Below, in pieces: positions 1-64,000 of a DNA stretch of 64,000 nt. This stretch comes from Caenorhabditis remanei. Its lineage: Eukaryota > Nematoda > Chromadorea > Rhabditida > Rhabditidae. A program made the position numbers and the translations under genes. The first letter of the stretch is position 1; each line of letters starts with the position of its first letter. Below the pieces are notes generated by a model. The model saw only the letters and a list, made by a program, of their open reading frames with translations. It did no database searches and had not been told where the DNA came from. The stretch covers positions 3,224,001-3,288,000 of the forward strand of contig NC_071331.1 in the NCBI RefSeq assembly GCF_010183535.1, in the 5' to 3' direction.

Positions 1-888
1 CTGCTGCATCGCTACTGAAAAACTGAAAAAAATTAATGTTTCTCTTTCTCCATTAAAATAAGTGTTTTAAAGATTCAGTTTAATGATACGAAAGGAAGCT
101 CAAAAACCAACAAAAAAAGTTTTCAAATAATTTTTGGATTTTTTTTTTAATTTTGAAAGCATGTCACAATGTCAGCACGATGAAGAAATTATGCAAATTG
201 TGAAATTCTTTTGTTTAGCTAGAATAAATTCCGAAACTATCTCAAACGGAGCAACTCAACGTCGAACATGACACTGTTTCTGGTATTCTTGATACAGTAA
301 TTCACGAAACTAGTACTAATTAAAACAGTATGTTCACAACGAAGCTCAACCTACCTCTGCACACCAGCTCTATTGACAACGGGGGCTACAAATTGTCGTG
401 ACGGTGAAATTAGAGCTCTTACTGGAGAGACCTAGCGAAATAAAAAATGGCTCCCGAGTAAATAAAATGTTGGAAACAGTAAAACACTAAATTGCTTGAA
501 AACCACGTTTTTCAATCCTAATGGTCTTGATAGAAACTTTTGAGACTAAAAGAATAGACTGGTATCATTGCGCTAGAATTACCTATGCGCTGGTCTAAAA
601 ATGACAGAAAGGCGTTTTCAGCGAAAATCAAATTCTCCGTGAAAAATCTTTTTCAGTTCTTCAGAAGAGTTAACACAAAAGGAAAACACAAACAAAAAAT
701 TTAACAGTTTTCGGAAATTTTTTTTAATTTTGAAAGACTGTCTTATTTCCCCACACTCCGCGCTAATATGCTCCTTTCAAAAAAGGTGTCAACTACAAAA
801 ATAAAACTATTGGTGTATTCTAGTCGCCGTAGGAAAACTGGAAAAATAGGAAAATTATTATTTCCGTGTCAAGATTAGCAAAAAAATT

Positions 889-909
889 AAAACAGGGGAA
901 CGTTCAGGA
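889..909 (-). ncRNA. Candidate 21U-RNA (piRNA)
   Basis: A minus-strand CTGTTTCA core lies at 948-955. The YRNT start T is at 909, 39 nt beyond the core. Flanks are A/T-rich, with no coding ORF here. Confidence 0.45.
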
Positions 910-1204
910 TTGAAACCTCACCCCAGAAAAATTATAAATTTATTGTTTGAAACAGGGGTTATTTTCCAAAAATTTTGCAATGCCCATTCTGTCTTCAATA
1001 GAATATTTAAGCACTCACCATGTTCCCTTCTCTTGCAGCTTTTTTTTTTCAGCTACACACGGGAAATAGGTCGGTGAGACAAGCGGTGAGACACAGACTG
1101 AATTCGAATCAAATCGTCAGACACTGAAAATTAAAACCAAAAACAATTTTTCTAAGACAACAAAAAAAACTACTCCTATTATCAAAAAATTTCTCTCAAT
1201 AAAT

Positions 1205-1500
1205 ATGTTTTCCTTCCCCGATACACATATGAAATATTGCGAAATTTTGCATGCGAGGTCGCAAGGGGGGAACAGAATAACAAGAGGGTGCAACATTTCG
1301 TCACTGACCAAACAACTAGTTTATTTATTTTCAGAGCGGGGAGAAAGGTGTCTACGGCATCTGGCGCGTCTTGGACGCGCGGCCAGAAGGGGGGGGGGGG
1401 GCAGAGTGATGTTTGCTTGGTGTGTATTTTGTGTTTGTTTTTTGCTGTCAAGGTTGGCTGGCGTGTCTTTGACGCGAGAGATATTTTCTGATGAATGAGT
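1205..1500. other. Non-coding stretch with 14-base G run
   Basis: This is a locally G/C-richer island in A/T-rich DNA, holding a G homopolymer at about 1388-1401. A TTTTCAG acceptor-like site at 1329-1335 precedes an open reading of about 50 codons in either of two frames, but neither resembles a known protein. I treat it as non-coding. Confidence 0.25.
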
Positions 1501-2175
1501 TTAAAAACATTATATACGAATGGTGAAGCTCAATTAATATAGGTTTTGTTTTGAACTACATAACATAACACGTGGGAAACTGTAACCGAGAGAAGCAATC
1601 TGACAATATCGACGAAGAATACAAGCAGAATTATATGACGAATGCGGATATGTTTTTATCCTGAAACTTTAAAAAATTTAAGTGATTTTAGAACACCTCA
1701 CCTATGCGTAAATAAACAAGATGTCATTGATAATGTGAATTGTAACTAAAGTTCTTGCAACAGGAAAAATCATTGATAAAGGTAAAAAATTGAGATTAAA
1801 ATCTTAGTAAGCTCTTAAATTCGAATTTAAAAAAGATTTAATTAAGCCAGGAAACTATTGAAGAAGAAATTAATTAATGGACAATAAACTTTCATGTCGA
1901 AACAGAAAAAAAGTCTAAAAGAAAGTCGGGTATCGCTTATGAAACTTGAAATGTTATAGCCTCTTTTTATTTCTAAAAAAATGATTTTCTGATTAATTAC
2001 GTACTTGTTCTATCTTCATATTATTGAGCTCATATTCTATCTGTCAATTGTAGTTAGTATTCATTATCACTATTTTTTCTGTGAACAGGAACCCCTTTCA
2101 CTTCCGTTTCAAAAATGTTTTTTTTTTTAAATTTAGGCCGATAGAAGACAGAAATCAATTGGTATCTCTTAACCG

Positions 2176-2196
2176 GCAGAAGGAAACGTATTGTTA
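2176..2196 (-). ncRNA. Candidate 21U-RNA (piRNA)
   Basis: Minus-strand core at 2236-2243, with the YRNT start T at 2196 (40 nt). The motif and start are conserved in the duplicate at 6476-6496, although the neighbouring sequence has diverged. Confidence 0.5.
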
Positions 2197-3732
2197 ATAG
2201 ATTCTCGTCAAATATGGACATAGAATACACTACGATGAAACAGGAGCATGATTGCAAATGTGGTAATGGATCAATCCCCGCCCCCCTTTTCTTTTTGAAC
2301 CATTGAATTCTCATTATGCTTATTAGGACTTGTATCAAATCTTTTTCCAGTTTTTAGTTGAAGCAAACCTTGTTTGTGTTGATCATGACAATTATAAGTG
2401 TTGTGTTTTCATGTTATTTTGGAAAAATGAATTCTGAAATGAAAAATTGCTTTAGAGTCATGAAATCTTGGTCTTGAACACATTCACTAGTCTCTATTGT
2501 TGACGCTCCAAAACAGAAGATTTAAAAAAAGTTTTGCTGAAGATAGGAGAACGTCGGTAAACCAGTTGGGATATCGACTTTCTCATGTTTGTTTCTGTTT
2601 TGGAATTGTGCTGAAATTGTTCAGAGCAAAATTTTTTGATCATGGAGGCCTGGTTTTAGAAGCTTTTTTAGTGATAGAACACGTTTTTTTTCGATTCCTC
2701 ATTTTCTTGACAACAAGAAACAATTTTTGTTGGAAAAAATTACGAGCTTATCTCTAAGTTTATCTGTAAGTCTTATAAGGGTGTACTTTAAAAATTTATG
2801 TGTTTCAAATTGAAGGGAAACTAGAAAATTGCGCGCAATATCAATATATCAATATTGTAGCCGCCCGTCTTTTGTGAAGTTTTAGAAATTGGTTATATTA
2901 TTTGTTAACAAAACAGGACAAAATAGTTTTTCTAAAAGAACCGCTGTTTTAATAATTTCATTTTGAAGAAGATGCTATTTCTCGTAGTTAATAGGAATAT
3001 TTGACTGGGAAATACGGCCCATCAGTTGGATCTATTGAATCAGAAACTTCACAATGGTAAGAGACAGTGAATTTTTTTCTAAACATTGAACTAAAACTTG
3101 TTTCTAAAAACGATAAATTCATTGGTTTCACGAAATTTTCAGTTCAAGAACCTGAAATAAGTTGAAACACTTCAGGAAATCGATTAAAAGTGTTTGTTTT
3201 GTTCCTCGTCATATTTTATTGCATTGCTACACTTGAATAAATGAAATGGTTACTGTTATCACTACAGGTTTTCAATAGGTGCCACTTTTCATTATTAATG
3301 GGTACAACATATTTGTGATGCATAGAACGGAGGCAATTTACTATTAAGACTTAAAGTTTTATACACTTCAAACTTTTGTGAAACTGCAAATGTTTTCAGC
3401 ACAACTGGCGCATAATTCTAATGCATAATTTCGGGATATTTTAAATTTTACATTTTATGCTATTCAGAAAAAAAAAATCAGAAACGAAATCAGGCAGTTG
3501 TGTAATTAACCAAAAAAATTATCAGAACAGTAAAAATAGTTGTGTTGTGGAAAATTGACAATTCCCCACATATTCTGACGGTTTTCATGATCATTCTTGT
3601 TTTTTCAGTTTCTATAGGTTTTTTCTAGTACTGAACGTTAAATAACAAAACAAACAACATCGCTTCACCATTGAAAAAAATATAAAAACCCGCAGCTATG
3701 CTTTTTGAAGTTGGAGAAGGTCACAGTTAGTT

Positions 3733-3753
3733 TGAAACCGAACTACGAATCTA
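3733..3753 (-). ncRNA. Candidate 21U-RNA (piRNA)
   Basis: Minus-strand core at 3792-3799, start T at 3753 (39 nt). The paralogous locus is at 9206-9226 with identical spacing. Confidence 0.48.
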
Positions 3754-4042
3754 GCAAAATGTGATTTTAGACACTTTACTCATGAAAAATTTGAAACAGT
3801 TTTTATTTAACATTACACCATGGAGAGAGCTGATACTCTCAGTTGAATCCGACTAATTCGAATGAAACACTTTTTTATTTTCAGACTGTCTTCAAACAAA
3901 GAGAATCGCTATGCCATGATTGATCTGAAACTCTAAAAATAATATAATTATTACTTGAGTAATTTTCCAATTATCAGCATTTATGCAAGATAAAACTGTT
4001 TCATATTATTAATAAAAAATTGTTGAACTATTAAAAAAATGA

Positions 4043-4063
4043 TTTTCCTGCGAGGTTATCTTA
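4043..4063 (+). ncRNA. Candidate 21U-RNA (piRNA)
   Basis: Plus-strand core at 3996-4003 inside an A/T-rich run. TGAT supplies YRNT with its T at 4043, 40 nt beyond the core. This is one of the most canonical examples in the window. Confidence 0.5.
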
Positions 4064-4974
4064 ATCCGGTTTGATACTATAATCTTTAGAAGAACATTTA
4101 TTCCAAAAAATATTGTATACAACAATTATTAAAATTAAAACCGTTCTAATGATTTTTTCAAAACGGGTAACTTTTTGGAAATGACTAGTGAACATAGTTT
4201 TTGTATAACAAAATGCGTAAAGTAATGTGCAAACTATTACCTTTGATAGACGAAACAAAAACGAGTTATTCTTGTGAGCACTCATTTCAAAACTATTTGC
4301 AACCGACAGAAATAAAAGTTCAGTTTCATGGAGAAATAATTACAACTTTACTTCTGATATAATTGTTTAACATACAAAAAAGAAAAAAATCAAGTCTTTA
4401 AAAAAGTATCTTCTTCGGAAAAGTATGAAGTCAAAATAGCACATCCATTTTCTAACTAGAAATAGTTAGATTCCTCATTTCAAATAGCTGTCCCATTTTC
4501 AAATTGTCTAGAAACGCTGAAACCGAAAATATATAGTAGGCAATGTATCCACGTTATCGATAGCTAACCCGTTGTCAGTTGAACAAAGCTCACTTCACTT
4601 TTGTGCATGAAATATTCAATTGCTCATTGAAAAAAAATTACCTGGAAATACTAATACAACATAGGCGAATCGGAGAATTTTGAAAAAAATCAAAATCTGT
4701 AGAATTAGGTTAAAAATCAAAAAAGGAAAAGATGATTCGTAACGAGCTAGAAATTGTAGTGTAAATTTGGGTTTTTGAACGAAATAAGATTTGTAGAAAA
4801 GTTCAACATCGATTACAATTGTAATCAAGAAGAATGAACTTATAGAAGAAATTCTCATGCAGAAACAGAAAATGAAGGTTGTACACATTTTCAAATTATT
4901 CAGCTGTTGCAGGCAGTTTTTTTCTTCTCAAGTTAAGATTTCCAGTCTTTTGCTAATGTTATTCATCACAACTT

Positions 4975-5085
4975 CTACCCGCTACTCTTAACTTCTTTTC
5001 TCTGTTTTAAGACATTAATATCTTGTTTGGAAATTCCTTGAAGAAAATTTGACTGTGCAACTGCGAATAAAAATGCCACGAACAT
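4975..5085 (-). pseudogene. Possible signal-peptide exon remnant
   Basis: A 36-codon ORF starts MFVAFLFAVAQSNFLQGISK, a short hydrophobic stretch ending A-Q-S that resembles a secretory signal. It stops at 4975-4977; a GTTAAG donor-like site shortly before the stop could instead end an exon. The duplicate at about 10130-10190 keeps the start (MFVTHLFAIAQS) but ends after about 21 codons. No convincing downstream exons were found in either copy, so this is either the decayed first exon of a small secreted-protein gene or chance. Confidence 0.2.
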
Positions 5086-5477
5086 AAGTTGAAAGTTTTG
5101 CTCCAACTTGGTAGGATCAGAGATAAATGAGATTTCATAAAGATCATAACATTCTTTAGAATTTCCACAACCTTTTCAACATTAAACAAAAATATATGTA
5201 TACATGTTTCAGATTTATTTCATAAATCTTCATTTTTTGTCTATGACCGTTAAAGACGGTTTAAGAAATCAAAAAAGTGTTCGCAAGCATTTTCATATAA
5301 ATCTAATAAAAACTCAAAAATTCCAACTTATTAATCTCTGTGAATGGAAATATATTCAGTTAAAAATAACTTTTTTGTTGGAAAAAGTTCAAAAACTGAT
5401 TAAAAGTTCACAGAAAAACTCTCATTAATCAAAAATAGAATCGACAACTGAGATTCAAGATCCTGTTATAAATAACT

Positions 5478-5498
5478 GGAACAAATAAATAATCGTGA
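5478..5498 (-). ncRNA. Candidate 21U-RNA (piRNA)
   Basis: Minus-strand core at 5536-5543, start T at 5498 (38 nt). A plus-strand core at 5590 lies about 50 bp away, making a divergent pair. Confidence 0.42.
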
Positions 5499-5634
5499 AC
5501 ACAATTGTTCAGCTGCTAAAATTTTTACGGTACTCTGAAACAGATCAGAAAAACTTGAAACAATTCAAGAAGTTACAAAACTACTTTATCTGTTTCAGTT
5601 GTTTGATTTGTGTGCACATTCACTTCAATAGCAA

Positions 5635-5655
5635 TATTCACCTCTCTTTTGGTTG
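5635..5655 (+). ncRNA. Candidate 21U-RNA (piRNA)
   Basis: Plus-strand core at 5590-5597. Two overlapping YRNT starts are possible, with T at 5635 (38 nt) or 5638 (41 nt); the first is given here. Confidence 0.42.
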
Positions 5656-5690
5656 TAGGTTACCTTTTCTTTAAAAAGAATTCAAATACA

Positions 5691-6293
5691 CCCGAATTTC
5701 TTTTCGGGAATTTGTTCTGTTTCGACATGAAAGTTTCTTATCCATAAATACGTTTTTTCATCAATTGTTTCGTGATCAGATAAATTATTTTTTGTCCAAT
5801 TTAAGAACTTACTAAGATCTCGATCTTGTTAAAAACTAGTATTCCCAAATGTGAGTCCTACCACGCTAAAATTATTATTTTTTCTCAATGTTTTTATTTG
5901 CAACTCAATTTTCTTCCATCTTTAAATAATTGATTTTTCCTGTTGCAAGAACATTAGTTCATAAAACTCAATCCAAATAACCAATGATTTTTTAACTATA
6001 CAGAACTGCACGAATAACACTAACATGTTTAATGTTTCAAGAAAATATATTTTCACCTACATATTTTACATTCAATAGAATTTTGCTAGTATCTTTTTAA
6101 ATATCTTTTAAAAAATAGCGTGATAGTACTCACATTTGGGAATACTAGTTTTTAACAAGATCGAGATCTTAGTAAGTTCTTAAATTGAACAAAAAATAAT
6201 TTATCTGAACACAAAACAATTGATGATAAGGTATTTATGGAAAAGAAACTTTCATGTCGAAACAGAACAAATTCCCGAAAAGAAATTCGGGTG
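5691..6293. repeat. Inverted repeat, ~170-bp arms
   Basis: Arms at about 5691-5860 and 6128-6293 are near-perfect reverse complements, separated by about 265 bp of A/T-rich spacer. Each arm carries one CTGTTTCG near its outer end (5717-5724 plus, 6258-6265 minus). The arm sequence also matches the start of the segmental duplication (about 1790-1930). No terminal target duplication was seen, so a rearranged local duplication is as likely as a mobile element. Confidence 0.7.
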
Positions 6294-6358
6294 TAGCTTA
6301 TCGAATTTTTCAACTGTTTCAGCTGCTACCTATTTCTAAAAACTTAATTTCTATTTAT

Positions 6359-6379
6359 TAGCGTGATAGGTAAGTTGTT
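6359..6379 (+). ncRNA. Candidate 21U-RNA (piRNA)
   Basis: Plus-strand core at 6314-6321, YRNT start T at 6359 (38 nt). Confidence 0.4.
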
Positions 6380-6475
6380 AGTATCTACGATCCCTATTTT
6401 TCCTGTTAACCAGTTTTCCACTTCCGTTTCCATAAAATATTTTATTTAGGCCGTTAGACGATAGGAGTCAATTGA

Positions 6476-6496
6476 TTTCCAGATTTAAACTTGTTA
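6476..6496 (-). ncRNA. Candidate 21U-RNA (piRNA)
   Basis: Minus-strand core at 6536-6543, start T at 6496 (40 nt). It is the duplicate of the locus at 2176-2196. Confidence 0.5.
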
Positions 6497-7313
6497 ATAG
6501 ATTCTCGTCAAATGAGGACATAGAATACACTACGATGAAACAGGAGCATGGTTGTAACTGTGGTAATGGATCATGATTATGACAATTGTAAATGTTTTGT
6601 TATCATGAGATTTTGGAAAAATAAATTCGGATGTGAAAAATTGGTTTATAATTATGAAATCTTGGTCTTGAATACATTCATTAGTATCTATTTATTATTG
6701 TTGACACTTCGAAGCAAAAGTTTAATAAAAAAGTTTTTTCTGAAGACAGGAAGACGTTGGTAAATCAGTTGGGATACTCATGATTTTCTGTTTTGGAATT
6801 GTGCTAAAATTGATTAGAACCAAAATTTTTGATTATCAAGGCCAGGCTTTCAGGCTTTTTAATTCAGGTATTGATGTAACACGGTTTTTTCGATTCCTCA
6901 TTTTCTTGACAACAAGAAATAATTTTTAGTTGAAAAAAATTACGAAAAATTTAAAAATTTGTGTGTTTCAAATTGATGGGGAAATAGAAATTTCGATCCA
7001 ATAGCAATGTTTCAGATCCCTGTATTCTGTGAATTTTTTAAAAATTGTTTACTTTCTTGTTAACAGTACGGGTCATCATCGTTTTTCTGAAAAAAAACTG
7101 ATGTTTTAACTATTTCATTTAAAATAAGATGATATTTTTCATTGTTATTTAGGAATTTGACATGTTAACCTAATTCACCAGTTGAATCTGTCGTATCAAA
7201 AGTTTTACAATCGGAAGCGACAGTGAAATTTTCAGTTGACGAAAATAACTTGAAAACAGTCGACACACTTCTGGAATCCGATCAAAAAAAAATTTTCGTA
7301 CATGGCTTAGTAC

Positions 7314-8847
7314 CAGACTCGGCAAATGTCGCCAAGTCTAGGCCAAACTCTGCGGCTGTACAAGTCTAGGCGCAACCTCCCACCAGTCTAGGCCCAACTT
7401 TGGGTGATCAGAGCCAATGATAGAGGGTCACCAAGTATTGGCCCAATGTTGGATATTGATTTTTTCTTTGGCAGCCACTCATTTAAATTTATTTTATTTT
7501 TCTGTTTTTACCCATTTTTACGAGTTTTCAGTATTTCCCTTGTTACATTTATCATTCCGAACTTTGTTTCCGAAATATTCAGATTTATATGTTTTAAAAC
7601 TTCAGAGAAACTCAATGGGTTCACACCGGAACCCTTTCAGTGAAGAGGACAAATTGTTCCCAAAAAACGAAAACTCGGATTCGCAAAAGTAGCAGTATTT
7701 CTCGGTGAGCTAATAACAATTTGCAGTTCCAAAAACTTATAATTGTATTTCTAGAGAACCTAGAAAGCTGTCAACTCTTCTCAATCATACGGAAACAACG
7801 GAAGGAAATTTCAAGAACACCGCCAATGGAAAGTTAATAAATGTGAGAATTATTCTTGAAAGTATGAAATTTTATTCTTGAATTTTATAGCTCATAATCA
7901 ATCGGATTTCTGGACAACGTCTACATCACCTATGCTATCATCCCCATCATCTTCGCCTACATCAGATCCGAAGGAATAATAACTGACTCCTTCGAAAATA
8001 TATGTAATTTTTCTTTGTTAAACTTTGTAAATTTTTCTTTGTTAAACATGATTGTCCTTCGTTTTTGATTTTTTTTAAATCTAATAAATTTATGAGTTCT
8101 AATGAATTATATTTAAGCAAAACAGGAGAAAATCAATAAGATATTCCAGGGCCTGGACCGCGCTTTCACCAAGCCTTCCACCAGTCTCCCACAAACCTCC
8201 CACAAGTCTTGGCCTGCTTTTACGTAACACTTGTGGGAGATGTGCGCCTAGACTTGTGAGAGGCTCGTGCTAGACTTGGCGACACTTGCCGAGAGAGCTG
8301 TGCGGAAGTAAAATTTTTTGAAAAGGAAGAAGGAAGAAGGAAGAAGGAAGTGAAATTTTCAAAAAGGAAGAAGGAAGAAGGAAGAAGGAAGAAGGAAGAA
8401 GGAAATAACTTTTTCAAAAGGGAAGAAGGAAGAAGGAATAAAAAAGTGAAAAAAGCCCAGGAAGAAGGAAGAAGGAAGGAAGAAGGAAGGAAGAAAGAAG
8501 TTGGGTTCCGAACCGGGAAATCGGAAGTTAATTTTGAAAATGACCAATTTGAGGAAACTTTTTTCTAGTCATCTCTGAAAACGAATTTTGATGTTGTTTC
8601 ATACAAAATTCCGTCAAAAACCCCCAAAATTCCGCCAAAATTCCGTCGAAAATTTCAAAATTTTAGTAAACTTTTCAACGGAAGAAGGAACAAGGAAGAA
8701 GGAAAAAAACATTTTCAAAAGGGAAGAAGGAAGAAGGAAGAAGGAAGTAAATTTTTCAAAAGGGAAGAAGGAAGAAGGAATAAAAAAGTGAAAAAAGCCC
8801 GGAAGAAGGAAGAAGGAAGTCGAAGGAAGGAATTCCGAACAGCTCTG
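7314..8847. mobile_element. Chimeric hAT-like MITE with 8-bp TSD
   Basis: Perfect 8-bp direct repeats CTTAGTAC (7306-7313 and 8848-8855) flank a block starting CAGACTCGGC and ending CAGCTCTG. It has two parts. The left part (7314-8292) has its own inverted ends: CTCGGCAAATGTCGCCAAGT near the left, and its near reverse complement at about 8268-8293. The right part (8293-8847) starts GAGAGCTGTGCGG and ends CAGCTCTG, and consists of GAAGAAGG-type repeats; it matches the family at 63394-63924. One target duplication spans both parts, so the left end of one element and the right end of another seem to have moved as a unit. Confidence 0.75.
7603..7978 (+). pseudogene. Exon-like captured gene fragment inside the MITE
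   Basis: An AAAACTTCAG acceptor is followed by AGAAACTCAATG and the reading MGSHRNPFSEEDKLFPKNEN to about 7687. A second exon-like block (about 7755-7833, after TTTCTAG) reads EPRKLSTLLNHTETTEGNFK. A third (about 7891-7978, after TTTTATAG) reads NQSDFWTTSTSPMLSSPSSS and ends PTSDPKE-stop. Acceptors, lack of internal stops and a Ser/Pro-rich tail suggest real exons, possibly host exons captured between transposon ends. Exact junctions and phases are uncertain and I do not recognise the protein. Confidence 0.3.
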
Positions 8848-9205
8848 CTTAGTACATATTTTATTGCACCGCCAAACTTGAATAAATGAAATAGCTACTG
8901 TTATCACTACAAGTTTTCAATTGATAGCACTACTCATTATTATTGGTTTAGTGAATTTCAAAATTGATTATAAATATTTTTTGAATTTGAATTTGAAACA
9001 TACTTTGTAGTTATGTGTTGAATTTGGAAAAGGTCACAGTTAACTGAAACTGGCATTCGATGTTTTTGATCTAGATATCCCAAAATAGTTTTGTTATTGG
9101 AAGTAAATGGTTGGCTGGCTGGGAAGATGACTTCGTAAGGATTCTGAATCTGATTCAAAAATTTTTCAGTGTCAAAGTGGACCGAGAGGCCAGTTTTCAG
9201 AAAAA

Positions 9206-9226
9206 AAATTAAGAACTACAAATCTA
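9206..9226 (-). ncRNA. Candidate 21U-RNA (piRNA)
   Basis: Minus-strand core at 9265-9272, start T at 9226 (39 nt). It is the duplicate of 3733-3753. Confidence 0.48.
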
Positions 9227-10807
9227 GCAAAATGTGATTTTAGGCACTTTACTCATGAAACGTTTGAAACAGTATCTATTTTACATTAGATCATGGAAAG
9301 AGCTGATACTTTCAGGTGAGTCTCACTAATCTGAATATACACTTTTGTTAGTTTCAGACATGTCTTCCAACAAACAAGTAATAACACTCGGTGCCATGCT
9401 TGAAATTCTGGAAAGATTTTAATTTTTACTTCAGTAACTTTCAAAATCTCATTTTTATTCAAGAGGAAATTGTTTAACATTATTAATAAATAGTTTCAAT
9501 GTATTGAAATCTTGGTTCTGTTTCGTGTGAAATAAACTAAATGTGAGAACAGCATTTTGGGAGAATATTTATTCAATGAAAATATCGTGTAATCAATTTT
9601 GAAAATTCAAACCAGCCTAATGATTTTTTTAGAATAGGTAATCTTTTTTGAAACGGTTTGCAACCGACAGAAATTTTGTGCACCAAACACGAGTATGGCA
9701 GGATTACTAAAAACATTGGAACTTGGAAATAGTTATAAAGACGAAACAGGAAAATTTGAAAAAAAAACAACATCTGCACAATTACCGGTTTTTTTAAAAG
9801 GTTTTTTTTGAAAAAAAAATGATTTGCAGCAAAGTTTAAATAGCTTTATAATCGAATCAAGAAGGATGAACTTATGGAAGAAATTCTCTTGCAGAAACAG
9901 AAAATGTATTCAAACTTTTCAGATGTTGCAGGACGTTTTTTCTTCTCAGGTTTCTAGTATTTTCCGATAATTCTATGAAATTATTATCCGCTACAATTAA
10001 CTTCATTTCTATGTTTCAAGAAATCAGTATCTTGTTTGGAAATTCAGTGAAGTGCTAGATGTCGAAATAGATACTCAGTCACTTGCCAATTGTTAAAATT
10101 AGTACCGTCAACTACTTATTTTCGAATTTAGGATGAAATTTTGATTGTGCAATTGCAAATAAATGTGTAACGAACATATGTTGAAGTTTTTCGTCAAACT
10201 TGGTGAGAGATATTTATAAAAATCAGTTTATTATGCAATTTTTTAGTTGCTAAGACTGAGAGCATTCTATATAATTTTAGTTTTTTCTTGTCTGCATTTC
10301 AAAACCGTAAAAACATGAAATCGATTTTCAAGATATTGGTTGGAAATTCGAAACGTAGCTTACTTTGCTGGATGACTCGCGGTTTTTAGCTCGATCATTC
10401 AGATAATAATAACATCCTCTTCATTTGAAATTTGTTAACAAGTAAAATGTTTCAGTATATAGAAAGTTTCACTGCTGTTAACACGAACTGGGTGTAAATT
10501 TATGAATCATACCAAAAGGTGCATAATGGTTCATTTGGGCAATAGTTCTCATAACAGTAGTTTGAAGCACAAAATTTAATTCCGTTGCAAACATTCAGAA
10601 ATGTCAATTCTGAAATTGTAATTAGAGTATTTTGTGTCAGATCAGAAAGTACACAAATTTCAAGCTGACCTTCTAACATTGTGCTGCTTTGTTTCATGAA
10701 AATCTGGCAAATTTTGATGTTCAAAATGTGAATTTACAAATTTAAAATGCATACTTGTTTACTGTTTCAAAGTGTCCAATTATTCTGTTTATAAATTTAA
10801 ATTTTAT

Positions 10808-10828
10808 TCCGTTTAATGTCCCCGAGTG
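10808..10828 (+). ncRNA. Candidate 21U-RNA (piRNA)
   Basis: Plus-strand core at 10762-10769, YRNT start T at 10808 (39 nt). Confidence 0.45.
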
Positions 10829-11050
10829 CATCTTACACGTCGCAAACTTAAAGGCGGCAGTTCGGTTAAAACATTATGGTGGTAGATTGACCTGGCGTTT
10901 AACCTGGACCTCATTTTAATGAAAAATGTTTGGAGTACTATTTTTTGGTTTGTTTACAGTCAGAGTTATCAGTTAGTTTTCTTCCGTTTCTCATTCATAT
11001 AATATTTTATTATTGGGTGGTACTGTCGTAATACTAGAGGTAGATGATGC

Positions 11051-11071
11051 GGACTATGGAAAACAGCGCTA
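11051..11071 (-). ncRNA. Candidate 21U-RNA (piRNA)
   Basis: Minus-strand core at 11111-11118, start T at 11071 (40 nt). Confidence 0.48.
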
Positions 11072-11869
11072 TTGCGAAGACGTATTTAGAACCAAACTTA
11101 ATTTGGGGAGTGAAACAGAATCATATATGATTTTATAAAATTAATTCAAACATTTCTAACTCTATCATATCTTCGTGAAAAAACAGATTTATATGATTCC
11201 CAGCCCCATGTCCCCTAGTCAAACACAACACAAAAATTAGTTGTTTCATACCCTAGAAAAACTGATGTACTTTTTCAGCAAACAATTCATCAGATTTTCA
11301 TAACAGAATATAGTTTTAAAAATTGTGAAAATATTACAGTTTCTGTTTGATGACTTTTGTCACTTGACTGTAATTTATTATTGAATACAGAAATCAAAAA
11401 CGAAATACAATAAATAGAGTAAGTATGATAAGAAATGTCAGAATCCGTGTCCTCTTCTAGAGCTTTGTTTTATTATTTTACTCGGCACTGTTTGTAAAAA
11501 TAATCTGCTTATTTTAGTCTCTGATTTCTTCCATCGGTAGGAGTGCCAACGCCGGGTTTTTGTGGGAGAGTAACTAAAGTAATTGTTGAGGTCGATTGCA
11601 ATTTTACACAGTAGAAGTTCTAAAAACCTTTACGTAAAAAATATCCCGTATTTGCTGTACCAACAAAACACAGAGTAAAATAGTGATATTAATTTTTCAA
11701 TGTTCCATGAACAGCGACAGGAGCAACATTTTGATTGGCAATGTTCTCATTGCCGCGTTTTATTATTATTTTTCTGTCATTTTTTGCTGGTCCACTTATA
11801 TTAGGAACATAGTGCATCGGTTTTTATATGTTATAACCGGATAAGATAAAACAGTGACAGTAGAAGAAC

Positions 11870-12167
11870 GCTTCAAAACACAAAAATCCGAAAAATCCTT
11901 TTTTCAATCCTCTCAAAATCCAAATAATAAAAAGTTTGGACAACTTTTCCGCTGACAATAGCCAGTCTAGTTGTACCTCGCTGCTATCTAAATTTCAATC
12001 AAAATTTTTTTCGGGATTTTCAGGAAACGCATTTGTTGAAAATTGAGATGTTTGGAGAACGTTTATTATCAGCATCCTATTATTATCGGGGTTTTTATGT
12101 TTCATTGCGGTGTTCTGCAAAACGTTGTTTCACTACTGACACGAAGTAATAAGTCAGTGAAATAACG
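11870..12167. repeat. Partial palindromic-family element abutting the gap
   Basis: This matches, with divergence, the arm of the palindrome at 18776-19287: the block of AATCCGAAAAATCC and CTCAAAATCC words near 11890 and the GTTTCATTGCGGTGTTCTGC block near 12099-12118. It runs into the assembly gap, so its other end is unknown. Confidence 0.65.
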
Positions 12168-12267
12168 NNNNNNNNNNNNNNNNNNNNNNNNNNNNNNNNN
12201 NNNNNNNNNNNNNNNNNNNNNNNNNNNNNNNNNNNNNNNNNNNNNNNNNNNNNNNNNNNNNNNNNNN
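12168..12267. other. Assembly gap (100 N)
   Basis: Exactly 100 N, the usual placeholder for a gap of unknown size. The join between the repeat on its left and the ORFs on its right is therefore not proven. Confidence 0.99.
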
Positions 12268-12804
12268 TCTTGGTATGTCGTTGAAAATTTTCACGAACAA
12301 TATCAAACATGTCACTGTTCACAATAGCAAGGTGCATATTATGTTTTATCTTGTACAAAATATCTTGGAAAAATCTACACTTGGCTACCTCATCAAGAGA
12401 CTTGTCATTCAAAATCTTTTCAAGAAATCGACGACCCGACTCGAGAGGGGCACCCTCTTCATACGGTATCATGTGATACTTTCGAACAAGTTTCATTTTC
12501 GTAAATTTGTAGCGACAAAAGCAGGAACAATGAATGAGCAGAGTTGGTTTTTGGTGAGCTTAAATAGTATTTCTCGAGCCTTATCCACATCACGACACTT
12601 GGTAAGAGCCTCCAATAATTTTTGTACTGGTCGTAAAATTGTCACTTCCCGAGAGTTGAGGGGGATATTTTTAGAGTTTAGTAGATTGTGTACAATTTCA
12701 ACTAAAATGTTGATTTGTTTAGTGTTTGCCTCAACCAAGGATTTTCGTTTGTTTTTCATAACTTGGTGAAGAAAATCGTGATGAACGATAAGGTGAGCAG
12801 CCAT
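12268..12804 (-). pseudogene. Unknown protein, frameshifted, runs into gap
   Basis: Starting at ATG 12804 (MAAHLIVHHDFLHQVMKNKR), one frame is open to 12493; the reading then continues in another frame (KYHMIPYEEGAPLESGRRFL) to the gap edge at 12268. The two frames together read like one globular, Lys/Leu-rich protein, so a single frameshift near 12490-12540, from decay or sequence error, is likely. The start follows the stop of the next ORF by about 35 bp, unusually tight for nematode genes and more like a virus-like or large transposon coding unit. I do not recognise the family. It lies between a transposable repeat and a methyltransferase gene that lost its 5' half at this junction. Confidence 0.45.
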
Positions 12805-12837
12805 TGTGAATGATTGTGGGGTGGTGATGGTTTTCTT

Positions 12838-13047
12838 TTATACTGTCTCATAGGCAACAGGGTATTCCTCGATGAAATTTGAGAGTATTCTCATGGATGG
12901 TGGGGAGTGTGGATCGTTGTTTATCATCATTGCTTGGTATGGTTTTGACATTACATCTTCGTAGGCCTGATATGCGCCTCTCCATCGATCTCCAAATTGT
13001 TGAACAAGTAGATTTTTAATTTGAGCAGCATCAGAAAGACTTCTCAT
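12838..13047 (-). CDS. Unknown ORF, N-terminus probably truncated
   Basis: An ORF of 69 codons (MRSLSDAAQIKNLLVQQFGD, ending EEYPVAYETV) on the same strand as the frameshifted ORF and just upstream of it. Its first codon lies at the exact junction where methyltransferase exon sequence begins, so the Met may be internal and the true N-terminus lost. Composition looks coding (balanced residues, no low complexity). Together with its neighbour it may be the remnant of a compact coding block brought in by a mobile element. Function unknown. Confidence 0.4.
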   Translation of the reverse strand: MRSLSDAAQIKNLLVQQFGDRWRGAYQAYEDVMSKPYQAMMINNDPHSPPSMRILSNFIEEYPVAYETV

Positions 13048-13588
13048 GAGTATGGAGGATTATGAAAGAATAAATGGACAACTGTTTGTTGGAATGATTC
13101 CGAATGAAATATCCATTTCGAGTATGCTGAAAAAGGCAGAGAGAAGAGAAGTTGAGCTATTGAAGATTGATATTGAAGGAGGGGAGCATGAGGGTCTAGA
13201 GCCATTCATCAGGGAGTATCGAGTTTGTCAGGTAAGATAATTTCAGCATCTGAGAAATGTGATTGAACTGCTTACTATTTGAACTATAATAGTTTTACAA
13301 ATTTCATCCACCGGAAACAGTAATACCTTTGTCATTTCCAGATATTCATAGAAGTCCATGGAACCCCATCTGAACATCTGAGAATGCTGCAAACCATGGC
13401 AAAGTGAGAATCTATTCTCCAGATTTCAAAAAATCCAACGTTTTTCCAGATACAACTTCCGAATCTTCAACGTGGAACCCAATCCATACTGTGTAAATTG
13501 TTGTGAATACAGTCTGATTCAGGACAGTTGTATGGATCAATATGGAGTGTATCCGTTGGTTCCGATTGTGCCGAAAGTTGAATTTTAG
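13048..13588 (+). pseudogene. FkbM-like methyltransferase, 5'-truncated (copy A)
   Basis: Only the 3' half of the gene remains: the end of exon 3 (about 13050-13231, containing ELLKIDIEGGEHEGLEPF), exon 4 (13342-13403, IFIEVHGTPSEHLRMLQTMA) and exon 5 (13450-13588, ending VPIVPKVEF-stop). Splice sites are intact (CAG|GTAAGA, TTTCCAG) and the residues are almost identical to the complete copies. Exons 1 and 2, with the membrane anchor and most of the SAM-binding motif I region, are replaced at 13048 by unrelated leftward ORFs. The high conservation suggests recent truncation. Confidence 0.75.
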
Positions 13589-14263
13589 GTTATCCAGTTG
13601 TTTGACAAGTGTGATAAATTTATTTTTCTGATCCTCTGAAAATGTTCTCCCGCTTTTAATAATTATGTTTCTACATCATGCCATGTAAGCTAGCGAGTTG
13701 TATGTTCCAGTATTTTTATTCAACAATTTTCAAATCATCTATGTCTATTAATCTATGTGACCATTGTACCTGCGTGTTTTATCTTTCAGCGGTATTCAAA
13801 ATCTTCAAGGCTGAATCTAAGTGACCAAGATCCAAAAAAATAAACTCACTGCTAGTATTTCGTGACAAAATAATTGCGAAACAGTAACATATTTATAATA
13901 GAGATCACTCTCATTATTTTTTTTCACAGTCATTTCCAAATAAAAAACAAAAAATAAAAACAACCGTTTTAATAAGAATTTCAAATACAAGCAGTTTTCA
14001 TTTGAAACTTTAAATATTTTACATAATTTATTTTTCCAAAAATATAGAAAACTATTATAGGAAGGGCCGCACCCATTATATTCTAGGCCACTGAAGTGTT
14101 GAGATATTGGAAAACGAAGGGTGTGTCTCGGGTGGTTCCGTTACTTTTTTTCAGTTTATTTGACCTACAAAAGTCGTATAAAAATTGGAGAACAAGCTGA
14201 CATATTCAGAATTTTTCTGTTTCATTTTCTTTCTGTTTTCTCAAGATTTTACAAGAAAAATAT

Positions 14264-14284
14264 TAAGCCTCTCCTTTCAGTTTG
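14264..14284 (+). ncRNA. Candidate 21U-RNA in the leader of copy B
   Basis: Plus-strand core at 14217-14224, start T at 14264 (TATT, 40 nt). The 21-nt product would overlap the splice acceptor of the methyltransferase leader. Equivalent loci occur in copies D and E. Confidence 0.48.
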
Positions 14285-14295
14285 TTCCTTTAAAA

Positions 14296-15868
14296 ATGAT
14301 CTACAGTCAGCCTACTATCTTTATCATCTTCCTTTTATGTTTCTTGATCATAAATATCGTGATTTGCTCCTTGATATTTAGGAAAGGTGAGTTTTCATAA
14401 CATAATGTTCCATTTCAATACCGAAACTTCTAGAAAAACATTTCGAAGCTGATAAGATGATTGATGTCTACAACCCGAATGCTCTGAAAGAGCTCCGTGC
14501 AAATTTTAATCTAAAAGCGAATAAGTACAGTCTGGAATTGTCTCAAGTGGCTAGGGGAGCAGATCACAAGAGATTCTTTGGAAAAGTGAAATTGGAAGCA
14601 TTCTGTGCGATAAAAGAAAGGATAGGAGATGTTGAGGATGGAGGGAAATATGTTTGTAATCCAAGAGCAGTCAGGAAAGATAATTGCACGTGAGTTTGGA
14701 AAAATAGAGGGCAAGAACATTCGGGTTTCTTAATATTGGTCTCAAATCAGAAATTGTTATTTCACCGTTTTGAACAGCGATTTTTAAAATTACACGAAAA
14801 GGGTTAGTATCTGTTTCATCAACATTTCTTCTGATTTCTCGAAACACGAACTCATTTTCAATTTTCCTGAAAAATTTCTTTCTTTCAAATTGTTCGATAT
14901 ATATCTCTCTCGGACAACCAGTCTGGAGGCATCAAGGTACACACAAAAACGATTTTTCGGATCCATGTTCCAATGATTATCTGGATTCAACTTATCTTTT
15001 TGGCATTCTCCCGGTGAATAGAAGAACAGAATAGACAGTCCTGTTTTCATTTACAAGAGAAAAAAAAGAGCTTTTCAGGCTTTTGTCAGAAAATTAGACT
15101 GAAACCGAATCGTCAGCTAAAATAGTTCTTTGTGAATTTGGACTGATTTCTTTCATTTTTGAAACAGTTCAAGTTATTACTGTTTCAATACGTTTAGAAA
15201 TCCCCTGTGACGTTTTATTAAGAATTTTCTAGAATCATTGAGCACGTTTTAAAAATAAACATATATCCATTGCAGACTAATCTCCCTTGGCCTCAACAAT
15301 GCAATTTCCTATGACCAGCACATACAGAATGTGACAGGAGGACATTGTAGGATACTTGGAGCTGATAAGGACCCACAGAACATTACAATTCAAGAGAACT
15401 ATGAGAGAATAAATGGACAACTGTTTGTTGGAATGATTCCGAATGAAATATCCATTTCGAGTATGCTGAAAAAAACAGAGAGAAGAGAAGTTGAGTTATT
15501 GAAGATTGATATTGAAGGAGGGGAGCATGAGGGTCTAGAGCCATTCATCAGGGAGTATCGAGTTTGTCAGGTAAGAGCATTTCACCATCCGAAAAATTAT
15601 ACAGAAAAACGTTTCTTTTCCAGATCTTCATAGAAGTACACGGAACCCCATCTGAACATCTGAAAATGCTGCAAACCATGGCAAAGTGAGAATCCATTTG
15701 CCAGATTTCAAAAAATCCAACATTTCCAGATACAACTTCCGAATCTTCAACGTGGAACCCAATCCATACTGTTTCAATTGTTGTGAATACAGTCTGATTC
15801 AGGACAGTTGTATGGATCAATATGGAGTGTATCCGCTAGTTCCTATTGTGCCGAAAGTTGAATTTTAG
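14296..15868 (+). CDS. FkbM-type SAM methyltransferase, membrane-anchored (copy B)
   Basis: Five exons: 14296-14386, 14434-14689, 15276-15570, 15624-15685 and 15730-15868, giving 843 nt and 280 aa with all phases consistent. Residues 1-30 (MIYSQPTIFIIFLLCFLIIN) form one N-terminal hydrophobic segment, a signal anchor or signal peptide. Exon 3 carries a motif-I-like ISLGLNNAISYDQ, the acidic LGADKDPQN and the family signature LLKIDIEGGEHEGLE; the C-terminus is cysteine-rich. This matches the FkbM-like methyltransferase fold of nematode proteins; the substrate is unknown. The start is the ATG after a TTTCAG acceptor at 14275-14280, probably an SL or 5'-UTR splice site. Upstream are TATAAAAA at 14178-14185 and a GGCCGCACCC block at 14065 shared with copies C and E. 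Confidence 0.8.
14856..14876 (+). ncRNA. Candidate 21U-RNA in intron 2 of copy B
   Basis: Plus-strand core at 14811-14818, start T at 14856 (38 nt), inside intron 2. It is not conserved in copies D and E. Confidence 0.4.
15101..15121 (-). ncRNA. Candidate 21U-RNA in intron 2 of copy B, antisense
   Basis: Minus-strand core at 15160-15167, start T at 15121 (39 nt). A plus-strand core at 15180-15187 lies 12 bp away, back to back; it has no YRNT at the expected distance. The pair is conserved in copies D and E. Confidence 0.48.
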
Positions 15869-16509
15869 GTTATCCAGTTGTTTGATAAGTGTAATAAATT
15901 TACTATTTCTTATCTTCACACTTCATAAAACAAACCAATTGTTCTGCAAATGTTCCTCCGTTTTTGGAAACATCACGCTATGTAAACTAGTGCATAATTT
16001 GTTCCAGTGGTTCGAACATAGTTCCTGGTAAAAATTATAATATCTTCTTCACTAACATCTTGACCTCTTTCACTGACTATTGTTTACAGCTTCTCAAAAT
16101 ATGTTCAAAAACAGATTGCGACTTGAAACTGCTGAAAACGCACTTTAAAGCTCAAAACAGTTCAACACTGAATTCAAGTAATCAGTAAACAAATTAATGA
16201 ACTCACTGCCAGTATTCCGTTACAAAACATTAGCGAAACAGTAACTTTACCATTATTATTATCGGATCACTCTCAGTTTTCATAACCATTACCCACAACT
16301 GTTTCATTAGGAATTTTAAATACAAAGGGATCTCATTTGCAACTTTTGCAATATTTACATACTATATTTTTCAAAAAATTATAGGAAGGGCCGCACCCAT
16401 AGTATTCTAGGTCAGTGAAGTGTTGAGATATTAGAAATCGAAGGGTGTGTCTCGGGTGGTTCCGTTACTTTTTTTCAATTTATTTGACCTACAAAAGTCG
16501 TTTAAATAT

Positions 16510-16855
16510 TGGAGAATAAATATCGTGATTTGCTCCTTGATATTTAGGAAAGGTGAGTTCTCATAACATAATGTTCCATTTCAATACCGAAACTTCTAGA
16601 AAAACAATTCGAAGCTGATAAGCTGATTGACATCTACAACCCGAATGCTCTGAAAGAACTCCGTGCACAATACAATCTGAAAGCGAATAAGTACAGTCTG
16701 GAATTGTCTCAAGTGGCTAGAGGAGCAGATCACAAGAGATTCTTTGGAAAAGTGAAATTGGAAGCATTCTGTGCGATAAAAGAAAGGATAGGAGATGTTG
16801 ATGATGAAGGGAAATATGTTTGTAATCCAAGAGCAGTCAGGAAAGATAATTGCAC
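16510..16855 (+). pseudogene. FkbM-like methyltransferase, exon 2 only (copy C)
   Basis: Exon 2 (16600-16855) is intact and in phase, with KYSLELSQVARGADHKRFFG and a normal CAC|GTGAG donor. About 175 bp present in copy B, including the leader Ruby core, the acceptor, the ATG and most of exon 1, are deleted: TTGGAGAA joins directly to the end of exon 1 at about 16516. Downstream, intron 2 is interrupted at 17251 by the palindromic element, and exons 3-5 are not found on its far side. A dead copy, with promoter-proximal GGCCGCACCC block retained near 16389. Confidence 0.8.
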
Positions 16856-17755
16856 GTGAGTTTTGAGAAATTGTGGGCAATAAAGGTAGTTATGGATTTC
16901 GAACAATGGTCTCAAAACAGAAATTGTAATTTCACCGTTTTGGAACAGGGATTTTTTGAAATTGTCCAAAAAGATTTAGTGTCACATTTGTAGAACCAAT
17001 TCTCAATTTCATCAAATTAACTTTTGTCTTTCTTGAAACAAACTCATTTTCGTTTTTTAAACTGTCTCGCTATCAAATTTTTCGATCTATATCTCTCTCG
17101 GACAACCAGTCTGGAGGCATCAATGTACACACTGAGACGATTTTTCGGATCCATGTTCAGAAGAATATCTTGATTCAACATCTTGCTGCCATTCACCCAC
17201 TGAATAGAACAACAAAATAGACAGTCCTGTTTTCATTTACAAGAGAAAAGTGTTGAAATCTGTTCCGTGGATATCCCGACGGCAAAATTGAGATTATAAT
17301 TTAGATATCAGCCACCGTGTGAACTGGCTAACGGCAGTGAATTCGGCAGGGCAAACTATAATTATTTGGATTTTGAGAAGAATGAAAAAAGGATTTTTCG
17401 GATTTTTGAGTTAGAAATAGAAAATCGAAATAGAGATGTCAGTGCATCTGGGAAGATTCTGAAGTAAATTCCCAAAAAATTGCCGTTATTTTATTGGAGT
17501 ATATTACTTTGTGTCAATAATGAAACCTAATAATGTCATAAATAAAGGTCAGTTGTGTAAACATGAGTTAAAAAAAGTGGTAAAAATAATCTTTCTATAC
17601 CGATTTCTCCAATTGGGACCAAATTTTTTGCAAGACTCCGCAAAAAAAACTCGGAATGATGAAACTCCGATAATAATAGAATCGACGATAGTTTTCTTAT
17701 ACGTATAAAACTGTTTCATACACGACGTAGATTTACAGAAACTGTGAAATTCTGC

Positions 17756-17776
17756 TCTCAAACAAATTTAAAATCC
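17756..17776 (+). ncRNA. Candidate 21U-RNA within palindrome arm
   Basis: Plus-strand core at 17711-17718, start T at 17756 (38 nt). It lies in the outer arm of the palindromic element, so an identical mirror locus exists at 21208-21228. Confidence 0.35.
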
Positions 17777-19252
17777 TCTCTTGTTCTTGTTTTATACTAA
17801 CATAATACACGGTTTCAGATAAGACATTAAATTATTTTAGAATCTTCTTTTACAATTTAGAACCTCCATTTTTGTGCATAAACTTTGTAAATTTAGTTTT
17901 TGCCATTCTAAACTCACATTTTGATATATTTTCTAAGAGTGAAGTTGCAAAAATCTATTGTGCTTCGATTGAGAACTTTGTCATAGGAACAATTTTGAAA
18001 AAAAAGACTGCTATTCACAAAACGTGGTTGGTTCTTAAAAACAAATGACGCCTGCATTTTCGACATGTTGAAATCTGTTTCTTGGATATCCCGACGGCAA
18101 AAATGAGATTGAAATTTGGATAGCATTGGCCAGGTGCCACTGAACTAGCTAACGGCAGCAAAATCGGCAGGGCAAACTATAATTATTTGGATTTTGAGAA
18201 GAATGAAAAAAGGATTTTTCGGATTTTTGAGTTCGGAATAGAAGAACACGTTATTGGATGGCTGGGAAGAATCTGAAGGCGATATTCAAACTATTACCGT
18301 TATTTTACTTACTTGTAATATAACTTTGTGTCAGTAGTGAAACACAATCATAAATTTCCAATTTTTTGCAGAACACCACAATGAAACATGAAAACCCGAC
18401 AATATAGGATGTTATCCACAAACTTTTTTTAACGTATAAAACTGTTTCGTACACGATGTAAATTTACAGAAACTGTTATATTCTGGTTGGTTGACATTTT
18501 GAATTTCTTTTTCTTTTTTTAATATTAAAATAATACACCGTTTCGAATGGAACATTATACATTTTTCAAAGTTTGTTTCTCAATTTGATTTTTCTTTTAT
18601 GTTCCCATTCAGTTCATACTTCTGCTACCTAAGTTTTCTCAATATTTTTTTCAAGTTTTATTTAAAAGAAAATGTAACTACAAAAAAGTATTTGAATGTA
18701 CAATGTGAATTCAACCAAACATACAACTTTGGAAAGAAAAAATGACTGCTACATATGTAAAATGACTGCTACATATGCAAACTTTGAAAAATGTATAATG
18801 TTCCATTCGAAACGGTGTATTATTTTAATATTAAAAAAAGAAAAAGAAATTCAAAATGTCAACCAACCAGAATATAACAGTTTCTGTAAATTTACATCGT
18901 GTACGAAACAGTTTTATACGTTAAAAAAAGTTTGTGGATAACATCCTATATTGTCGGGTTTTCATGTTTCATTGTGGTGTTCTGCAAAAAATTGGAAATT
19001 TATGATTGTGTTTCACTACTGACACAAAGTTATATTACAAGTAAGTAAAATAACGGTAATAGTTTGAATATCGCCTTCAGATTCTTCCCAGCCATCCAAT
19101 AACGTGTTCTTCTATTCCGAACTCAAAAATCCGAAAAATCCTTTTTTCATTCTTCTCAAAATCCAAATAATTATAGTTTGCCCTGCCGATTTTGCTGCCG
19201 TTAGCTAGTTCAGTGGCACCTGGCCAATGCTATCCAAATTTCAATCTCATTT

Positions 19253-20230
19253 TTGCCGTCGGGATATCCAAGAAACAGATTTCAACATGTCGTGTTGACA
19301 GTTGCCAGGTTACACGTTTTGAAAAACCCGGACTTGGATGCTGGTCGTTCAGGCGCATCCTTTGTTTGTTATCTTACCGCGTCTCCGGCTGCAGATGCTT
19401 GTCGTTCAGGCACATCTGAAGAAGGAGTTATGCGTAAGCTTACGAGCATGGATGCTTGTCGATCTGGCGCATCCAAGGACAGGAAGTTCATTACCACGGA
19501 CAATTCAGGACAGACTTCGGATAAGTACGCCGCCTCTTCGGATCCACCCGGAAGAAGAGATGGACTAAAGTCATATTGTTTCGGTCCGACGATCGAATCA
19601 TCTGACACTGTTTCGGACGTGGCTGCTAGTCGTTCAGGCGCAGCCAGAAGAGGAATAGAACGTTTGACTCCGGTTCCAGAGGTTTGTCGATCAGACACAC
19701 CTGGAAAAGGTTTCAACCGCGCTGTCCCGAATCTGGATGCTGGTCGTTCAGACGCATCCACTAAAGAATCTGATCAGTCCGCTCCGAATCTGGGAATCCG
19801 TCAGTCGAGCTCACACAGGAGAAGATTTGGACTAAAGTCATATTGTTTCGTTCCAACGATCGAATCATACGACACAGTTTCGGACGTGGTTGCTGGTCGA
19901 TCTGGCACAACCGCGAAAGATACTAAACAGTTCAATCCCACTCTTGGAGCTAGTCGTTCAGGCGCATTCAAGTCCAAGGATGACCAGAAGTCATCAGGTT
20001 CCGAGTACTCTCAAAACGTCAAGTTGAGGAGACCTCGTACCATTGACGACTGGGCGAACAACCGCTTGCCCACTCACCGTGTCCGGCCTTATCAACCTCG
20101 TAAACCGAAAGCCAAGCTTGCACGTTATGTTCTCATAACTCAAGCCGCCGAGCCTCAGACCCCCCGGAGTGTTGACAGTTGCCAGGTCCCCGATCAGGCC
20201 TCTGTCCCACTCCAAACTAAAATGCATTAA
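19253..20230 (+). repeat. Degenerate tandem repeat, open in one frame
   Basis: A 325-codon open frame is built on a degenerate ~24-bp unit with the pattern D-A-[GC]-R-S-G-[AT]-S, spaced irregularly (for example DACRSGTSEEG, LDAGRSDASTK, VAGRSGTTAKD, LGASRSGAFKSK). Two longer blocks with GLKSYCF...ESSDTVSDV are also duplicated. The frame starts outside the LTR element, in the palindrome arm, so the first ~13 codons are accidental. It could be part of a retroelement protein or a non-coding minisatellite that happens to be open; I favour the latter. Confidence 0.4.
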
Positions 20231-20918
20231 TTGATTGTATAAATTACTATAATTTATTCAATTACATTTATGTATTTTACTTTCTGTTATTTATCTTCTT
20301 TTTTCCCTGTTTTCTCTTTCATTGTAATAGGAAGTAATTCCTTTTACAATTCAAATCGCCGCCAACAACGATGTCTGCGTCTCCACTACAGTTCAAAGGC
20401 GCACGTCTTTTCCACCATGAGGAACTCCCGCCGCGACACACAGCAAACGACTGCTACAGTAGCTGACCGACACCCACGCTGGCCTATAATTAATTTCCCT
20501 TTCGAGAGAGTTTCTTCCCTTTTTATAGTTGTTGTTTTTAACCACGAGAGAAAGTGTGTTTCTACCGCGAATCCTTCTAGGAGGCGCTGATAATAACTCG
20601 CTGAGAGCTCATAGAATGCAACCGCGAGAATTCTCTATAGAGAATTCCACCGCAGTAGCTTTCTATGCAGTTTACCTCGTTTCCCCCCATTTTCTCTGTT
20701 GCTTTGATGTAAAGGCACGATCAGTTAAAGGTTTTTAATGCCGACCTCGTGTCAAGCTTTTATCCTTGAATAAACTGATTGTAGACTAAACCGCGTAACT
20801 GTACATTGGGTCCTGCGTACCTCTGAACCACCTAAATAAGCAGGAAACCACCGAGACGTGTAGCCTCCCTAGTCGGCTAATAACCGACGGCCTTCTATCT
20901 CTAGAAGGGGCGGCCACA
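19293..20918. mobile_element. LTR-type element, TG...CA with 5-bp TSD
   Basis: The block begins TGTTGACAG and ends GGCCACA, flanked by the perfect 5-bp repeat TGTCG (19288-19292 and 20919-20923), the hallmark of an LTR retroelement integration. The start sequence TGTTGACAGTTGCCAGGT recurs at 20170, so the block may be a 749-bp 3' LTR (20170-20918) with remnant internal DNA and a trace of the 5' LTR, or one long solo LTR. AATAAA near 20769 could be a polyadenylation signal. No reverse transcriptase, integrase or gag is visible. Base composition is much more G/C-rich than the palindrome around it. Confidence 0.7.
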
Positions 20919-21207
20919 TGTCGAAAATGCAGGCGTCATTTGTTTTTAAGAACCAACCACGTTTTGTGAATAGCAGTCTTTTTTTTCAAAATTGTTCCTA
21001 TGACAAAGTTCTCAATCGAAGCACAATAGATTTTTGCAACTTCACTCTTAGAAAATATATCAAAATGTGAGTTTAGAATGGCAAAAACTAAATTTACAAA
21101 GTTTATGCACAAAAATGGAGGTTCTAAATTGTAAAAGAAGATTCTAAAATAATTTAATGTCTTATCTGAAACCGTGTATTATGTTAGTATAAAACAAGAA
21201 CAAGAGA

Positions 21208-21228
21208 GGATTTTAAATTTGTTTGAGA
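21208..21228 (-). ncRNA. Candidate 21U-RNA, mirror copy in palindrome arm
   Basis: Minus-strand core at 21266-21273, start T at 21228. It is the reverse-complement partner of 17756-17776. Confidence 0.33.
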
Positions 21229-21954
21229 GCAGAATTTCACAGTTTCTGTAAATCTACGTCGTGTATGAAACAGTTTTATACGTATAAGAAAACTATCGTC
21301 GATTCTATTATTATCGGAGTTTCATCATTCCGAGTTTTTTTTGCGGAGTCTTGCAAAAAATTTGGTCCCAATTGGAGAAATCGGTATAGAAAGATTATTT
21401 TTACCACTTTTTTTAACTCATGTTTACACAACTGACCTTTATTTATGACATTATTAGGTTTCATTATTGACACAAAGTAATATACTCCAATAAAATAACG
21501 GCAATTTTTTGGGAATTTACTTCAGAATCTTCCCAGATGCACTGACATCTCTATTTCGATTTTCTATTTCTAACTCAAAAATCCGAAAAATCCTTTTTTC
21601 ATTCTTCTCAAAATCCAAATAATTATAGTTTGCCCTGCCGAATTCACTGCCGTTAGCCAGTTCACACGGTGGCTGATATCTAAATTATAATCTCAATTTT
21701 GCCGTCGGGATATCCACGGAACAGATTTCAACGTGTTGAAAATTCAAACGTTTTCAATATCCACTTTTTTTTAAAAATAATAGCCATTTTTTGTTTCCAC
21801 AGTTGTTTGGTTCCGGATTCATGAAATTGGTATTAAAATAAGAAAAAGAAAGGATTCTCCAAGTTTCGATTTGAGATGGATACCCATATCTTGAAACTGA
21901 AATTTTCTGTTTCAGTTGGGTTTTAAGTGTGAAGTCAAATAAATTTTCAATCAA

Positions 21955-21975
21955 TTTGTCGAATATTTTTAATTT
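21955..21975 (+). ncRNA. Candidate 21U-RNA (piRNA)
   Basis: Plus-strand core at 21907-21914, start T at 21955 (41 nt). Confidence 0.38.
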
Positions 21976-22010
21976 TTAAAAAATTCGGTAAAGTTTTGAC
22001 AGTTGTTCAC

Positions 22011-22111
22011 CAGAATTGAATTCCGACTTCCGACTTCCGGCTTCCGACTTCCATTTTCAAAATTTTACTTCCGACTTCCTTTCTAGAAAAAATCACTTCC
22101 GCGCAACTCTG
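22011..22111. mobile_element. 101-bp hAT-like MITE, 8-bp TSD
   Basis: Flanked by TTGTTCAC (22003-22010 and 22112-22119). It starts CAGAATTG and ends GCGCAACTCTG, with an interior of CTTCCGA repeats. Same family as 35564-36130. Confidence 0.85.
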
Positions 22112-22664
22112 TTGTTCACCTATCGCACATTCAATACTGAAGTTTCTTAAATTTATATAATGGAACAGGAAATCTGAAAACTTGAACCACGCAGTTTTGA
22201 CATCTTAACTTTGTTCATTTTTTTTTTCAAAAATTGATGTGTGGGGAGTTTAGAAATTGCTCTAATCGTATCAGTTTTCCTGGAAGTTGCCCTCATAACT
22301 TTTTCAATTCCAAAATCTCATCCTGAACAACAATTCATCCTATTAAAAATGACATTCATTTAAAACAAATCTTCATTTTCCATCTTTCTCTTCCTTTTGT
22401 TTCAATTCTCAATTCTTCCGAGAACCGTCTACCTACATATCTACCGTTCTCATCTATAAGACCCTCCCTCTCTCTATTTTTTTTTCACCGTCGGAGAATA
22501 AAAGAGACTAGAATTCTATTTTCAGGGGTAGAACGAACTAGGACACTGATACCATCTATTTTCATTTAATATGGTGAGTTTTCGGTGGTTTGACCTACAA
22601 AGAGTATTTACATAAAATCTGTTTCACCATAGTCATTTTCTACACACATTTTATTATCTATCAA

Positions 22665-22685
22665 TTGTTTGTAGATGTGCCGCTC
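22665..22685 (+). ncRNA. Candidate 21U-RNA in the leader of copy D
   Basis: Plus-strand core at 22619-22626, start T at 22665 (39 nt). The product would overlap the TTTGTAG acceptor ending at 22674, as in copies B and E. Confidence 0.46.
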
Positions 22686-24749
22686 AAAAATGATCTACAG
22701 TCAGTCCACTATCATAATCAGTCTGCTTGCATGTATCTTGATCATAAACATATTGAGTTGCTTCTCAGTATTCAGGTTGGGTAAGTATTTTCACTGTTTT
22801 GGATTCTTCTTAAATCTGAAAATTTTTGAAATTTTTATTAATATTCTTTTTTTTAGAACAAAAATTCGAAGCAGACGAGCTAATTGATATCTACAATCCT
22901 AATGCTCTGAAAGACCTCCGTGCGAAGTACAATCTGAAAGCAGATAAGTACAGTCTGGAACTGTCTCAAGTAGCTAGAGGAGCAGATCACAAGAGATTCT
23001 TTGGAAAAGTGAAGCTGGAAGCATTCTGTGCGATAAAAGAGAGGATAGGAGATGTTGATGATGGAAGGAAATACGTTTGTAATCCAAGAGCAGTCAGGAA
23101 AGATAATTGCACGTGAGTTTGTAAAAAATAGTGCGTAGTAATAGAGCATTCTGATTTCCAATGTAGTCTTCAAATCAGAAATGTTAATTTCAATGTTTAT
23201 AAACAGTAATTTTTTGAAATTTCACCAACTCTACTTATGACCAATTTCAATCTAAAACTAATCACACTTGTGTCTCAAAACTATTTTCTCTTTCAAATTT
23301 TTCGATCTATATCTCTATCGGACAACCAGTCTGACGGCATCAATGTACACACTGAGACGATTTTTCGGATCCTTGTTCAGAAGAATATCTCAATTCAACA
23401 TCTTCCTGCCATTCTCCACTTGAATAGAACAACAAAATAGACAGTCCTGTTTTAATTTACAAGGGAATGTTGAAGATCTTTTCAGGCTTTTGTCAAAAAA
23501 ATAGACTGAAACCCATAGTTGTCAAGGCCCGGGCCGGCCCGGCAAGGCCCGGCAAGGCCCGAAGGCCCGGGCCGGGCCGGGCCGGGCCGGGCCGGGCCGG
23601 GCCGGGCCGGTGGAAAATTTTCAAGGCCCGGCCCGGCCCGAAGGCCCGGCTTCAAAAAATGACCCTTTTTTTTCCATTTTTTTTTTTCGAAATTTTTTCA
23701 ATTTTTCATCGGAAATGTGACCATTTTTAACTATTTTTCAGAATTTCTTCTAATTCTGACTGATAGTCGAAAATTTGACTTTTTCGCGAAAAAAATCAAA
23801 AAAATTCAAAAAATTTAAAAAAAATTTGAAAATTTGACTTTCGCGCCAATTTGCCCGGGCCTTCGGGCCGGGCCTTAAGCCCGGCCCGGCCCGGGCCTTA
23901 AGCCCGGCCCGGCCCGGGCCCTGATTTCGCCGACAAGGCCCGGCCCGGCCCGGCCCGGGCCGGGCCTTGACAACTATGCTGAAACCTAAACGTCTACTAC
24001 AATGGTTCTTTGTGAATTGAGTCTGATTTCTTTCATTTTTGAAACAGTTCAAGTTTTGACTGTTTCAATACGTTTAGTAATCCACAGTGACTTGTTATCA
24101 AGAATATCTTTCGATCTTCGTATTGTTTCGAAAATAAACATATATCCATTCCAGATTGATCTCCCTCGGCCTCAACAATGCAATTTCCTATGACCAGCAC
24201 ATTCAAAATGTGACAGGAGGACATTGTAGGATACTTGGAGCTGATAAGGATCCACAGAACATTACAATTCAAGAAGCATATGAGAGAATAAATGGACAAC
24301 TGTTTGTTGGAATGATTCCGAATGAAATATCCATTTCGAGTATGCTGAAAAAGGCAGAGAGAAGAGAAGTTGAGCTATTGAAGATTGATATTGAAGGAGG
24401 GGAGCATGAGGGTCTTGAGTCATTCATCAGAGAGTATCGAGTTTGTCAGGTAAGAGCATTTCACCATCTGAAAAATTATACAGAAAAAACGTTTCTTTTC
24501 CAGATCTTCATAGAAGTCCACGGAACCCCATCTGAGCACCTGAAAATGCTGCAAACCATGGCAAAGTGAGAAACTATTCTCCAGATTTCAAAAAATCCAA
24601 CATTTTTCAGATACAACTTCCGAATCTTCAACGTCGAACCCAATCCATACTGTTCCAATTGTTGTGAATACAGTCTGATTCAGGACAGTTGCATGGATCA
24701 ATATGGAGTGTATCCGTTGGTTCCAATTGTGCCGAAAGTTGAATTTTAG
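22675..24749 (+). CDS. FkbM-type SAM methyltransferase, membrane-anchored (copy D)
   Basis: Exons 22675-22780, 22857-23112, 24155-24449, 24504-24565 and 24611-24749. The first ATG after the TTTGTAG acceptor is at 22675 (MCRSKMIYS, 285 aa); the ATG homologous to copy B is at 22690 (280 aa). The N-terminal hydrophobic segment, ISLGLNNAISYDQ, ADKDPQN and ELLKIDIEGGEHEGLESF are all present; exons 2-5 have the same lengths as in copy B. Intron 2 is enlarged to about 1.04 kb by a 465-bp MITE, so the MITE should be spliced out. Its upstream region differs from copies B, C and E and lacks the GGCCGCACCC block, which suggests different regulation. No frameshift or stop seen. Confidence 0.8.
23514..23978. 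mobile_element. 465-bp hAT-like MITE made of GGCCCG repeats
   Basis: Flanked by the perfect 8-bp repeat CTGAAACC (23506-23513 and 23979-23986). Inverted ends are CATAGTTGTCAAGGCCCGG. The arms are arrays of GGCCCG/GGCCGGGCC in opposite orientation around an A/T-rich centre. It lies in intron 2 of methyltransferase copy D. The ORFs it contains are composition artefacts. Confidence 0.88.
23981..24001 (-). ncRNA. Candidate 21U-RNA in intron 2 of copy D, antisense
   Basis: Minus-strand core at 24040-24047, start T at 24001 (39 nt). Orthologous position to copies B and E, but the product now overlaps the right target duplication of the MITE, so its 3' part differs from the paralogs. A back-to-back plus core lies at 24060-24067. 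Confidence 0.42.
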
Positions 24750-25434
24750 GTTATTCAGTTGTTTGACAAGTGTAATAAATTTACTTTTTCTGATCCTCTC
24801 ATTTCACAAATTGAATGAATTGTTCAGCAAATGTTTTTTCGCTTTTAATAATGCTGTTTCTACATCATGCTATGTAAGCTAGCGAGTTGTATGTTCCAGT
24901 TTTTTTATTCAACAATTTTCAAACTTAATCTATGTGACCATTGTACTTGCGTGTTTTATGTTTCAGCGGTATTCAAAATCTTCAACGCTGAATCTAAGTG
25001 ACCAAGATCCAAAAAAATGAAAGAAATGATAGTATTCCGTGATAAAATAATTGCGAAACAGTAACCTGTCCATATTTATAATAGGGATCACTCTCAGTAT
25101 TCACAATCATTTCCAAATAAAAAGCAGAAAATAAAAACAATCGTTTTAATAAGAATATCAAATACAAGCAGTTCTCATTTGAAACTTCCAATATTTTACA
25201 TATTATATTTTTCCAAAAATAAAAGACTTTTATAGAAGGGCCGCACCCATAATATTCTCGGCCAATAAAGTGTTGAGATATTTGAAATCGAAGGGTGTGT
25301 CTCGGTTGGTTCCGTTACTTTTTCAATTTAATTGACCTACAAAAGTCGTATAAATATTGGAGAACAAGCTGACATATTCAGAATTTTTCTGTTTCATTCA
25401 GTTTTTTTCTAAAATTTTCAAATGGAAGATATGT

Positions 25435-25455
25435 TTCTTTGTAGTTTTTCTTACA
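25435..25455 (+). ncRNA. Candidate 21U-RNA in the leader of copy E
   Basis: Plus-strand core at 25389-25396, start T at 25435 (39 nt), overlapping the TTTGTAG acceptor ending at 25444. Confidence 0.46.
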
Positions 25456-25458
25456 AAA

Positions 25459-27135
25459 ATGATCGATAGTCCGTCTACCGTCATCATCAGTTTACTTTTA
25501 TGTTTCTTGATCATAAATATCGTGATTTGCTTCTCAGTATCCAGGTTGGGTGAGTATTTTTCACCGTTTTGGATTCTTGTAAAATTTGAAAAAGTTTTGT
25601 TATTTTATTTTTACGATTCCTCTTTTTACCCACTTTTAGAACAAAAATTCGAAGCCGACGAGCTAATTGATATCTACAACCCTAATGCCTTGAAAGATCT
25701 CCGTGCGAAGTACAATCTGAAAGCGGATAAGTACAGTCTGGAATTGTCTCAAGTGGCTCGGGGAGCTGATCACAAGAGATTCTTTGGAAAAGTGAAATTG
25801 GAAGCATTTTGTGCGATAAAAGAAAGGATAGGGGATGTTGATGATGGAGGGAAATATGTTTGTAATCCAAGAGCAGTCAGGAAAGATAATTGCACGTGAG
25901 TTTGTAAAAAATAGTGGGCAATAAAGGTAGTTATGGATTTCGAACAATGGTCTCAAAAAAGAAATTGTAATTTCACCGTTTTGGAGCAGTGATTTTTTGA
26001 AATTATCCGAAAAGAGTTAGTGTCACATTTGTAGAACCAATTCTCAATTTCATCAAATTAACTTTTGTCTTTCTTGAAACAAACTCATTTTCGTTTTTTC
26101 AACTGTCTCGCTTTCAAATTTTTCGATCTATATCTCTCTCGGACAACCAGCCTGAAGGCATGAGTGTACACACTGAGACGATTTTTCGGATCCTTGTTCA
26201 GAAGAATATCTCAATTCAACATCTTCCTGCCATTCTCCACTTGAATAGAACAACAAAATAGACAGTCCTGTTTTAATTTACAAGGGAACATTGAAGATTT
26301 TTTGAGACTTATGATCGGAATTTCATCAAAATTTAGTAAAAACTAGTATTCTTTCATTTTTCGTCGGAAAAATAGGCTCACTAAAATAGTTCTTTGTGAA
26401 TTAAGTCTGATTTCTTTCATTTTTGAAACAGTTCAAGTTTTTACTGTTTCAATACGTTTAGAAATCCCCTGTCACGTTTTATCAAGAATTTTCTTGAATC
26501 ATTGAGCACGTTTTAAAAATAAACATAAATTAATTGCAGACTAATCTCCCTCGGCCTCAACAATGAAATTTCCTATGACCAACACATTCAAAATGTGACA
26601 GGAGGACATTGTAGAATACTTGGAGCTGATAAGGATCCACAGAACATTACAATTCAAGAGGACTATGAGAGAATAAATGGACAACTATTTGTTGGAATGA
26701 TTCCGAATGAAATATCCATTTCGAGTATGCTGAAAAAGGCAGAGAGAAGAGAAGTTGAGCTATTGAAGATTGATATTGAAGGAGGAGAGCATGAGGGTCT
26801 TGAGCCATTCATCAGAGAGTATCGAGTTTGTCAGGTAGGGGATTTCAACATCTCGAAAATCTGAAACTGACAAACTTTGTCATTTCCAGATCTTCATAGA
26901 AGTCCACGGAACCCCATCTGAACACCTAGAAATGCTGCAAACCATGGCAAAGTGAGAATCTATTCTCCAGATTTCAAAAAATCCAACATTTTCCAGATAC
27001 AACTTCCGAATCTTCAACGTGGAACCCAATCCATACTGTGTCAATTGTTGTGAATACAGTCTGATTCAGGACAGTTGCATGGATCAATATGGAGTGTATC
27101 CGTTGGTTCCGATTGTTCCGAAAGTTGAATTTTAG
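25459..27135 (+). CDS. FkbM-type SAM methyltransferase, membrane-anchored (copy E)
   Basis: Exons 25459-25549, 25640-25895, 26540-26834, 26890-26951 and 26997-27135: 843 nt, 280 aa, exon for exon the same lengths as copy B. The N-terminus MIDSPSTVIISLLLCFLIIN is a single hydrophobic anchor. Motif-I-like ISLGLNNEISYDQ, ADKDPQN, the KIDIEGGEHEGLEPF signature and the cysteine-rich C-terminus (YCVNCCEYSLIQDSC) are intact. TATAAATA at 25349-25356 and the GGCCGCACCC block near 25241 match copy B. A long open extension upstream of the ATG is the leader in frame by chance. Likely a lumenal or secreted enzyme; substrate unknown. Confidence 0.82.
26365..26385 (-). ncRNA. Candidate 21U-RNA in intron 2 of copy E, antisense
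   Basis: Minus-strand core at 26424-26431, start T at 26385 (39 nt). A plus core at 26444-26451 lies 12 bp away, as in copies B and D. Confidence 0.48.
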
Positions 27136-27499
27136 GTTATCCACATGATTTTTTTGACAAGTTAAACTTATTTTGTCTGTTTTTCCTATTTAACAATCAG
27201 AATAAACTTTCTCATAAATGTTACTTCGTCTGATTTAATTAATATGTTTCAACAGTATTTTATGTGCATAAGCGTCTTGGATGATGCAGTGGGGGAGATG
27301 GAAATCGTCATACTAAAAATTACTACATGTTCCTCACAAAATTCTTGAGTTCTTCCACGAACAACTGTTTACAGCTGGCAACAATTTCAACACTAAATCT
27401 ACGTGACAACAAGATCATCTCTACACACTTCGTGACCTCAATTTTTTAATCTATCTTATTCAAATCGATTTTCGAAAAGTAACTTGACCACTGATACTT

Positions 27500-28500
27500 G
27501 ATAAGGATGAATCATGGATAGACAAATAAAGCACCTCGGAGCTCGGTACCCATATCAAATTTGTTTCATGTTTAAATTGAAACTGTAGTTCGGTTTTTCC
27601 CAAAAAGTTATTTTCTTATTATTATTATTTTTTAATTCTAGTTCCGCTCCGTATCCAGAAGATAATCTCGATTTGACATTTACCTGTCATTCTCCAAAAG
27701 GATAGAAAACAAAAAAGACCCTGATTTTATTTTCACAATGGAAAGAATATTAAAGATCTTTTGAAATTTTCGTAAAAATTAGTTTGAAAATGTAGTAGTC
27801 ACAGGTATTTTGGGATTCCACTAAATAAATTAATAATATCAAATTTCTAATATCTGATATTTTTTTATTTTTGAAAAGGGATTTGTTTTGAATGTTTCAA
27901 AAAGTTCAGAAGTAAAAAAAAGAAACGGTTCTTAGCGATTTAGCGATGATCCGTTTAGGAGTACTATTATGGAGCTATCAATGTACAAAACAAAAATGAG
28001 CCCGCTTTGTAGAGCCCTGAAACCAGAATATTTGTCAATGGATTGTTAGAAATGACGTTTTCACTTCGAACAATTTTTGTTTTGGGAATTTATTACAAAC
28101 TAAACCACCTCGACCATTCTAACCACTGTACGAAATTGGACGTCAAATCAAATTCGATCAAATTCGCACATTTTCACAATACTGAGAAACAGTAGCAACT
28201 TTTTCCTTTCCAGATCTTCATGGAGGTGCACGGAACCCCATCTGAACACCCGAAAATTCTACAAATCATGGCAAAATGAGGTTTTAAGATCAGATCGCTA
28301 CTTGACATTTCTACAAATACTCTATAAAAATTTTTTGCTACATTGAATCTAAACCTGAATTTGAGAGACTCACAAACGGAAGTTAAGAAATCGAATTAAC
28401 TGATTGATTTCTGTTACAAAATTATAGCGAAACAGTAACTTGAACATTGATATCTGATAACGATACACATTATGATTTTAAATTTTTGTGTGCAAGGAAA
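27500..28500 (+). pseudogene. Decayed sixth methyltransferase copy (F)
   Basis: The recognisable exon is 28214-28275 (exon 4: IFMEVHGTPSEHPKILQIMA), preceded by a good TTTCCAG acceptor. The donor is lost (AAAATGAG instead of AAAGTGAG), and exons 3 and 5 are not found. Intron-2-like blocks occur upstream (about 27650-27740, TCCGTATCCAGAAGATAATC and the CATTCTCC...GATAGAAAAC region). A CGAAACAG variant core at 28428 matches the downstream motif of the other copies. This is the oldest, most eroded member of the array. Confidence 0.65.
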
Positions 28501-28950
28501 GCTCGCCACACCCCCTTGCGGCGGCAACGCGACAGTTTTCGAAAAGGGGCGTGACCGCCGCTAGTGAGCGGGGCGAGTTTTCCTTTCACAGAACAATCTG
28601 ATGTCATAACTTATCTTCATAACATTTTTTTGAAACCAATACTCAAAATTTTCAAACTTTTCGGATTTAAGGTATCCATAGAGTTCATTTAACTCAGAAC
28701 CCATATAAAATGTATTTCCTGTTTAACTGTAGTTCGTTTTTTTCCTAAAAAGTTAGGTACTTTATGGTTTAACGGGTGTTTATTTAATTAACGGGTGTTT
28801 ATATAATAGACGGGTGTTTTGAGAATTAACGGGTGCAATACCAAAATCTAAGAATAAACGGGTGTTTATAAATCATTTTTTCAGCAGTTTTCATTTTTTC
28901 TATTCATTCACTGGTTTACCATTTTTTGCTATTTTCTACCGTTTTACATA

Positions 28951-30551
28951 CAGTGCTGGCCATAATTCTATCCCCTTTTGGTTTTTTCAGCATAACTTTT
29001 TATTAGTTATCCGATTGATCTGAAAATTTTTCAGCCTACGGTAAGCATCTATACGCAAGATTGCAGACAGAAATTGCATCATCCAATAAAAAATTTTTAG
29101 CGTTTTTTTCGATTTTTCGATATTTTCACTTTTTCACGTTTTTCACTTTTTCCAGTTTTTAATTATTTGTGTTTTTCTGAAAAGTCCAAAGTGCATGTTC
29201 TGACTTGAAAGTTGATGTTTAGGTATGACTAGACCAACAAACAACAAGAACTTCCCGCTTTCTGTCAAGACCGCCATCTTTCGTGGTCATCTGAATGGAC
29301 AGTCAACCAAGATGCTTGCTGCTCAGTTTCAGTGCTCACCTTCAGGAATCCGTAAACTTATCAAGAGGTGTCTTGATCAGGTAAATGTTAAAAAACACTT
29401 GTTTAAATCATACAAACGTTTAGAACACGTTTGAGCTGGCAAAACACCCAGGAAGACCTCGAAAAACCACCCATGTGATGGATCGCAACATCATCCGAGC
29501 GTCAAGAGAGGATCCTCGTAGGACCTCAACGGACATCCAAGTCGTCGTGACTTCTCCGAATGAACCAGTACCATCCAGAAGAACAATCCGAAGACGTCTC
29601 CAAGCTCAAGGACTTCATGGAAGGCGTCCAGTCAAAAAACCGTTCATCAGTGAGAAGAATCGCAGAAGCCGTGTTGAGTGGGCAAAAGCTCATTTGAGCT
29701 GGGGACGTCAGGAGTGGGCAAAACACGTCTGGTCCGACGAATCCAAGTTCAATTTGTTCGGCAGCGACGGAAACACATGGATTCGTCGTCCGATTGGAAC
29801 CAGATTTGATCCAAGTATCAAACACCGACAGTCAAAATGGGGGTGGATCGTGCATGGTTTGGGATGTTTTTCCAGCCAAGGCATGGGTCCTCTACGAAGA
29901 ATCGTTGGTCTCATGGATCGATCCAGTATGAAGATATTTTGGAGAATACGATGAGACCATGGGCACTTCAAAATGTCGGCAGAGCTTACGTCTTCCAGCA
30001 AGACAACGATCCGAAGCATATTCTCCATGTTCGCTCGTGGTTCAACGTCGTCGTGTGGACTCTCTGGAGTGGCCAAGCCAAAGTCCGGACTTGAATCCGA
30101 TGAACATATGGGGAAGAGCTCGAACGTGACTATCTGGAGTTAGAGCACAAATGCGGACCAAAAATTCGCGCAACTCGAAGCCGCCTGGATGGCAATCCCG
30201 AAGTCGGTGATCGACAAGCTTCTGGACTCGATGCCGAGACGTGCCAAGCCGTTATGATTCTCGTGGATACGCAACGAAAGTGTATTGAACTTATAAATTT
30301 TGTTTCTGGTCATTTTCTTTTTTATTTTCATTTCCGTGACTCTATTTAGCCGATCTCTTATTTTTGTTGATTTTCTTGGTTTTTTGAAAAAAGATGAAAT
30401 TTTTAAAATTTTTAAAAATATTTTAAAACCAATTTGTTTTTACATATTTTTTACCTTTATACACATTGCTGCCAAGTTTCAGATCAATCGGATAACTAAT
30501 AAAAAGTTATGCTGAAAAAACCAGAAGGGGATAGAATTATGGCCAGCACTG
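28951..30551. mobile_element. Tc1-like transposon, 1601 bp
   Basis: Flanked by TA (28949-28950 and 30552-30553). Terminal inverted repeats of about 80 bp start CAGTGCTGGCCATAATTCTA. It sits in the left TIR of the larger element; deleting it restores the same sequence found in the right TIR, which confirms the boundaries. It encodes a damaged transposase. Confidence 0.93.
29224..30260 (+). pseudogene. Tc1/mariner transposase, inactivated
   Basis: Exon 1 (29224 to about 29380) encodes a helix-turn-helix N-terminus (NKNFPLSVKTAIFRGHLNGQ). After a short intron a second HTH part (HPGRPRKTTHVMDRNIIRAS) leads to the first catalytic Asp in VWSDESKFNLFGSDG. The frame then shifts: the second Asp, in YVFQQDNDPKH (about 29990), is in another frame. 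The region of the third acidic residue (about 30098) reads NPMNIWG with the expected Glu lost, and the tail (about 30165-30257) is in yet another frame. There are at least three frame breaks, so the element cannot supply its own transposase. Confidence 0.88.
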
Positions 30552-31562
30552 TACATACTTTCAATTATTTTGTACGCAATCACTGGTAATAGCATCCTAG
30601 TATTGCACACTCAAAAAGGATGAAGGGTTGTTACTCAATACGCAGTACTGTATGTGTGGAAACATTTTTAACACATCATTTTTTATTAGAGGAGGATATC
30701 CGCAATTTTTTAAATGATAGACCAGTTTCAGAACATTGTTGATGCGAATCTCTGAGCTGGAGCGTAGTGCTGGATACTTCAGTACAAGAGTGAGAGACTT
30801 GCTATTGGAATTATCTAGCTTATTATCTAGTTTCGTCTAGGAATTATTTAGTTTCCATCCAGAAATTATCTAGTTATCTAGAAATTATTTAGTTTCGTGG
30901 ATTTTTGTTTTTCCACCATTGGTAGCGGATTCTTGTGTGAATCTGGGAATATAGTTTTATTTAACTGATTTCGTGCATTTTTCGAGGTATGAGTGTCTCC
31001 TAGAGGTTGCATTCGTGGAATAGTAAGGTGCTCATTGTTCCGACGCTTGTGGTAGGATGAAACCACGTCAGGTTTAATACGAGAATGACAACAAGGGAGA
31101 GGCCCAACAACAATAATTCAACGGAAATAATAATTTATCATTTGGAGGATTTTTTGCTTTGGTAGACTGGACCATGGACGGAATCCTTGGAGACGGGAGA
31201 GCCGAAACTGATGTAGTGATAAGCCAACGGTAAAAAACACACTCGGTGAAGGTTGAGAAGAGTTGGGAGAGTGGTTAGACTGACGATTTCCCTTCCTTAT
31301 ATGCACAGCAAATGTAGGGCAGATTGTTATCGTCAGGTTACCAGGTTCAGGTCAGTGACACGTCCAGAATAGTGATGGTCTCAGTTCATGAGTTCACTGG
31401 TCACGTTGACTGTTGTAGTCGGAGTTCATTTCTCAGACATTGGTGACATTCTCTTTCCATGACTCTGGGGGCCGGCAAAAGTGTTGACTACCGAGAAGGT
31501 AGTCGCGTTACTTGATTTGGCGTCAAGTAGATTTTTAATGGATTGTACAGATCAAAAGTAGA

Positions 31563-32116
31563 CAGGGGTGTGCGGAACGGAATTCGGAATTCCGAAAAAT
31601 TCCGAAAATCGGCTCATTTTCGGAACGGAATTCCGATCGGAATATTCCGAAAACAAAATTTCGGAATGAAATTCCGATCGGAATATTCCGAAAACAAATT
31701 TTCGGAATGGAATTCCGATCGGAACGTTCCGAAAAAAATTCGGAATGGAAGAGAAAGTACTGTATTAAAGGCGCATGCGCACTTTTCATGACGGGTCTCG
31801 AACAGATTTTTTTCCGCAGTTTTCAGGCGGTTTTTTTTTTAAATTTTCGTCTTTTCGCAGTGTTTTTTTAAACAAAAAAACGGTTTTCAGCATTCGATAT
31901 GGGTAAATGGGACAGTCTGTTGAAAAAAAATTCCGAAAGTCCGAAAATCGGAATATTCCGACATTCCGAAAATTCGAAATTCGGACAATTCCGAAATTCC
32001 GAAATTCCGAAAATCCGAAATTCGGAATAGTCCGAGATTCCGAAAGTCCGAAAATTTGAAACTCGGACATTTTTTAGTGTCCGAAATTCCGAAATTTTCC
32101 TGTCCGCACACCCCTG
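31563..32116. mobile_element. 554-bp hAT-like MITE of TTCCGAAA repeats
   Basis: Flanked by a perfect AAAGTAGA (31555-31562 and 32117-32124). Ends CAGGGGTGTGCGGA and its reverse complement. Both arms are runs of GGAATTCCGAAA-like words. Nested in the 28756-33211 element. Confidence 0.87.
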
Positions 32117-33464
32117 AAAGTAGAGGGAACGTTTGCTTTATGCTCTCTTTTCTGGTGGAGTTTGCTATGGCACGACTGGTGGGTTGGTCTGCCTGGACAT
32201 ATTTCTTATACTAAACGTTGGTCTGCCTGGACATATTCTTATACTAGACGCACAAATATTTTGAAAAGCAGAGTCAGAAGACGGATATTTTTACTGTGGA
32301 ACTATTTAAAAACTGAAAAAGCGGCGAAATTTGCTTTTCGTATTGCTGTACTTCAGTCTTTAAAGGTGAGCTTTTTGTCAACCAAAAATCCGAGATCTCG
32401 GACACACCTTTTTTTGTAAATTTTCTATACTCTGTAATTACCGTAAAACTACAGTAACCCACCCAAATTTTTTAGGGATATATAATAAGGTGTCAAAGTT
32501 GTTACCTCCTAAGTCTAGTCACCCCTTTTTTTAGTTTGGAACCGTTTTCTATGTTTTGGGTTCCGGTACCTACAGTAATCCTACAGTGATCAGGTACCCG
32601 TAGTTCAAAAAATTGCTCGGTGGTTCATGAGTATAGCCACGGTTGCGATCACGATTGGGCAGAACGGCAGTTGAGTTATTGTCCGAGCGAGCAAGAGCGG
32701 TTGAACTGACGATTTTGTTTCCTTTATGCGGCAAACCGAGGACGATCGTTATCTTGAGGCCTGCACAATCAGAGGATAGAACCACGCAAGTAGTGGACAA
32801 AAGTTGTTGAGTATTTCCTCCGAATGGTAAAAGGTCATGTATCACGCATTGAACCTATTGCTAAACTTTTCAAAGCCACTTTCGTTATATATTTTCGAAT
32901 TTATAGAACCCATAGAGTTGTGAGGCTGGTTAATCAAGGTCGTAAATCGATGGCTAATTAATTCCACGACAAATAGACTATTACCAGTGATTGCGTACAA
33001 AATAATTGAAAGTATGTATGTGAAACGATAGAAAATAGCAAAAAATGATAAGCCAGTGAATTAACATAAAAAATGAAAACTGCTGAAAAAAAGATTTATA
33101 AACACCCGTTTATTCTTAGATTTTGGTATTGCACCCGTTAATTCTCAAAACACCCGTCTATTATATAAACACCCGTAAATTAAATAAACACCCGTTAAAC
33201 CATAAAGTACCAAAAGTTATTCATCACAGAAATTGAAGATTTCCATTTTTATGTCAGTTTTCGTTTTATACTATTTCAAGCATCTTTTAAACTTCAATGA
33301 CCTGTCTAAAAACAATAAGCCGCAGCATCCCCCCTGCAATCGTAAATAAACAATGATTTTTCTCTTCCAAAATGTGACAAACATTACTGTATTGTTCTAA
33401 CAAAAATAGTATTTTTTCACTGTTTCACCAATGTCTTTTGTTTGGAAAACTAATAAGAAATTGT

Positions 33465-33485
33465 TATGACTAGAAAACATTGTTC
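33465..33485 (+). ncRNA. Candidate 21U-RNA (piRNA)
   Basis: Plus-strand core at 33420-33427, start T at 33465 (38 nt). Confidence 0.42.
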
Positions 33486-34757
33486 AAAATGAAAATTGAC
33501 ATTCAAAATTTTTCTTGAAATGCAATGCGCATGACGGAAATGAAATACATTTCACGGAAGACGGTAAAAGTGGAAAAACGAAAATGCTCTAGTAATCATT
33601 TCTCAAAGATCAAAGCAGTTAATAAATCCATCACCGCAACAATTTTTACGGCTTATTGAAAACAAAAAGCAACAAGAATTTGTAACTATTTCAAATTATC
33701 CGTTAAAGATTGGACGAATCATGAATAGGCATTAAGTCCAGTCCACTTGTTCGTGACATTCTGCATTATTAAGCGTTTGTTTAGATGCTGGTATATATCA
33801 CTTCATAGTTATCAGATAAATCAAATTCAACAAAATTTGTTTCCTATTACTCATAATAGAATATTCTAACTTTCAGGTCAATAAACATTGCAGTTAAATT
33901 TCAAAACAAGAGTGAAGTCTCGGCAAAAACATACGTTGAAAACTGAAAAGCAAAAAAGCAAGAATTTCTTCTGAAAATGATATTGCACATTTTTTCATTG
34001 ATTTGAAACCAAAAAATGAAATTTTCAGTCTAGCAATTAGTATTTGAATTAGTCGGATTTATGTTTGTTCTGAAACATAAAGTTGTTGGTTTTGTTTAAA
34101 GTAGTATCACAACTTGGTTATACGTTTTGCTTGATAATCCCTTCATTATGAAAATAATCTTAAAATGATTACTCAGCAACATCACTATGAACCAGATCCT
34201 TAAAAAAACGTATTGTTTCCCACTGAATGAAAACTATTAAATAAGAGAAATGCATTCAGACATTAATTTAATGAATCTGATAAAAATTCCTGCTACATCC
34301 TTTTTATGTTATTTCAAAATATAATTTATTAACATTGATAAGATCAAATCTTCGTTTGTGTACGAAAACAAAATTGAAAGTTCCAAAGGACAGAAAAAAA
34401 AGAAAGTTTATTAAAATGGAACGCAATTGTTTGTATTTTCGCTTAAAACATCTGTCATTAACAATAATCTCATTTTGTAATTTAATAAAACACTAAAAAA
34501 CATCAAAAGTTACAGTTGATGGCTTGAGGACAATCTCAATATGTGAAAGGTTTTCTATTGTTTATTATTTATTTTCTCTTGTTATACAGCATTAATTCCT
34601 TTTGACGATAAACTTTTATCCCAATTTCTTGACCATTTTTCCTTTTTTTTTATATCCCAAAGTTCTCAACACTAAAATCTTCTTTCCAATGTGATAAAAA
34701 CACTGTTTCCCACTGTTTCAAGCTATTCATTAGTGTTATACAAAACTTGTTGTGTAT

Positions 34758-34778
34758 TATAAGTCGTCATAAGCTCAA
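34758..34778 (+). ncRNA. Candidate 21U-RNA (piRNA)
   Basis: Plus-strand core at 34713-34720, start T at 34758 (38 nt). A CTGTTTCC variant at 34703-34710 has its own YRNT with T at 34751 (41 nt), so this may be a tandem pair. Confidence 0.42.
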
Positions 34779-35332
34779 CTTAATTTAAAGAAGCATTTGA
34801 TAAATTCTTTTGTTCCATGCTGAAAAATAGGAAAAATTTTAAAAACATCTTCAGTTCCACTTTCATTTCTAATGAGTCTTTTTTTTATTCCCAGGATCGC
34901 TCCCAGTGAAAACATTTTCAAACATTATTAAAAGTTTATTCGTACGGAATGAGATTTTTTGAATCCACCAGTCACAAAGGAAAAGTAAAACATTAGGGCA
35001 CAATGTGAATCACTAAGGTTAGTGTGCTAACTTCCGTGATTAGGTGCCACCGCGTCTGTCACGGCCCTGGCCGGACTGATTCCCAAATGTTCATCGACCC
35101 GATCGACCCAAATGAAGCGACTTTTTCCTGAAAAACATGTTTTTTCAACCGTCATTTTTGAAAAATGAGTTTTTGAGCCATTTTGAGCTATAATTCCAGT
35201 AAATAAACAAAATTGAGTACGTCTACAGTGAATTTAGTGATAAAAAGTACTTGAAAATTATTTTTGGGGATATTAAATTCAAAAAACCAAATTCTCCCCG
35301 GCCGACGGGCTTCTCAAATGACAAGTATGGGG

Positions 35333-35460
35333 CAGAGTTGCATGGAAGTGAAAATTTCTTATCCGGAAGTTGGAAGTCGGAAGTGATTTTCCTTATCCGG
35401 AAGTCGGAAGTCGGAAGTTGGAAGCGATTTTTCTTATCCGGAAGTCCTACTAGAAAAAAG
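35333..35460. repeat. Truncated MITE fragment (GGAAGTC family)
   Basis: Starts CAGAGTTGCATGGAAGTG, the left end of the 35564-36130 family, followed by GGAAGTCGGAAGT units. The right end is missing and no flanking duplication was found. Confidence 0.6.
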
Positions 35461-35563
35461 TTCTAAACTCAAAATATTCCGTTTCGTGATCAAAATGTAT
35501 TATTGGAAAAAATCACTGGTGTTATTTTCAATAGATATGTATGTGGTTTCACTAAGTATGGAA

Positions 35564-36130
35564 CAGAGTTGCGCGGAAGTGATTTTTTCTAAAACGGAAG
35601 TCGGAAGTCGGAAATCGGAAGTAAAATTTGTAATCCGGAAGTCGGAAGTCGGAAGTAAAATTTATAATCCGGAAGTCGGAAGTCGGAAGCCGGAAGTAAA
35701 ATTTTCAAAACGGAAGTCGGAAGCCGGAAGTCGGAAGTAAAAAAACGCCCGGAAGTCGGAAGTCGGTATTAGATTTTTTCGCAAAGATGCAAAAATTCCT
35801 AGAAAAAGTTCATAAAATTCGCGAAAATCAGTGAAAAATTAGTTTTTGGCTGAAGAAAAGCCTATTTTCTGCCCTTTTAGACCATTTTTCCTTGTATTTC
35901 TGCAAAATATACTTTTCGGAAATTCCACAATTATGGAATGACGGAAGTCGGAAGTAAACATCCGAAAACGGAAGTCGGAAGCCGGAAGTCGGAAGTAAAA
36001 TTTTCAAAACGGAAGTCGGAAGCCGGAAGTCGGAAGTAAAATTTTCAAAACGGAAGTCGGAAGCCGGAAGGCGGAAGTGAAAAACAGCCCGGAAGTCGGA
36101 AATCGGAAGTCGGAATTCCGCGCAACTCTG
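35564..36130. mobile_element. 567-bp hAT-like MITE of GGAAGTC repeats
   Basis: Flanked by a perfect GTATGGAA (35556-35563 and 36131-36138). Ends CAGAGTTGCGCGGAA and TTCCGCGCAACTCTG. Most of the interior is the 7-bp unit GGAAGTC in several blocks separated by AAAATTT spacers. Confidence 0.9.
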
Positions 36131-36669
36131 GTATGGAAATTCAAGGCATGCAAGTATAATCCCATTGAGCTAATTTTCTAATGTTTTTTGATACTGATCT
36201 GCTGTAAAGAATAGGTTACGTGAAAATTCCTTATCTTCTATATTTTAATTTCAGCGAAATACCACAACTTATCTAGAATGTATAGTTTGTTTTTTTTTTT
36301 TCAAAACTTTAGGTTTCAATCAACTATCTACAAATCAGAGCGTTTCATAAAACGATTAGTTTCAATTTTTCGTTCCTATCTTACTCGTTTGAGGCTTTTT
36401 TTGATAAACAAAATGAAATCGATTGTGATTGGTGTTGTATGAAGGTTTCATACAAGACAAACACAAATTTAGAATACAGAAAGGTAACCCGAGAATAAAT
36501 ACAAACTAAACAACCAAGTCACGTTCATAAAATGATTAATTAGACTTTTTGCATCAACTGAAACAGTAAGTATTTCCATTTTTATTGCGTGGACAGTTCC
36601 ACTTCAGTATGTTCTCCGTTTCATGTCTGTGAAATCAAAGCTTGGTATATTTTTTAGAGTAAATCTTGT

Positions 36670-36690
36670 CTATTCAACTCGGTTTTATAA
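36670..36690 (-). ncRNA. Candidate 21U-RNA (piRNA)
   Basis: Minus-strand core at 36729-36736, start T at 36690 (39 nt). Confidence 0.45.
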
Positions 36691-37366
36691 ATAAGTCATT
36701 TCTCGAGTGCGCACGGGAAAATTGGGTTTGAAACAGTTCCAATTCTTGATGTATTATTTTTAGACAACAAGTCCAAATCCGTACGCATGACACTAAAAAA
36801 AACTAAACCTCTTTTTTCTTTGACCCGAACGCAAACCTTCATGTTTGGTCCTGTTTTGTGCTCACAAGAAAATTTAAAATTTATAAAACTTTCAGCTCAG
36901 TACAACACGATAGTAATGATTGCAAAACTACAGGAAATAGAAATAATTCAACCAGGTATCTGTAAAAAGTTTATTTATTTGAAAGCACTGAAACATAAAC
37001 TATGGTTCAAAACATTTTGGGATATTATGCTCGTGTTTCGCAAAAATTTATTTAAACTCCTAATGGTTACCAAAGTATCGGTCGATCTATATGAAAAGTT
37101 TGAAGTGGATTAATAGTTTTGTTGAAACTGTTCATTCATTCTCATAAAAATTATCTTCGATTTTAAGCTGTGCTAAAACAAGCAAATTGGTAACAAATTT
37201 ATCAAACATTATAGAATAAATCATTATCTGGATATTTCAAACAAATATTTACCCAGTTGGAAAACTGCAAAAAAATTATAAATATTGATAATCAAGATAC
37301 ATGCAAGCAAAGCGATAATAATAATAGTTGGCGTACTGCATATCATTTTTGTTTTCTGAAAGTATA

Positions 37367-37387
37367 GATGGTCAATAAGTTCGGCTA
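37367..37387 (-). ncRNA. Candidate 21U-RNA (piRNA)
   Basis: Minus-strand core at 37425-37432, start T at 37387 (38 nt). Confidence 0.43.
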
Positions 37388-38138
37388 ACAGAAGAACATC
37401 TAAACATTTTCAATAAGAATAGATTGAAACAGACAGCTTTTATTTTTGAACAGGTTGTTACGGGTAATAAACTTACTATTATCAGATTTTTAGAACTGAT
37501 GCGTTTAATTTCTTCCTAGTTTACATATTTGGTCTTAAAAAGTGACTGCCTATTCTCTAAGATAAACAAAATAGGAGGAGGAGAAGGAGGGATTTCAGAT
37601 CCGGTATAGAGATACTCCATTTTGAAACTTTTTTGTATTTTTTATTTGAGAACAAAACAGGATCAGATATGTCTAGTTTGAAGTTTGATACAGATCAGAA
37701 TGGTAGAGAGATGTCGCAGGAAGATAGTCTTTCGATCATATGAGAAAACTATTTGACACTCAAAAAGACAGAATTGTGTGTACATTGATGCTAACATTCT
37801 TGTTTTCTTGAGGAAAAAGTATAACAAGCCGAAAGGCGGTACATATTTGTGGAGATTACAAATCTGTAAATAAATCAGTTTCTAGTTTTCAGTAAAAACG
37901 GATAAAGATTTGATGAAACTGAAACTAATTAGCTTAATGTCTTTCTCATGGTACTCAACACTGTGTTGAAGCAAATTCAATCTGATCGGTAATCAGACGA
38001 AAATTATAGTCCAAATTACAAAAACAGAACAAAATAAACGATCTTTTTGAACTTCAAGCTTGTTCCTTTCTATGTATTCGTTCAAAACTGAAACTGTTTC
38101 ACTTCAGTCATTTCTTTGGACAAGTCAGACAGCATTAA

Positions 38139-38159
38139 TGGTTGGAGTGTGCGTTCAGC
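38139..38159 (+). ncRNA. Candidate 21U-RNA (piRNA)
   Basis: Plus-strand core at 38094-38101; YRNT starts with T at 38139 (38 nt) or 38142 (41 nt). Confidence 0.43.
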
Positions 38160-38681
38160 TTCTATACAGTCTCCACTTGGGATAGTTTTAGACAATCTTT
38201 TGGTGTTAAAATGTATATTTTTGAAAGTTTTCAGATTTTCAGTTCAATTCAAGGGAAAACATTCTACATGTGCAAAAAACATTTTTACAGATTTGAAACA
38301 TTTCGAAGAGGTAATGCTCGAAAGAAACACATTTTTTATACAAGAATTCGGTGCTACTGGAAAGTGGAGAACGATACAAACTTAAGTAATGGTAGAAAAT
38401 AATGTTAACAGTGTTTATCTGTTTCTCATAACAAGTTTTCGAAACAGTAAAACTATTTTAAGCACCGACCTGAGCAAGCTATATCTGCGAAGAATAATGA
38501 AAAACCAATACGCCAGCCAGCAATGAAAAACCAATACCAATACATCATCATTTGGATCTCGTGTTTATTCATGAGAATAATTAATTCGAAAGATTGGTCC
38601 CATTTTGAAAAAGAAATCAACCGCCGACAGATTTCTGTTTCACCTCGTTTGTAAGCAGTACTTCATTAATTGAAAAAGCAA

Positions 38682-38702
38682 TCAAAGAAGCTATTATAGT
38701 TT
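38682..38702 (+). ncRNA. Candidate 21U-RNA (piRNA)
   Basis: Plus-strand core at 38635-38642, start T at 38682 (CAAT, 40 nt). Confidence 0.47.
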
Positions 38703-40176
38703 ATTGACAGGGGTTATTCAAAAGTTTTCAGTTTCACGTAATGCGTGAAACTGTTATCAACATGATCATTGATTCTGTTGTATTATAAACCATTTGGCTA
38801 CCTTTCTAATAAGTAAAGCTGATTAATTATGAAAATGTTCCTAATTTCACAAACTTTAATTTCTAGAGGACAGTATCAATTGGAAGGGAGTCGTACAAGA
38901 AGTGTTGTGCAAAAAAATTGAACATCTAAAGAATATTATCTGACTAACAATTATCTAGCAATAAAAGTAATCTGAAACACTAAAGTTTTGGACTATCCAA
39001 TCACATTGCTTTCCGTGGAAAGACAACTTACACCCTTGCTTTCAAAGAAAGAAAGCATTTTCGAAGTCTTATCTTATCGCTACTTTAAAAAAAATATACG
39101 CTAATCTTAGAACATAATTTTTTTTTTGATGTGACTTCCTGTTTCGTCTGAAAGACTGATTAGTTTTGTTTAACTTTATGTTTTAACAAATGACAAAGTT
39201 TAGCAAATTCAAAATGAATTCATAAACAGCTTTTTTATATCAGGGAAATGCGGTGAAAAACAGTTTGTCTTCCAATTTCGGTTCCGGTTACGCATTTTTT
39301 CAGTGTGATGATACATAACATAGAGGCAATTCAACTTCAAAACACACTGATAATGCCCAGAGGATTCGTTAATGCTCAGAGAAACCAATATAAAAATTTG
39401 AAGAAAACTGGAATGATTGAAAAATAAAAATTGTTAAAAAATAAGAACTCTCCCTGTTCAGTAACTAACTGTTAGCATTTGATTCAATGCAAAAAAGAAG
39501 AATTGTTAAAACAGGTTTTTTGTTTCATTTCTTCTGAAAACTGCAAAAATTAATCTGTAATACCAGAAAAGCAGCAAATGCAGTAAAATAAAAAATTCAA
39601 GATTACCAAAAAACAGAGATCTATTATTTTGCAGCTATCCGATTACGACACGGGTAAATTTTTCAGGTCGATGACTACTTATTTTTGAAACCAATTCATA
39701 GAAATAATTTTTTATTGATATTTAATTAACACAATAATTGAAACTGCGTGCTCGGAATTAGTTGTCTATGTGAATTTTTCCAAGATGCACAAAAAACACT
39801 GATCTAATGATTTAAATGATGTACCATTAATTTATAAATTATTGATATAGACTCAGTCAATTTTTGAAATCGGTCATTCTCTGATGAATCTATTTCCGTA
39901 AAGTAATCGAAAAGCGCTCGAAACATTGAGAAACTATTTCTTATTTACTTTTTGAACAAACCAGTTTAAGAATTAGCGTCTCCAAATAATGTTCATATAA
40001 TATAGGCTGCCAAATAACGTGGTTGAAACCTTTAAAGTATAATTTCTACGGATTTTTTTCATTTCTAGAAAATGAAAGGGTCATAGTAAAACAGCAGTAA
40101 ATAAGGTGTTATATCACTTATCACTATAACAGTATTTGCGTTACAACGCATGAAATTTTCTTTTTCTGGCTAATAT

Positions 40177-40533
40177 CAGACTTGTCAAAAATCGGGCCGG
40201 CCCGGGCCGGGCCTCGGGCCGGGCCGAAATTTCTCTTGGCCCGGCCCGGCCCTGTCGGCCCGGATTCAAAAATGGGTACCCATTTTTACCATTTTTTTTT
40301 GAAATTTTTCGAACAAAAGAGTAAAAATGCTTAAATTATCATGCATATTCACATTTTGATTCAATTTTAAATGTTTATTCGAAAACCATACTTTTTTCAA
40401 AAAATTTCAAAAAATTTCCAAAAATTTCCAAAAAAAAGTTCAAAAACAAAAAATGTTTCAAAACGGGCCGAGCGGGCCGGGCCGGGCCGAGATTTTACCT
40501 GATTTCGGCCCGGCCCGGCCCGTGACAAGTCTG
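40177..40533. mobile_element. 357-bp hAT-like MITE of GGGCC repeats
   Basis: Flanked by a perfect GCTAATAT (40169-40176 and 40534-40541). Ends CAGACTTGTCA and TGACAAGTCTG. GGCCCG-type arrays at both ends surround an A/T-rich core. Related to 23514-23978. Confidence 0.88.
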
Positions 40534-41568
40534 GCTAATATGATTTGATTTCGGTTTTACAATATGTGATACTTATTTACTGTATTGTAACTGATAATGT
40601 AACCGGAACAAATACCTCAGATGTCGCTGTTTTCTTCAATATGAGTAATGTTTAATTTATAATACAGTGATCAGTTCGAGAGAGAGAAATATATTGAAAA
40701 TGCTGGAAAACTCAGAAATTAAACAAAAAACACTGCAGCACAAAATTATTTTTAAACTAAAAAAAATTAGTTCAAAATTTCATCTCTAGTAGCACCAACT
40801 ACAAGCGTGGGAAGCTTTGACAACAACTTTTCTTACGTTACCTTTACAGAAAAACAACAACTACCTATGATTTTATTAATTCTTAAAAATGTTCTATTTC
40901 GTACACAACACAAAAATTGTTCACTCTGATCTTCTCCGTTGAGTAAGTACTACAACATATTTTCAACAAGATAATCACAAAATTAACTGTAACAGTAATT
41001 TCCGGAATATAACCGTAATCCATATTGTTCAATTAAATAATTCATAAACAATTGGAAATTGGTTCACAATTATAACAACTAGAATTTGATTTTGATAGTA
41101 AACTTATTGTCGTCTGATTGTTATGAAGATAAAGATGTGAATGATATGAACAAATTGTAACAGCAAAAGTTAGCTTTATTTCAAATTGTGTCAGTTTCAT
41201 GAGTATCATTTATGCTTTTCATTTATTTTACCCTGATCATGATTATAAGAGTCAAAATGGAAAGTTGCCCGCCTTGGCTGTCAAGAGTTTTTTGGTGGGA
41301 CACTAGTAAAATTTAAAGGAATATAAACAGATTATTTCAGCTTATGGGAAACCAATTTTATTAAAAAACCAAAACATGATACGAAATGGAAATCTGACAC
41401 ACAACTGAAATTGTTTATGAAAAATATAGAGCACTACCCTAACCTTTAATTGAAAGCCTAAAATTATAATTATTTTATAAGTGTTACTTTTGCAAAAAAA
41501 CAAAATGTGTTTCAACTTCAAAACTTGGTTAGGTCAAACCGATAAACATTCGATTTTGACAATTATGT

Positions 41569-42303
41569 ATGCTGGAGATGAACAACGCAGTCAATGTGTG
41601 TGCCAAGGCAACAACCGGAGCTGACTTCGTCTTGGTCCCAACAATCGATTTGTGGCAACAGGAGACGGTACAAAATGCATTCCACGCAATGCTCGGTGAC
41701 AATCAGTTCGGACCTGTAAGGGATTTCGATAGATTCGACAACCAAGACAACAACCGCTGGTTCCGTGAAGAGATCCCACGGTACAGAAACGGGAACGAGG
41801 AAGAGGAAATGGAGGACGAAGAACGCACCGCGCAGCTCTTCGAAGAAGACATGTGGTTTGGTGTCTTAAGATCCCAGGACCTCGATCTAGCTCTCTACTC
41901 CCCCGTGCCACGATCCATGCCAACACTCGCTATACACACCCAGTGGATGCTCAGCTTCTTGACTCAGAAGAATCAGCCAGTCATCGAGAGAGACAACTTC
42001 GCGATGATTCAATACTACCCTATAGTCAGAGCTGCCATGCAGGTAATGGTGGAAGTCCGGCAGAACCCAGTCAACACAGTCGAAGTCACACTTTACGATT
42101 GTCCGGACGAAATGGCCGCAGCAGGAGCTTACGGACATCGGTTGGTAATGCCCACATTAGAGCTGTTCGCCAAGTTTCCAGCACGACGCTGGAGAGTATG
42201 GCTTCAGTATACTTGGGAGCAACTCATGACACAACTGGAAGAGGAAACGGAGGATTGCGGATGTCAGACAACCAACTTCCAGGAGATTCATCAAGAGCCA
42301 TAG
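41569..42303 (+). CDS. Hypothetical protein, 244 aa, in an inserted segment
   Basis: A single uninterrupted ORF, starting MLEMNNAVNVCAKATTGADF and ending TNFQEIHQEP. It is G/C-richer than its surroundings, with coding-like third positions. Residues 60-92 are acidic (NGNEEEEMEDEERTAQLFEE); the rest looks globular, with Trp-rich segments (RRWRVWLQYTWEQL). No signal peptide or transmembrane segment is seen. An AATAAA is at 42415-42420. The ORF lies at the left edge of a ~2.9 kb segment absent from the duplicated copy near 49520, so it arrived by insertion. No introns in a 735-bp ORF is compatible with a retrotransposed or element-borne gene. I do not recognise the family. Confidence 0.55.
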   Translation: MLEMNNAVNVCAKATTGADFVLVPTIDLWQQETVQNAFHAMLGDNQFGPVRDFDRFDNQDNNRWFREEIPRYRNGNEEEEMEDEERTAQLFEEDMWFGVLRSQDLDLALYSPVPRSMPTLAIHTQWMLSFLTQKNQPVIERDNFAMIQYYPIVRAAMQVMVEVRQNPVNTVEVTLYDCPDEMAAAGAYGHRLVMPTLELFAKFPARRWRVWLQYTWEQLMTQLEEETEDCGCQTTNFQEIHQEP

Positions 42304-43174
42304 CTCGAAGTCAACAACATCCGCTAATCTTTCAATTCTTTCATTCAACGAACCGCAACCCAATCTTGTACCATATGTTTTACTCGTCTTACTTGTCTTC
42401 GTAAAATCCAATCAAATAAATTTGAATTGAGATTAAATCTGTGTTCCTGTTCTTAAATAAATAAGACAAAAGCTAAACAATCGAGGATATTCGACTCACA
42501 AAAGATCTAATATAGACATAACTTCGCGCCACAGCGCTGACTGCTGCAACTATTTCTAATAGAATCAATATGCCTAACTGGCCCGAGTAGTAACATTTTA
42601 CCTGAAATCAGGGGGAAGATGCATTTATGTATCGGACACCGACATGAAGGTTTACTCTGATCAGCTTCTGCAAGAGGATATACATATTGCGGACCTGTGG
42701 TCGCGCTGATCTGCAGATTGTAGGAGCTGCTCTTCAGTTTCAGTCTCCGAAAGGAAACTGAGGAATTTCCACTATAAGTAGGCACCCTAGCATTTGCGAA
42801 CCTACGGTTCCGATGCTCGACGCTTCGAAAGTCAGTCGGAGCCGGTATGGACGGGTCCTATGAAGCTATGTTGCCCAGATGATTCCGACTTTCACTGGAA
42901 TCGGACGGGTGCGCGGTGACTTTCCACCAAGAGTTGCGCAGCTCTCGGTTACTGAAGTGTCTCAATCCCACCCCAATCATTCAGGGTATTGCGCTGCTTG
43001 TGCAATATACAAACATCCAGCAGTTTCACCGCTGTCTGGACATACTCTGTAACATCCATACATACAGTCTACACATACACAACATCATGTACGGGTGCAA
43101 GGAGGAGCGCGCGTATTTGTTGTGAGTGCATTGAATGGATTTTCCATCTTTTCCGAAGGTTTTTTGGGTGCATT
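42304..43174. other. Non-coding part of the 41.57-44.5 kb insertion
   Basis: Mixed-composition DNA with no convincing ORF. A second AATAAA-like run near 42454-42462 follows the ORF's poly(A) signal. The origin of this stretch is unknown; it could belong to the same inserted element. Confidence 0.35.
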
Positions 43175-44198
43175 CAAGGCTGTCGCACGGCCGGCCGCGG
43201 CCGGCCGCGGCCGGCCGAGGTAGGGCCGCGGCCTCGCCCGGCCGCGAGAAGAAAAAAATAAAAAAGCCACGGCCGGCCGCGGCCGGCCGAGGCCGAGGCC
43301 GCGGCTTTTTTTTCAAAGTTGCAAAACTTTGTCGTTTTTGAAAAAAGTTTTGCTGGTTTTTTGTTTTCTGGTACCAATCTGACAACCGGGGTTCGATCCC
43401 CCCTCGTGCCAAAACTTTTTTGTTTTTTGTTTTTGACATTCTGGTACCAATCTGACAACCGGGGTTCGATCCCCCCTCGTGCCAAAACTTTTTTGTTTTT
43501 TGTTTTTGACATTCTGGTACCAATCTGACAACCGGGGTTCGATCCCCCACTCGTGCCAAAACTTTTTTGTTTTCTGTTTTTGACATTTTGGTACCAATCT
43601 GACAATCATGGTTTGACTCCACTGGCGCCTTGGTTTTTGGTTAAAATCTAAAGACCAAAGTTGCCTTTCCGGAGAAGGACTGTTCTGAAAAGAGACACTT
43701 GTAATCTAAAAATGTTTTTTTTTGTTCTGAAATGGTTTCAGATTGGTACCAAAAAGCAAGAAATAAAATGAAAAAAGTTTTGGCACGAGTGGGGATCGAA
43801 CCCCGGTTGTCAGATTGGTACCAAAAAGTCAAAAACAAAAAACAAAAAAGTTTTGGCACGAGTGGGGATCGAACCCGGTTGTCAGATTGGTACCAAAAAG
43901 TCAAAAACAAAAAACAAAAAAGTTTTGGCACGAGTGGGGATCGAACCCCGGTTGTCAGATTGGTACCAAAAAGTCAAAAACAAAAAACAAAAAAGTTTTG
44001 GCACGAGGGGGGGTCGAACCCTGGTTGTCAGATTTGTACCAAAAAGTCAAAAGCATATCAAGTCATGTTTTCAGTTGATATGCTAGAAAGCCGCGGCCGG
44101 CCGCGGCTTTTTTGAGATTTTTAAGAAAAAGCCGCGGCCGGCCGCGGCCCTCCACGGCCGGCCGCGGCCTCGGCCGGCCGCGATTTTCAACAGCCTTG
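43175..44198. mobile_element. 1024-bp hAT-like element with tRNA-like tandem repeats
   Basis: Flanked by a perfect GGTGCATT (43167-43174 and 44199-44206). Ends CAAGGCTGT and ACAGCCTTG. Outer zones are GGCCGGCCGC arrays. The inner zones are inverted tandem arrays of a 73-74 bp unit, about three units pointing right (43370-43600) and four pointing left (43745-44050). Each unit contains GGTTCGATCCC, matching the tRNA T-arm/Pol III B box, followed by a segment ending GTGCCA and then T6. The ORFs in this block are shadows of the repeats. Confidence 0.87.
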
Positions 44199-44206
44199 GG
44201 TGCATT

Positions 44207-44515
44207 GTCACTCTTTTTACCTTCGCCATCAATGACAACACCCGCACGCACTCCTCGCAGTCACCTGCTCGTCATACCGTCAACTTTATCATTTTTATCT
44301 TCCTTTTTACCTTTTTTGGTGCTTTATCAAGGGATTCCGCGATAGAGAGCGTAATAAATGGGTCATTGAATACATGTGTACTGTTATTTCCGGTTGCATT
44401 GCTTATCTTACACAAAAATAGCCATTATTCATATTAGATTGCGTGATAATAACGGATTAGGCAATAGTCTCCGACCGCTCTTACTTGCCTTCTCCACAAT
44501 AGATTTTATAATTTT
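44207..44515. other. Right part of the inserted segment
   Basis: Sequence unlike its surroundings, with AATAAA at 44352-44357. It ends near 44505-44515, where homology to the empty-site copy resumes (TTTTTTTCTGACTATGAGCA versus TGTTTTTCTGAG near 49535). Confidence 0.4.
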
Positions 44516-45548
44516 TTTCTGACTATGAGCAAAATTGTCAAGTTTTGAAAAAATGCAGTAGGAACTAAATTTTTTTAAGGCTTCATCAAATCTTCAACTG
44601 CAGATCTTATCATAGAAGTGTAGTTCCAGAAATGTTAGGGCAATTGTTTAGTTTTGACTCAAGAAAAGAAGAAAAAGTTGAAACTGTGTTTTTATGATTT
44701 TGAATCACTAATCATTCTGAACATAACACTGGAATACTGTTAAGAATGAATAAAATTTCAAAAAATTACTAGAAAATCACCAATTTCACATGGCTTCCCT
44801 GTTCTTGCCTCCACAACTGCCCATATTACAACAATAACCGGAACAGTTCAAAAGCCAAATGAGAAGAGACAGCATGATTGATGTATTGCTTCATGAGACG
44901 TTTTATGGTTTTTTTGAAACGTTTAAAATTTATTTTCACCTCACAATCAGCTGAAAGTTTGGACGTCAGTCTTTAGCACTTGCCGTCAACTATTACACAT
45001 TTTCAGGGAACAATATTGCCGATGTAATAATAACTAAAAAATAATGTTTCAAATATCAGTTTTCTGCATATATACGTTTTTTAAAAAGACATTTCTGTGG
45101 TTTTTAATATCAAATTTGATAATCATAACTTCTGAAAAGACAACTCAGAGCTGGTTGTCATTGTTTCTATGCGTTTCGGAATGTGTAGTTTCGAAATGAA
45201 TCATAAAATCCAGAAACTATTTTTAAACTTTGGACTTAAATAAAAAAAATCAAAGTTGACTCGAAAAATGGATAATAATTCCTGAAATTCTGATAGTGGG
45301 TATACATACATATGTAGGGAATTTGAAGCCGATGAATTATTTAAAAAAAAACACTTACGCGCACATGATTTAATGAAATCATAGACTCAATGATATTGTA
45401 TTTTTTTCTCCAAAAAATTACTGAAATGTTACAATTAGGGATTATCGGTTTCTCGAAACAGTATCGAATGCCACTTTGAATGATGATTTGATAATGTTGT
45501 CTATTGCAATTTTAAAAAAGTTCGTATAAGTATACTTCTACTTTTCAG

Positions 45549-45653
45549 CTGCCTGTGAATTATGAGAACACGAATATCGTATTATTGAAAATCAACAGAA
45601 TCAAGGACGCCGTGAAAGAGTCCCAAGTTCCTCCAACTCCTGACCCTAATTAG
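45549..45653 (+). pseudogene. Terminal-exon-like fragment
   Basis: After a CTTTTCAG acceptor the frame reads LPVNYENTNIVLLKINRIKD, then AVKESQVPPTPDPN-stop. The acceptor, the lack of stops and the Pro-rich tail look like a last exon, but no upstream exons were identified within 1 kb. The duplicate at about 52822-52900 keeps the acceptor and a related start but is frame-broken. Confidence 0.3.
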
Positions 45654-46400
45654 TTAATTAAGAATTTTAAAGAATTTAAAGAATTTTAAGGAGAAGGCAT
45701 GCGTGGAGGACCGCGAATGCAGTCTGTCCTGATCATACTAGCAACCGAAATTGGACGGGTCTTGAGATAACTCGCTTCAAAATGACAATTGGAGTGGATC
45801 ACTCTATCAAGTTGTAGATCTCGGTGAACTCTACACAAGTCTATTATCATTTTCACTATGAGTTTAGTGAGAGCCGCTGTAAAATTTGTTTGAGAATCAA
45901 GGCCCGGCTTAACTCATTTAATGGCTGTATATATTTTTGTGGTTCATTTTCAAAAAAATTGTCTCTTTCTATTTTTTGAACCATTTCTTTTCATTTTCTG
46001 CGGGAACTAATGAATTTTCAAGAAGATGATAGAAACTTTTCAGCCCGAAAAAGACAATGAAAATGAAATTTCAGGAAAGCCGCGGCTTATAACGGCTGAC
46101 GACGGTTCATTTTCAAACATCCTTGCCGAGTACTACCGAAACACAAACATCGTCTATTGATGCTGTTCGAGAATTCATATTTTCGAAAATTTTTCTTATT
46201 TCCAGTATTCCTGAAACAGTAATATTCCCATTTTTCAATAGCTTATGTGTGGTGACCAGCATGACCATCAATTGAGCTCGACAATAAAAATACATTTTCA
46301 GTTTCATCTACTTCTGTTAACTGTAACAAACTATCCGACAACATTGTTGGAGCTACGACATAAAGGTTTTCAAAATTCACACATTCATTGTAGAGAACTA

Positions 46401-47990
46401 CAGTGCGCGTCATAAAGATAGCCCCCCTAGCGATTATGTCAGATCTGGCTCAGCCGTAAGTTTTCTTGAAAAATGGGTAACAGCATTCGATTCCTCGGGC
46501 GAAATAACCCCCGGGCGCAAAGTTTCATGAATCTCCTACAAAAACTACGGGTACACCATCGAAAACTTGAAAAATAGGCCGCGTCATAAAGATAGCCCCC
46601 CTTGAGAATTTTCAATTTCTCCATAATTTTTTTCCGTTTTTTCACTTAAAAACGTTTTCAATCGATAAAATTCGCATTTTTATCAGCGTTATCTTATTTT
46701 TTTCCACACTTTTACAGCAAAAATTCTACTTTGAAGAGCCAGTTTATGCTAAAAAGTGCAAAAATCGGGATTTTTGAGGAAAACGATCGTAATTCGCATT
46801 TCAAATAGAGGGAGCAATATTTTTGCACGGTATTTTACTTTTTTCGGTACTTGCCTGATAATTTTATCTTACATTTGGCTGAAAAAAGCGGCTCTGAATG
46901 CTCAGAGGCCATCCCAATGTGAAGGAAATTCACTTAAAAAGATGGTTTTGAGCTTCTTCAAGATGAAAAACGTTTGAGAATCTGTTTTTGAAGTGGAATC
47001 TTTTTGAGAATGGTTTAAATAAACTTTTGTTATGTCACTAAGACATTTCTAAGAGACCTTACCAGGTTACAGATAAGTACTAGCAGTAGAAATCATGGTC
47101 AAGTTATTTTCACAAAGGAATATTGTGTTCTCGAATCAATAGTAAGTTTAAGAGATTTAAAATTATTCGAAATGAGTGAAAAAACCTTCAAACAAAAACA
47201 ATGTTCGTAGTTTCTTTTCAAAAAGTTGTCTACTCATCGTTAAACTCACGATATCCAGTGTTTTACTAGTGAAAAAAGATTTGGGACACTAGATCATGAT
47301 TTGAAAGACTAGTACTTGTTACTAATTGGTCGAAGTAGTTCAGCTATGTCTTGGCAATAACATGAGACTTGATTCTACTATTTCTTTCAAAAACTATACC
47401 ATAAAAACAGATTCTCAAACGTTTTTCATCTTGAAGAAGCTCAAAACCATCTTCCTAAGTGAATTTCCTTCACATTGGGATGGCCTCTGAGCATTCAGAG
47501 CCGCTTTTTTCAGCCAAAAGTAAAATAAAATTATCAGACAAGTACCGAAAAAAGTAAAATACGTGCAAAAATATTGATCCCTCTATTTGAAATGCGAATT
47601 ACGATAGTTTTCCTCAAAAATCCCGATTTTTGGACTTTTTAGCATAAACTGGCTCTTCAAAGTAGAATTTTTGCTGGAAAAGTATGGAGAAAAATAAAAT
47701 AAAGCTGATAAAAATGCGAATTTTATTGATTAAAAACGCTTTTAAGTGAAAAAACGGAAAAAAATCATGGAGAAATTGAAAATTCTCAAGGGGGGCTATC
47801 TTTATGACGCGGCCTATTTTTCAAGTTTTCGATGGTGTACCCGTAGTTTTTGTAGGAGATTCATGAAACTTTGCGCCCGGGGGTTATTTCGCCCGAGGAA
47901 TCGAATGCTGTTACCCATTTTTCAAGAAAACTTACGGCTGAGCCAGATCTGACATAATCGCAAGGGGGGCTATCTTTATGACGCGCACTG
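46401..47990. mobile_element. Foldback Tc1/mariner-like MITE, ~590-bp arms
   Basis: TA on both sides (46399-46400 and 47991-47992). Ends CAGTGCGCGTCATAAAGATA followed by a C6 run. Arms 46401 to about 46993 and about 47404-47990 are near-identical reverse complements; the spacer of about 410 bp has no ORF of note. The identical 68-codon ORFs in each arm (46439-46645, 47746-47952) are symmetry artefacts. No transposase. Confidence 0.88.
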
Positions 47991-49018
47991 TATAATGTAA
48001 TTTAAAAAAAACCTTTTCTATATTTATTTAGTTATTATTTTCGTTCCATTGATATCTGCTCTGTAACATTAATTTTAAAATTCAAAATAACTTTACTTTC
48101 GTTTCAGATGTCTACTGTTTTATTACAAAACTATAAAAAAAGAAGATGATACAAAAGTCAGTTATCGAAATGGAATTTGTCTCTGGGAAAACTAGTAAAG
48201 AAATAAACCTCGTTCCGGAAAAATGACATGTTTGTGACAGTGAATGCTACAAAAGTGTGATACAACAGTAATTCTTTTCCTGCTTCTAGAGAGACATAAA
48301 CATTCATTCTTCAAAAAACGAACGCTATCAATTCCGCTCCGAATCAAAACGCCCTGATTGATATGACTTCGCAGAAAATATTATATGGCACAGTGCAAAA
48401 AAAAAAACTAACTCGGTTCCAAAATGAACTCGTCAGACAGATGAATAGCTTGCTTATCTCACTATCAGGGAACTGTGAAAACAGTTCATCTTCCAGTTCC
48501 AGTTCTAGTTACGCTTTATTTCTGTGATGATTCGTAATATAGAGGCAATCCAACTACAAAACACATTTCCTTCGCACCGAAGATTCGTTTCGAAAACCAT
48601 CGCTCAATATAAAAATTTGAAGAAACTGGAGATATTGAAAAGTAAATGTCGTTAAAAAATGAGAACTTCCGTTGTTCAGTAACTTACCATTTGATTCAAT
48701 GCAAAAAAGAAATAATGTTGCAACTGGTTTTTTGTTGATTTTCTTCTGAAAACTGCAAAAATTACTCTGAAATACCAGAAAAAGCCGCGAATGTTGTAAA
48801 ACAAAAAATTCAAGATTGCCATGAAACAGAGATCTATTATTTTGCAGCTCCGATTACGACACGGGTTTTCCAAGCCCATTACTGTTTATTTTTGAAATGG
48901 AAGAAATAAAAATAAACGTTCATTGATATTTAATTGTTACAATAATAAAAACTGCGTGCTCTGAATTAGTTGTCTGAATTAGTTATTAGTTGTGAATTTT
49001 TCCAAGATGCACAAAAAA

Positions 49019-49039
49019 CACTGCTCTAATGATGTGCCA
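49019..49039 (-). ncRNA. Candidate 21U-RNA (piRNA)
   Basis: Minus-strand core at 49078-49085, start T at 49039 (39 nt). Confidence 0.44.
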
Positions 49040-50279
49040 TTAATTTATAAATTTTTGATATAGACTCATTCAATTTTTGAAACAGACAAAAATTATGTTT
49101 CGTACATTCTTTTTATTGTACACTCTCTGATGACTTTCATTTCCAGAAAATGAAAGGGACATAGTAAAAGAGCAGTAAATAAGGGATTATATCACTTATC
49201 ACTATAACAGTATTTGCTTTACAACACATGAAATTTTCTCTTTTTCTGGCTAGTATGATTTGGATTTGACTTCGGAAAATAGAAACAAATTATTTCAGCT
49301 TACGGGAAAACAATGTTATTAAAAAACCAAAAGATGATAAGAAGAAAGCTGACCAACAACTGAACTTGCTTGTGACTAAAATAGAGCTCCACCGTAATCT
49401 ATACGCGATTGACCGCAGAATAAACATCCTATATTTATAATTATTGTGAAAGTGTTACTTTTGCAAAAAACAAAATCCGTTTCAACTTCAAGACAAAACA
49501 TTCGATTTTGACATTGTATATTGTTTTTCTGAGAAAAATTGTTAAGTTTTGAGAAATCACGCCTTTCAGTTTTCGGTGAAACAATTGAAATTTCATGTTT
49601 CAATGCAATGTGAACAGTCTTCACGTTTTTTCTCGATATTGCGATTTTCTCGATATTGTCGTCTCGCATATGCAACTTGTATGTTCACAATTGTACAAAC
49701 AAAAGAGTATGTTAGCAAAGCACTGGTAAAAGTGTTTTAAATTGAAAAATTACAGCAAGATCTAAATTTTTAAAGCTTCATCAAATCCCCAACTGGAGAT
49801 CTTATCATAGAATGTCAGGAAAACAGTAATTTAGTTTTGACTTAAGAAAAGAAGAAAGAAAAACAACTGTGTTTTTATGACTTGAACTCACCAATCATTT
49901 TGATCGAAACCCTGGAATACTGTTAAGAATCTGTTAAAAAGATGAATTTTTAAAAAAATCACAAGAATAACAGCCAATTTCACACTGCTTGATTATTATA
50001 TAACACTTTTATTAGGAAACAGACCTTTTCGTTTTTTATATGTATGTAATATCGTCAACCCAGCACACTTTTCCGTTGATACAACTTTTACTTCTTTTTT
50101 GAAATTGTAACTTTCACACAAAAAATAAGAGTCTGTCTATTTTCTCCTATCGCATTCATTGAAAAAATCGACTTCAAGATGAACGTTGTTTTTTCAATAA
50201 TGTGCCAGACGGTGCTAATCCTAATAATTGAAAATTTTGTATAATTATGAGATGGCTTATCGAAACAGTAATCTCACTA

Positions 50280-51952
50280 GGGAAGGTCACCGAGTCAGTG
50301 TGGAGTTATGGGGCGTGACCTATATCATTGGAAAGCTGAGAAAACGCTGATTCAAAATATATATTCAGTTTTTGCCTTCGAGGTCTGGTATTCGAGAAAA
50401 ACGAGGTCAAAGTTTGGACCCCTAACAAGTCATTACATTACCGACGTGTGTAAAATATCGGCAGCGTGGTGTAGGTGGTAGCAGAGGTGGTCAATGCGCA
50501 ACCACTTTTTGGTTTTTTGAGTTTCGTTTTTTGAATCGGGAATTGATTTGTTTTCAAAGTTCTGTTCAAATAGATAAAAAGAGAAATTTTAAAAAACCAA
50601 CAAAAAAAAACTTGGTGGCCGGCCGGGATTGAACCAAAAAGTGGTTGCGCATTGACCACCTCTGCTACACAGGTGAACCGCTGTGGATCCTATATGTGAT
50701 CGCGCGGTGGCGTATATGCAGCTAGAAAGAATCAGGGTTGTGTCCTATATGTGTCCATATGGATCCACGCGCGGTCGGCCGAAAACGTGTGCCGCATATG
50801 GATCGTATATGGATCGTATATGGAACCTATATGGATAGCATAATCAGCAGTAATTCTACCAATCACATTTGGTTGATTATTCTGTATGAAACACTAGAAA
50901 GACATAATTCATTGTTGTGATTGTTATGTAATGCTATAATGTTGTTTTACTTTTCCTTTTTCAACTTGTTCACTTTCCATTTCTCGGACTTGTACATTTT
51001 CTCCGTTTTTTCTCAAAGTTCTTCATTTTTCAACAGATAATGGCAATATTTCGTGAAAAATTGAAAACCACACAGGATTTCATATTTAACAAAAATTAGA
51101 TTGGCGGTTATAAAACAATTTTTGATGCTCGAGTTTTTCTTTTAACTCTGAAAGAAAAATTATACCCGTCGATGAAATTCGAAGTCTTGTATTTTGACTT
51201 TACTTCGGTATGACAACTGCTTACTTTCTTACCTTTAAATCCACCTGAAAAATATGATTTCTTATCATACCGAAGTAAAGAAAAACACAAGAATCGAACT
51301 TCTCAACACAAAGTAAAACTCAAAGTTTCTTGAGAAAACGACAAGTTTTCTATTGAAAAAAGACATTTCCGCAAATTTAAATATTTTTATTTTTACTTTT
51401 GAAGTTTGCCATTATCTGTTTTCTGCAAAAAAAATGAAGAAAATCGGTGAAAAACTACGAGAAACAGAGAAAATGGGCCCGGACTTATAAAAAATAATGT
51501 CGCGTAGATTTACGGTAAACAACACGCCCACGTGTAATTCCGGAGTGTCGTTGCGGCGGCCGGCCGCTAGGCTCAAATATGGACCATATATGGAACGTAT
51601 ATGGATGCTATATGGATGCACGCGCGGCCAGTACAAGGAAAAGACGACAGCACATATACGCCACACGCGCGGTCCACGTTTCATTTGGGGACACATATAG
51701 GACGCTATATGCACACTTTCACATATAGGATCCATCGCGGTTCACCTGTGCTACCACCTACACCACGCTGCCGATATTTTACACACGTCGGTAATGTAAT
51801 GACTTGTTAGGGGTCCAAACTTTGACCTCGTTTTTCTCGAATACCAGACCTCGAAGGCAAAAACTGAATATATATTTTGAATCAGCGTTTTCTCAGCTTT
51901 CCAATGATATAGGTCACGCCCCATAACTCCACACTGACTCGGTGACCTTCCC
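50280..51952. mobile_element. Foldback element with nested insertion
   Basis: TA at 50278-50279 and 51953-51954 with ends GGGAAGGTCACCGAG and its reverse complement; a 3-bp TCA is also present at each side, so TA or a 3-bp target cannot be separated. Arms of about 200 bp (50280-50480 and 51735-51952) continue into related inner zones rich in ATATGGATC-like words and CGCGCGG. The left arm is interrupted by the 185-bp element at 50481-50665. The spacer holds a further ~35-bp inverted repeat around TTACTTCGGTATGA (51203-51216 and 51266-51279). Confidence 0.75.
50481..50665. mobile_element. 185-bp TA-flanked MITE with tRNA-like arm
   Basis: Flanked by TA (50479-50480 and 50666-50667); ends GCAGAGGTGGTCAATGCGC and its reverse complement. 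The right arm of the host element shows the uninterrupted site. Read on the minus strand, the right end runs through GGTGGTCAATGCGCAACCAC, then GGTTCAATCCC, then GGCCGGCCACCA, resembling an anticodon-like stem, a T-arm/B box and a CCA-like 3' end. Confidence 0.7.
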
Positions 51953-52681
51953 TAGTCAGTTGCATATATCTTGATTGGACCGAATTTGTTCTAGACAGGC
52001 GACATCAAAAAAATAGCTTTGAAAAGTATACCGTTGACGAACTTCCGATTGAATTAAGTCAAAACTGTATTCTTATTTCCCTTAAGAATTGAAACAGTGT
52101 TATTTGTTTTTTTTTAGCCTGTGGAGCTTGACTATGAGTTTAGGTGTTCTCCACAATGATGGTTATGGATATTATTGTTCTCAGTCCAAAGTTTGAACGT
52201 CTGTATTCAGCACTTGTCTTTGAACAATTATTTATTGCCGGGCAACCATAATGCCGACTAATCCAGAGGACTTCATTGAATTCAGTATTTACTGAAAACT
52301 AAAAAATAATGTTTCAAATATCAGTTTTCTGTAGCAGCAATAATTTGAGATATTCAAAATGAGTCAGACTTGAATCTAAACATTTTTCAACTTTTTTCAC
52401 GATTTAAAAGAAAAAAACAAACGTTTTCCCTAAAAATGCATATTTATTACAAAAATTCTGATAGTATGTATGTATTATAGAACGGATCAGATTTTCAATA
52501 TCCAAACTGCGTAAAATACGGAACACGGTGATAATTCAAAATTATAAGAACTTTGATACTAATAAAAGCGATGTCTATAATAATTTATCAGCAATTTGAA
52601 ACCGATGAATTGTTTTTAAAAAGGACTTACGGACACATGATTTGAAGGAAGCATTGACTCAATGATATTGTATTTTTTTAC

Positions 52682-52702
52682 AAAATAAGCTGCTGTAAAA
52701 AA
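52682..52702 (-). ncRNA. Candidate 21U-RNA (piRNA)
   Basis: Minus-strand core at 52740-52747, start T at 52702 (38 nt). The duplicate at 45454-45461 has the variant CGAAACAG, so the exact core is specific to this copy. Confidence 0.42.
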
Positions 52703-52869
52703 TTATAGTTGATGGTACAATAGAACATTATCGGTTTCTTGAAACAGTATTGAATTCCACTTTGAATGAATGATTTGATATGTTGTCTATTCAATAAAAA
52801 ATGTTCAAATCAGTAAACTTCAGCAAACTATGAGTTATGAGACCGGCAACCGAATTTCGTTCCATTGAA

Positions 52870-54900
52870 GAGCAGCCGAATCATGGGAGTCGTGCGCCAG
52901 CTTTTGAAATTCACAAAATGTTATTTCAGTAAAAAATTTCATGTTTCTAAAGTATGTTATTCAAGAACCATTGTGCAGCTTTTCCGGTGTTTGGAAGAAA
53001 ATTGTTTATTTATTGATAAACACTGTGGACTGCGCTCAAAAAGAGTCAAAGGAGCACCAGTAAATTGGTGAAGGGAATTTGGTGACTAAGTGAAACGTAA
53101 ATTCTTATTTAAAAAACACAGTTTCTTTCGACTTTTGACTAAATATATGTTTTTTCACTTGTAAACTGTGAACATACTTTTCTTGAAATTGAATTCAAGA
53201 GGATTAAGGATTAATGTGATTTTATATGAAATTATTTCTGTTTTGGGTGAAACATGAGAAAATAGTGTTAATTTCATATGGTTATGAAATTAAGGTTTTT
53301 TTTGCCTTTTTTGAATTCTTTATCTAGAATTACTTTGTACTTTATTATCAGTTGGTTTAAAAAAATTTCGCTGTCACAGTTTTCTGTGAAGAAAAAAAAA
53401 TGATACTTCGAATTAGTCAAGTATTATGATCTGCGCACATCGGGTAATGAAAATTGAAGAATGAAACAATTAATGTTTTGAATGTCGAAAAATTTATCAG
53501 AGAGAGAATCTGGAATCACTTTAACAAAGCAATGCATATAGCTAATATTTAATGAAAAAAACGCGATTCCGACAAAAAAACTATCATGGAGCATAACATA
53601 TTTTAATTTTTTAAAGGGAAAAAAAACAGTAAATTTCATTAAGACAAACCTGATTTTTGAAAGATTGTTATATTAACGGAACACTAAAAATCAATTCCTC
53701 TCTAAATTATGTCAGTTTGCTGTATCAGGAATATTTTGAATAACGTTACTACTGAATTCTCAACGTTTTGGTGTTTCCAAATTCCCAGCATTGCCTTTCT
53801 TGTATTAGCACGGCACGCTTTGACAACCGCGCTCTACTCAAAGAAAATTGCGTAAGAAATTGAGAGACTCGGAAAAAATAAATATTTCTCCAGGGCATTT
53901 CGTGGAAGCGCTTTGTAAGAATTGTGCCAAGCTTATAACTAAAATAATTTTCATGTTAAATTATGTACAAAATTTTTGATACGACAGTCAACAATTATTT
54001 ATTTTTCAAAGTGACAAAATAGCTTCAAGAAACAGTAAGCTTCATGATCACTTTTAATTATAATTAGGTTAACAAGAATTAGAAACCAATAAATATTCCT
54101 TGCATTCTTCATATTAGCACGGCACGCTTCTTACAATCGCGCTTTACCGAAACCAAAGAAAACTGTGTGCGAAGTTTTAATTATTCACTTTATCTGGCTA
54201 TTTCGTTGAATATCTATCTTTTTTCATTTAACTAACCTTACTATTAGTTACGGCTATCTCTTCCCCTTGCCATTATGTCTGTATTTACTACCCACCGTTT
54301 TACTTTTTTCCTCATTTCCCGATTTCTAAATATCATGTCCTCCTTTATTTTTTTAACTCGAAACTGTCTCGTGAGGGACAGTTTCTAGTCTTTTGTATCA
54401 TTATGTTTTCCTTTTAGTCACAATAAATAAATAAAATAAGTTGAGAGACTCAGAAATGAGAAGAAATTTTTCAAGGGCATTTCGGTGGTGCGCAGTTGTA
54501 AGAACTGTGCCGAGCTAATATAAGGAAAGTTCAAAAAGAACTCAGTAAAGCTGAACTTCTCTTTAAAATATATCAGTTTACTGTGACATGAATGATTTGA
54601 ATAACGTAACTTCTTAAAATGAGGCTCTCTAGAAAATTTTTATATTAGATTATATGGGTATTCAAAAACTTGAATTTACCTGTCTTTAAAACTTTCCAGT
54701 TATATAGTGAGAAAAAAAAGATCAATTTGAAAAATCACCTTGGATTTATTCATCGAGGAACTTATAATCAATTAATTATGTACATAATTATAAGGAGAGT
54801 TTAGAGTATTTGAAGAAGGAAAAATGCAAAACTTGAGAAGAACCACAAATAAAAATTGGAAGAGACCGGCAATTTAACAAGGAAAAAGAAAGGCGGGAAG
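52870..54900. other. A/T-rich intergenic DNA
   Basis: ORFs of 60-71 codons only, with no recognisable product. Two related blocks (about 53785-53945 and 54105-54525) share TATTAGCACGGCACGCTT, GAGAGACTC and GGGCATTTCG words and resemble parts of the family at 57.6-63 kb. The last motif-like site is the variant AGAAACAG at 54028. Confidence 0.4.
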
Positions 54901-55055
54901 GAAAAATTGAAAGTGAACAACCGAATAAAACTATTATAAATTATATGGAATGCACAAAATTGCGGACATACATACATTCGAGTATCTCAAGGGGAGAAAG
55001 TGAAAGCAAGGAAATCATGGATTGGCGCTACAAATAAGGCAAAAAGGAAAAAAAA

Positions 55056-56763
55056 TTAGTTGGTATTGAAGACGTTACCAAGATTTCTTCTGCCGACATT
55101 CATGAACATCTCTCCGAGATCGTTAGTTTTGGTGGTGTTGATTTCAGCCATCATTTGTGCGTGAGCCGCGCGAATCAGGTCCATCTTTTTTGGATCCTTT
55201 CTGGCTTTCCGCATTACATCACGATGAATTGCCATCATATCTGCTTCAAAGTCTTGGAGATCCTGTTCTGATGGAGCTGGGTTCTGAAATTTAAACATTC
55301 AAAATATGATTCTAATGTTTGGAGCATAGTTGTCAACCGAACGCGAAAATCGCTTCAAACTGAGTTATATGAGCTGAAAAATATACCAAAATACACGTCT
55401 TATTAGGGAATGACTTGCACAATGGTTGGAGATACAGAACATGATATATATTGGCGGAAAGTTGACGTTTCACTGATTTATATCATGTTGTGTATCTCCA
55501 ACTATTGTGCGAGTCATTCCCTAGTTAGGAAGTTTTTTATCCCTAATATACTAAGAGTCAAATGACTGATTATTAATCTACCGCGGGCCGGGTTAGAAAG
55601 CCTTTTTCGCCCAATTTTGCGTTTTTTTGGCATTTTATCCCGACCCGCGGTACATTAACGACTATTTATACGGCCCGTAGGTGGGTCACAGACTTAGTTC
55701 TCGGTGAGAGCTACATTTTGGTATATTGTTCAGCTCACACGACTCAGTTTGAAACGAGTTACGCGGTTAACAAGTACGGCTTTGATAACTTACAACAGAC
55801 GCAGACGAATCGGGCTCCATTGGTCCGGATGTGTCCATGGTTTGATCGGCGGGAACGAAAGCGAACGATGCTTTTGGCATTGTCGCAGGGAGATACGAAG
55901 CGGCTATTGTCGACTGATCTGGTACAACTTCAACATTTCGACGTTTGGCCGGTGTAGCTGAGTAATACTCCGCCTTGATGGCGTTCAGAGGCAATGTGGG
56001 TCTGAAAAATGATTGCCTTTAAAGTTTTAAGAAAAAATAGAAGAAGAAGAAAACTTACTTAACACTTGCTGGTGTGGCGGGTGCTGGTGTGGCGGGTGCT
56101 GGTGGCATGAGGTCCTCATCGTCATCGTCGTCACTATCATCCTCGCCCAGATCAATGACAATCGGGGCTCCATTTTCATCAACAAGGTTCGCCGATCTCA
56201 TTTTCTTTTCCATCTTCTCCGTGCGGAAGGCTTTTACAAATGGATAAGTCGGCCATGCCCATAGCTTCTCCTCAACCTCCTTTGGGGAAAGCTTATCCGT
56301 TTTGATATGCTTCAGAAGGCGGTTGTAGAGGTGCTGCTTTGCGGATCGAAGGCAATCCCTTATGATTGAGGCTGAAAAAAGTACAAAAATATAAATAAAA
56401 ATAAAAATAATAGAACTTACGATGCACGACGAGTCCCGTTCTTTTATACACTGAGACTGCAGTTGTGCAGTACCATTTGTGAATATTCGCTCTATTCTTG
56501 GCACCTTCCATTGGATATTTGGTGCTGGAGTCCAGAATGATCCACTCGAGCAACTGCTTACTGTTTCTGGAGACAACAGTCGCCCACTTTTGCTCCTGCA
56601 CATTTGGAGCTTGAATTGCGAACAGGTACTGAGGCATTGTCATGTGCGCACCGGGATTCTCAACTGGCAGAGAAGGAAGGACGACGTGTGGTGGTACCGG
56701 AAGTTCTTCCCAGAGTGGACGAGCGACGGGCTCTTGTTTTGGCATGCGCATTTCAGACTGCAT
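55056..56763 (-). CDS. Unknown four-exon gene, 363 aa, acidic and Pro/Ala-rich
   Basis: Exons on the minus strand: 56763-56421, 56371-56059, 56001-55794 and 55283-55056, 1092 nt in consistent phase, each with GTAAGT-type donors and TTTCAG acceptors. The start MQSEMRMPKQEPVARPLWEE lies one base after a TTTCCAG, likely an SL trans-splice acceptor. Residues about 60-150 (KQLLEWIILDSSTKYPMEGA and on through SIIRDCLRSAKQHLYNRLLK) look like a compact helical domain, possibly DNA- or chromatin-related, but no family is certain. An acidic run (DLGEDDSDDDDDEDL) and a PAPATPAPATPA stretch follow. The C-terminal exon is charged and helical (EADMMAIHRDVMRKARKDPK). Probably nuclear. Intron 3 is enlarged by nested MITEs. 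Confidence 0.72.
55325..55778. mobile_element. MITE with two nested palindromes in intron 3
   Basis: Inverted arms of about 60 bp (55325-55390 and 55712-55778; shared words CGCTTCAAACTGAG and ATATACCAAAAT) enclose two TA-flanked palindromes: 55406-55522 (GGGAATGACTTGCACAAT ends) and 55581-55650 (CCGCGGGCCGGG ends). No outer target duplication was found, so the outer boundary is approximate. The intron's donor (55793) and acceptor (55284) are unaffected. Confidence 0.6.
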
Positions 56764-56969
56764 TCTGGAAATGGAAATTAAAGAGTGGAAAAGAAACAGG
56801 AAGTAAGGATGATGATGAACGGAAAGCGGAAATACGAAAGATGGATAACGAAATTCGAAAACGGAAAATTTTGGGGGCGAAACCGGAGGTTTCAAAACCG
56901 GGAATTCCAAAACCATCACATTTCGCCACCAATTGTGAAGAAAATCCCTTTAAAAAAGGATGAAAAAAG

Positions 56970-57146
56970 GATGAAAAAAGACCCATCCATCATAATTGTA
57001 AAAAATTGAATTAATTTCTTTCTTAAGAGCAATAAAACGTGATTTTTGGGTAGAAAATAACTTTTTGATACAGTAAAACCGGGTTTCAGAAAATATGATT
57101 TTCAGCTATTTTAGCCAGCAAATTTTTTTAAATGTAACAGTTTTAA
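56970..57146. repeat. Fragment of the 60-kb inverted-repeat family
   Basis: From CCATCCATCATAATTGTAAA to AAATGTAACAGTTTTA it matches 60140-60282, including AAAACGTGATTTTTGG and GATACAGTAAAACCGG. It ends exactly where the GGATAAA array begins. Confidence 0.65.
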
Positions 57147-57375
57147 GGATAAAGGATAAAGGATAAAGGATAAAGGATAAAGGATAAAGGATAAAGGATA
57201 AAGGATAAAGGATAAAGGATAAAGGATAAAGGATAAAGGATAAAGGATAAAGGATAAAGGATAAAGGATAAAGGATAAATTATAAAGGATAAAGGATAAA
57301 GGATAAAAGATAAAGGATAAAGGATAAAGGATAAAGGATAAAGGATAAATTATAAAGGATAAAGGATAAAGGAAT
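57147..57375. repeat. Tandem array of GGATAAA
   Basis: About 32 nearly perfect copies of the 7-bp unit, with a few AATTATAA and AAAGATA variants. The Tyr/Pro/Leu-rich frame on the minus strand is a repeat artefact, not a gene. Confidence 0.95.
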
Positions 57376-57888
57376 GGGTAAAGGTAAACGGTAAAGGGAA
57401 AAAGAAAAAGGATCAAGGATAAAGGTAAGGTTTCACGTTTCGTGTCAAAATGTCATGGTTTCAAAACGTCTCAAATTTCAAACGTTGGTTTCAAGATGTC
57501 CTGAAGCCATCTTTTCGCTACCGCAGTAAAGCGCGGATGGGAAAATTATAGGAAGCAACGTCAAGTATTCAGTTTGAATTCAAAGTCTAGCGCGACAAAA
57601 CCTCGCGGCAATATTGCCAAAGTGGGAGGAGCCAATTAACCCCTACACACAGATCACATTTTCAAGGAAAACAGAGTACTAACTACTATCCCATTGGCAG
57701 AGGAAGAAAACAAGGGAGACACAGGAGACGAGAGGGTCTTGATAGAGAGTGTACGCTCTACAACAGCGAATCGTCGACTTTCGAAATAAATATTTAGAAG
57801 AGAGACCGATGCATTCATTCATGCGTAGAGAAACCCAATGAATGGAGGGAGCAGAGAAACACACAAACATATAAAGGGAGAGATTGTG

Positions 57889-57931
<43 letters not shown>

Positions 57932-58401
57932 GAAAATTGCGAAAGACAAGAATATTCTTCTTTTTCCTCTTTTACTCCCATGCGGCGACAGCTGTTGGAA
58001 GTTAGGAAAAGTGAGAGAGAGAGAGAGAGAGAGGAGACGTGCAGAAATGTGTATGAGAGAAAAGATTTGCACGCTCCCGCAACTAGGACACACTATGCGT
58101 TTCTTTTTCCTCTCCATCTTTTTCGCTCTCCGCTGCTGAGAGAAGAGAGAAGACAAGAGACAAAGTCGCTGCTTTCTTTCTAAATCGATAGAAGAGAGAG
58201 TGTGTAAAATGAAGAGAGCGAGACGCAAGGAGTGTCGTCGTGTGAGGAATTGAGAGACGGAGAAAAAGTGTTTCGATGGAGCGCACTAATCAAAACAGTG
58301 CAGCGTCAGTAAGGATGAAAATTTTTGACGATCTTGAAAGAATAGCTATTGGAAGACATCGTGCGAGGCGCAACGACCCCAACGAACAAATTTGATTTTG
58401 T

Positions 58402-58497
58402 TTTCCGGTCCTCGAGCACATTTCTTACATTTTCCGGTCCTCGAGCACATTTGTTTTCCGGTCCTTGAGCACGTTTTCCGGTTCTCGAGCACATCAC
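58402..58497. repeat. ~25-bp minisatellite, four units
   Basis: The unit TTTTCCGGTCCTCGAGCACA repeats about four times with variable spacing. Confidence 0.85.
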
Positions 58498-59229
58498 GCG
58501 TTGCATGCGCGTTGCGGGTCATATTGAAAGATACGACAAATAAACGTAAAAATCCTTGGCAAGTCTTTTTTGGCACCGTGCCAACCTTGGTGCGACGGAG
58601 CGCGTTTCTGCGAAGCACTGCTGTGTGCGTGACCATGTGACAGCGTGACAAAATTGGCTACGGCAGTGTTGACGCCGCGCGCAACCAGCATAATCCATCT
58701 CTTTTTCCTTCCTTGCATTTCTCTTTCCCTTTCCTTTCCATCCATCATATGGACGACCACTCTTAACAAGGAGCACACTATTTCCTTTTTCTCTATCCCT
58801 TTCTTCGTCTTTTTCCATTTTAAATTCCATCAATGTCGACGAGCGCTGCGGAGAGGAAGGAAAAGCCGCACACATTCAAACAACCAGCCTTCGTTGCTGT
58901 CTTTCTAAACTAATGGAAAGGAGAAAAAAGGAATTAAGTGTGTTGAGAGACGCAGAGAGAAAAGATGGGAGTGTTCGGTGGAGCGCAGTTGTCAAAACAG
59001 AAGTGAGAATGCGAAAAACAGTTATGCACGGTAGTGGTAATTACCGGCTTAGGCCGGGCCATCAGTTGCTGGAGAGCTTATTTTGTGAGGGGCTATTAAA
59101 GTGTTTGCTCAGAGAGCAGTCACAACTCGGGTATGGTCAAGCAAGGTACAGTTATTTCTCTACAGTACTGATTTTAGTACTGGATCATCCGCACATCCCA
59201 CTGGTTTGCGTGGTTGCAGGGCGATGATC

Positions 59230-60040
59230 TGTAGAGAGCTGTTACCAAGCCAGCCTCAACACCTTCAATAAATTTCTCCATTCCCAGGGTTCCTCTTAGC
59301 CAAAGGTGCCGGATATTAAGATCTACTAGCGTCTGGCCGAGTTACCCGCCCGGTACCTCGCGGCCTTCCCGTCTGTCATCGACTTTGCAGTCTCAAGAAG
59401 GTGCTCAAACTTGGGTAATTAAACCAATTCATATAGGAAAGATATAAGAATATAACATAAAAGATTCAATAATTAACAATAACAAATGGGGGTGAAAAAT
59501 ATGAAAGTAAAAGATGGTTTCGATATAATTCGATAGAATTCAATATTTATATGAATGAGACAAGGAAGCAGGGTCTGTAAGTGGCATGTATACATTCCCA
59601 GACAGAGCGGGGGAGAAAAAGTTTAATAAAAATATGACTCAATTCAATTTCGATTGATCTGGTAGATAAAGGATTTTTTCGTTATTAAATTCCAAAAATG
59701 CTCGGTGTTTGATCTTGGAAGTTAGGATAATGTGCTCGATTGTATACTTTACACTCTCCCACTTTTTCCCTCCGCTTCCTCTCCCGCTCCCAATCAGATG
59801 ATTCATAGGATTGAGCCTTGAATCATTCTATCCTTTCTATTATTAATATTAAATTCTTCCACCCACTGATCTATGTTTAAGCTCCACCTCTGGTCAGTAT
59901 AAAAGCCGAGGCGAGCGCCTATATTTTATCTTCAATAAATATTATTCCCACAGCTAGTTTAACACAGATAAAATACAATATACAATAAAAAGAAATTATA
60001 CCAAAAAGAGACCCGAATCGGGTTCACACGGTCTCCCACA
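59230..60040. other. Possible LTR-like promoter region
   Basis: A unique stretch without ORFs. TATAAAAG at 59898-59905 followed by AATAAA at 59935 and TTAACACA near 59959 would fit the U3-R-U5 order of an LTR, but no matching second copy or target duplication was found. A palindrome ACCCGAATCGGGT lies at 60011-60023. Confidence 0.25.
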
Positions 60041-60048
60041 CTGCGAAA

Positions 60049-60544
60049 AGTTTTTTTCACGTTTTTAATCAATTTTTCAATTTTTGCACTGAAAGTACAG
60101 TACTTTCAGGTTTGCAGACGTCGCACTAGATGAAAAACGTCCCATCCATCACAATTATATCAATTTCTATATCATAAGCAAGAAAACGTGATTTTTGGTC
60201 AGAATATAACTTTTTTGATACAGTAAAACCGGTTTTCAGAAAATATGATTTTCATCTAAAAAATTTTAAATGTAACAGTTTTAGAGCGTCCTCAAGTACG
60301 TTTCCTACAATTTTTGTTCGATATATCGCCTGTCTAAAACATTTATATTCACTTTTCTGAAAATCGGTTTTTCTGTATCAAAAAGTCAATTTCAGACCAA
60401 AATTCTCGTTTTCTTGCTCATACGATTTTTTTTCAAATTCAACTTTTACAATTCCGATGAATGGGACCTTTTTGATCCATTGCGACCTGAAAATACTGCA
60501 TTTTCAGTGCAAAAAATAGAAGAATTGAACTAAAACGTGAAAAA
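60049..60544. repeat. Inverted repeat, ~220-bp arms
   Basis: Arms about 60049-60275 and 60330-60544 are imperfect reverse complements (shared words: TTTTTCACGTTTT, TTTTTGCACTGAAA, GATACAG.AAAACCG). They resemble the fragment at 56970-57146. No target duplication was identified. Confidence 0.6.
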
Positions 60545-63393
60545 CTCGTCTTCAAGTTTTTTGCAGTTCTTTTTTGGCGATGTGGGAGTGCGAGTACTGC
60601 AGAAAAACGGCGGCGTGACCATGTGACAAAATTGAGTGCGGCGGTGCTGGCGCCGCACGCAACCAGCACACATCATCTCTTTTTCATTTCTTTCATTTTT
60701 CTTTCCCTTTTCTCTATTTCCCTTCCTTCCATCATTGTGGACGAGAACTGCAAAGGGAGAGAGAAAATTCAACGGCGCGCACAACTAGCATACACCATCT
60801 CTTTTTCCTTTCTATCATTTTTCTCCGTCTTTTTCCATTTTGAATTCCATCAATGTCGACATCGAGGGGAAAGGAAAGAGAGACAGGCACACTCAAACAA
60901 CCAGCTGTCGTTGCCTTTCCTTCTAAACTAATGGAAAAGAGAAACAGGAAATTTAGTGGGTACGTGGCAAAGTGAGAGACGCAGGAACAAAAGATGCAAG
61001 TGATCGGTGGAGCGCGATTGTCAAAACAGATTTGCGTTAATCAGAACTATTAAAATTGTTGACGCCCAAAACAATATCAGTTCTAAAGAAAGGCAAAGCA
61101 AAAAACAATTATGGGAGTACGTAAGACGGAAGGATGAAACCGGAACACCCATAGAATACCGGTCAAAAAGTTGTAAACTTTGGTCGTTTTCAATTGATAT
61201 TCTCCAACTTTGAAAGTGTGTTACGGTATCACTGATGGTCCCACAAAGTGAATTATGTAAAAACCATACAGAACAAAGTGAGAGCTTTTACTTTTGTAGT
61301 TGACAACTTTTTTGTACAGACATTCTCTAGCAAGTTACATTTTCAGTGCAAAATAAAGCGATTTTTGAGCTGTCTGCTTCAAATGACCATAACTCATTAT
61401 GGAGTGTCCGTACAAAAAAGTCATCAACTACAAAAATGAAGCTCTATATTTGTTTTGTGGGGTTTATACATAATTAATTTTGTAGGACAATCAGTGATAC
61501 CGTATCACTCTCTTAAAAGTTTGGTCATTTTCAACTAAAACAGGTCAAAGTTCGTATATTTTATCACGGCACTTTAAGTGAAAAACAAAAGTGAGAAATG
61601 CGTGCGGCGCACTGTCGCACTTAATTTTGTCACGTAGTCCTATGGTCACGACAACAACAGTGCGAGGCGTAAGGCCGCGGAAACGCGCTCTGTCGCACAA
61701 CGTTTATTTTCGTATTTTTCAAGGAAAACCGCGACGCGCACGCAACGCGACTCGAAAAAAAAACATCAAACTTGTTTGTTGGAGATCTTTTGCCTCGTAA
61801 ATTTACATGTTTTAAATAAAAAAGAAGGTTTAAAAGGGGGATTATACAGAAACACACCGAGAGACCACAGACACAAAAAATGGTGAAAAAGGGAGAAAGA
61901 AACGAGGACAGCAAGTATATTTACTCCCATGAGGCGACCGATGATGAAAGTAAGGAAAATAGTGAGAGAGAGAGAGAGAGTGGAGACGTGCAGAAATGTG
62001 TACGAGAGAAAAGATTTGCCCGCTGCCCGTGGCAAGGACACACTATGCATTCTCTTTCCCCTTTCTCATGTGTCTCTGTCTTTTTCGCTCTGCGCTGCGG
62101 AGAAAGAGACGACAAGAGAGAAAACACACTCTTCAAACAATCCTCGCTGTCATTCTAAACTGATGGAAAAGAGAAAATTGGAAATTGGAGAGAGCGTGCA
62201 AACGTGGAGAGAGCGAGACGGAAGGGGAGTCGTTTGCGTGGCGAATTGAGAGATGCAGAAGGAGAATTGATGTTTGTTCGGTGGAGCGCACTTATAAAAA
62301 CCGTGCCGCGTCAATAAAGATAAAATTTTTTGACAAGCTTCAAAGAATAGCTATTGAAAGGGAAACTACGGGTTGGGGACGCTGAGGGGTAAGGCGTAAT
62401 GTCCGCAACGAACAAATTTGAATTTTTTCCGATTCGCGTTGCGTGCGCGTCGCGGTTTTTATTAAAAAATACGTAAAATAAACAAGTGAAAACCCTTGGT
62501 CTTGGAATTTTGTAGACCTTGTTTCAAAAAAAAAACTTTTAAAAATTTCGACATTTTTTTTTCAATTTTTGCTGATTTTTCTGAATCTTTTCCAATTTTG
62601 AATCATAGTCGAAAATTTCGACTTTTTCGCGAAAAAAATACAAATAATTTTAAAAAAATTCGAAAAAATTGAATTTTGAACTTTGCCGTCATTTATCCGC
62701 GCCTTGACAATCACTATATTTCTGCCAAAACCCTGCTCAATATGCCCTCAAAAAAACGGCGCGACAAAACCGTGCGGCAATGTTGCAAAAGTGGGAGGAG
62801 CCAATTAATCCCCTCACACAGCTGTCTCTTTTGAGGAGAGCATAGTATTTACTTCTATTGCATTGGCAGAGAGAAAGAGAGAAAAGGGAGACACAGAAGA
62901 CGAGAGTGTATGTGAGAGAGTACACACTCTCCAACACGAGTCGTCGTATTTCGAAACAAATGTGTAGAAAAGAGATGCATTCATGCGGAGAATTCCAGAA
63001 AGTCAAAACGAAATGCGGAGAACTGAAGTCGATGAAGAATAACCAAAATGATTGAAGATTGAAGATCTAAAATGGAAAATGTGAAACATAGACAAAATAA
63101 TTTTGCCAAGTTAAAAAAAAAATAAATGAAATTTTCGATTCCGACAAATTCAGTTTACATGTTTTCAAATCAGAAAATATGGGATGTGAAAAAATCGACA
63201 ACAAGAACACGCGCACACATGCAAAAATATGAAAATATTGAGTGACCACAGACAAACAGGACACATTCTGACCGTCGGTTAGAAGACAACATGTGTAAAT
63301 AAATGTTCCGGGGACAACCATTTTCTTATTGACATTCTGATTGAGGGGAGCGAGAAAAAAAACATTTAGAGTGATCAAGAAAAGGGTGCCCAG

Positions 63394-63924
63394 CAGAGCT
63401 GTGCGGAATTCCTTTTTCCTTCTTCCTTCTTCCTTCTTCCGGGCATTTTTTCACTTCCTTCTTCCTTTTTCCTTCTTCCTTTTTCCTTCTTCCTTTTTTG
63501 AAATTTTATTCCTTCTTCCTTCTTCCTTCTTCCCTTTTGAAAATGTTTTTTTTCCTTCTTCCTTCTTCTTTCTTCCGTTGAAAAGTTTACTAAAATTTTG
63601 TAATTTTCGACGGAATTTTGGTGGTTTTTGACGGAATTTTGTATGAAACAACATCAAAATTCGTTTTCAGAGATGACTAGAAAAAAGTTTCCTCAAATTT
63701 GTCATTTTCAAAATTAACTTCCGATTTCCCGGTTCGGAACCCAACTTCTTTCTTCCTTCCTTCTTCCTTCTTCCGGGCTTTTTTCACTTCCTTCTTCCTT
63801 CTTCCTTCTTCCTTTTTGAAAATTTTCGTTCCTTCTTCCTTTTTCCTTCTTCCTTTTTGAAAATGTTATTCCTTCTTCCTTCTTCCTTCTTCCTTTTTGA
63901 AAATTTTACTTCCGCACAGCTCTG
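63394..63924. mobile_element. 531-bp hAT-like MITE of CTTCCTT repeats
   Basis: Flanked by a perfect GTGCCCAG (63386-63393 and 63925-63932). Ends CAGAGCTGTGCGGAA and its reverse complement. The interior is CTTCCTTCTTCC blocks on one strand, plus a central unique piece (about 63590-63750) that also occurs in 8293-8847. ORFs here are low-complexity artefacts. Confidence 0.9.
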
Positions 63925-64000
63925 GTGCCCAGAGAGAGAGACAGCGCGATTCAGATGGTGAGTCAGCCAGATAGAGGTCGCCCACTCTCACCACGGGGGC

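Follow-up and report, generated by a model that had tools for sequence, protein, structure and literature searches.

About 80 candidate type I 21U-RNA genes in a chromosome IV window of Caenorhabditis remanei PX506

Introduction

The window analyzed here, a stretch of 64,000 nucleotides from chromosome IV (3,224,001-3,288,000) of Caenorhabditis remanei PX506, carries many copies of the 8-nt core CTGTTTCA, which raises the question of whether these are promoters of piRNA (21U-RNA) genes. We find that the window almost certainly belongs to the large left piRNA domain of this chromosome and that it holds about 80 separate candidate type I 21U-RNA genes, located on both strands amid ordinary genes and repeats. 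The domain is confirmed as real but was to be expected, the kind of feature being already known. According to a review, the 21U-RNAs of C. remanei have been profiled previously; the main text of PMC6436959 does not mention the species.

Exact cores and their start sites

Altogether 38 exact copies of CTGTTTCA were found in the window, 19 on each strand, against a mean of 4.27 (sd 2.0, maximum 10) in 100 dinucleotide shuffles, none of which reached 38. The first-pass annotation had reported 36 exact cores on both strands; the strands were right and the count was not. The cores are unevenly spread, with 33 in positions 1-40000 and five in 40001-64000 (P 0.0009). The last one (52740-52747) lies 1.35 kb before the previously proposed domain end of 54100, near which a variant core (54035, reverse strand) was found by the matrix described below.

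Start distances were counted from the last base of the core to the T of YRNT. In 29 of the 38 exact cores, a YRNT follows that places its T 38-41 nt away, compared to 26.8% of random window positions (binomial P 2.8e-10), and the T is at exactly 38, 39, and 40 nt in 11, 11, and six cores, respectively; the pattern described earlier is thereby retained with corrected figures (28 of 36 had been given). The only other distance that was equally high, with T at 6 and 7 nt (seven and 12 of 38), is within the large motif itself, and the four-wide intervals tried clear of the start interval contained a YRNT in 10 or 11 of 38. Among 130 cores from the window and the chromosome IV samples, the start peak counted 28, 42, and 26, and the near peak 12 and 22. 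The YRNT distance is maintained while the intervening letters vary, and the A/T-rich columns of the spacer are strongest 18-19 after the first base of the core (105 sites). For type I 21U-RNAs, PMC3597512 gives a spacer of about 35-42 nt from the core to the T of YRNT. Nine of the 38 exact cores have no start at 38-41 nt, namely the eight listed before (15180, 16299, 24060, 26444, 36559, 46212, 48822, and 52090) and 15769, which that list had missed. Some of these nine are likely background.

Unless stated otherwise, the following candidate 21U-RNA genes are based on an exact core and a YRNT start. Those on the forward strand are 3996..4063 (core 3996-4003, T 4043), 5590..5655 (core 5590-5597, T 5635 or 5638; paralog alignments stop at most 5 nt from T 5635), 6314..6379 (core 6314-6321, T 6359), 10762..10828 (core 10762-10769, T 10808), 14217..14284 (core 14217-14224, T 14264), its paralog 25389..25455 (core 25389-25396, T 25435), 14811..14876 (core 14811-14818, T 14856), 21907..21975 (core 21907-21914, T 21951 or 21955), 22619..22685 (core 22619-22626, T 22665), 33420..33485 (core 33420-33427, T 33465), and 34713..34778 (core 34713-34720, T 34758). 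At two further forward candidates, 38094..38162 (core 38094-38101, T 38139 or 38142) and 38635..38702 (core 38635-38642, T 38682), two paralog alignments each stop at most 5 nt from T 38139 and T 38682, respectively. The forward candidate 17711..17776 (T 17756) lies in one arm of an inverted repeat, and its identical copy 21208..21273 (T 21228) lies on the reverse strand in the opposite arm.

The reverse strand also carries 889..955 (core 948-955, T 909), the paralogs 2176..2243 (core 2236-2243, T 2196) and 6476..6543 (core 6536-6543, T 6496), the paralogs 3733..3799 (core 3792-3799, T 3753) and 9206..9272 (core 9265-9272, T 9226), 5478..5543 (core 5536-5543, T 5498), which is back-to-back with 5590, and 11051..11118 (core 11111-11118, T 11071). 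They are followed by 15101..15167 (core 15160-15167, T 15121) with its paralogs 23981..24047 (core 24040-24047, T 24001) and 26365..26431 (core 26424-26431, T 26385), and by 36670..36736 (core 36729-36736, T 36690), 37367..37432 (core 37425-37432, T 37387), 49019..49085 (core 49078-49085, T 49039), and 52682..52747 (core 52740-52747, T 52702). A weaker reverse-strand candidate is 52033..52097 (core 52090-52097), whose T at 37 nt (52053), suggested by the first-pass annotation, is present. A multi-chromosome repeat (~23514-23979) starts 22 nt beyond T 24001. A tRNA context was rejected, as no tRNA was found in the window.

Matrix scan and variant cores

A matrix trained on chromosome IV samples outside the window and applied at a threshold score of 10 gave 106 sites in the window, 86 of them with a start, while 20 shuffles averaged 16.4 sites and 5.8 with a start, and the reversed window gave 19 and four. 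The excess had the same direction at four other thresholds. The comparison with shuffled sequence that had been proposed as a check on the annotation thus came out in its favor, with our own matrix used instead of the published Ruby-motif matrix. The core number of the annotation was nevertheless too low, because variant cores carry starts too: 56 further candidate promoters (matrix score 10 and YRNT) with the variant cores ATGTTTCA, CTGTTTCG, CTGTTTCT, and others are scattered over 36..63089. A few of these will be chance matches, the shuffles averaging 5.8 in all, and at this score the number of candidate 21U-RNA genes predicted for the window is about 80. Their positions supply predicted 21U starts that are directly comparable with small-RNA reads.

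Chance as the source of the cores was rejected by the shuffles and the reversed-sequence control. Matrix sites with a start number three in 40001-48000, 13 in 48001-56000, and three in 56001-64000, compared to 10-21 per 8 kb earlier; the uneven distribution of the exact cores is only partly mirrored by them.

Clustering on chromosome IV

In the whole genome, CTGTTTCA occurs 19,000 times and the reversed word 6,781 times. When four extended motifs were searched, most of the listed matches were on chromosome IV, in two broad blocks: 40 of 41 for a 16-mer (reversed control 0), 52 of 70 for the second motif (reversed control 4), 49 of 90 for the pattern ATTTCTGTTTCAT (reversed control 9), and 96 among the 100 matches listed of 381 for the fourth (reversed control 25). 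The 16-mer had no match below 10.2 Mb on chromosome IV and is therefore uninformative for the window's own neighborhood. The pattern ATTTCTGTTTCAT had 41 of its 90 matches off chromosome IV, 14 of these on the X (contig C6), and is less chromosome IV-specific than the other three.

Twenty chromosome IV samples of 10 kb contained 93 cores, 74 with a start, while ten pieces from the five other chromosomes (55 kb) contained five cores, one with a start. Five of the 20 samples had no core, and two of these (4.1 and 20.9 Mb) fall inside the blocks. The motif-bearing spans of the chromosome are roughly 0.7-13.5 and 18.5-24.2 Mb. This location supports the type I 21U-RNA reading, since most species of the genus have chromosome IV clusters.

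Paralogs and alternative explanations

In 18 of 23 paralog families, identity was higher in the promoter than in the 21-nt body (P 4e-5); all the families come from one genome, were hand-picked, and were found via the core, which favors conservation adjoining the core. The pattern suggests function, with the proviso that the families are core-selected. Compared with the stretch lying 21-62 nt downstream of the T, conservation was lower over the whole body in 12 of 23 families (P 0.16) and over body positions 7-20 in 16 of 23 (P 0.049); for the eight families with homology on both sides, the P values were 0.14 and 0.008, respectively. These alignments give no clear sign that conservation is lower in the body than farther downstream. 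Most of the conservation pattern may be due to constraint on the promoter alone, even though upstream identity also exceeded downstream identity in 17 of 23 families (P 0.002). Some families have segments in common (5543 with 5590, and the two L011 pairs at 1716/1727), and the members include L011 1727, without a start at 44-48, and L040 135, with a variant core.

The families also bear on whether the domain is largely a relic, in which many of the window's former piRNA genes have decayed or fallen silent (for instance, by lying in active chromatin). Eleven of the 20 fetched paralog stretches were used; the other nine (L044, L049-L053, and L056-L058) had no usable core with a start and gave no usable pair. 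The core or start has been lost in L040 at the 38094 site and L041 at the 38635 site, both left out. Several alignments whose mate had no core were excluded as well, and so was the identical pair 17711/21266. Furthermore, 21U-RNAs are detectable for fewer than 2% of the Ruby motifs that C. elegans has in active chromatin (PMC6436959). These losses could be expected of a relic, but the higher promoter identity in most families and the similar start fractions in the window (29/38) and the chromosome IV samples (74/93) make a relic very unlikely.

Duplications and inverted repeats are abundant in the window, and eight of the 38 cores sit in paralogous copies of others, as they would if the motif had no promoter function and were carried along as a passenger by a repeated element or duplicated gene family. 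When each group was reduced to a single core, however, a start remained in 23 of 30 (binomial P 1.7e-8). In addition, a comparison of 136 cores from the window and the sampled pieces gave only 19 pairs with similar flanks at the score applied, and the YRNT spacing is preserved despite the differing letters between. These results make the passenger explanation scarcely credible. Equally improbable is another Pol II or SNAPc-dependent class of short RNAs (snRNA-like genes), to whose SNAPc motif the Ruby motif is related (PMC6436959), as no Rfam family reached the gathering score in the window, thousands of sites on one chromosome are unlike snRNA genes, and the initiator spacing matches 21U-RNAs. 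The type I (Ruby-motif) 21U-RNA gene interpretation of the first-pass annotation is thus supported by the core, spacing, initiator, use of both strands, chromosome IV position, and higher conservation of promoter than body in paralogs.

By analogy with C. elegans, transcription, processing, PRG-1 loading, and silencing would follow the same course for the candidate 21U-RNA genes. A promoter complex would bind each Ruby core, and RNA polymerase II would initiate two bases upstream of the T, at the YR. The transcript, a short precursor with a cap and a length of about 28 nt, would be trimmed to a 21-nt RNA with a 5' U, which would then be loaded into the Piwi protein PRG-1.

Positions of alignment ends relative to the 21U start

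The duplicated segments amount to a natural experiment on the separate evolution of piRNA promoters and guide sequences within one genome. The idea that homology between paralogs stops at the 21U start was borne out only in part. In one discovery query, four of 57 distinct alignment ends were at most 5 nt from a predicted T, on its promoter side (null 0.45, P 0.004), and in a second discovery query four of 37 (null 0.20; none of the shifts gave as many). Two further queries, with the test fixed beforehand, gave 0 of 49 and two of 54 (joint P 0.13, not significant), or zero and three ends at most 15 nt from T (P 0.24); these queries were not wholly fresh, as they include the already inspected families 14217/25389 and 15160/24040/26424. 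Pooled with the discovery data, 10 of 197 ends were near T against 1.23 expected. One search retained 24 of 75 paralog alignment rows and another 51 of 54, while the two others gave 38 distinct query ranges from 79 rows and 33 from 137; in all four, rows were dropped if they showed the query's own location, a near-identical copy, or a multi-chromosome repeat.

It is conceivable, though we consider it improbable, that segmental duplication is followed by preferential change or replacement of the guide, through small deletions, insertions, and substitutions beginning at the 21U start, with the promoter retained. The cause would be diversifying selection or transcription-linked mutation. If true, duplication and local rewriting of the transcribed stretch would be a source of new piRNAs.

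Comparison with known piRNA systems

C. elegans type I 21U-RNA genes share with the C. remanei window the 8-nt core CTGTTTCA, the A/T-rich spacer, the YRNT start, and the use of both strands, and both species have two chromosome IV blocks and core variants with A first. The C. remanei spans look wider than those of C. elegans, 2.5 and 3.7 Mb (PMC6436959). In C. briggsae, PMC9683057 places piRNA clusters at 0.02-7.1 and 13.0-15.0 Mb of chromosome IV and at 9.8-12.0 Mb of chromosome I. The large left chromosome IV cluster, into which the window would fall by position, and the same core and YR initiator are common to both species, whereas the chromosome I cluster has no sign in the extended-motif matches of C. 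remanei (contig C1: 2 of 70, 4 of 90, 0 of 41, and 2 among the 100 listed of 381). A/T-rich motifs downstream of the body have been reported in C. briggsae. In 151 C. remanei sites, the sequence following the body showed no GC dip (GC 0.32 vs ~0.33), and the low-melting stretch is reportedly weak in clustered species (PMC6436959). Pristionchus-type piRNAs have a Ruby-type core as in C. remanei, but they are dispersed over five autosomes within active genes (PMC6436959), while the C. remanei motif is concentrated on one chromosome.

Cores and Predicted Starts in the Window

The exact 8-nt core of the Ruby motif, CTGTTTCA, was found 38 times in the window, 19 times on each strand; 100 dinucleotide shuffles of the window averaged 4.27 copies and never exceeded 10. 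The T of a YRNT, i.e., the predicted 5' end of a 21U-RNA (the start), was located 38-41 nt past the last base of the core in 29 of the 38 cores, compared to 26.8% of random window positions. The first-pass annotation had reported a start for 28 of 36 cores; this proportion holds, while the total was too low, two cores having been overlooked. When distances were scanned for the 38 cores, 11, 11, and 6 of them had the T at 45, 46, and 47 nt, respectively, counted from the first base of the core (38-40 nt when counted from its last). A second peak, at 13 and 14 nt on the same count (7 and 12 of the 38 cores), falls within the large motif, the promoter element around the core, and not at the start distance. 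With 130 cores, the start peak comprised 28, 42, and 26 cores versus 12 and 22 in the inner peak (13-14 nt). After paralogous copies were taken out, 23 of 30 cores had a start.

A matrix of 40 columns, ending before the start, was trained on 145 promoter-like sites drawn from twenty 10-kb samples of chromosome IV outside the window. At a score of 10, 106 matrix sites were detected in the window, and 86 of them were followed by a YRNT start whose distance from the core's first base was 44-48 nt. The reversed window gave 19 sites (4 with a start) and 20 dinucleotide shuffles a mean of 16.4 sites and 5.8 starts, with at most 10 starts per shuffle; the check proposed in the first-pass annotation, a motif matrix against shuffled sequence, was passed with a matrix of our own. 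At scores of 6, 8, 12, and 14, there were 124, 104, 64, and 37 start-bearing sites against shuffle means of 19.1, 11.6, 2.6, and 0.8. As these counts vary with the score, the number of candidate genes is threshold-dependent, at roughly 36 to 105.

The variant cores ATGTTTCA and CTGTTTCG were followed by a start in 13/21 and 12/16 cases, respectively. A passage in PMC3597512 states that in C. elegans the first letter of the core matters, with CTGTTTCA in a male-expressed example and ATGTTTCA in a female-expressed one. Carried over from C. elegans, this would mean that the earlier list, made up of exact CTGTTTCA cores, may lean towards male-type piRNAs. The listed sites are candidate 21U-RNA genes, predicted from the DNA sequence; as a yardstick, 21U-RNAs were detectable for 74% of the C. 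elegans Ruby motifs that lie in regulated chromatin (PMC6436959).

Distribution on Chromosome IV and in the Genome

The window lies on chromosome IV of C. remanei PX506. Counted over 130,466,896 bases in 186 contigs, the genome has 19,000 copies of CTGTTTCA versus 6,781 of the same word backwards. The twenty chromosome IV samples contained 93 cores, 74 with a start, and ten pieces (55 kb) of the five other chromosomes contained 5 cores and 1 start. On chromosome IV, the four samples from 13.7 to 17.3 Mb had 3 cores, none with a start; no core was present in the one taken at 4.1 Mb.

Extended motifs were likewise found on chromosome IV: 40 of the 41 places of ATTTTACTGTTTCAAA (the other on V; control 0), 52/70 of AATACTGTTTCAG (control 4), 49/90 of ATTTCTGTTTCAT (control 9), and, for TTTACTGTTTCAAA (381 places, control 25), 96 among the first 100 matches listed of the 381. 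Among the matches listed, those on IV formed two blocks, at about 0.7-13.5 Mb and 18.5-24.2 Mb, apart from scattered ones outside, five of which are in the first 70 kb. Every chromosome IV place of ATTTTACTGTTTCAAA was beyond 10.2 Mb. Below 10.2 Mb this 16-mer had 0 of its 41 places, although its inner 14-mer is common there, so that the sequence flanking the promoter core may vary from one part of the chromosome IV domain to another.

Multiplying the genome-wide excess of exact cores by the number of matrix sites per exact core in the window, our own arithmetic would predict about 29,000 candidate genes genome-wide at a score of 10, and 13,000 to 38,000 across the scores tried. A review mentions 2-3 times as many 21U-RNAs in C. 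remanei as in C. elegans (PMC6468775). Among the open-licence papers seen in literature searches, none places the piRNA clusters of C. remanei on the present assembly.

Promoters and Bodies of Paralogous Sites

Parts of the window recur in diverged form on the same chromosome, near 3.70-3.72, 4.24-4.26, and 4.69-4.72 Mb. The sites grouped into 23 paralogous core-bearing families came from the window itself, the chromosome samples, and 11 short stretches out of 20 fetched. In 18 of these 23, all found via the core and some having a segment in common, identity from the core end to the base before the T was higher than in the 21-nt body (mean difference 16 points, P = 4 × 10−5). The body was also less conserved than the sequence lying 20-100 nt upstream of the core in 16/23 families (P = 0.002), and between the 21-62 nt after the T and the body no clear difference was observed (23 families, P = 0.16). 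At body positions 7-20 the mean identity was 61%, with unrelated sequence under the same aligner giving 55%. Since promoter identity is higher than body identity, it seems, as judged from these core-selected, partly overlapping families, that the promoter and start are retained but the guide is not, which suggests function. The C. remanei paralogs match in this respect the pattern of kept promoter and start and unkept guide that a passage in PMC3597512 states for different Caenorhabditis species.

A bolder reading is that the guide would be preferentially changed or replaced after duplication while the promoter is kept. In several families, homology stops or turns to indels close to where the 21U body begins; beyond the break it resumes in some of them. 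The alignment end-point test gave a strong result for the data that had prompted the idea and a non-significant one for two additional queries. As exceptions, most of the body is retained in a pair from L016 (one of the DNA pieces), the pair in the inverted-repeat arms is identical, and in 5/23 families the body is conserved at least as well as the promoter. We consider preferential guide replacement improbable and leave it as a lead.

Duplications, Repeats, and Neighboring Genes

Near-identical copies of the searched pieces 1900-6700, 9130-9400, and 10500-12167 of window 1-12167 were found on C56, an unplaced contig, the likeness reaching the 100-N gap at 12168-12267. C56 could represent a second haplotype or a duplicate produced during assembly. 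The stretch 1900-6700 has a second, nearly 100% identical copy about 82 kb off, at chromosome IV 3,143,767-3,148,564, which is a recent segmental or assembly duplication. Directly after the N gap, the 787 nt at 12268-13054 have 100% (rounded) matches at IV 1.947 Mb and II 16.290 Mb, a pattern that suggests a recent mobile element.

Two nested inverted repeats at 17252-21732, have arms of 817 and 515 nt that are both 100% complementary. C56 carries related copies of them, as do the positions 3.71, 4.25, and 4.70 Mb, and the same candidate piRNA gene is present once in each 817-nt arm. At 15160-15187, 24040-24067, and 26424-26451, cores are paired head to head, 12 nt apart, in copies adjoining an exon that encodes an FkbM methyltransferase domain. 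Within each pair, a start follows the minus-strand core only. Two repeats, at 23514-23979 and about 35560-36130, have copies on all six chromosomes, the former starting 22 nt beyond a predicted 21U start. At 28753-33214, inverted arms of 200 nt (95%) flank a stretch in which an ORF (29424-29954) carries a Tc3-type transposase helix-turn-helix. The window end, where exact cores are absent, contains an ORF at 56055-56639 that matches a LIN-8 domain.
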